From the IMG/VR virus record IMGVR_UViG_3300042445_000703, positions 1 through 24,423 of that record: a DNA stretch of 24,423 nucleotides. One strand, 5' to 3'. Positions within the stretch are counted from its first letter, which is position 1. Each line of letters starts with the position of its first letter. The notes under the pieces are model-generated. The model ran no database searches, had not been told where the DNA came from, and saw only the letters and a program-made list of their open reading frames with translations. Of the stretch, positions 1-24,423 are shown piece after piece. Origin of the DNA: a virus. A program made the position numbers and the translations under genes.

Positions 1-644
1 GTTTTTCTACCAATTTCTAGATAACCATTTCCAGTTGTTGCATAATCAAGATAGACCTTTGTTAGAGTTTCTGTAAATGTTTCGTTATCATTTCTGGTAT
101 CTAGCCATTCTAAAACATCTGCCTTTGCACGTTCCAGTTTTTTCCTAGACCTATTTAGCTTATCTGGATTATCTGACAGGTCTTCTAGCATCTGCTTAAC
201 CTTAAGTGATGGAATTAAGTCATAACCCAAACCAACAATGTTTGTTACTTTTGCATTAATTGCAGCATAGTTAGCAGCCGAAACCTCATAGGTTTTGCCA
301 AGTGCAATAAGATTATATGGTGGCTCTACTACATCAAAAAGACCATATCCATATTGAAGGAAAACAAGTTGCTTTGATTCTGCATCATCACCGCTAATTC
401 CATTAACTGGTGTTGCATAAGTTGTAGATGAAATACCAATCTGTGCAGCTTTTTCAAGTTTTCTTTTAGTATTACGCTTAAAGTTTTGATTAATTCCACG
501 ATACTTTAAAAGCTCTGGTGATGCTAGGCTAAACTCATCAACGGTTACAATCTCTGCACTCTTCTGCAAACTATCAATAGCAATGTCTCTTCCCCAAATA
601 GTATGACTTTGGGGTACTTCGTTATCTTCCACTCTTTCGCTCAT
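1..644 (-). CDS. Phage portal protein, N-terminal part (gene runs off the window)
   Basis: The frame is open from an ATG at 644 to the window edge, giving 214 codons, so the C-terminal part is missing. Portal proteins form the dodecameric ring at the capsid vertex through which DNA is packaged and to which the tail joins. The translation has the usual portal N-terminal layout: a VEPPYNLIALGKTYE stretch (about residues 108-122), a segment around NIVGLGYDLI, a charged helical region, then YATTGNGYLEIGR close to the edge, which matches the conserved 'GNGYLE' core of PBSX/HK97-type portals. The first 23 bp overlap the end of the preceding small gene, so the two are probably translationally coupled. 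The terminase expected nearby is not in the window. The identification rests on remembered family motifs, not on an alignment. Confidence 0.8.
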   Translation of the reverse strand, partial: MSERVEDNEVPQSHTIWGRDIAIDSLQKSAEIVTVDEFSLASPELLKYRGINQNFKRNTKRKLEKAAQIGISSTTYATPVNGISGDDAESKQLVFLQYGYGLFDVVEPPYNLIALGKTYEVSAANYAAINAKVTNIVGLGYDLIPSLKVKQMLEDLSDNPDKLNRSRKKLERAKADVLEWLDTRNDNETFTETLTKVYLDYATTGNGYLEIGRK

Positions 645-963
645 TTGCAAAAATTTCCTTCCAGTTGTCGGTATCTCCGTAAGGGGTGTAGCCCTCAGCC
701 ATTCTGTCAATATCTTCTCTTGCCTGAGTATCACTAACTCTGCCAACTCCAGGCATAAACTTTGCTACACCATCTGGTTTACCCCAATATGCTGCTGCTT
801 TTGAAAGAGAGCTCATTTTTCTAATATCATGTTTCATTGCAGGAACATTGAGGGTGTTACCATCATCATCCTTAAATGGCTCTCCATTTGGTAAGACCCA
901 AACATAAATTCCATATTCTGCGGTGGACTCAACCGCTTCTACACCTTTTTTAGTATTATTCAT
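622..963 (-). CDS. Small conserved-looking phage protein upstream of portal
   Basis: This is a 113-residue soluble, mildly acidic protein with no membrane segment or recognised catalytic motif. The central part contains AAAYWGKPDG followed by a FMPGVGRVSD stretch, reminiscent of small uncharacterised proteins next to portal genes in actinobacteriophages. Its start codon at 963 has no Shine-Dalgarno sequence. Instead a TGG-TATCAT extended -10 box ends 6 nt before the ATG, so the transcript is probably leaderless. The 3' end overlaps the portal start by 23 bp, suggesting coupling to portal synthesis. Function is unknown. Confidence 0.75.
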   Translation of the reverse strand: MNNTKKGVEAVESTAEYGIYVWVLPNGEPFKDDDGNTLNVPAMKHDIRKMSSLSKAAAYWGKPDGVAKFMPGVGRVSDTQAREDIDRMAEGYTPYGDTDNWKEIFANERKSGR

Positions 964-969
964 ACCACT

Positions 970-978
970 ATGATACCA
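970..978 (-). promoter_or_regulatory. Extended -10 promoter giving a leaderless mRNA for the 622-963 gene
   Basis: On the minus strand TGG precedes TATCAT, and exactly 6 nt separate the box from the ATG at 963. Initiation about 7 nt after the box would start the RNA at the start codon. The -35 position reads TTACAA, a poor match. Confidence 0.5.
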
Positions 979-981
979 TTT

Positions 982-3900
982 TTACTCTTCTGTTGTAAAT
1001 ACAGTATTTTGATTTGGAGCATTTTTAGATCTAATTTTTAATCTAAATAAGTTATTCACACTAGTAATATCGCTAAAAGATGATCCATCATATTTATATT
1101 TATAGGTTGCACTTCCTAAATTACCTATATATGTTTTTCCAGAAACAAGAGCTTCTTTCACTAAAGTAATATATCCTGGAAAATTTTCAACTGCTGTTTC
1201 TACATTATATAGCGTAGAAACGGTATATTTATATTTTTTAGAAGCAGTATTTATAAGTAAGGTATCCCCAATAGAAAGCTTTGTGCTATTAACTATTGCC
1301 TTTTGCTTTTCACCTTCATTAAATGTTTTATAATAATTTGTGAAAAAAAGAAGATCTGTTGGAAGTGCAGAAATTGCAGAAGCTAAAGTAAGAGTAGTTG
1401 TACTATTGTTATTATATACAGCATTTGTAACTAATATATTCCAAGTTGTTTCTACACCACCGCTTGTTCTCTTTTTTATAAACTTTGTTTGATTTGCAAC
1501 AAATCTATTTGAATTTCCTGCAACCTGTATTGTTGAAACAGTAGAATAAGTTGCTGTTGAAACTGCAGGAAAAGAATCTGCTCCAAGGTTATAATCTTGC
1601 TTTCCTTCTATTGGAACAGTTACTGTAGAGCTTCCGTCAATATAAGGTAACATCTTATTTGCTGTATCTGTTATTATATGAGTTACTTCTTCTGCTTCAA
1701 AATCTGACAAATATACCTTATTTTGATAGGTACTTGATGCATCTGAAATACTTAATGTTGTTGTTGACTCTTTTGAATAAGAAGGGACACCAACAGTAAG
1801 ATCATATAAATTTTTAATAAAATCAAGATAGGAGTTAGATACATAAGGACTTGAAAACAATATAAGTTGGTCAATTCTGGCAGATGTTGCCTGAGCCGTT
1901 CCGCTGTTTCCCAAGGTTATTAGTGGGCTTAAAATAGAATCGGTATAGATGATAGTAACCTGCTGCCACTGATCTAAAAGAATAGATGATGCTTGAGTAG
2001 AAGAACCATTAATATATACAGAAGCATTTAATCCTTTAGTTATTGTACCTGTGCTTCCAACGCTAAATATATTATTTTGAACATCTGTATCTAGTATTTT
2101 ATATGTGCCATTTGTCTGACCAGAATCAAAATAAAGCATAAAGGATATAGATTTAATTCCATTTCCCTCTAAAGATGATCTATTGTGAGTAATGGTTGTA
2201 TGGTTATTTTTAAGGCTTAATCCACTGTAAAATCCATTATATAAAATAGGAGTTTCAAGAATGTCTGGGATATTTACAGTTTTTGACTCCCCAGTCAAAT
2301 ATATCTTTGCTGCATTACCTCCAGGCGAAGCATTACATAGAATATAATAAGTTAATCCAGAATCATCTGTTTGAAGCTCATAGGAAAATAATCTTAAAAA
2401 GTTTAAAGTTGCTGGTTTTCTAACTAAATCATCGGTTGATAGTGTTACCTTAAAGCTTATAATATCTACTGGGTTTGTAATTAAACTTTCTTCTTGAACT
2501 GTATATTGATTTAACCAATCTCCAGAAATAATTGAACGATCTGTATAGGCTGTTGCAGATAACTTTGGGGTACCTGCAGAACTATTAGAATAGGGGGTAT
2601 TTGAAATAGTTAAAGCAAAAGAAGTTGATCCTAATGGATGACCAATATCAATTCTATTTGCACCAGTTTTATTAGTTAAAATAGGACACAATGCTTGTTG
2701 AGGAATATCTATAGTTGCCGTTCCAGTAGAAGAAATTGTGAATCTTTTTTGGTATTGATTTGGAGATAAAGTATATCTATTTGTTAAAGAGCCAACTGCT
2801 GTTCCAGATAGTAATGTTGAAATATCTGAAAACAAAAGAGACCTAACTTCTTTTAACTTTCCAGTAAATTCAAAATGTGGCTCAGGATCGGTGCTATCAG
2901 ATTTCCAAGTATTATCTGATCCAATTCTTATTGATTGCATGTCAAATGTTAGGTTGTTTAGCTTATCTGTTGAAACTAGAATTGTTGAAGAGCTTGTGGC
3001 TTCTCCAGATATCAAATACTGTAAATCTTGGTATGAAAAATATCCAACATAAAAATCACCATTAATATCTGGGGCATTTGAGGTAGTTAATTGATTGTTA
3101 ATGTCAAAAACTATTTTGTTTGTGTCTCCATCTTTTATAAGATAACACTCTATTGCGTCTTGTGATCCATTAGATTCTATATTAAATAATGTTTGTTTTG
3201 TTGTAGTTAAAGTTACACCAGATCCATTAAACTTAAATATCCATCCGCCTTGATTATGTTGAACAATACTGTCTCCATTTTTTATTTCCAAATAAGAACT
3301 ATCAGTAAAGTCAAAACCTGTTGATGTAAAAAGACTTTCAATATCTTTATCCTTTAAAGAACCTTTTTGAATAATAGTTGGCTCTTGTACATTTCTAATA
3401 GATAGCTTTCCTTTATTTACATAAACATTGTTTGTTTCACTTAAACTCCAAGGGTTACTTGGTGAAAAGTCATACTTTTTTATAGTGCTTTGACCATCCA
3501 TAGAAAAATTATATAAAACACCGCCATTAGAATTAATAAACTGGGCTGGTGGATTATATCCACAACCATAAACAAAGTGTCTTACAAGTTTTTCTCTAGA
3601 AAGAACATAAGAATATAAAGCAATGCAGTCAATCTGAAAATTACTAATTCCAGATGGTTTTTCAAACCAAAAAAACTCATCTACACTATCGTAAACTGGG
3701 AACAATAATTCTGGATATGTTATTTCTGTTGTGCTTCTTACTCCATTTACAGTTAAAGATATATCGCTTGGAGAATAAGAAGCAACAATATGAAGTGGCT
3801 TATTTACGCTATCAAAATTTACAGAAGCCTCATAGTATCTGTCTGATGTTCCAAGCCTAAATGTTATATAGTCATTTTTTATGTATATACGAGTTGCATA

Positions 3901-4272
3901 AGATGGGGTATTTGTAGTTCCAGAATCTTTTTTACTCATAATTACTTGCTCAGAAGGACTAGATGTATTTATCTTTATCCAAAACTCAATAGAGGACTTA
4001 TTTCCAACATCATTTAAAGACATTTTATCCAAAGATGGTATCTTTAAAGATCCGTCAGTATTGACTCTAATAGATTGTTTTCCACCAAATACAATAGGAA
4101 AAGAAACCTTAGATACCTCATTATATTTTCCATTATAAAATGCTGCATTTGTAGCACCATTTTTATAAAGAAATCTATCTGGGGTAATGTCAGCATTGTT
4201 TGACACACTAGAATCATCTAGCGAATATACAATAGCTGGACTATCTTTTTGAATTATTGCGGAATAGGACAT
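982..4272 (-). CDS. Large tail protein with LamG / concanavalin-A-like domains (probable receptor-binding tail protein)
   Basis: The 1096-residue product is rich in Ser, Thr, Asn and Gly and lacks a signal peptide, as is typical of phage tail fibres and minor tail proteins. At least three stretches look like LamG / concanavalin-A-like jelly-roll domains: about residues 15-240 (IEFWIKINT near 95-103, then a closing IDCIALYSYVLSREKLV pattern near 214-230), about 335-480 (GGWIFKFNGSG), and about 705-825 (ISFMLYFDSG, later IDQLILFSS). In phage tails such domains usually bind host surface glycans. The remainder is beta-rich and repetitive. The start at 4272 lies 8-14 nt after a TATAAT box and has no clear ribosome binding site. 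The stop lies 18 bp from the next gene downstream. An adhesin role is inferred from domain type and position. Confidence 0.8.
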   Translation of the reverse strand: MSYSAIIQKDSPAIVYSLDDSSVSNNADITPDRFLYKNGATNAAFYNGKYNEVSKVSFPIVFGGKQSIRVNTDGSLKIPSLDKMSLNDVGNKSSIEFWIKINTSSPSEQVIMSKKDSGTTNTPSYATRIYIKNDYITFRLGTSDRYYEASVNFDSVNKPLHIVASYSPSDISLTVNGVRSTTEITYPELLFPVYDSVDEFFWFEKPSGISNFQIDCIALYSYVLSREKLVRHFVYGCGYNPPAQFINSNGGVLYNFSMDGQSTIKKYDFSPSNPWSLSETNNVYVNKGKLSIRNVQEPTIIQKGSLKDKDIESLFTSTGFDFTDSSYLEIKNGDSIVQHNQGGWIFKFNGSGVTLTTTKQTLFNIESNGSQDAIECYLIKDGDTNKIVFDINNQLTTSNAPDINGDFYVGYFSYQDLQYLISGEATSSSTILVSTDKLNNLTFDMQSIRIGSDNTWKSDSTDPEPHFEFTGKLKEVRSLLFSDISTLLSGTAVGSLTNRYTLSPNQYQKRFTISSTGTATIDIPQQALCPILTNKTGANRIDIGHPLGSTSFALTISNTPYSNSSAGTPKLSATAYTDRSIISGDWLNQYTVQEESLITNPVDIISFKVTLSTDDLVRKPATLNFLRLFSYELQTDDSGLTYYILCNASPGGNAAKIYLTGESKTVNIPDILETPILYNGFYSGLSLKNNHTTITHNRSSLEGNGIKSISFMLYFDSGQTNGTYKILDTDVQNNIFSVGSTGTITKGLNASVYINGSSTQASSILLDQWQQVTIIYTDSILSPLITLGNSGTAQATSARIDQLILFSSPYVSNSYLDFIKNLYDLTVGVPSYSKESTTTLSISDASSTYQNKVYLSDFEAEEVTHIITDTANKMLPYIDGSSTVTVPIEGKQDYNLGADSFPAVSTATYSTVSTIQVAGNSNRFVANQTKFIKKRTSGGVETTWNILVTNAVYNNNSTTTLTLASAISALPTDLLFFTNYYKTFNEGEKQKAIVNSTKLSIGDTLLINTASKKYKYTVSTLYNVETAVENFPGYITLVKEALVSGKTYIGNLGSATYKYKYDGSSFSDITSVNNLFRLKIRSKNAPNQNTVFTTEE

Positions 4273-4286
4273 ATGGCATCCATTTT

Positions 4287-4292
4287 ATTATA
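4287..4292 (-). promoter_or_regulatory. TATAAT -10 box upstream of the LamG tail gene
   Basis: A perfect TATAAT on the minus strand overlaps the last codons of nrdJ, 14 nt before the ATG at 4272. No convincing -35 hexamer was found at 16-18 bp. Confidence 0.4.
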
Positions 4293-6222
4293 CCGCTTTA
4301 GAGATCTCGTTTATCTCACAAGCTCCTGCTACACAAGCTAAATCTTGTACGGAAGTTGTTCCATCAAAGGTTTCATAGATTTCAAGCCATTTCCAGTCAA
4401 GATCCGCAGGAGTTTCAGAAAGTAAAACTTCATATTCCTCTTTAGTAATCTCTTGATATGGGGCTTGCTGATAAGTATGCTCTGAATAAGGCAAGAAAGA
4501 TACACCTGACATTTCATCAATGTGTTCAAATACCCAAGCACCTACCGCCATCCATTCATTTTCCTTTACAGATACTGTAATAGAAGGCTTGTGCTCCGCC
4601 CAGTTACGTTGGTATGTTAGCCAGATATCAAGGTGCTGTACGGCAGTCAAATCCTGACGAAGAGTTGCTCCTTCTGGTGCAGCAATAGGGAATGTAAAAA
4701 CCATAGTATCGTTTGGCTTCATAACATCTGGTTCGTGCTTTACTCCCATATCAACTAAGAATGCGGTGATTGGATCTTTCATATCTCCACGAATAGTACG
4801 AGCATAATACTGAGAGTGCCAAGGATGCATTCCAGAGGAAGCATTAACAAGTTGAGAAACTGTTCCAGATGGCTTTACACAAGAAATAGCTGTTGCTGGA
4901 TTAATACCCATTTTCTTTGACCAGAAATCATTAACTTCTACAGAATGTAATCTAAGCTCGTCTAACCACTGCGATAGCTTTTCTACGCCCTCAGAGCCAT
5001 TCAGAACAGGGTGGGAGAGCTGACCTGTTAGTGAGACACCAAGTAATCTTTCTTCCTCACAGTTCTTCTGCCAGATTTTTCTTAGATACTTAAAACGGGT
5101 AAATGAAGACTGAACAGTTCCAAGAATTGTTGCAAGTTCTACCTTATCTTTTAGGGTATTTAAATCATCAGTATCTCTAACTACAACTTCTGTTAGGTTA
5201 CAGAATTGATAAGGTCTTAGGATAATTTCAGAGCAAGGGTTTGTTCCAAACTCTGCATTTTCTCTACGACCATTTTTTGCTGCAACATTTTGAGCAGCCT
5301 GACGACTAAAGATACCACGCTCTCCAGATTTTGAGTCATATAGTGACTTCCATTCGTCCATAAAAACTTCCATAGTTGGCTTTGTGTTATATACAGCAGA
5401 ATTATTTGCCAAAGCACGTTGTCCTGAGTATTCCCACCAAGAACCTGACTTTGCTGCAGCCATATTTCGATCTTCAAGGTCTGACAAAGAAATCATTGCT
5501 GATCTACGAACACCACCAACAACTACAACTTCTGCAATCTTACACATAAGATCGTGTGCTTCTAGTGGTGTTAATTTACGACCTGCTGCTTGCTTTAGCA
5601 TAGTAACTGAAAACTTAAATAGACGATCTAGTGGATCTGGTCCTGATGCACGACCACCAAATGTTTTTAGACGAGCACCTGCTGGACGGACCCCAGACAT
5701 ATCCCAAGATGGGATTTGACCTTGCCACAAAAGTGCAAGAAGTTCCTTAAATGCTCTAGCCCAACCTGCTTTAGAGTCTTCAACAACAATTACAGAACCT
5801 GTTGGCTCAAAGTGTTCGCTAACTTCTGGAAGCTGATTAACATATCTTGATTCAACTGAGTAACCCACACCAGTTCCACACATAAGAATATACATTGACT
5901 CATCAAAAGAACGAAGTGAGTCAACTGGTAAGTAGGCACAGTTATAAATGCAAGTATTATCTCTTTCAAGAGCAGGTCCTGCTGTCATAAGACCACGCAT
6001 AGAAGGCATTACTTTTGTTTCTAAAATAGCATTACGAATCTTGTCTTTAATTGACTGGTCTAATTCAAAATCGGTGTGCTTCTTTGTAGCCTCAAAGATA
6101 TAGTTCATGTAACGGTCAACCGTTTCATCCCAATTCTCTCGGCGGTTATCATCTTCTCTCCATCTTGCGTACCTTGTTTTATGGATTACTTGCTGATATG
6201 CTGATGGCAAAGAAACTGTCAT
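4288..6222 (-). CDS. nrdJ: Adenosylcobalamin-dependent (class II) ribonucleoside-triphosphate reductase
   Basis: The product converts ribonucleoside triphosphates to deoxyribonucleotides with a coenzyme B12-derived radical, supplying dNTPs for phage replication. Numbered from the ATG at 6222 (644 aa), the active-site block NPCSEI puts Cys330, Glu332 and Asn328 in place, with the second redox Cys341 eleven residues on. That is the spacing of Cys408, Glu410 and Cys419 in the Lactobacillus leichmannii monomeric enzyme. The first redox cysteine is Cys95 or the nearby Cys91 in CIYNCAYLP. GTGVGYS (about 116-122) and VKPSGT follow the family. The tail carries a Cys630-x4-Cys635 shuttle pair. The frame extends to a TTG at 6303, but that TTG is the -35 box of a strong promoter, so the ATG at 6222, preceded by GGAG 11 nt upstream, is preferred. 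Placement among tail genes is unusual. Confidence 0.93.
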   Translation of the reverse strand: MTVSLPSAYQQVIHKTRYARWREDDNRRENWDETVDRYMNYIFEATKKHTDFELDQSIKDKIRNAILETKVMPSMRGLMTAGPALERDNTCIYNCAYLPVDSLRSFDESMYILMCGTGVGYSVESRYVNQLPEVSEHFEPTGSVIVVEDSKAGWARAFKELLALLWQGQIPSWDMSGVRPAGARLKTFGGRASGPDPLDRLFKFSVTMLKQAAGRKLTPLEAHDLMCKIAEVVVVGGVRRSAMISLSDLEDRNMAAAKSGSWWEYSGQRALANNSAVYNTKPTMEVFMDEWKSLYDSKSGERGIFSRQAAQNVAAKNGRRENAEFGTNPCSEIILRPYQFCNLTEVVVRDTDDLNTLKDKVELATILGTVQSSFTRFKYLRKIWQKNCEEERLLGVSLTGQLSHPVLNGSEGVEKLSQWLDELRLHSVEVNDFWSKKMGINPATAISCVKPSGTVSQLVNASSGMHPWHSQYYARTIRGDMKDPITAFLVDMGVKHEPDVMKPNDTMVFTFPIAAPEGATLRQDLTAVQHLDIWLTYQRNWAEHKPSITVSVKENEWMAVGAWVFEHIDEMSGVSFLPYSEHTYQQAPYQEITKEEYEVLLSETPADLDWKWLEIYETFDGTTSVQDLACVAGACEINEISKAV

Positions 6223-6274
6223 TTTTTTATTTACTCCGTCTATTTTTGATTCCCCTAAAAGTGGGGTAGTTACC

Positions 6275-6303
6275 ATTGTACCCCAAATAGCGTTAGTGGT
6301 CAA
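6275..6303 (-). promoter_or_regulatory. Sigma70-type promoter of nrdJ
   Basis: On the minus strand TTGACC (6303-6298) is followed after exactly 17 bp by TACAAT (6280-6275), a near-consensus housekeeping promoter. Transcription would start near 6268, leaving a leader of about 45 nt before the ATG at 6222. The in-frame TTG at 6303 and ATG at 6276 both lie upstream of the predicted transcript start. Confidence 0.7.
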
Positions 6304-6316
6304 TAAGAAATCGGTG

Positions 6317-6325
6317 TGATATGAT
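6317..6325 (+). promoter_or_regulatory. Extended -10 promoter, divergent from the nrdJ promoter, leaderless start
   Basis: TGA precedes TATGAT, and 6 nt then separate it from the ATG at 6332, so the mRNA probably starts at the start codon. A weak -35 (TGGTCA, 6297-6302) lies 17 bp upstream and overlaps the -35 of the opposing nrdJ promoter. Confidence 0.5.
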
Positions 6326-6331
6326 TAACAA

Positions 6332-6544
6332 ATGATAACAATTCAAGAATTACATAGATATAAAGATTTAGTTGAACAAGGATTTACTCCACCAATACCT
6401 TGCCCTATGAGTAATGAACATTTACCACCAATTCCTTTTGTTAAGGATGACGAAGCAATTATGTGGTGTTTAGAATGTGACACAAAGTTACATTTGGGAG
6501 AAAGAAAAATTACACTAATTAAAAAATTAATTGGTAATATCTGA
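6332..6544 (+). CDS. Small putative zinc-binding protein encoded against the late operon
   Basis: This 70-residue protein has one cysteine and a histidine in IPCPMSNEH (about 23-31) and a WCLEC pair (about 45-49), giving a possible Cys/His zinc site. The pattern resembles small uncharacterised actinophage proteins with a 'CP...H...CLxC' layout. It is the only clearly supported plus-strand gene between the window start and 11 kb. Its own extended -10 promoter gives a leaderless start, and its last 18 bp overlap the end of the convergent tail gene at 6527. Independent control and the metal-binding motif argue that it is real. Function is unknown. Confidence 0.72.
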   Translation: MITIQELHRYKDLVEQGFTPPIPCPMSNEHLPPIPFVKDDEAIMWCLECDTKLHLGERKITLIKKLIGNI

Positions 6545-6868
6545 TACTACAACTATTGGACCTTTAAGAATTGTTGAAACAACTCCAGAGTTAATCATTT
6601 GGATATCATATTCATAAATCTTATTTCCAGAAAGCTTTGCTGATTCTGTTGCAGTTAGAGTAGCTGTTACTTCCCCGTTAGCACCACTTGTTATAGCAAA
6701 GGCAAATGATGCAACTAATGTGCTCTTTCCCTTTTCTTTAATCTGTCCAGAAAAGGTATGCCCTGTAATATTGTAGTTTGCATTTCCAGAGTCAAGGGCT
6801 AGATTAAAAGAGAAAGTATCTCCTTTATAAACTCTAAATGACTTAAAGCCTGGAAGCACTTTAACCAA
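6527..6868 (-). CDS. Small beta-rich baseplate or tail-associated protein
   Basis: The 113-residue product is predicted to be mostly beta strands: a GFKSFRVYKGDTFSFNLAL opening, a central FSGQIKEKGKS, then YEYDIQMINSG and a closing GPIVVVSD. This resembles small BppU- or immunoglobulin-like structural proteins that sit between tail-fibre genes in many actinophages and cyanophages. The apparent start is a TTG at 6868 that overlaps the stop codon of the upstream fibre gene, so translation is likely coupled; a GTG three codons in is the alternative. A structural role is inferred from position and composition. Confidence 0.65.
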   Translation of the reverse strand: MVKVLPGFKSFRVYKGDTFSFNLALDSGNANYNITGHTFSGQIKEKGKSTLVASFAFAITSGANGEVTATLTATESAKLSGNKIYEYDIQMINSGVVSTILKGPIVVVSDITN

Positions 6869-8528
6869 CCACCACTACGGTATACTGTCCTTCGGTTGGT
6901 ACACTATTGGTGTTAATTGTAACAGCACTTGTGCTGGTATGCAAAACTTCTACTTCTACTTCTGCCCAAGGTGATGACGATTCAAATACAGATACTGTAA
7001 CTGCTCTTGTAGAAAGGCTGTGTGTAACAGTAAATGTCTGAGCTGCTGCATCTCCAATGGTTGTTGAATACTTCTTTGTGTATCCATCAGTTGTAAGCTT
7101 TGTTTCAAGTGCAGAAACATCTACTGCAAGACCTGATCCTGTGGAAAGATATGGATTAGATGCTGCAAGAATTACAGCAGCAGTTATTGTACCTGCTGAA
7201 GTTGAGTTATCTGTGTATGAAAAATCAATAGTTCCAGAGTCAGTAAGTGATGTTGAAATAGTATCTTCTACAAATTCTTGTAGACCTGTGATATCAGATG
7301 TTGCGTGGGTATGACCTGCTAAAGAAATTGCTACTTCTGATCCAAGTAGACCAGCTTGCCATACATCTGTAGTTTCATTCCAAATTAATGAAGCGTTTGT
7401 AGAATCTCCACGCTCTACTTCAATTCCTGCATTAAGCGAAGGTGAACCTGTAACATTTGAATTAAGCAAGAACTTGTTATCTTCAACATTAATCGTTGTT
7501 GTTGAGAATGAGTTAATTGCACCAATAATGTCAAGGTCTCCACCAATCTTAAGGTCTCCAGCAATTATTACGTTAGTAGGAAGACCAACCTTGACTGCTC
7601 CAGTATAAGGATTAGCTCCAGTTCCTTCAGTAATTGTAATTTCTCCAGTGGTTCCAGCAATACTAACTACACCAGCATTGGTAATTGTTGCAGTTGAGCC
7701 TTCTCCTTGAGTATGAGATACGGTAATGCCAGTTCCTTGAGAAACTTGGGATACATAGTTTCCAGTTGTATCTGATCCAAGGGCAATAGTTCCAAGTAAT
7801 GCTACTGTACCAGTTGCATCTGGAAGTGTAATTGTTCTATCTGCTGTAGGATCAGTAACAGTAAGTGTTGTTTCGGCGGTATCGTCTGTTGCACCTTCGA
7901 ATACAATCGAAGTAGGAACAGTTACAGTTCCAGTAAATACTGGACTTGCAAGTGGTGCATATGTGCTAGATGCTGTTCCAGTTGTTAAGTATGTGTTTGC
8001 ATCAAGTTCGTATGTGTTAGCTGCTGTCTTTCTGATTAAGCCAGATGTTCCTGCAAGAGCAGCAATAGCTGTAAGGTCTCCGTCAAGTGGCTGGTAGACA
8101 GAAGACAAACTTGGAATGTCTGCTGCAACTAATGCTCTAAATGTTGGAGCTGCTGCGGTTCCACCAGTTGATGGACCAGCAAAAATATAATTTGGTGATT
8201 GTGTGTCAAGGGTTAATGTGATATCTCCAGTTGATGTTACTGGAGATCCTGTGGTTCCAAAAACATTTCCTGCTGCGGTATCAAATGCAATACCAACAGA
8301 TGTTACAGAACCAGATGATATTTCATCATAGTGAGCAAGTTTTACCCAAGCAGAGCCATTATAAAACTCAATTCTGTCTGTACCAGTGGTGGTGTAGATC
8401 ATCCTTCCAACAAAATTGCTTGTAGGAGCAGTATTATCTGCGTAATCCTCTAATCTAAAATTCTTAGCCTTATTTCCTGTAAGGTTAAGATCTACTAAGA
8501 ACTTTTTCTCAGCCACATTAATCACCAA
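6861..8528 (-). CDS. Tail fibre protein with repetitive beta-rich architecture
   Basis: The 555-residue product is Ser/Thr/Gly-rich and shows signatures of phage tail fibres: an N-terminal peptide KNFRLEDYADN followed by GRMIYTTTGTDRIEFYNGSA, a typical fibre 'IYNGSAW' adaptor. A DRTITLPDATGTVALLG segment is shared by many fibre shafts, and INVEDNKFLLNSNVTG opens a second, similar adaptor segment. The C-terminus (THSLSTRAVTVSVFESS onward) looks like the short beta domain that caps many fibres. The start is uncertain: TTG at 8528 and GTG at 8525 are both possible, without a strong ribosome binding site. It lies 13 bp from the preceding fibre gene. Host recognition or baseplate decoration is inferred. 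Confidence 0.78.
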   Translation of the reverse strand: MVINVAEKKFLVDLNLTGNKAKNFRLEDYADNTAPTSNFVGRMIYTTTGTDRIEFYNGSAWVKLAHYDEISSGSVTSVGIAFDTAAGNVFGTTGSPVTSTGDITLTLDTQSPNYIFAGPSTGGTAAAPTFRALVAADIPSLSSVYQPLDGDLTAIAALAGTSGLIRKTAANTYELDANTYLTTGTASSTYAPLASPVFTGTVTVPTSIVFEGATDDTAETTLTVTDPTADRTITLPDATGTVALLGTIALGSDTTGNYVSQVSQGTGITVSHTQGEGSTATITNAGVVSIAGTTGEITITEGTGANPYTGAVKVGLPTNVIIAGDLKIGGDLDIIGAINSFSTTTINVEDNKFLLNSNVTGSPSLNAGIEVERGDSTNASLIWNETTDVWQAGLLGSEVAISLAGHTHATSDITGLQEFVEDTISTSLTDSGTIDFSYTDNSTSAGTITAAVILAASNPYLSTGSGLAVDVSALETKLTTDGYTKKYSTTIGDAAAQTFTVTHSLSTRAVTVSVFESSSPWAEVEVEVLHTSTSAVTINTNSVPTEGQYTVVVVG

Positions 8529-8541
8529 TTTTCATAAAAAT

Positions 8542-9057
8542 TTAGCTTAGATAAGCTGTACCGCTTATCGCACTATTCATAATAATTATAGCAGTGTTTG
8601 CATTAGTATAAGAGACATGAGTTTCAACAGAATTATTGCCACTATCAAATACTGAAACATTTGGATAAAAGTTCAAATTATGATTAATTGTCCAAATATA
8701 TGATCCTGCAAATGAACCAGTTGTTTGAACGGTAGGAATACTAGCCTGTGTAAATACAAACCTTACATTATTTACTGGATCAGCACCAATATCTGGATAA
8801 TCAATAACTACCGCACCAGTTTTCCCATTTACAGAAGTTACAGGAATAGTGACATCTGATATAGATACATTTACATCTAAAGTATCAGCATCATCTGAGA
8901 CATCAATAGTTGTAACACCAGAATCATAACCAACCGAAATATTGCTAACATCTTGAACGGTATTTACATCTACAGAATCAATAGTTAGGTTTGGGGAAAC
9001 GGTAATTGAGTCAATAGGCTCAATGGTTGTTACTGTAATTGTATCTGGAGTTGGCAT
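8542..9057 (-). CDS. Short tail fibre or minor tail protein
   Basis: The 171-residue product contains the phage-fibre signature TSVNGKTGAVVI (about 74-85). It ends in a domain beginning WTINHNLNFYPNVSVFD, with TAYLS as the last residues. This matches a widespread fibre C-terminal fold in which a histidine-asparagine 'HNLxxxP' turn precedes beta strands. The N-terminus is acidic and rich in Val, Thr and Asp. The ATG at 9057 follows a TGT-TACAAT box by 6 nt and lacks a ribosome binding site, so leaderless expression is likely. Receptor binding or fibre attachment is inferred. Confidence 0.75.
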   Translation of the reverse strand: MPTPDTITVTTIEPIDSITVSPNLTIDSVDVNTVQDVSNISVGYDSGVTTIDVSDDADTLDVNVSISDVTIPVTSVNGKTGAVVIDYPDIGADPVNNVRFVFTQASIPTVQTTGSFAGSYIWTINHNLNFYPNVSVFDSGNNSVETHVSYTNANTAIIIMNSAISGTAYLS

Positions 9058-9061
9058 ATCT

Positions 9062-10021
9062 CTATTGTAACATTAAACGGTTAGCGACATTATTAAAATG
9101 TTCTGTTACAATGTCATCCCAGTTATATTCCTTATGGATTTTTGGAGCTTGATCATAATATTGTGGTAAAAGTGTTTCAATATTCTTTTCAGTATATTGT
9201 ATAACTCTTAAAAGATCCTCATAGTCTGTTTTATACATAAATCCTGGATGTGTTATGGTAAATGGGTTATGTGTAAGCGTTGAATTAACCATAAGTTCTC
9301 CAACGTATTCTTCATAGTCACACCAGCCACCAGCCACAATACTAGGCATTCCAGTTCCAAGAGTTTGAAGTGGGATAAGCCCAAATCCTTCTCCCCAAGA
9401 TGGGTAAATAAGTGCGTGGTGTTCTTTAAGAAGTCTAATCATTTCAAAAGATGTATATGTCTCACCAATTACATTGATATTAGGTTCATTATCAAACTCA
9501 GGTAACTCAACGTGCTCATATCCTTTAATCGTAAGAGTTACATCTTTACGACCTGAATATAGCTCAAGGAACGCATTAACTGTGTCGTATACATTTTTGC
9601 GGTATGCAGGATATCCAATATGAATAAACTTAATTGTATCTGTAAGTTCACGCTCTTGTGGTTGAAATGTCTTATCTAATCCGTGTCTAAAGATATAGAT
9701 GTTTTTATCTGTGTATCGTCTAAATACATCTTTGCAGAATTTATTAGGAACCCAGAACTCATCAACAATATCTAAATTTCCTGATTCTGTCCATTTTTTA
9801 GGAAATTGCGTTGATTCCCAAGCGGTATATCCAACCTTGTATGCTTTTGGATGAATAAACTTATAATCATCAGCGTGTCCAAAAAATATTTCAAGGTCAG
9901 AATTAGGTAGGCTATATCCTACTGAATGATCTGTTCTAGCAAGTGCATTTACAATTTTTGCGGTGGCATGACCGTATCCTGTCCAAACTGCATTGTTTGG
10001 GTTATTGAAGCTAACCTTCAT
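9062..10021 (-). CDS. GT-B fold glycosyltransferase (GT4-like)
   Basis: This 319-residue protein is expected to transfer a sugar from a nucleotide-sugar donor, perhaps onto virion proteins, DNA or a host glycan; the substrate cannot be read from sequence. The N-terminal half has an open MKVSFNNPNNAVWTGYG acceptor-side start. The C-terminal donor domain shows HIGYPAYRKN (about 134-143, the R-K-N position of GT4 enzymes) and YPSWGEGFGLIPLQTLG (206-222). Family members usually have E-x7-E at this site. Here the second position is Gln219, so the motif is E211-x7-Q. The gene abuts the membrane-protein gene (5 bp) and the short fibre gene (4 bp), placing it within the late tail operon. Modification of tail or capsid proteins is one reasonable guess. 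Confidence 0.82.
   Translation of the reverse strand: MKVSFNNPNNAVWTGYGHATAKIVNALARTDHSVGYSLPNSDLEIFFGHADDYKFIHPKAYKVGYTAWESTQFPKKWTESGNLDIVDEFWVPNKFCKDVFRRYTDKNIYIFRHGLDKTFQPQERELTDTIKFIHIGYPAYRKNVYDTVNAFLELYSGRKDVTLTIKGYEHVELPEFDNEPNINVIGETYTSFEMIRLLKEHHALIYPSWGEGFGLIPLQTLGTGMPSIVAGGWCDYEEYVGELMVNSTLTHNPFTITHPGFMYKTDYEDLLRVIQYTEKNIETLLPQYYDQAPKIHKEYNWDDIVTEHFNNVANRLMLQ
9064..9072 (-). promoter_or_regulatory. Extended -10 promoter giving a leaderless mRNA for the short fibre gene
   Basis: On the minus strand TGT precedes TACAAT, and the box ends 6 nt before the ATG at 9057. It lies within the 3' end of the glycosyltransferase gene. Confidence 0.5.
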
Positions 10022-10026
10022 TTACT

Positions 10027-10323
10027 CTACTTTTCTAGTTGTTCTAAACGCTTTTCAATTCTAGCAATAGCATCTTTTATAGATGTTCCAGAATTGGGTC
10101 TCATTTCATAAGATATACATGAAATTTCTGATTCTAAATATCCTAATCTTTCTTGCATTCCAGGACGACCTTCAAATCCTGGTCTTTCTTCTTCTCCAAA
10201 ATAATCATCAAGGAAGTGTATAAATCTTTTTACAAGCTTTGTAGCTTTATGTAATCCTACTCCAATAACTCCTATTGCAGTTACTGTAGCTGCTAACATA
10301 ATTAAAAAGTTAGTTGATTCCAT
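10027..10323 (-). CDS. Membrane protein with C-terminal coiled coil, probable lysis-module partner
   Basis: The 98-residue protein has one N-terminal membrane helix (about residues 6-26), then a basic turn, an acidic HFLDDYFGEEERPGFEGRPG stretch, and a C-terminal helix with heptad spacing (SIKDAIARIEKRLEQLEK). The 'FLDDxFGE...RPG...NSGTSIKDAI' pattern matches a common family of small membrane proteins beside holin and endolysin genes in actinophages. It probably acts with the holin-like neighbour encoded just upstream (25 bp). A TATAAT box ends 5 nt before the ATG at 10323. Exact function is unproven. Confidence 0.72.
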   Translation of the reverse strand: MESTNFLIMLAATVTAIGVIGVGLHKATKLVKRFIHFLDDYFGEEERPGFEGRPGMQERLGYLESEISCISYEMRPNSGTSIKDAIARIEKRLEQLEK

Positions 10324-10328
10324 ATTTA

Positions 10329-10334
10329 ATTATA
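10329..10334 (-). promoter_or_regulatory. TATAAT -10 box, near-leaderless start of the coiled-coil membrane protein gene
   Basis: A perfect TATAAT on the minus strand ends 5 nt before the ATG at 10323, in the 25-bp gap after the holin-like gene. Confidence 0.45.
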
Positions 10335-10348
10335 CACTCCCAAAAAGA

Positions 10349-10684
10349 TTACTTTGAAGTAGTCTTCTTTGCTGTAGATTTCTTTGCTTGTGTCGCAGTT
10401 TTATTTACTGGCGATGGCTTAATAACAGGCTTATTTTGAACCTTTTTTACTGCCTTTGTTACTTCTGCTGCAACTTCTTCAGGAGTTGATTTACCTGAGA
10501 TGTTTCCAAAAGCAATATCGTTCTTGTTAAAGTAACGAATGGCTACTGGTGCAAGAGCTGCTACTAGAGCATTTAAATACAAATATGGATCAGTAGTACC
10601 TGCCATATAAAGAGCAAGTACAGCACCTAAGATTGAACGACCATAGGACTGAATAATTGCAATATGTTCTTTTGATAAAGTCAT
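10349..10684 (-). CDS. Putative holin (r1t-type-like membrane protein)
   Basis: The 111-residue product has two closely spaced hydrophobic segments (about residues 13-33 and 36-52) followed by NKNDIAFG, which corresponds to the 'NPKDxAFG' end of actinophage r1t-type holins. A long Lys/Ala/Thr-rich cytoplasmic tail follows (residues 70-111, ending KKSTAKKTTSK). Holins oligomerise in the cell membrane and time host lysis. No endolysin gene is visible in the window. The ATG at 10684 has an AAAGGA ribosome binding site about 10 nt upstream, unlike several other late genes. It is the first gene of the leftward operon. Confidence 0.65.
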   Translation of the reverse strand: MTLSKEHIAIIQSYGRSILGAVLALYMAGTTDPYLYLNALVAALAPVAIRYFNKNDIAFGNISGKSTPEEVAAEVTKAVKKVQNKPVIKPSPVNKTATQAKKSTAKKTTSK

Positions 10685-10699
10685 TGACTTTTCCTTTTC

Positions 10700-10812
10700 T
10701 GTGTTTTATAATATATGCTATATATGTGTTATATATAATATATATTAACTATAGTTAATATATTAAATATACTTAATATGTTTAAACCTTAAATATATAT
10801 AATATTACAATT
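10700..10812. other. Extremely AT-rich divergent intergenic segment with a 24-bp perfect palindrome
   Basis: Between the leftward holin-like gene and the rightward gene at 11044 the sequence is almost purely A and T, with many TATA repeats. Positions 10740-10763 form a perfect 24-bp palindrome centred on CTATAG (arms TTAACTA/TAGTTAA extended by ATA repeats). It could serve as an unwinding element, a regulatory site or a bidirectional promoter. The rest of 10685-11043 holds no gene I can support. Confidence 0.5.
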
Positions 10813-10977
10813 ATAGCGATAAAACTTCTCTCGGTCAATATCTTTCTAAAAATTTTAAGAATTGTTATACAAACTTAATAAATTCTATCTCCTGATTTAA
10901 CTTTTAAAATGTATCCCAAACTAAAAATTTAAAAATTCGGCGATTTGCGGTTCGGCGGCGAGAACAGAACACACCCC

Positions 10978-10992
10978 CACGCAAAATGCGTG
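10978..10992. promoter_or_regulatory. 15-bp inverted repeat, possible operator
   Basis: CACGCA and TGCGTG are separated by AAA, a perfect 6-bp inverted repeat. It lies 18 bp upstream of the TATAAT box at 11011, where a regulator of that promoter could bind. Confidence 0.35.
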
Positions 10993-11010
10993 TATAGACC
11001 TTATAGAGGC

Positions 11011-11016
11011 TATAAT
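11011..11016 (+). promoter_or_regulatory. TATAAT -10 box for the 11044-11256 gene
   Basis: A perfect TATAAT lies 27 bp before the ATG at 11044. The AGACCTTAT just upstream echoes the GTCAGACC box of the right-arm promoters, but with a longer spacer. The -35 position is poor. Confidence 0.45.
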
Positions 11017-11043
11017 GGGTATCTAGTGAAAAGGAGGAGCAGC

Positions 11044-11256
11044 ATGAAAGACAATGAAATAAACGAAGAAATAGTTGGCAATGCCAATGACAATATCGGA
11101 GAAATATTGTATATTATGCTTGGAAGAATATATGATCTTTTAATCCTACTAAATGATGCTAATGGCAAATCAGAAGATGTTTTGCGTATTATGGAATTGC
11201 ATAAAAATGGAATGCTTATGTGTCCATTGCCTTCTTTGAGCATACCAGAGGAATAA
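11044..11256 (+). CDS. Small hypothetical protein with a strong ribosome binding site
   Basis: The 70-residue product is acidic at its N-terminus (KDNEINEEI) with an amphipathic to hydrophobic helix, ILYIMLGRIYDLLILLND (about 20-37), and a proline-rich end. The ATG at 11044 follows AAGGAGG by 6-7 nt, the best Shine-Dalgarno in the window, and the upstream TATAAT supports transcription. The frame is open further upstream, but that region carries the promoter. It resembles short actinophage proteins of unknown role near the late/early switch. It is transcribed divergently from the holin-like gene and converges on the Hsp20 gene. Confidence 0.7.
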   Translation: MKDNEINEEIVGNANDNIGEILYIMLGRIYDLLILLNDANGKSEDVLRIMELHKNGMLMCPLPSLSIPEE

Positions 11257-11312
11257 GAGCCTTTTTAATTCTTGCTCAGGAATATTTGTTCTTTCTCTAA
11301 TTACCGATTTTT

Positions 11313-11789
11313 TTACAAATATCTTTTATTAGAAATCTTTTTCTTTTCATCATCATAAGATTTTCTTCCATTAACCAAAGGTTCTTCAATTTTTAGAGTC
11401 TTTGGCTTCTTTTCTTCTGGAATTTCTCTTTTAATTTTGATCAAAAGCATACCGTCAACCAAATGTAGACCATCTGCATACATATGTTCAGCTAGAGAGA
11501 ATGTTCTTGTAAACTTTCTACCAGCAATACCTTTATGTAAGTATTCATCATTTGTTTCAGGAAGTTCTCCAACTACCGTCAAATTACCATTTTCTTCAGT
11601 AACAGTTAAATCTGACTTTTTATAGCCAGCTACTGCCAATTCAATGATAAAGTTATCATCATCTACTTTTCTGACGTTATATGGAGGAAAACTCGTTGAG
11701 TTTGTCTTTGCTAGGGTTTCTAGCTTTGGGAAAAATGTATCCCAACCGATCATATATGGGTTATTTGCCCACGCATTTAAATTATTCAT
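11313..11789 (-). CDS. Small heat shock protein, Hsp20 / alpha-crystallin family
   Basis: The 158-residue protein is an ATP-independent holdase chaperone that would bind unfolding proteins in the cytoplasm. The alpha-crystallin domain spans about residues 34-125: PPYNVRKVDDDNFIIELAVA (35-54), the IAGRKFTRTFSL block (88-99) and DGMLLIKI (112-119). It is followed by EIPEEKKPKTLKI, in which the C-terminal I/L-x-I oligomerisation motif is LKI. The layout resembles Hsp20 proteins of cyanophages and other phages, where a virion-assembly role has been proposed. AAAAGGAG lies 6 nt before the ATG. It is a lone leftward gene between the two arms. Identification is firm, but the role in the phage is inferred. 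Confidence 0.92.
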   Translation of the reverse strand: MNNLNAWANNPYMIGWDTFFPKLETLAKTNSTSFPPYNVRKVDDDNFIIELAVAGYKKSDLTVTEENGNLTVVGELPETNDEYLHKGIAGRKFTRTFSLAEHMYADGLHLVDGMLLIKIKREIPEEKKPKTLKIEEPLVNGRKSYDDEKKKISNKRYL

Positions 11790-11867
11790 ATTTTTGCTCC
11801 TTTTAAGCGAGTTATTTGCATCCCATAAGGCAATGCATTCTTATATTTTACCCCAATTTTTATTTAA

Positions 11868-11911
11868 GTTACCTAAAAGTTATCTAAAAGTTACCTAATT
11901 GTTATATTATA
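11868..11911. repeat. Tandem 11-bp repeat, about four copies
   Basis: Successive units read GTTACCTAAAA (11868), GTTATCTAAAA (11879), GTTACCTAATT (11890) and a degenerate GTTATATTATA (11901). The 11-bp period keeps the units on one face of the helix. Confidence 0.75.
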
Positions 11912-12052
11912 TTCTAGCAAAATGTTAATGTATTTTTTCTTATTGCAAAGTCTTTGCAAGTCCTATTTTGACAAAATGTGAATGATATTTTAGTTTGTAC
12001 GATACGGAAAATATAAAGCGAATATCAAAAAACTTAGTGAGCACATAGGATC

Positions 12053-12160
12053 AAAAAATATTCACCTTTAGGCAAAGGGATCGATCCTGGCAAAAAATTC
12101 ACCTTATGCAAAAGAAGCTCTTTTGATAAAAAATTCACCCTACCCAAAACTAGCTCTTTT
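12053..12160. repeat. Three spaced repeats with core AAAAAATTCACC
   Basis: ATTCACC cores begin at 12060, 12097 and 12133 (spacing 37 and 36 bp), each preceded by an A-run and followed by a CAAA-containing segment. The last two also share AGCTCTTTT. With three copies it could be iterons or operator sites. Confidence 0.65.
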
Positions 12161-12226
12161 TAGAATATATTCAAAATACAGGGAATAAGGTTTATAACGA
12201 TTAGGTAAAGACTTGGTAAACTCCAG

Positions 12227-12243
12227 CGTGTCAATTTGACACG
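12227..12243. promoter_or_regulatory. 17-bp perfect inverted repeat beside the DnaA boxes
   Basis: CGTGTCAATTTGACACG is a perfect inverted repeat around a single central base, 6 bp before a DnaA box. A degenerate copy occupies the same place in the homologous cassette near 14.92 kb. It looks like a protein-binding operator. Confidence 0.5.
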
Positions 12244-12314
12244 ATTAGTTGTGGATAACTTGTGGATTATTGTTAACCTAATGTTCATCTAACATAAGCC
12301 CAAATGGGGCAAAA

Positions 12315-12337
12315 TTGTCAGACCCCTCTGATAGGTT
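12315..12337 (+). promoter_or_regulatory. GTCAGACC-box promoter P1
   Basis: TTGTCA, 11 bp, then TAGGTT with a TG extended -10. It drives the small gene at 12430 and probably its leader. The -10 is weaker than in most copies. Confidence 0.65.
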
Positions 12338-12360
12338 TATCTTATAAAGCAGTTAAGAAT

Positions 12361-12402
12361 GAGCCTAGCAAATAATCCCTAACGGGTGAGCCTAGCAAAT
12401 AA
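12361..12402 (+). repeat. Duplicated 15-bp leader repeat encoding two tiny ORFs
   Basis: GAGCCTAGCAAATAA occurs at 12361-12375 and 12388-12402. The first copy lies in a 7-codon frame from ATG 12359 (MSLANNP), the second in a 7-codon frame from GTG 12386 (VSLANKS). Both precede the ribosome binding site of the 12430 gene. Translation is unproven. Confidence 0.55.
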
Positions 12403-12429
12403 GTCTTAGCACTAACGAAAGGCAACTCT

Positions 12430-12552
12430 ATGAATGAGTTAGCACTAGAGAACATCACTAAGGTTAAGTGCCTTGAGTGTGGCGATAAGTTGACCTCTTG
12501 GGAAACTTCAGGCTATTGCATTATCTGCGAGCCTGATGAGTATGACATCTGA
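12430..12552 (+). CDS. 40-residue zinc-ribbon-like protein (paralogue of 13396-13506)
   Basis: The product has two Cys-x2-Cys knuckles, CLEC (14-17) and CIIC (30-33), suited to binding one zinc ion. The opening MNELALENITK and the CGDKL after the first knuckle match the 36-residue protein at 13396 (MTELALEQITK, CGDKL), so the two are paralogues. GAAAGG ends about 8 nt before the ATG. Both copies follow the same DnaA-box/promoter cassette, so gene and control region were duplicated together. A role as a nucleic-acid-binding or regulatory mini-protein is possible but not shown. Confidence 0.75.
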   Translation: MNELALENITKVKCLECGDKLTSWETSGYCIICEPDEYDI

Positions 12553-12555
12553 AAA

Positions 12556-12578
12556 CTGTCAGACCCCTATGCTAAGAT
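12556..12578 (+). promoter_or_regulatory. GTCAGACC-box promoter P2
   Basis: CTGTCA, 11 bp (GACCCCTATGC), then TAAGAT. It starts 3 bp after the stop of the 12430 gene and drives the 12609-13154 operon. Confidence 0.7.
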
Positions 12579-12608
12579 GAAACTACTAAACAGGAATGAG
12601 GTAATCAG

Positions 12609-12779
12609 ATGATTTACTTACACTTAGACCCCTTTGAGGGATTGGTATGCGGTTGTAATGACTTTGCATACATTCGTGAGGTTAATACCTTTAACGGTGA
12701 GCAGACAGACTTCTGCGATTATTGTTGTGTCAAGGCTTTCGGTATGCTTGACAACTTTGAGAGAAAAGAGTCACTATGA
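12609..12779 (+). CDS. 56-residue cysteine-rich protein
   Basis: The cysteines are arranged as VCGC near residues 13-16 and CDYCC at 36-40, a possible zinc site flanked by an aromatic, acidic background. A TGAGG ribosome binding site precedes the ATG, and promoter P2 lies just upstream. The stop overlaps the next start as ATGA, so the following membrane protein is translationally coupled. I do not recognise the family. Confidence 0.68.
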   Translation: MIYLHLDPFEGLVCGCNDFAYIREVNTFNGEQTDFCDYCCVKAFGMLDNFERKESL

Positions 12780-13027
12780 TTGACGCTATCACCGCACCAT
12801 TCGTATCCCTCTATGATTTAGTAATGAACATCTTTATCTTTATAATCGTAACGGTTATCTTGATGATTGTGTTACCGATTATCGCTGTACCGTTCTTAGT
12901 AAAATTGTTTGCTGTGTATTTAGGTAAAACAGTTACAAAAGAATTAGGCAAGATTGCAAAAGAAATAATTAAAGAGTTGCAAGATGAAAAAAACAAAACA
13001 CAAATAGAAAAGAGAAAAAATGTTTAA
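12776..13027 (+). CDS. Small membrane protein with a charged C-terminal helix
   Basis: The 83-residue product has a long hydrophobic stretch (about residues 17-50, FIFIIVTVILMIVLPIIAV and following) that could make one or two membrane passes. A Lys/Glu-rich helix (about 56-83) then presumably lies in the cytoplasm. It overlaps the preceding gene by 4 bp and the next by 8 bp. No specific family was recognised. Small inner-membrane proteins of this kind in phage early regions are often host-modulating, but there is no direct evidence here. Confidence 0.72.
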   Translation: MIDAITAPFVSLYDLVMNIFIFIIVTVILMIVLPIIAVPFLVKLFAVYLGKTVTKELGKIAKEIIKELQDEKNKTQIEKRKNV

Positions 13028-13154
13028 CTCATTAGTCGTAATCGTTGACGGTGTTAAGTATGTGTATGAGTGCCATAGTTATAACCGAGCATTGGAAATA
13101 CTTGCAGGACAGTATGAGGTATGCAAGACCGTTGACTCATTCGAGTTAGTGTAA
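13020..13154 (+). CDS. 44-residue hypothetical protein
   Basis: The start at 13020 overlaps the end of the membrane-protein gene by 8 bp. The product opens with a beta-like FNSLVVIVDGVKYVYE, then an amphipathic helix, and ends VDSFELV. It has two isolated cysteines. It is the last gene of the P2 operon and is followed by a strong GC hairpin (13161-13185). Function is unknown; support comes from overlap, frame and the hairpin. Confidence 0.6.
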   Translation: MFNSLVVIVDGVKYVYECHSYNRALEILAGQYEVCKTVDSFELV

Positions 13155-13160
13155 TGTTTA

Positions 13161-13185
13161 GGGGGGTGTGATCTTAGCACCCCCC
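13161..13185 (+). terminator. Strong GC hairpin after the P2 operon
   Basis: GGGGGGTG and CACCCCCC form a perfect 8-bp stem with a 9-nt loop, 6 bp after the 13020 gene. No U-run follows, so it may be a Rho-independent terminator of the actinobacterial U-less type. Confidence 0.6.
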
Positions 13186-13206
13186 ACCGACATAACGCAC
13201 ACGACA

Positions 13207-13235
13207 CGCCCAACGGGGCGACCCCCTGTGGATAA
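13207..13235 (+). promoter_or_regulatory. GGGGCGACCC hairpin followed by a perfect DnaA box
   Basis: CGCCC and GGGCG pair around AACG (13207-13220), overlapping the GGGGCGACCC motif (13215-13224). TGTGGATAA (13227-13235) is an exact match to the reverse complement of TTATCCACA. Confidence 0.55.
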
Positions 13236-13365
13236 CTATTGATTAAGTATATGTTAGCTAATTCACAGGAATTATCTGTGGATAAGTTGTGTATAAAGAA
13301 TTAACCTAATGTTCATCTAAATTATGCCGTTTCAAGTTGATAATGTCTGCCGTATGTGCTAAGGT
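13236..13365 (+). repeat. DnaA-box/promoter cassette, copy B (shortened)
   Basis: This carries a DnaA box at 13277-13285, a one-mismatch box at 13288-13296, the conserved TTAACCTAATGTTCATCTAA segment and promoter P3. The box-to-(-10) spacing is 83 bp against 82 bp in copies A and C. Confidence 0.6.
13343..13365 (+). promoter_or_regulatory. GTCAGACC-box promoter P3 (degenerate)
   Basis: ATGTCT, 11 bp (GCCGTATGTGC), then TAAGGT with an extended TG. The CAGACC box is altered to CTGCC. It drives the 13396-13925 operon. Confidence 0.5.
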
Positions 13366-13395
13366 GATACTACCTACTAAAGAAAGGCTAATCAG

Positions 13396-13506
13396 ATGAC
13401 TGAATTAGCACTAGAACAAATCACTAAGGCTACTTGCCTAGTGTGCGGTGATAAGTTAGCACCGTTCGAGTTAGAGTCACGACTATGCATAATGTGTGAG
13501 GACTAA
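13396..13506 (+). CDS. 36-residue zinc-ribbon-like protein (paralogue of 12430-12552)
   Basis: Two Cys-x2-Cys pairs, CLVC (14-17) and CIMC (31-34), make a minimal zinc ribbon. The N-terminus MTELALEQITK and the CGDKLAP segment are close to those of the 12430 protein. GAAAGG lies about 9 nt before the ATG. The stop is 1 bp from the next start. The parallel duplication with its upstream cassette suggests that the cassette and gene form one functional unit. Confidence 0.72.
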   Translation: MTELALEQITKATCLVCGDKLAPFELESRLCIMCED

Positions 13507-13507
13507 A

Positions 13508-13696
13508 ATGTTTCTGTATAACTTAGGTGACTTGCTTACAGGTATTGCTATCTTCTCGCTACCTGTACTACTACTTGAACTACAACTACTAGTCATTGGA
13601 CTAAATGGAATGTCGGTCAATGTAATGATAGTAACCGCAGGTATTGGTTTGCTATCTGCAATCGGTGCAGTGGTAATTGAAATGATTGAGGGTTAA
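13508..13696 (+). CDS. Two-pass small membrane protein
   Basis: The 62-residue product has two hydrophobic segments (about residues 9-30, ending LLLELQLLVIG, and 37-57, VMIVTAGIGLLSAIGAVVI) and almost no charged residues. The ATG at 13508 is preferred to upstream in-frame codons because those overlap the zinc-ribbon gene. It sits in a run of three membrane peptides (13508, 13699, 13848) and is probably co-translated with them. Membrane modulation or superinfection control is conceivable but not shown. Confidence 0.66.
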   Translation: MFLYNLGDLLTGIAIFSLPVLLLELQLLVIGLNGMSVNVMIVTAGIGLLSAIGAVVIEMIEG

Positions 13697-13698
13697 TT

Positions 13699-13851
13699 AT
13701 GTTAATGTATGTATCTCTTATTGTGTTGGTTAATGTTATCGCTGGGCTTAGTGCCTATGCGTTTATTGTAATCAAGGAATTAAAATCTAGTCGTGCTATG
13801 TGGCAACAAGCATACACATCATTGTGTATTGAGATGGAATTAAACAAATGA
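13699..13851 (+). CDS. 50-residue single-pass membrane protein
   Basis: The hydrophobic segment at about residues 3-25 (VSLIVLVNVIAGLSAYAFIV) is followed by a short cationic KELKSSR and an amphipathic tail. The start is 2 bp after the preceding stop, and the stop overlaps the next start as ATGA. No known family is recognised. Confidence 0.62.
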   Translation: MLMYVSLIVLVNVIAGLSAYAFIVIKELKSSRAMWQQAYTSLCIEMELNK

Positions 13852-13925
13852 AAATCTTTATAGCAATCATTCTGTTGTTGTTATTCTTTGGTGCGTTGTC
13901 TGGTGATGGCAAGGGAAGATTCTAG
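13848..13925 (+). CDS. 25-residue membrane micropeptide ending GDGKGRF (paralogue of 14732-14809)
   Basis: The product is one hydrophobic helix followed by a conserved polar tail: MKIF, then a run of I/L/F, then FGALSGDGKGRF. A near twin lies at 14732 (MKIFLLIVFALLLFGAIS followed by GDGKGKF). Conservation of both the opening and the tail at amino-acid level, with differing nucleotides, argues that it is translated. It is coupled to the preceding gene by ATGA. The function of such micropeptides is unknown. Confidence 0.65.
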   Translation: MKIFIAIILLLLFFGALSGDGKGRF

Positions 13926-13930
13926 CTACC

Positions 13931-14074
13931 GCCCCCGAAAGGGTCGCCCCAAAAATGCCCAAATGTCAATTAAGACACGCCCAAAATATCACTGAAATAT
14001 GTGGGATTGATCACAAAAATACTTATGCGACACGCCCGAATGTGTCAAAAACTGTCAGACCCTTATGCTAAGAT
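13931..14074 (+). promoter_or_regulatory. Composite intergenic block ending in promoter P4
   Basis: CCC-GAAA-GGG and GGG-TCGC-CCC stem-loops overlap at 13934-13950, followed by TCAATTAAGACA, ATCACTGAAAT and promoter P4. P4 is CTGTCA at 14052, 11 bp, then TAAGAT at 14069-14074. It drives the 14106 gene. Confidence 0.65.
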
Positions 14075-14105
14075 AAAGGCATAAGACAAAATGAAAGGGG
14101 TCAAA

Positions 14106-14264
14106 ATGACTTACTTAGAGAAAATGCTAGAGCAGGGCTATGAATACATCTGCTGTTTCTGTAATCAAGAGTTTGTAGACAAGCCATACTATTGTGGCGG
14201 TTGTGATGAATACAAGGGTATCGTCACTATTGAGGACTACATACAAAACTATGGTGACACCTAA
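14106..14264 (+). CDS. 52-residue zinc-ribbon-like protein
   Basis: Cysteines in ICCFC (16, 17 and 19) and YCGGC (30 and 33) form a compact zinc-ribbon pattern, followed by an acidic and aromatic C-terminal helix. GAAAGGGG lies about 6 nt before the ATG, and promoter P4 is immediately upstream. The next promoter, P5, begins 3 bp after the stop, so this is a single-gene transcription unit. Function is unknown; a DNA- or protein-binding adaptor is one guess. Confidence 0.72.
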   Translation: MTYLEKMLEQGYEYICCFCNQEFVDKPYYCGGCDEYKGIVTIEDYIQNYGDT

Positions 14265-14267
14265 AAA

Positions 14268-14290
14268 CTGTCAGACCCTTATGCTAGAAT
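14268..14290 (+). promoter_or_regulatory. GTCAGACC-box promoter P5
   Basis: CTGTCA, 11 bp (GACCCTTATGC), then TAGAAT. It drives the 14324-14809 operon. Confidence 0.7.
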
Positions 14291-14323
14291 AAATCCAACA
14301 AACAAAAACGAAAGGTGGTCACA

Positions 14324-14548
14324 ATGACTACACTAAACACGCAAGACTTTATCGACTCTTACAAGGCTTTGCATAATGCAAAGTATCCAACACTAAGTGC
14401 AAACGAATACCTTGTGCTTAACACAATTCTAACCGTTTCTATTGAGTGGGGAAAAACACTTGATGAGGTGCAAGAATTACTAAACAAAAAAACTCAAGAG
14501 CAAAATCTTGAACTACAATTCTTTGAAAATGCAAAGGCAGGAAAATAA
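14324..14548 (+). CDS. 74-residue protein, paralogue of 15066-15290
   Basis: The mostly helical product opens MTTLNTQDF and continues with an ALHNAKYP motif and an IEWGKTLDEVQELLNKK helix. The protein at 15066 has the same length and matching landmarks (MTTLNTEPF, ALNKAKYP, INWKMGITQIQKSLDEK). Both are preceded by the same GAAAGGTGGTCACA leader, so an upstream GTG at 14315 is rejected as a start. Function is unknown. Duplication within 750 bp suggests dosage or divergence under phage control. Confidence 0.75.
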   Translation: MTTLNTQDFIDSYKALHNAKYPTLSANEYLVLNTILTVSIEWGKTLDEVQELLNKKTQEQNLELQFFENAKAGK

Positions 14549-14549
14549 A

Positions 14550-14732
14550 ATGATGACACGCAAAGACTACATAGCAACCGCAAAGATTTTTAATTCTTAT
14601 GCAGAAGCAGGACAAGACAACATTTTAATTTTATCACTTGTAAAAAGTATCGCAGAAGATTTTGCAGATTTATTTGCAAATGATAATCCAAACTTTGATG
14701 AAGAAAAGTTTTTTGATGCGGTAGGCGTGTGA
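14550..14732 (+). CDS. 60-residue acidic hypothetical protein
   Basis: The start is 1 bp after the preceding stop (ATGATG, either ATG possible) with AGGA upstream. The product is helical and acidic towards the C-terminus (AEDFADLFANDNPNFDEEKF). It overlaps the downstream micropeptide by the TGATG junction. The composition is like other small actinophage early proteins. No family was recognised. Confidence 0.66.
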   Translation: MMTRKDYIATAKIFNSYAEAGQDNILILSLVKSIAEDFADLFANDNPNFDEEKFFDAVGV

Positions 14733-14809
14733 TGAAAATATTTCTTTTAATTGTTTTTGCTCTACTTTTATTTGGGGCAATCTCTGGTGACGGAAAAGGA
14801 AAGTTCTAA
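14732..14809 (+). CDS. 25-residue membrane micropeptide ending GDGKGKF (paralogue of 13848-13925)
   Basis: One hydrophobic helix (IFLLIVFALLLFGAI) is followed by SGDGKGKF. Length, opening residues and tail all match the peptide at 13848. Both are the last gene of their operon, overlap the preceding stop and lie just before a GC hairpin. This shared position and conserved tail support expression. A third, divergent MKIF micropeptide is at 16377. Confidence 0.66.
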   Translation: MKIFLLIVFALLLFGAISGDGKGKF

Positions 14810-14816
14810 CCGACAC

Positions 14817-14845
14817 ACCCGAAAGGGTCGACCGCAAAGCTTTGC
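14817..14845 (+). terminator. GNRA hairpin plus GCAAAGCTTTGC palindrome
   Basis: ACCC-GAAA-GGGT (14817-14828) is followed by a 12-bp perfect palindrome (14834-14845) containing the AAGCTT seen in several other intergenic blocks. There is no U-run. Confidence 0.45.
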
Positions 14846-14882
14846 AGAAGTCAATTACGAGACCCCCAAAAGATCACTGGAA

Positions 14883-15030
14883 TTTCATAACAATTAAGTA
14901 AATTTTTGGTAAAGATCGGTGTGTCGATTTGACAAGATTATCTGTGGATAACCTGTGAGTTATTGTTCACCAACTGTTCACCTAGTTTATGCCCTAATTG
15001 GCAGAAATTGTCGGTGGTATCTGGTAAGGT
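14883..15030 (+). repeat. DnaA-box/promoter cassette, copy C, with promoter P6
   Basis: This aligns without gaps to 12190-12337. It contains a degenerate inverted repeat (GTGTCGATTTGACAAG), a perfect TGTGGATAA DnaA box at 14943-14951, the TGTTCACCTA segment and promoter P6 (TTGTCG at 15008, 11 bp, TAAGGT at 15025-15030). Confidence 0.7.
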
Positions 15031-15065
15031 TAAACCATAACCAACTAATGAAAGGTGGTCACACA

Positions 15066-15290
15066 ATGACTACACTAAACACCGAACCGTTCAAGTACGC
15101 TTACAATGCCCTAAACAAGGCTAAGTATCCAAACAGCCATAACTTAAGTGGTGGCTATGTTGCACTAGCGACAATGCTTGAAGTTTGCATAAATTGGAAA
15201 ATGGGTATCACCCAAATCCAAAAGTCATTAGATGAAAAAACTAATGAGTGGACAAACGAATTATTAGAATTAGAAAGTTTGGTGAAATAA
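15066..15290 (+). CDS. 74-residue protein, paralogue of 14324-14548
   Basis: This helical protein shares the MTTLNT start, the AKYP motif and length with the 14324 product but has diverged in the middle. It is driven by promoter P6. GAAAGGTGG precedes the ATG at 15066, and upstream in-frame codons fall within the promoter cassette. Its stop (15288-15290) directly abuts the next ATG at 15291. Function is unknown. Confidence 0.74.
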   Translation: MTTLNTEPFKYAYNALNKAKYPNSHNLSGGYVALATMLEVCINWKMGITQIQKSLDEKTNEWTNELLELESLVK

Positions 15291-15482
15291 ATGACTGAAA
15301 TAAATCTTAAAGAATTATCAGAAATTATCCTTGACCGCTACACCCCATTTTGTTTCAAGTGTGAGTGTGAGTGCAACGGTGAACACCCAGAATGTGCAAG
15401 TGCAAAAATTGAAATGTATCAACAATTTGATACCGTTCAGAGAATTGCAAAATACATTTCCGAATACAATCCAGAACACTAG
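15291..15482 (+). CDS. 63-residue cysteine-rich protein
   Basis: The CFKCECECNGEHPEC segment (about 22-36) packs five cysteines and one histidine into 15 residues, a likely metal-binding site. It is flanked by an N-terminal helix and an acidic helical C-terminus. It follows the preceding stop without a gap and has weak ribosome-binding potential, suggesting coupling. The family was not recognised. The dense cysteines could bind zinc or an iron-sulfur cluster. Confidence 0.7.
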   Translation: MTEINLKELSEIILDRYTPFCFKCECECNGEHPECASAKIEMYQQFDTVQRIAKYISEYNPEH

Positions 15483-15489
15483 GAGAAAA

Positions 15490-15642
15490 ATGAAAATTGT
15501 AAAAAACAAAATAGATGGAACATTTTTAATTGGTGTTACATTTTCAAATAACTTTAACTACCGAACAAAAAGAAAAGACACAACTTTAATTTTTGACTTA
15601 GGTTCTAATTCGTTTGCATTTGTTTTGAGAGGTGAATACTAA
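15490..15642 (+). CDS. 50-residue basic beta-rich hypothetical protein
   Basis: The product looks like a small beta barrel or sheet: KIVKNKIDGTFLIGVTF, a basic loop NYRTKRKD, then TTLIFDLGSNSFAFVLRGEY. AGGAG ends 4-5 nt before the ATG at 15490, which fixes the start. It overlaps the next tiny gene at TAATG. Function is unknown. Confidence 0.68.
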   Translation: MKIVKNKIDGTFLIGVTFSNNFNYRTKRKDTTLIFDLGSNSFAFVLRGEY

Positions 15643-15722
15643 TGAATAGTTTTTATTCTTGGGTGTTAATTTTATCTCTTGCAAGTTTAGTTTATTTATT
15701 GGTGGACAAATTTAACGATTAG
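15642..15722 (+). CDS. 26-residue membrane micropeptide
   Basis: A single hydrophobic helix (WVLILSLASLVYLLV) has a short charged end, DKFND. It is coupled to the preceding stop by TAATG and, like the MKIF micropeptides, is the last gene before a GC hairpin. This recurrent position is the main support; sequence similarity to the others is weak. Confidence 0.5.
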   Translation: MNSFYSWVLILSLASLVYLLVDKFND

Positions 15723-15727
15723 CCACC

Positions 15728-15822
15728 GCCCTTCGGGGCGACCCAAAGCTGCCAGATCAATTACGACATTAAGGTAAAACTCACCGAAATCACAGGAAAT
15801 TGTCAGACCCTTGTGATAAGAT
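15728..15822 (+). promoter_or_regulatory. Composite intergenic block with promoter P7
   Basis: GCCC-TTCG-GGGC hairpin (15728-15739) overlaps GGGGCGACCC (15735-15744). AATTACGA (15759-15766), TCACCGAAAT and promoter P7 follow. P7 is TTGTCA at 15800, 11 bp, then TAAGAT at 15817-15822. Confidence 0.68.
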
Positions 15823-15846
15823 AATCTTATTATCAGAGGAGATAAA

Positions 15847-16380
15847 ATGACCTACCTACAAAATTATCGTGAAGTCGTAAAGTCTGCAACCCCAGCCCAA
15901 ATTGAAATGGCTGTAACGTGGTATCTTGACGCAGAATTATTAGCACAAGATGTTATGAGAATTTTTAACGCTCGTGGCGTTAATGTAAACCTAGAACAAT
16001 CTGCTAGTGTGATCTCATCGTTCTCACCTCGTCAGCGTTGGAATCGCAATGTTGCACAAGCATTAGAGTTTGCAAATGGCAGTGAGCCAAAAGGCTTAGG
16101 CAATAATCTGCGAATGGCTTACAAGTCTTTAACAAATGGCTTTGACGCACTAAAAGGACAAAAGACAAATGCGTTCGCTCGTGCAATCGCAGGTGATGAG
16201 AATGCAATCACAATAGATGTGTGGATGTGTTATGCAGGTGGACTAAAAACAAATGCACCAAACAAAACTCAGTATCGTGAAATGTCTGACGCTGTTAGAG
16301 TTGTTGCAAGTGAGTTAAAAATTACACCTCGTGCAACTCAAGCCCTGATCTGGATTATTTTCAGGGGGTCTGCTGAATGA
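15847..16380 (+). CDS. Conserved actinophage-type protein of unknown function, 177 aa
   Basis: The product is largely helical. It shows a SSFSPRQRWNRNVAQALEFA block (about 57-76), an AFARAIAGDENAITIDVW block (about 110-127) and a closing ATQALIWIIFRGSAE. The same order ('PRQRW', 'D.x.VTVD.W', 'QA..W...RG') is found in a widespread uncharacterised family in actinobacteriophages. The helical layout and the TIDVW aspartate have a loose resemblance to HhH-type DNA glycosylases, but I see no proven catalytic set. GAGGAG lies about 6 nt upstream. The stop overlaps the 16377 micropeptide as ATGA. Confidence 0.78.
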   Translation: MTYLQNYREVVKSATPAQIEMAVTWYLDAELLAQDVMRIFNARGVNVNLEQSASVISSFSPRQRWNRNVAQALEFANGSEPKGLGNNLRMAYKSLTNGFDALKGQKTNAFARAIAGDENAITIDVWMCYAGGLKTNAPNKTQYREMSDAVRVVASELKITPRATQALIWIIFRGSAE

Positions 16381-16439
16381 AAATTTTCCTAGTGTGTTTA
16401 TTATTCCTAATAGCAATCGGTGCTTGCACCGCCTCATAA
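16377..16439 (+). CDS. 20-residue MKIF-type membrane micropeptide with terminal cysteine motif
   Basis: The product is MKIF followed by a hydrophobic run and IAIGACTAS. The IGAC resembles a minimal lipobox, so the peptide could be lipid-modified if exported; this is speculative at such length. It overlaps the preceding stop as ATGA and sits last in its operon, like the 13848 and 14732 peptides. It lacks their GDGKG tail. Confidence 0.45.
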   Translation: MKIFLVCLLFLIAIGACTAS

Positions 16440-16443
16440 AAGA

Positions 16444-16531
16444 GGGTCGCCCCCAAGAGCTTAGAGCAATTACGACATTAAGATAATAGTCACTGAAATC
16501 ACTGGAAAATGTCAGACCCTTATGGTATGAT
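16444..16531 (+). promoter_or_regulatory. Composite intergenic block with promoter P8
   Basis: GGGTCGCCCC (16444-16453), AATTACGA (16468-16475), GTCACTGAAATCACTGG and promoter P8. P8 is ATGTCA at 16509, 11 bp, then TATGAT at 16526-16531. Confidence 0.68.
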
Positions 16532-16560
16532 GAAATCATCATCAACCGTTAGGAAAAAAA

Positions 16561-16725
16561 ATGTATTCATTCCAAGAAACTGACTTTGCAACCGAAATCC
16601 TTTTAGATGAGGTTTTTGCCTTTGATGAATTTGAGCAGGAGTTTGAGTTAGATGACGAAATGCCTGATGACGAAATGAATGAAGATGCAGGTATGGAAGG
16701 TTATCTCTTTGGTTGGGATTCATAG
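16561..16725 (+). CDS. 54-residue extremely acidic protein without basic residues
   Basis: Twenty of 54 residues are Asp or Glu and there is no Lys, Arg or His, giving a very low expected isoelectric point. Acidic residues are spread along a likely helix (FDEFEQEFELDDEMPDDEMN), and the end is aromatic (GYLFGWDS). It is the only gene in the P8 unit. AGGAAAAAAA precedes the ATG. Some phage proteins of this composition mimic DNA and block restriction or other DNA-binding enzymes, but composition alone cannot prove that. Confidence 0.66.
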   Translation: MYSFQETDFATEILLDEVFAFDEFEQEFELDDEMPDDEMNEDAGMEGYLFGWDS

Positions 16726-16732
16726 TCCTACC

Positions 16733-16821
16733 GCCCTTCGGGGTCGCCCCAAAAATTCTCCAAAATTCTTTTACGAAACACCCAAAATGTCACTGAAATT
16801 GTCAGACCTCTGTGGTAAGAT
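16733..16821 (+). promoter_or_regulatory. Composite intergenic block with promoter P9
   Basis: CCC-TTCG-GGG and GGG-TCGC-CCC hairpins overlap at 16734-16750. TTACGA (16771-16776), TCACTGAAAT and promoter P9 follow. P9 is TTGTCA at 16799, 11 bp, then TAAGAT at 16816-16821. Confidence 0.68.
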
Positions 16822-16850
16822 GATAACATCAGCCAATCGAAAGGAACACT

Positions 16851-17093
16851 ATGTTTACTCTACATAATCCAATGAAAGTTATGAACGAACGCTATGTTGT
16901 TACATCGCACCCTTGCCCTACTTGCAATGAAACCAAAACGGTTTCAATCTCTTCTTCTGAATTATTTGCATACCATCAAGGTGCATTGGCTCAAAATGTA
17001 TTGTCTGACTATGACGCAGATGTTCGTGAGCGTTTCATTAGTGGAGTATGTTCCCCTTGCTGGGACTCAATGTTTGAGTTTGAGGACGAGTAA
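16851..17093 (+). CDS. 80-residue zinc-ribbon protein of a common actinophage type
   Basis: Two Cys-x2-Cys pairs, CPTC (about 22-25) and CSPC (about 67-70), are separated by a helix with AYHQGALAQNVLSDYDADVR. This matches a well-spread family of small actinophage proteins ('CP.C...AYRQGALIQ...ICSDCW'). AAAGGA lies about 7 nt before the ATG at 16851. The family's function is unknown; structural zinc binding is likely. The stop is 2 bp before promoter P10. Confidence 0.8.
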   Translation: MFTLHNPMKVMNERYVVTSHPCPTCNETKTVSISSSELFAYHQGALAQNVLSDYDADVRERFISGVCSPCWDSMFEFEDE

Positions 17094-17095
17094 AA

Positions 17096-17118
17096 TTGTC
17101 AGACCTCTATGATAAGGT
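17096..17118 (+). promoter_or_regulatory. GTCAGACC-box promoter P10, leaderless
   Basis: TTGTCA, 11 bp (GACCTCTATGA), then TAAGGT. It starts 2 bp after the preceding stop, without the usual hairpin block. The ATG at 17125 lies 6 nt after the -10, so the transcript is probably leaderless. Confidence 0.68.
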
Positions 17119-17124
17119 AGACCT

Positions 17125-17262
17125 ATGAATTACAAAACACCAGACCACCCAGAACGCTTGAGGGCAAGACTTGAATTACGCAGGTCAAGTGCCTCACAAC
17201 CACACAAGTCTAAAAAGGCTTACACACGCAAGACAAAACACAAAAACCTACAAGGAGAATAA
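17125..17262 (+). CDS. 45-residue highly basic protein
   Basis: The product has no hydrophobic segment and is rich in Lys, Arg and His (RLRARLELRRSS near 11-22, then KSKKAYTRKTKHK near 28-40). Such a charge suggests nucleic-acid or ribosome binding. The ATG at 17125 sits exactly where promoter P10 would start transcription. Its 3' end contains AAGGAG, the ribosome binding site of the next gene, whose ATG follows the stop after 1 bp. No family was recognised. Confidence 0.66.
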   Translation: MNYKTPDHPERLRARLELRRSSASQPHKSKKAYTRKTKHKNLQGE

Positions 17263-17263
17263 A

Positions 17264-17563
17264 ATGGGAAAAATGTTTGCAACAGAATTATCCGCTATGG
17301 ATACTATGCCAATGGAACAACAGATTAACTTACATCTGCAATACAACTTCTATCCACCTATACCGTCATCTATGGTGCAACCTTGCATTGAAGCAATTAA
17401 CGCTTATTGGAATGAGGACATCTATGCAGAAATAGAAATGCCACAAGGCGTTTCTTATCGTGGAATGACTACTGCACCTGCACACGCTATCGTTGAGCAA
17501 CACCGCTTAGACTCTTGGCTTGAGTCAGATGAATACTATGAAGATGAGGATTTTGATGTTTAA
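17264..17563 (+). CDS. 99-residue acidic hypothetical protein
   Basis: The ATG at 17264 is chosen because AAGGAG lies 6-11 nt upstream; the frame extends upstream, but those codons lie in the basic-protein gene. The product is helical with a conserved-looking LHLQYNFYPPIPSSM (about 23-37) and a very acidic tail ending SDEYYEDEDFDV. The last 8 bp overlap the WhiB gene, so the two are co-translated. Function is unknown. Similar small proteins occur in actinophage early regions. Confidence 0.74.
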   Translation: MGKMFATELSAMDTMPMEQQINLHLQYNFYPPIPSSMVQPCIEAINAYWNEDIYAEIEMPQGVSYRGMTTAPAHAIVEQHRLDSWLESDEYYEDEDFDV

Positions 17564-17765
17564 CTTTAACGACATAGCCTGTAAAGATGTAGACACAAAC
17601 TTATTCTTTAGCGAACTAAAGTCTAAGGTAGAAAAAGCAAAAGCAATCTGTAATTCTTGTTCTGTAAAGTCAGAATGTTTAGAGTTTGCATTGAAAGACA
17701 AAATAGAGTTTGGTATTTTTGGTGGAGTCACCGCAGATGAAAGGAAAACACTTGTTCACAACTAA
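17556..17765 (+). CDS. WhiB-family iron-sulfur transcriptional regulator
   Basis: WhiB-like proteins are small [4Fe-4S] proteins found in Actinobacteria and their phages that bind the housekeeping sigma factor and alter transcription. This 69-residue product has the four cluster cysteines: Cys9, then Cys32-x2-Cys35-x5-Cys41 in ICNSCSVKSEC. The beta-turn GIFGG (53-57) corresponds to the family G[I/V]WGG, with Phe for the usual Trp, followed by TADERK. It is short, with almost no C-terminal DNA-binding tail. Mycobacteriophage TM4 encodes a WhiB that represses host whiB2 and can cause superinfection exclusion; a similar job is plausible here. It overlaps both neighbours. Confidence 0.9.
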   Translation: MFNFNDIACKDVDTNLFFSELKSKVEKAKAICNSCSVKSECLEFALKDKIEFGIFGGVTADERKTLVHN

Positions 17766-17943
17766 TTTAATTGTAAATTTTACTAATGGGGAATCTAAAA
17801 CTTATTTAGACATACACCCTGACCAACCAATGTTTATTGAAAGAGAAATGCTTACATTGGAAACTTCAGACGGTGGAATGATTTGGTACATTCCAGCCGT
17901 TTCAATAATTGACTACTACACAGAATGCGTGAGGACTGCTTAA
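17737..17943 (+). CDS. 68-residue beta-rich hypothetical protein
   Basis: The ATG at 17737 overlaps the end of whiB by 29 bp and follows GGTGGAG at a suitable distance. The product has alternating beta strands: LIVNFTNGESKTYLDI, then MLTLETSDGGMIWYIPAVSII. It ends YYTECVRTA. The pattern resembles small beta-barrel or PH-like phage proteins of unknown role. Its stop overlaps the next start as TAATG. It is likely co-expressed with WhiB. Confidence 0.68.
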   Translation: MKGKHLFTTNLIVNFTNGESKTYLDIHPDQPMFIEREMLTLETSDGGMIWYIPAVSIIDYYTECVRTA

Positions 17944-18143
17944 TGGATACAAAAGAGCTTTATCGTGAGCAAGAATTTTATTGCTTGGGAGAAATTGAAG
18001 AATGGGTTAGGCGTGACTACTATGGTAACGATCTAAAAAGTTTAGTCAATGTGTTTCTTGAAATGCGTTACACCGCAAATGAATGGCTTGACCGAGCAAA
18101 AGAAAACGGAATTGAAATTCCTAAACATTGGACAGAGGACTGA
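17943..18143 (+). CDS. 66-residue helical hypothetical protein
   Basis: Starting at the TAATG overlap, the product is helical and charged, with EIEEWVRRDYYGNDL in the middle and a C-terminal RAKENGIEIPKHWTED. It is the last gene of the P10 operon and is followed 6 bp later by a strong hairpin pair. No family was recognised. Confidence comes from frame, overlap and position. Confidence 0.68.
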   Translation: MDTKELYREQEFYCLGEIEEWVRRDYYGNDLKSLVNVFLEMRYTANEWLDRAKENGIEIPKHWTED

Positions 18144-18149
18144 TCCAAT

Positions 18150-18180
18150 GCCCTTCGGGGCGACCCCAAGCTTTGGGGTC
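18150..18180 (+). terminator. Double hairpin after the whiB operon
   Basis: GCCC-TTCG-GGGC (18150-18161) is followed at once by an 8-bp stem GACCCCAA/TTGGGGTC with a 3-nt loop (18162-18180). Together they contain GGGGCGACCC and AAGCTT. Confidence 0.62.
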
Positions 18181-18221
18181 ATTTACGACATTAAGAAAAT
18201 AATCACGAAAATCACTAGAAA

Positions 18222-18244
18222 TTGTCACACCTTTGTGGTAATGT
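18222..18244 (+). promoter_or_regulatory. GTCAGACC-box promoter P11 (GTCACACC variant)
   Basis: TTGTCA, 11 bp (CACCTTTGTGG), then TAATGT. TTACGA (18183-18188) and AATCACGAAAATCACT lie upstream. Predicted transcription starts near 18251, directly at the base of a structured leader. Confidence 0.6.
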
Positions 18245-18251
18245 ATACTTA

Positions 18252-18323
18252 TACAGGATAGCGGAATACGACTCACCGAAAGGTGGAAAGAGGTAGATAG
18301 GTGAGATACCTATCTATCCTGTA
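18252..18323 (+). ncRNA. Structured 5' leader RNA, candidate riboswitch-like element
   Basis: TACAGGATAG (18252-18261) pairs perfectly with CTATCCTGTA (18314-18323), a 10-bp closing stem. Inside are CACC-GAAA-GGTG (18274-18285, GNRA loop) and ATAGGT-GAGAT-ACCTAT (18297-18313). An 11-bp hairpin (18292-18302 with 18308-18318, one G-U) would compete with the closing stem, so two folds are mutually exclusive. The element sits between the promoter and an AACCTACTAAG leader whose relatives lie directly after promoters elsewhere. I do not recognise a known riboswitch or ribozyme core. Confidence 0.55.
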
Positions 18324-18345
18324 ACCTACTAAGAAAAGAGAAACA

Positions 18346-18486
18346 ATGACTGATTTAACAACAGTTGGAAGCAATGAACTAATCAAAGATTTGTTTGAGG
18401 GTGTCATAGATGACAAAGCCCTTGCAAAACTATCAACAGAGGAATTGGAAGCAATTCACAAAATGCTAACGGAAGCAGGTTACTAA
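18346..18486 (+). CDS. 46-residue helical protein
   Basis: The product ends in a helix, KLSTEELEAIHKMLTEAGY, resembling LTQEQLEEMAEQLD in the protein at 18969. Its N-terminus (TDLTTVGSNELIKDLFEG) is acidic. It is the first gene after the structured leader RNA, with AAGAAAAGAG as a weak ribosome binding site, so any regulation by that RNA would act on it and the six or seven genes that follow. The next start is 1 bp after its stop. Function is unknown. Confidence 0.68.
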   Translation: MTDLTTVGSNELIKDLFEGVIDDKALAKLSTEELEAIHKMLTEAGY

Positions 18487-18487
18487 A

Positions 18488-18829
18488 ATGGGTGCAAGAA
18501 TTAATTTCGTATTTGATGACGGAACAGATAGTCTAGTTAATCTTTATTCACATTGGGGTGAAAGTAATTGGAAAGATGATTTAGTCCACGCATTAGTCCA
18601 CGCACAACCACGCAAGGGTGATACCTCATACTTTACTCGTATGGTTATTTCACATTTAATGAAAGACCAGATGTTAGATGAAACTGGTTTTGGTATTTAT
18701 GCAATTAGCCGTTCAGAGATTGGTAACCAATCATTTGACAAGACAGTTGTATTAGATTTAGTAAACAACTTACTTACTGATTTAGATGACGGTAGCACAG
18801 TTGAATTGTATGGAAGGGTTTATGCATAA
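18488..18829 (+). CDS. 113-residue conserved-looking hypothetical protein
   Basis: The product opens ARINFVFDDGTDSLVNLYSHW, with a beta strand, turn and a histidine-tryptophan pair, then a helical region (DDLVHALVHAQPRKGD, SYFTRMVISHLM) and a closing VELYGRVYA strand. The layout is seen in small actinophage early proteins with 'GSLVHLYSHWGG'-type starts, whose role is unknown. The stop overlaps the next start as TAATG. Confidence in the gene is high, but no function can be assigned. Confidence 0.78.
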   Translation: MGARINFVFDDGTDSLVNLYSHWGESNWKDDLVHALVHAQPRKGDTSYFTRMVISHLMKDQMLDETGFGIYAISRSEIGNQSFDKTVVLDLVNNLLTDLDDGSTVELYGRVYA

Positions 18830-18978
18830 TGGGACAGATGAAAACTATTGAAATGATTCTAATGGAAAACCACCCTAATGGAATCTATTATGAGCAAGAT
18901 GTATGGTTAGCCATTGCAGAAGCAACTGGAATGGACTATTCAGAAATTGCAGATGGAGATTTAGCAGAATGGCTATAG
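18829..18978 (+). CDS. 49-residue acidic helical protein
   Basis: This starts at the TAATG junction. The helical product begins GQMKTIEMILMENHPNG and ends with an acidic ADGDLAEWL. Its last 10 bp overlap the next gene. The MENHPNG-IYYEQDVWLAIA arrangement hints at a small winged or helical domain, but there is not enough to name it. Gene support comes from tight coupling on both sides. Confidence 0.63.
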   Translation: MGQMKTIEMILMENHPNGIYYEQDVWLAIAEATGMDYSEIADGDLAEWL

Positions 18979-19109
18979 TATGGCAATCAGTAATTGACAC
19001 AGAAGATTTTGAGTCATTAGAGCATTTAACGCAGGAGCAATTAGAAGAAATGGCAGAACAGTTAGACACAGTAGTAATGGCTATTTGCCAAGATTGGGGA
19101 TTAGAATAA
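18969..19109 (+). CDS. 46-residue acidic helical protein
   Basis: The ATG at 18969 overlaps the preceding gene by 10 bp. The product has a central helix LTQEQLEEMAEQLDTVVMAI and a closing CQDWGLE. The helix resembles that of the 18346 protein, of equal length, raising the possibility of distant paralogy. The stop overlaps the next start as TAATG. No function can be assigned. Confidence 0.62.
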   Translation: MAIVWQSVIDTEDFESLEHLTQEQLEEMAEQLDTVVMAICQDWGLE

Positions 19110-19243
19110 TGGACGGCTATGAGTTAGTTGTTACAGGCGTATACAAAAATGGTGTCAGAGTTTCTGCACCACCCACTTGCAGGAATTGCAATAAAGAATT
19201 AGATTTTCTAGAGGAGTTTGTTGGGTGTGATGATTGTGTTTAA
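19109..19243 (+). CDS. 44-residue zinc-ribbon-like protein
   Basis: Cys-x2-Cys pairs CRNC (24-27) and CDDC (40-43) enclose a short acidic loop, an almost minimal zinc ribbon, preceded by a beta-like YELVVTGVYKNGVRVSA. It overlaps the preceding gene by 1 bp and the next by 14 bp. It is one of about nine such tiny Cys-pair proteins in this window. Nucleic-acid binding is possible but unproven. Confidence 0.68.
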   Translation: MDGYELVVTGVYKNGVRVSAPPTCRNCNKELDFLEEFVGCDDCV

Positions 19244-19358
19244 TTTATTTAATCGTAAACCAGTTGAAGATACATTTACTAAGTTAGATAGACTAATGAG
19301 TGAAATGGCTACAACCAATACATACATAGAATACCTTCGTGAAAGGGAGGGTATGTAG
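19230..19358 (+). CDS. 42-residue hypothetical protein
   Basis: The ATG at 19230 overlaps the zinc-ribbon gene by 14 bp. The product is helical and charged (FTKLDRLMSEMATTNTYIEY, then REREGM). Similar short proteins with a 'KLDRLxxxM...' helix occur in phage operons, but I cannot name a family. The stop overlaps the following GTG as TAGTG. Evidence is limited to frame and coupling. Confidence 0.5.
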   Translation: MIVFNLFNRKPVEDTFTKLDRLMSEMATTNTYIEYLREREGM

Positions 19359-19462
19359 TGGGATTGTTCTATGGTATTATCTTTATACTTTTGGTACTTG
19401 GGGGAGTATCATCAGTAGCATTTTTATCAGATAAATATGAAAGCAGAGACGATGAATTATAA
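19358..19462 (+). CDS. 34-residue membrane micropeptide (GTG start)
   Basis: A single hydrophobic segment (LFYGIIFILLVLGGVSSVAF) is followed by a charged tail, SDKYESRDDEL. The GTG start overlaps the preceding TAG, and GAAAGGGAGG lies about 8 nt upstream, a strong ribosome binding site that supports translation. It overlaps the next gene at its 3' end. Function is unknown. Confidence 0.55.
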   Translation: MGLFYGIIFILLVLGGVSSVAFLSDKYESRDDEL

Positions 19463-19670
19463 ATACGCAGATAAGCTATCTGGATATCAGTTAGAGCCTG
19501 GAGACTTAATAGTCTTTGATGGCATAGATGAACCAATACAAATCAAGAGCCTCGATATTCTTTTAGATGGATATATGGTTAATTACTTAGATGAATATGG
19601 TGATGAAGAATTGCATCAGTATATTGCTGATGATGATATTGTTGATCTATATGTCTATGATATGGACTGA
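19437..19670 (+). CDS. 77-residue acidic hypothetical protein
   Basis: Two starts are possible, ATG 19437 and ATG 19452; neither has a good ribosome binding site, and both overlap the micropeptide gene. The product shows a beta-like LEPGDLIVFDGIDEPIQIKS, then DGYMVNYLDEYGDEELHQYI and a very acidic end, DDDIVDLYVYDMD. The start-to-middle pattern resembles small beta-barrel proteins that begin 'GDLI'. It is the last gene of the P11 operon, followed by a GC hairpin with a T-run. Confidence 0.68.
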   Translation: MKAETMNYKYADKLSGYQLEPGDLIVFDGIDEPIQIKSLDILLDGYMVNYLDEYGDEELHQYIADDDIVDLYVYDMD

Positions 19671-19671
19671 C

Positions 19672-19690
19672 GGGTCGCCCCATTTTTTTT
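19672..19690 (+). terminator. Intrinsic terminator of the P11 operon
   Basis: GGG-TCGC-CCC is followed by A and eight T residues, one of the few GGGTCGCCCC copies with a full U-run. It lies 1 bp after the stop at 19670. Confidence 0.65.
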
Positions 19691-19753
19691 GGATTTGTCA
19701 AGTTACGACACTCTCAAAAAATTCACTGAAATATTTGCAAAAAAGGGTTGTTT

Positions 19754-19776
19754 CTGTCAGACCTTTGTGGTAAGAT
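19754..19776 (+). promoter_or_regulatory. GTCAGACC-box promoter P12
   Basis: CTGTCA, 11 bp (GACCTTTGTGG), then TAAGAT. TTACGA (19703-19708) and TTCACTGAAAT lie upstream, and a TTGTTT (19748) is at the -35 distance of 17 bp. Confidence 0.7.
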
Positions 19777-19826
19777 GTGAGTATCACAAAAAAGGGAATA
19801 ATCCCATAAACAGAAATGAGATACAA

Positions 19827-19982
19827 ATGGCTAAGTTAATTGCCCCAACTGTTGGCTCACAGTTCACGACTCAAAAGTCTGCCGTAACTGGAACGGTGAC
19901 AGAAGTTAAAGAAAACACTAACGGTACGCTTCGTATTAAGTTAGATGTAAACGGTCAAGACCGTTGGACAACTGTAAAGTAG
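19827..19982 (+). CDS. 51-residue beta-barrel-like conserved small protein
   Basis: The ATG at 19827 is chosen because it follows promoter P12; the open frame upstream crosses the promoter. The product AKLIAPTVGSQFTTQKSAVT begins a compact beta fold that continues GTVTEVKENTNGTLRIKLD and ends RWTTV. This matches small conserved actinophage proteins ('PTVG..FTTQKSGV.GTI.EV....G..RV.LDVNG..RWTTV'). The fold suggests an OB- or SH3-like domain, possibly nucleic-acid binding. It forms a single-gene unit. Confidence 0.78.
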   Translation: MAKLIAPTVGSQFTTQKSAVTGTVTEVKENTNGTLRIKLDVNGQDRWTTVK

Positions 19983-19992
19983 TCTGATTGTG

Positions 19993-20029
19993 GGGGTCTG
20001 GCAAAACTGTCAGACCCCTGTGATAAGAT
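19993..20029 (+). promoter_or_regulatory. Promoter P13 with its box in a hairpin
   Basis: CTGTCA (20007), 11 bp, then TAAGAT (20024-20029). Uniquely, GGGGTCTG (19993-20000) is the exact inverse of CAGACCCC (20011-20018), so the box lies in an 8-bp stem with a 10-nt loop, which may also terminate transcription from P12. Confidence 0.65.
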
Positions 20030-20064
20030 TATTTTAATAACTACCTACCAATAAGGAGAAACAA

Positions 20065-20550
20065 ATGGGACTAGACATGTACCTTCGTGCAAGTGAGTAT
20101 GTATCACGCAACGATTGGAGTCGTAACGAAAAGGGTGAGATTAGGGACAACCCTAATTGGTTGTTCACACAAATTGTTGAAACTCTTGAGTTAGAAGATG
20201 TAATTGACAAGACTGGCTTTGCTGGAATGACCATTGACTTGCCTATGGGATACTGGCGTAAGTCAAACATGATACATCATTGGTTTGTAAATAACTTAGC
20301 AGATGGTGTTGATGAATGTCAGCCAATAGTTGTACGCAGAGAAGATTTAGAACAACTAAAAGAAACCTGCATTGAAGTAATTGCTAACCCAACAGATGCA
20401 GAAGAATTATTGCCAACTGGTTCAGGATTTTTCTTTGGCTCAACAAGTTATGACCAATACTACTTTAGTGACTTGCATGACACTATTGGTATTCTTAACA
20501 AGTGTCTTGAAAGTAAGTTTGATTATTTTGAGTACCAAGCATCTTGGTAG
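20065..20550 (+). CDS. MGLDMYL-family conserved phage protein, 161 aa
   Basis: The opening MGLDMYLRASEYVS and the later MGYWRKSNMIHHWFV (about 70-84), a cysteine after the DGVDE segment, and GSGFFFGSTSYDQYYF (about 118-133) are the landmarks of a widespread phage and bacterial protein family of unknown function found in phages of many hosts. Length is normal for the family. AAGGAG lies about 6 nt before the ATG. It is the only protein gene of the P13 unit and precedes the tRNA. Identification as this family is firm, but function is unknown. Confidence 0.85.
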   Translation: MGLDMYLRASEYVSRNDWSRNEKGEIRDNPNWLFTQIVETLELEDVIDKTGFAGMTIDLPMGYWRKSNMIHHWFVNNLADGVDECQPIVVRREDLEQLKETCIEVIANPTDAEELLPTGSGFFFGSTSYDQYYFSDLHDTIGILNKCLESKFDYFEYQASW

Positions 20551-20571
20551 TAGGTTAAAGCCGAAACCAAA

Positions 20572-20592
20572 ACCTGCCACCGCCACGCAGGT
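20572..20592 (+). terminator. Hairpin between the MGLDMYL gene and tRNA-Asp
   Basis: ACCTGC and GCAGGT pair with a 9-nt loop. No U-run follows, so termination is uncertain. The rest of 20551-20649 shows nothing else. Confidence 0.35.
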
Positions 20593-20649
20593 AAAATAAA
20601 GGGGACAGTCCTAAGCACCATACTCAGACTATAAACTGCTTACCATCTT

Positions 20650-20726
20650 GGTCTGTTAGCTCAACTGGTTAGAGCACTACCCTGTCACGGTAGAGGTTGT
20701 GGGTTCAAGTCCCATACAGATCGCCA
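20650..20726 (+). tRNA. tRNA-Asp (anticodon GTC), CCA encoded
   Basis: A complete cloverleaf can be drawn. The acceptor stem is GGTCTGT with ACAGATC (one G-U), the D-arm GCTC/GAGC, and the anticodon stem CTACC/GGTAG with loop CTGTCAC carrying GTC. The T-arm is GTGGG/CCCAT with loop TTCAAGT, the discriminator is G and a CCA is encoded. It reads GAC/GAU codons. GAT is abundant in the neighbouring acidic phage genes, and a phage tRNA may offset a host codon bias or survive host tRNA cleavage; both are inference. Confidence 0.95.
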
Positions 20727-20743
20727 CGGGTCGCCCCGTTTTT
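20727..20743 (+). terminator. Intrinsic terminator directly after tRNA-Asp
   Basis: CGGG-TCGC-CCCG followed by five T residues begins at the base after the CCA. It is a copy of the recurrent GGGTCGCCCC motif. Confidence 0.72.
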
Positions 20744-20807
20744 CCTGTTTTGTCAATTACGAAACACCTAGAAAACTCACTGAAGTTTCCCAAAATAAGT
20801 ATTGATT

Positions 20808-20830
20808 TTGTCAGACCTTTATGCTAAGAT
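20808..20830 (+). promoter_or_regulatory. GTCAGACC-box promoter P14
   Basis: TTGTCA, 11 bp (GACCTTTATGC), then TAAGAT. A TTGATT (20802) lies 17 bp before the -10 as a possible real -35. AATTACGA (20755-20762) and CTCACTGAAG lie upstream. Confidence 0.72.
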
Positions 20831-20858
20831 TAAGGTATCAACCGAACAAAGGAAAAAA

Positions 20859-21851
20859 ATGTCTATTGACCAAATAGAAATCGTAAACGGTAAGGCTTCT
20901 TACGCTTCTTTGCGTGTACCTGCCTACCACCAATTAGGAACTGTCTTTCAAGATGAAGTTTCTACATCGGAAATGCTTGAACTAGCAAATCTACATAACT
21001 GGAATGTACGCCTTGAAGATGTTGCACTACCAGAAAACTACACAACTGTAAAGAATAACTTTATGGTTGTTCGTGACCACCCAGAAGATGGCAACGGAAA
21101 TGTTTTGTCTGTTGTTGGAGAACGCTACAAGGTTTTGCAGAATGAAGAACTGTTTGCCTTTGGTGACAACCTACTTGATGGTGGTCGTTGGGAAGTTGCT
21201 GGTTCTCTAAAGCAAGGTAGACTTGTCTTTGGTGCATTAGCCCTTGAGCGTGAAACCGTACTTGACCCTAATGGTGTTAGTGATGTAATTAAGAATTACC
21301 TTGCTATCTCTACAAGCCACGATGGTTCTAGTGCTGTTCAGGCAACTGTCACACCAATTCGTATGACCTGTATGAATACTCACACCGCAGTATTCCGCAA
21401 GGGTGCAAAGCAGTCTTTCAAGTTACGCCACACACAGTCATTAGATGGTCGTGTTGCACAGGCTCGTGAAGCATTGGGTCTTGCCAATACTTACATTGAC
21501 GAGTTTGAGGTTATGGCTAAGGCTATGATTGAAAAGCAAATCACTAAAGACACATTCAACAAGATTGTTGCTCTTGCATACCCAATGCCAGAAAAAGATA
21601 GCAAGGGTGCTGTCAAGAAATGGGAAACCAAGATTGACTTGTTAGATGAAATCTATGGTGGTGACACTAACGGAATGATTGCTGGAAATGCGTGGGGTGC
21701 TTACAATGCACTTACAGAACGCTTAGACTGGTATCGCACTGCTCGTGGCAATTCCGAAAGTATCCTAATGGGTGCTAGTGGTTTTGACCCTGTTGTAAAT
21801 GCTGAAAAGAATAAGTTGCTTGCACTTGTTCGTGAGGTGGTTGGGGTTTAG
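20859..21851 (+). CDS. DUF932 / TIGR03299-type phage-plasmid protein
   Basis: The 330-residue product matches the DUF932 family of phage and plasmid proteins. It shows PAYHQLGTVF near the N-terminus, VVGERYKVLQNEELFAFGDN (about 85-104), a central NYLAISTSHDGSSAVQATVT and PIRMTCMNTH, and a closing ERLDWYRTARG. Members are cytoplasmic and have no settled function; association with DNA replication or anti-restriction loci has been noted. The ATG at 20859 has AAAGGA upstream, and the longer open frame crosses promoter P14. It is a single-gene unit followed by a long hairpin. It is one of the larger early proteins here. Confidence 0.88.
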   Translation: MSIDQIEIVNGKASYASLRVPAYHQLGTVFQDEVSTSEMLELANLHNWNVRLEDVALPENYTTVKNNFMVVRDHPEDGNGNVLSVVGERYKVLQNEELFAFGDNLLDGGRWEVAGSLKQGRLVFGALALERETVLDPNGVSDVIKNYLAISTSHDGSSAVQATVTPIRMTCMNTHTAVFRKGAKQSFKLRHTQSLDGRVAQAREALGLANTYIDEFEVMAKAMIEKQITKDTFNKIVALAYPMPEKDSKGAVKKWETKIDLLDEIYGGDTNGMIAGNAWGAYNALTERLDWYRTARGNSESILMGASGFDPVVNAEKNKLLALVREVVGV

Positions 21852-21864
21852 TCCCCAATCACTA

Positions 21865-21902
21865 CCCCGAAATCCTGACTTGACAAAGTTGGGATTTTGG
21901 GG
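21865..21902 (+). terminator. Long hairpin after the DUF932 gene
   Basis: CCCCGAAATCC pairs with GGATTTTGGGG (11 bp, one G-U) around a 16-nt loop. It runs into GGGGCGACCC (21900-21909) and AAAGCTT. Confidence 0.55.
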
Positions 21903-21975
21903 GCGACCCTTAAAGCTTCCTAATTACGAAGCATTAAGAGGATCACTGAAAAGTTCACAGGAATTACTATTGTTT

Positions 21976-21998
21976 TTGTCAGACCTATGTGGTATGAT
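21976..21998 (+). promoter_or_regulatory. GTCAGACC-box promoter P15
   Basis: TTGTCA, 11 bp (GACCTATGTGG), then TATGAT. A TTGTTT (21970) lies 17 bp before the -10. AATTACGA (21922-21929) and ATCACTGAAA lie upstream. Confidence 0.7.
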
Positions 21999-22028
21999 TT
22001 CATCATAACCTACTAACAAAGGAAACAA

Positions 22029-22808
22029 ATGCCAAACTGGGTATTCAATTCGCTAGTCGTATCTGGCGAACAATCACAATTAGAAAAAATGATGGCTCAA
22101 CTTAATCAGCCATTTGAAAAGCACTTCCCTGAATCAAAGTTTAATCAGGAAACAAAAGAGTGGGAACACTTCCCTGATGTTCAAGTCTATGACAATCCTA
22201 TCTTTGCTTTTTGGAACATTGTAAAACCAACCGACCTTGAAGCATACTACGAAAGAGATGTATTAAAAGGTAACGCAAACATCAAAAAAGATGCTGACGG
22301 AAAGTTTGACAACGATAGTTTTATGGAAGAGTTTGTTCGCTCTATGCGTGACGACCAAGACTGGTATCATTGGAATGTTCGCAACTGGGGAACTAAGTGG
22401 GACATTGGTGTTCCTAATGGACAAGAGTATTCAGATACACAGGTACAGATTACAGACGACAATGATGTTATGTATCATTTCCAAACCGCTTGGAGTCCAG
22501 TCGGTGAAGTCCTAATGAAACTATCAGAGATGTATCCTAGCCTTAACTTTGATTATGAGTATGAAGAAGAACAAGGTTGGGGTGGAACTTGCACATTCAA
22601 GGGTGGAGTAGACATAGCCTGTGACCAATGGGACATTCCAGAATCACACTCTGACTACAAAGATAGAGATAAAGAGTGTCCTTGTGAGTATGACGACATT
22701 GAGTATGCATACAAGGATTGCCCTGTAGATACCACTGGCTACCAGTGGAATGATGAAGACCACGAATGGCAGGAGATTTCTATTGACATTCCTGCCGAAA
22801 TAAGATAA
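22029..22808 (+). CDS. Api92-like / DUF1281-type ferredoxin-fold protein
   Basis: The 259-residue product opens MPNWVFNSLVVSGEQSQLEK, the standard 'MPNWC.N.L.V.G' start of the Api92/DUF1281 group found in phages and plasmids. It carries DWYHWNVRNWGTKWD (111-125) and FQTAWSPVGEVLMKLSEMYP (151-170), where the ferredoxin-like C-terminal domain is usually placed. The normal cysteine after PNW is Val here. A Cys-rich acidic tail follows (ECPCEYDDIEYAYKDCP). AAAGGA precedes the ATG. Members have no proven function. It begins the P15 operon. Confidence 0.82.
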   Translation: MPNWVFNSLVVSGEQSQLEKMMAQLNQPFEKHFPESKFNQETKEWEHFPDVQVYDNPIFAFWNIVKPTDLEAYYERDVLKGNANIKKDADGKFDNDSFMEEFVRSMRDDQDWYHWNVRNWGTKWDIGVPNGQEYSDTQVQITDDNDVMYHFQTAWSPVGEVLMKLSEMYPSLNFDYEYEEEQGWGGTCTFKGGVDIACDQWDIPESHSDYKDRDKECPCEYDDIEYAYKDCPVDTTGYQWNDEDHEWQEISIDIPAEIR

Positions 22809-22840
22809 ACTATTACTAACAACCTACAAAGGAGAAAATC

Positions 22841-23311
22841 GTGGATTATCCAATCCCAGCAACAGTAACAGAATACAAGCCAGAGTATGACCCAAAGGCA
22901 ACAATGATTATCAAAAAGGGTTACTACTACGCTTCACCAGAACAATCAAGGTACGAAGTAGAAAATGCAGACGACATTTCAAGAGCGTTTTGGAGAGTAG
23001 ATGCATTAACAGAAACTAACCAAAGAAACTCAAGAGCACACGACAAGTTAAAAGATTATCTTGTTGAGAACTTTGATGAGATTGGCGAAGAACACGCAAC
23101 TGAAATTGCAAACATTCTTAGCATTGATTTGTCAAAGACAGTTGATGTTGAATTCAATGTAACAATCAAAGCAACAATCTCCATTCCAGTTAATGAAGAT
23201 GTGTCTGACTTAAGTGTCTATGACTTTGATGTTGAGATTTCCTCAAACAACAATGATTATGAGATTGAAGAGTTTGATACAGACATTGACTCAATAGATG
23301 AAAGATACTAG
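22841..23311 (+). CDS. 156-residue acidic hypothetical protein
   Basis: A GTG start follows AAAGGAG by about 8 nt. The product has an N-terminal YYYASPEQSRYEVENAD, a helical middle (HDKLKDYLVENFDEIGEEHA), and an acidic beta-rich C-terminus beginning VDVEFNVTIKATISIPV. The C-terminal 'V.F.V.I.A.I..P' strand pattern is seen in several phage early proteins of unknown role. It is the second gene of the P15 operon. A 7-bp inverted repeat follows the stop. Confidence 0.7.
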   Translation: MDYPIPATVTEYKPEYDPKATMIIKKGYYYASPEQSRYEVENADDISRAFWRVDALTETNQRNSRAHDKLKDYLVENFDEIGEEHATEIANILSIDLSKTVDVEFNVTIKATISIPVNEDVSDLSVYDFDVEISSNNNDYEIEEFDTDIDSIDERY

Positions 23312-23312
23312 G

Positions 23313-23331
23313 TTTCCTAGTAGGTAGGAAA
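23313..23331 (+). terminator. 7-bp inverted repeat after the 156-aa gene
   Basis: TTTCCTA and TAGGAAA form a perfect stem around GTAGG, 2 bp after the stop. It lacks a U-run and could attenuate or stabilise the transcript into the 23406 gene. No other feature is seen in 23332-23405 apart from AAAGGAG. Confidence 0.4.
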
Positions 23332-23405
23332 GATGTGGAGGCGATAACCACAATTCAAAAACACCACCGACTTCAACATTGGTTGATAAACAAAAGGAGA
23401 AATAA

Positions 23406-23567
23406 ATGGCTAAGAAACTATTTATCGCACAGGAAAAGTGGAACACACGTTTCGGTAAGTCTGATCGTGTAGTTGTACGAGATGCAAATGGTCACTTCGT
23501 TGACAATGTATCTAAGCGACAGATGAAAACAGGCGAACGTGAACTTCCTTATGAAGTTGCTCGCTAA
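23406..23567 (+). CDS. 53-residue basic hypothetical protein
   Basis: The product AKKLFIAQEKWNTRFGKSD is followed by a beta pair (RVVVRDANGHFVDNVS) and a basic RQMKTGERELPYEVAR. AAAGGAG lies about 7 nt before the ATG. It has no GTCAGACC promoter, so it probably depends on read-through from P15. A strong terminator follows 12 bp later. The family was not recognised; the charge would suit nucleic-acid binding. Confidence 0.68.
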   Translation: MAKKLFIAQEKWNTRFGKSDRVVVRDANGHFVDNVSKRQMKTGERELPYEVAR

Positions 23568-23579
23568 GTAAATTAGATT

Positions 23580-23609
23580 GCCCCCTGGAAACAGGGGGCT
23601 TTTCTTTTG
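23580..23609 (+). terminator. Strong intrinsic terminator of the P15 operon
   Basis: GCCCCCTG-GAAA-CAGGGGGC is a perfect 8-bp stem with a GNRA loop followed by TTTTCTTTT. It is the best terminator in the window. Confidence 0.9.
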
Positions 23610-23619
23610 TCCAAAGCTT

Positions 23620-23718
23620 GGGGCGACCCTCGAAAACCCTCTAGTTACGAAGAGCTAAAAAAATCACGGGAATCTAGGGCAAATTACTATTGTAAATGTC
23701 ATACCCTTGTGGTAGGAT
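23620..23718 (+). promoter_or_regulatory. Composite intergenic block with promoter P16
   Basis: GGGGCGACCC (23620-23629), TTACGA (23645-23650), AATCACGGGAAT and promoter P16. P16 is ATGTCA at 23696, 11 bp (TACCCTTGTGG), then TAGGAT at 23713-23718. A TTGTAA (23690) is at the -35 distance. Confidence 0.65.
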
Positions 23719-23746
23719 ACGAGTATCAACCTACAAAAGGACAAAC

Positions 23747-23914
23747 ATGATTGACACAGATGATAAAATCTTACAGACACTAGCAGACGACTTTGTTGAA
23801 CTGCATGGTGTTGGTGGAATTGAGTTAGAACAATGGGAAACTGCTTACAAGTTTGTAAAGCATTTCTATCACACAGAAGAAATGGTACAAATTATTATCA
23901 GAGGTAAAAAGTAA
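23747..23914 (+). CDS. 55-residue helical hypothetical protein
   Basis: The ATG at 23747 follows AAAAGGA and promoter P16, and the longer open frame runs back through the promoter. The product is helical: ILQTLADDFVELHGVGGIEL, then QWETAYKFVKHFYHTEEMVQ, ending in a basic RGKK. It overlaps the next gene by 1 bp. The family is unknown. Confidence 0.7.
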   Translation: MIDTDDKILQTLADDFVELHGVGGIELEQWETAYKFVKHFYHTEEMVQIIIRGKK

Positions 23915-24171
23915 TGACGTATTTAGTAGCAACCACAGAAGTTATTTACGATGAGCAAGACTTAATTAAGATGATGCTAGCAACAGGTGAGTATGGTATT
24001 CATGGTCACCCGATTTCACATGAGGCTATGATTGAGTTTGTTAAGGATCAAGAATGGCAGATTGAACACCACCTGTTTCTTGATAAGTTTGATGTACCTG
24101 CACAGATTAGTATTAAAGATGAGGACGGCACAGACCTATTCTTTGCCAAGAACAAGTATGAGATTAAGTAA
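23914..24171 (+). CDS. 85-residue hypothetical protein
   Basis: The ATG overlaps the preceding TAA. The product mixes beta strands and helices, with YLVATTEVIYDEQDLIKMML at the start, histidines in GIHGHPISH and EHHLFLDKF, and an acidic ISIKDEDGTDLFF near the end. The histidine cluster might bind metal. The stop overlaps the next gene by 1 bp. I do not recognise the family. Confidence 0.7.
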   Translation: MTYLVATTEVIYDEQDLIKMMLATGEYGIHGHPISHEAMIEFVKDQEWQIEHHLFLDKFDVPAQISIKDEDGTDLFFAKNKYEIK

Positions 24172-24272
24172 TGAATCTATTGACAACTGACTGTAATTGT
24201 GATAGGTTAGATGATGATCTACTAGAGCAAGGCTGGACTTGCTATAACTGCTATGAACAAGGAAATGATTAA
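24171..24272 (+). CDS. 33-residue zinc-ribbon-like micro-protein
   Basis: The cysteine pairs CNC (8 and 10) and CYNC (24 and 27) are separated by an acidic helix, DRLDDDLLEQ. It starts at the overlap with the preceding gene and ends 1 bp... before the next ATG (TAAATG overlap region), so it is tightly packed. It is the smallest of the Cys-pair proteins here. Support rests on coupling and the recurring motif. Confidence 0.55.
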   Translation: MNLLTTDCNCDRLDDDLLEQGWTCYNCYEQGND

Positions 24273-24423
24273 ATGAAACTAAGAGGAATCTTTGAGGGAA
24301 CTTTTGAATCGGTATGGAGTATGGAAGTGCCACAAGCAGAGTGGGACTCTTATCTAGAGCAACACCCTGACTTTGATGAGAATGATCGTGACGACATTCA
24401 AGAGATGTGGGATTATTTTAAGA
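24273..24423 (+). CDS. Acidic hypothetical protein, truncated by the window end
   Basis: An ATG directly after the preceding stop opens 50 codons to the window edge. The visible part is acidic and aromatic, with FEGTFESVWSMEVPQAEWDS followed by HPDFDENDRDDIQEMWDYF. The rest of the gene is outside the window, so no assignment is possible. It is the fourth gene of the P16 operon. Confidence 0.6.
   Translation, partial: MKLRGIFEGTFESVWSMEVPQAEWDSYLEQHPDFDENDRDDIQEMWDYFK

Follow-up and report, generated by a model that had tools for sequence, protein, structure and literature searches.

A viral DNA stretch of 24,423 nt (hereafter, the window) contains 16 elements that are very probably promoters of the host housekeeping RNA polymerase activated by the host regulator PafBC. 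PafBC is an actinobacterial activator, a WYL-domain heterodimer that reads the -26 box of the RecA-independent DNA-damage promoter (RecA-NDp). Sigma adaptation by PafBC is established for mycobacteria, and its activity needs single-stranded DNA (ssDNA). The predicted promoters, and the WhiB-like protein encoded among them, are the following:

12315–12337, + strand: predicted PafBC-type promoter TTGTCAGACCCCTCTGATAGGTT (matrix; ORF start 92 nt downstream)
12556–12578, + strand: predicted PafBC-type promoter CTGTCAGACCCCTATGCTAAGAT (matrix, ORF distance)
13343–13365, + strand: predicted PafBC-type promoter with variant box ATGTCTGCCGTATGTGCTAAGGT and -35 TTGATA (matrix, -35 scan)
14052–14074, + strand: predicted PafBC-type promoter CTGTCAGACCCTTATGCTAAGAT (matrix, ORF distance)
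14268–14290, + strand: predicted PafBC-type promoter CTGTCAGACCCTTATGCTAGAAT (matrix, ORF distance)
15008–15030, + strand: predicted PafBC-type promoter with the literal RecA-NDp consensus, TTGTCGGTG-GTATCTGG-TAAGGT (matrix; consensus from PMC5656591)
15800–15822, + strand: predicted PafBC-type promoter TTGTCAGACCCTTGTGATAAGAT, upstream of the DUF7178 gene at 15847–16380 (ORF distance)
16509–16531, + strand: predicted PafBC-type promoter ATGTCAGACCCTTATGGTATGAT (matrix, ORF distance)
16799–16821, + strand: predicted PafBC-type promoter TTGTCAGACCTCTGTGGTAAGAT (matrix, ORF distance)
17096–17118, + strand: predicted PafBC-type promoter TTGTCAGACCTCTATGATAAGGT, whose downstream genes include that for WhiB (ORF distance)
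17556–17765, + strand: WhiB-like protein (Pfam PF02467, E 8e-20)
18222–18244, + strand: predicted PafBC-type promoter TTGTCACACCTTTGTGGTAATGT (matrix; ORF start 101 nt downstream)
19754–19776, + strand: predicted PafBC-type promoter CTGTCAGACCTTTGTGGTAAGAT, -35 TTGTTT (matrix, -35 scan)
20007–20029, + strand: predicted PafBC-type promoter CTGTCAGACCCCTGTGATAAGAT (matrix, ORF distance)
20808–20830, + strand: predicted PafBC-type promoter TTGTCAGACCTTTATGCTAAGAT, -35 TTGATT, upstream of the DUF932 gene at 20859–21851 (-35 scan, relatives)
21976–21998, + strand: predicted PafBC-type promoter TTGTCAGACCTATGTGGTATGAT, -35 TTGTTT (-35 scan)
23696–23718, + strand: predicted PafBC-type promoter ATGTCATACCCTTGTGGTAGGAT, -35 TTGTAA (-35 scan)

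An earlier reading of the sequence alone had listed 16 copies of a 23-bp promoter-like element, with 11 bp between the box hexamer and the -10; all of its coordinates proved exact, in the same 23-bp register and on a single strand, and the spacing held at 16/16 starts. We built a matrix from the 16 sites and scored the window on both strands. With this matrix, derived from the very sites it scores, they reached 19.9–36.7 bits, and the best other place on either strand 6.8. Leave-one-out scores were 10.1 for site 15008, 16.7 for 13343 and 22.7–35.8 for the remaining 14. In simulated first-order Markov sequence (n = 100) the best score averaged 6.2 and the highest was 16.5, so that 15008, taken alone, is not separable from chance by its leave-one-out score. 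A strict search of the window for TGTCAGACC-N4-TG-N-TA retrieved 12 sites on the + strand, none on the - strand and none in a reversed control. The sequence-only reading had named an equal frequency on the late strand as a sign against it; all 16 sites are confined to 12,315–23,718 on the + strand, each containing a -10, and positions 1–12,300 nowhere exceed 6.7 bits. A near-match on the minus strand at 13171 (6.8 bits), which overlaps a G/C-rich inverted repeat and recurs in L129, was not counted.

To call the element invariant, as had been done, is too strong: the full GTCAGACC box is exact in only 12/16 sites, and the columns shared by all 16 are only TGTC, T13, TG (15–16), TA (18–19) and T23. 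The departing boxes are GTCTGCCG at 13343, GTCGGTGG at 15008, GTCACACC at 18222 and GTCATACC at 23696. The core TGTCRG-N10-TANNNT is present in 13 of the 16 (the 12 with GTCAGACC plus 15008), and 13343, 18222 and 23696 retain TGTC and the spacing only. Nor does the box differ from known sites, as first thought, because its layout, a -26 element with TANNNT 8 nt downstream, is that of the RecA-NDp consensus, given as tTGTCRgtg - 8 nt - TannnT in PMC5656591. Site 15008 is the only one in the window that matches this consensus literally. The phage box mostly carries GACC, against the mycobacterial GTG, and so differs at two places, where host boxes vary too.

The box does sit inside the -35/-10 spacer, as proposed, but its TTGTCA hexamer is not a displaced -35; the true -35 place, 17 bp before the -10, is directly upstream of the 23-mer. 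There, TTGNNN occurs in 5/16 sites, and the hexamer lacks TTG, making a poor -35, in 11/16. Among relatives, TTG was found at the 17- or 18-bp place in 47/162 sites, and in 0–4/162 at seven other offsets tested. The 16 sites thus bear out the look of extended -10 promoters shared among the operons of one arm. An ORF starts 6–101 nt downstream of every site, and within 50 nt for 14/16; since at 17096 the ATG is only 6 nt past the -10, its transcript is perhaps leaderless.

Conservation of the element was followed in 134 viral loci, 120 fetched by the box TGTCAGACC and 14 by the DUF932 protein. TGTCRGTG-N-TANNNT occurred at 276 sites with a spacer of 8 and at 0–44 sites with each of the nine remaining spacers in the range 4–13, a peak that is not built in because retrieval of the loci relied on another box or on the protein. 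At the right spacing the shorter TGTCRG gave 825 sites, of which 728 (88 %) have an ORF start within 120 nt, compared with 38–71 % at six other spacings. The strict TGTCAGACC site was missing from 5 of the 14 DUF932-bearing records, among them L134, which has variant boxes instead, and the two distant records L141 and L142, which showed no excess. These loci also bear on the idea that the copies are constitutive extended -10 promoters that multiplied as an intergenic cassette was duplicated and that answer to no regulator. Recurrent intergenic modules do occur beside about half of the sites, with direct repeats among some intergenic stretches. However, each of the 11 examined relatives (14 fetched) retains TGTC-N12-TANNNT ahead of DUF932 while the flanks change, a marked excess at the exact spacing is seen in 61 of the 120 pattern-fetched loci, and a constitutive extended -10 promoter does not need TGTCRG, all of which makes such an origin very unlikely.

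The same element was found in acI-type actinobacteria, the presumed group of the virus host, which is probably a freshwater actinobacterium. The window shares no matching stretch with two acI-type genomes except a tRNA (tRNA-Asp, 78 % identical). By the strict pattern, the recA promoter was found in 6 of 8 acI-type genomes, with an SOS box, tcgaacagatgttcgga, directly after each; that of P. versatilis, TTGTCAGTGGCTGGTAATACAGT, is outside the strict pattern and likewise abuts the SOS box. A matrix from the phage sites only, run on two whole acI-type genomes, matched promoters of repair and replication genes in both, the recA site adjoining the SOS box in each. Four of 1,037 ortholog pairs (DnaB, DUF6504, a DnaQ-like exonuclease and a RadA-like protein) scored above 8 bits in both genomes, against a mean of 0.15 and a maximum of 2 for 60 column-shuffled matrices. 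Additional P. versatilis matches were to RmuC, CarD and a UvrD-PDDEXK protein. This whole genome has 17 matches above 9 bits, and the phage 16 sites in 11 kb. Seven of the 17 are at identified genes (recA, rmuC, dnaB, carD, that for UvrD-PDDEXK, the exonuclease and the SOS-boxed DUF6504), and the rest lie at genes of no identified function or are probably chance. The regulon signal in P. versatilis rests on the full matrix, since the core TGTCRG-TANNNT showed no clear excess at the right spacing (12 vs 3–11 at other spacings).

Adjacent PafB and PafC proteins of P. versatilis match the mycobacterial PafBC structure 7p5x (E 1e-33 and 9e-27), and the PafB helix-turn-helix segment RMFERDK is conserved; NCBIfam assigns no family to these two WYL proteins. 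Both proteins were also found in LanE-43, from which phages E7 and F5 have been isolated (39 kb, in a family of their own; PMC10202952), and WYL genes in 15/16 genomes searched. Their presence holds for the presumed host group, the host itself being one that we infer. According to structure reports (PMC11804915), the -26 motif is bound by PafB and sigma domain 4 by PafC, an arrangement that would lock box and -10 at a fixed spacing. A ClgR/ClpR-like host regulator might act on these promoters in place of PafBC, given that ClgR was reported to recognise recA P1 of M. smegmatis (PMC5656591); but it is the placement of PafB and PafC that explains the fixed spacing, and we regard this substitution as extremely unlikely.

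The sequence-only reading had allowed for a phage- or host-encoded factor and put forward the phage WhiB. A phage DNA-binding protein, WhiB or the product of a small ORF, would then read the box and activate or repress the arm, the likeness of the sites to PafBC promoters reflecting mimicry or common ancestry. WhiB is indeed encoded inside the arm and is present in 16 of 27 array-bearing records, as it is common in actinophages generally, and the small ORFs are mostly unannotated. Nevertheless, no WhiB was found in the other 11, some of them fragments but including records of 98 kb and 82 kb, which leaves WhiB unsupported and led us to reject it as the box reader; a scan of genome contigs with the phage WhiB gave no match. 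Viral records being mostly fragments, genes outside them could escape protein searches; with that scope, searches for WYL proteins came up empty in the window and in 46 viral records, as did those for PafB and PafC in 28 viral records including the window (a bacterial genome served as positive control) and for sigma-70 region 2 in 27 records. On these records, a phage sigma factor as driver and phage-coded WYL, PafB or PafC were rejected as well. Host recA and repair genes bear the element too, so that a phage factor is not needed, and we consider one unlikely. The host-encoded option is thus the supported one, and of the three roles offered for the factor (activator, repressor or sigma partner) that of sigma partner fits sigma adaptation by PafBC.

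The window sites resemble mycobacterial RecA-NDp promoters, such as recA P1, in the TTGTCRG box, 8-nt spacing, TANNNT, weak -35 and non-palindromic character, and the parallel extends to the element on host repair genes and to PafB and PafC in acI-type actinobacteria. They differ in being phage-borne and clustered, 16 of them in 11 kb, in having an extended -10 (TG) and mostly ACC rather than TG(G) after TGTCAG, and in lacking an adjoining SOS box; the window has no match to an TCGAACNNNNGTTCGA-type SOS box with fewer than three mismatches, the best having three. Cluster A mycobacteriophage stoperators are likewise short asymmetric sites that occur many times in the genome of an actinophage, but they bind a repressor, are dispersed along the genome and are not tied to promoters, whereas the sites here always have a -10 and lie in one arm, on one strand, a short way ahead of ORFs. 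Cluster K start-associated sequences are also repeated near gene starts, at a fixed position relative to start codons; here the start-codon distance varies (6–101 nt) and that to the -10 is fixed. Prophage genes under LexA/SOS control are tied to the host DNA-damage response too, through release from a repressor, unlike the activation via an ssDNA sensor proposed here.

The closest cultured relatives by protein are Stanwilliamsviridae Streptomyces phages, e.g. Jay2Jay (DUF932, 51–52 % identity; ribonucleotide reductase, 62–63 %). The array is missing in Jay2Jay, scanned over its entire record, and in Tomas, Coruscant, Belfort and Annadreamy, so that we rejected an array common to the Streptomyces relatives on these five, and none was found in 17 cultured actinophages searched. 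A blastn search of cultured phages with a 32-nt consensus gave no match, its sensitivity being weak for so short a query. Sites in two cultured phages are leads only: in Patience, an TGTCAGTG-type site (42516–42537) overlaps the last 19 bases of gp56, 73 nt before gp57, and in Warren a site (28515–28536) overlaps the last 19 bases of gene 44, 56 nt before the gene for an ssDNA-binding protein. The second site of each is within a gene, gp84 in Patience (55263) and a RuvC-like gene in Warren.

Under the PafBC reading, the helix-turn-helix of PafB would read the -26 element, TTGTCAG(ACC/GTG), which occupies the upstream half of the 17-bp spacer separating a weak -35 from the extended -10 (TG-N-TAAGAT), and PafC would contact sigma region 4, compensating for the poor -35. 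Any ssDNA exposed as phage or host DNA enters, is replicated or is damaged would turn PafBC on, and active PafBC would switch on the phage small-gene arm as one regulon. That all early operons are switched together is plausible. As the phage sites, unlike host recA, have no SOS box, they may escape LexA repression. We infer the host group, PafBC binding, ssDNA triggering and timing alike from sequence; firing at the very start of infection would be a difficulty, because PafBC activity needs ssDNA. Literature searches listed no paper that describes PafBC acting on a phage promoter.

The virus carries copies of what resembles a bacterial DNA-damage promoter, through which PafBC probably switches viral genes on. 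It is quite possible, though we would stop short of calling it probable, that a widespread actinophage group has wired a whole genome arm to the host ssDNA sensor, in a LexA-independent way that would amplify itself once replication exposes ssDNA and would draw PafBC-RNA polymerase off host repair genes, given that the phage promoters are about as numerous as the matrix matches of the whole P. versatilis genome. Arrays of TGTCRG-N10-TANNNT may offer a sequence-only handle for finding phages whose actinobacterial hosts carry PafBC. The 'Ca. Nanopelagicales' are one such host group; they are abundant in freshwater and have no CRISPR spacers by which phages could be assigned to them (PMC10202952). 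If the reading is true, the host damage sensor PafBC would run phage small-gene operons outside LexA control.

The sequence-only reading had placed sixteen 23-bp promoter-like elements, named here by their start coordinates, between 12,315 and 23,718, and all 16 were confirmed at those positions, every one on the + strand. Columns TGTC, T13, TG15-16, TA18-19 and T23 are identical in 16/16 sites, and 12 carry the exact GTCAGACC box. A matrix built from the window scored the sites at 19.9–36.7 bits, and the best other place on either strand at 6.8. In leave-one-out scoring, 14 sites reached 22.7–35.8 bits, site 13343 16.7 and site 15008 10.1; since the best score in 100 simulated first-order Markov sequences averaged 6.2, with a maximum of 16.5, 14 sites are clear of all simulations, 13343 barely so, and 15008 is not by that test. 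None of the sites is in the opposite-strand arm:

1–11,800, mainly minus strand: arm with a laminin-G domain protein, ribonucleotide reductase, a glycosyltransferase-like protein and HSP20

Going upstream, each site consists of an extended -10 (TG-N-TAAGAT-like), a 17-bp spacer and then the -35 place, the box being the first ten bases of the spacer, with the -35 place directly 5′ of it. This place lacks TTG in 11/16 sites (GCAAAA, TAAAAA, AGGAAA and others) and is TTGNNN in 5/16; in the loci of nine relatives, 47/162 sites have TTG at 17 or 18 bp, and 0–4/162 have it at seven other offsets. All 16 sites lie 6–101 nt upstream of an ORF (≤50 nt in 14), and at site 17096 the ATG is 6 nt past the -10, as for a leaderless transcript. 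Over 728 viral sites with a downstream ORF, this distance has its main peak at 25–35 nt and a second one at 5–9 nt.

Site 15008 is a literal copy of the published consensus tTGTCRgtg - 8 nt - TannnT, which, in the available parts of the sources, was derived for LexA/RecA-independent damage promoters (PMC5656591), with PafBC as the activator of promoters of this type (PMC6789036, PMC8223512). The accessible text on the structure of PafBC with RNA polymerase describes a -26 promoter motif engaged by the PafB HTH, sigma domain 4 in contact with the PafC HTH, and activation by ssDNA in the WYL domains (PMC11804915); a -26 element is also named in the available part of PMC10936776. Assuming a start 6–7 nt after the -10 hexamer, arithmetic puts the centre of the box near -26. 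A literature search, mostly of journals outside subscription, found by title and abstract start no description of PafBC promoters in phages.

The strict pattern matched at least 120 stretches in IMG/VR; among the 120 listed, 46 have at least two strict sites, and in 61 the count of TGTC-N12-TANNNT is at least 5 above the mean of six other spacings. Whole-record searches covered 46 records, namely 32 behind the listed stretches and 14 related through DUF932, and the strict pattern matched 41/46, including the 32, which were hand-picked, many for several sites, and match by construction; the reversed control gave 0 in 46/46. Among the DUF932-related records the pattern was present in 9/14 and absent in 5/14. 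In 134 viral loci, which are not a random sample because they were chosen for TGTCAGACC or DUF932, TGTCRG...TANNNT had 825 sites at the right spacing vs 8–24 at nine other spacings, with raised counts (66–193) at spacings 7, 14, 17 and 18, probably from overlapping repeats within and just past the element. The literal TGTCRGTG form had 276 sites at spacer 8 and 0–44 at nine others (4 to 13), a peak that is independent of how the loci were chosen.

TGTC-N12-TANNNT lies just 5′ of DUF932 in 11/11 relatives examined (14 fetched; two of the 11 are identical there), and the box at this place differs among them. In locus L134, whose DUF932 is 82% identical, the strict TGTCAGACC site is absent, its place being taken by forms like TTGTCGGTGGTGCGTGGTACAAT; the distant relatives L141 and L142 (28–29% identity) showed no excess of the element. 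Locus L072, a 4.5-kb stretch of much higher GC (50%) from a 17-kb contig, has nine TGTC-N12-TANNNT sites, which suggests that the array is also found in phages of other actinobacteria. One or two reversed copies stand at the edge of the array in relatives (G006:45786+, G007:49359+ and 49514+, G009:19437+, G043:93173-); therefore, a divergent arm may share the switch. No array was found in 17 cultured actinophages (0–4 matches each; reversed control 0–5). Planktophila phages exist in culture, according to the available part of PMC10202952, and none was among the matches listed in phage-collection searches.

WhiB, which had been put forward as a candidate reader of the box, is present in 16/27 viral records and was not found in 11/27. 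A WYL domain was found neither in the window nor in 46 viral records; the window plus 27 viral records gave no homolog of PafB or PafC (a bacterial control was positive for both), and sigma-70 region 2 was not found in 27 viral records; single absences are weak because many records are fragments, and taken together they are consistent.

We infer the host group of the window phage from promoter likeness, WhiB and low GC. A 16S signature led to 17 genome contigs, 16 titled actinobacteria (3 Planktophila) and one Omnitrophota, which was left out. WYL genes occur in 15/16 actinobacterial genomes, mostly as two neighbours together with a gene for a >700-aa protein; the neighbouring pair of P. versatilis matches mycobacterial 7p5x (PafB, E 1e-33; PafC, E 9e-27), and NCBIfam gives neither protein a family name. 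The strict host pattern was applied to 8 of the genomes and was present at recA in 6, each with an SOS box directly after it, and at carD in 2. The window tRNA-Asp shares 78% identity with its counterpart in both P. versatilis and LanE-43, acI-type actinobacteria, and the rest of the window had no match in these two genomes:

20650–20726: tRNA-Asp(gtc), between two of the operons

A matrix built exclusively from phage sites was run over both whole genomes. P. versatilis had 17 matches >9 bits, 9 of them outside ORFs (crude calls, covering 94.7% of the genome); 7/17 are at RmuC, CarD, DUF6504, DnaB, a UvrD-PDDEXK protein, recA or a DnaQ-like exonuclease, and the remainder at unknown genes or within genes. 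The bare TGTCRG-TANNNT showed no clear excess there (12 at the right spacing vs 3–11 at others). Upstream regions of 1,037 reciprocal-best ortholog pairs exceeded 8 bits in both species in 4 pairs, vs a mean of 0.15 and a maximum of 2 for 60 column-shuffled matrices:

DnaB
DUF6504
exonuclease
RadA-like

In both species the element and the SOS box of recA and of DUF6504 adjoin without a gap; such adjoined SOS-box matches number 2/6 in P. versatilis and 2/5 in LanE-43, the others being without a good element. The best phage-matrix match upstream of a LanE-43 gene (G052:956871) precedes an MmeI-type restriction-modification gene, and host defence may thus share the damage switch.

Other features accompany the promoters in the window:

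12191–12339, 13225–13330 and 14884–15032: direct repeats (first vs third, 149 nt at 73%; a 28-nt part in all three), just 5′ of promoters 12315, 13343 and 15008, respectively
15720–15800, 16440–16509, 16730–16799, 18150–18222, 19670–19754, 20725–20808, 21895–21976 and 23620–23696: eight copies of a recurrent intergenic cassette
13171–13193, minus strand: near-match ATGTCGGTGGGGGGTGCTAAGAT, overlapping a G/C-rich inverted repeat

The direct repeats contain TGTGGATAA DnaA-box-like words and, in the first and third, the palindrome TGTC(A/G)ATTTGACA; they are a candidate replication origin. The cassette runs from a GGGCGACCC/TTCG-type hairpin-like stretch through TTACGA(C/A) (8/8) and often TCACTGAAA to the promoter, and is possibly a ready-made terminator-promoter unit that also includes a second binding site. 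The near-match is retained in relative L129 at 2438 (minus), with one change.

The simplest reading of these sequence comparisons is that host PafBC would work the phage promoters. According to the available part of PMC11804915, PafBC needs ssDNA and fails to bind its promoter DNA in the absence of RNA polymerase; the phage arm is therefore expected to have no or low activity before ssDNA appears. As no SOS box was found, the arm would be exempt from LexA, and the appearance of ssDNA would switch on the whole of it together.
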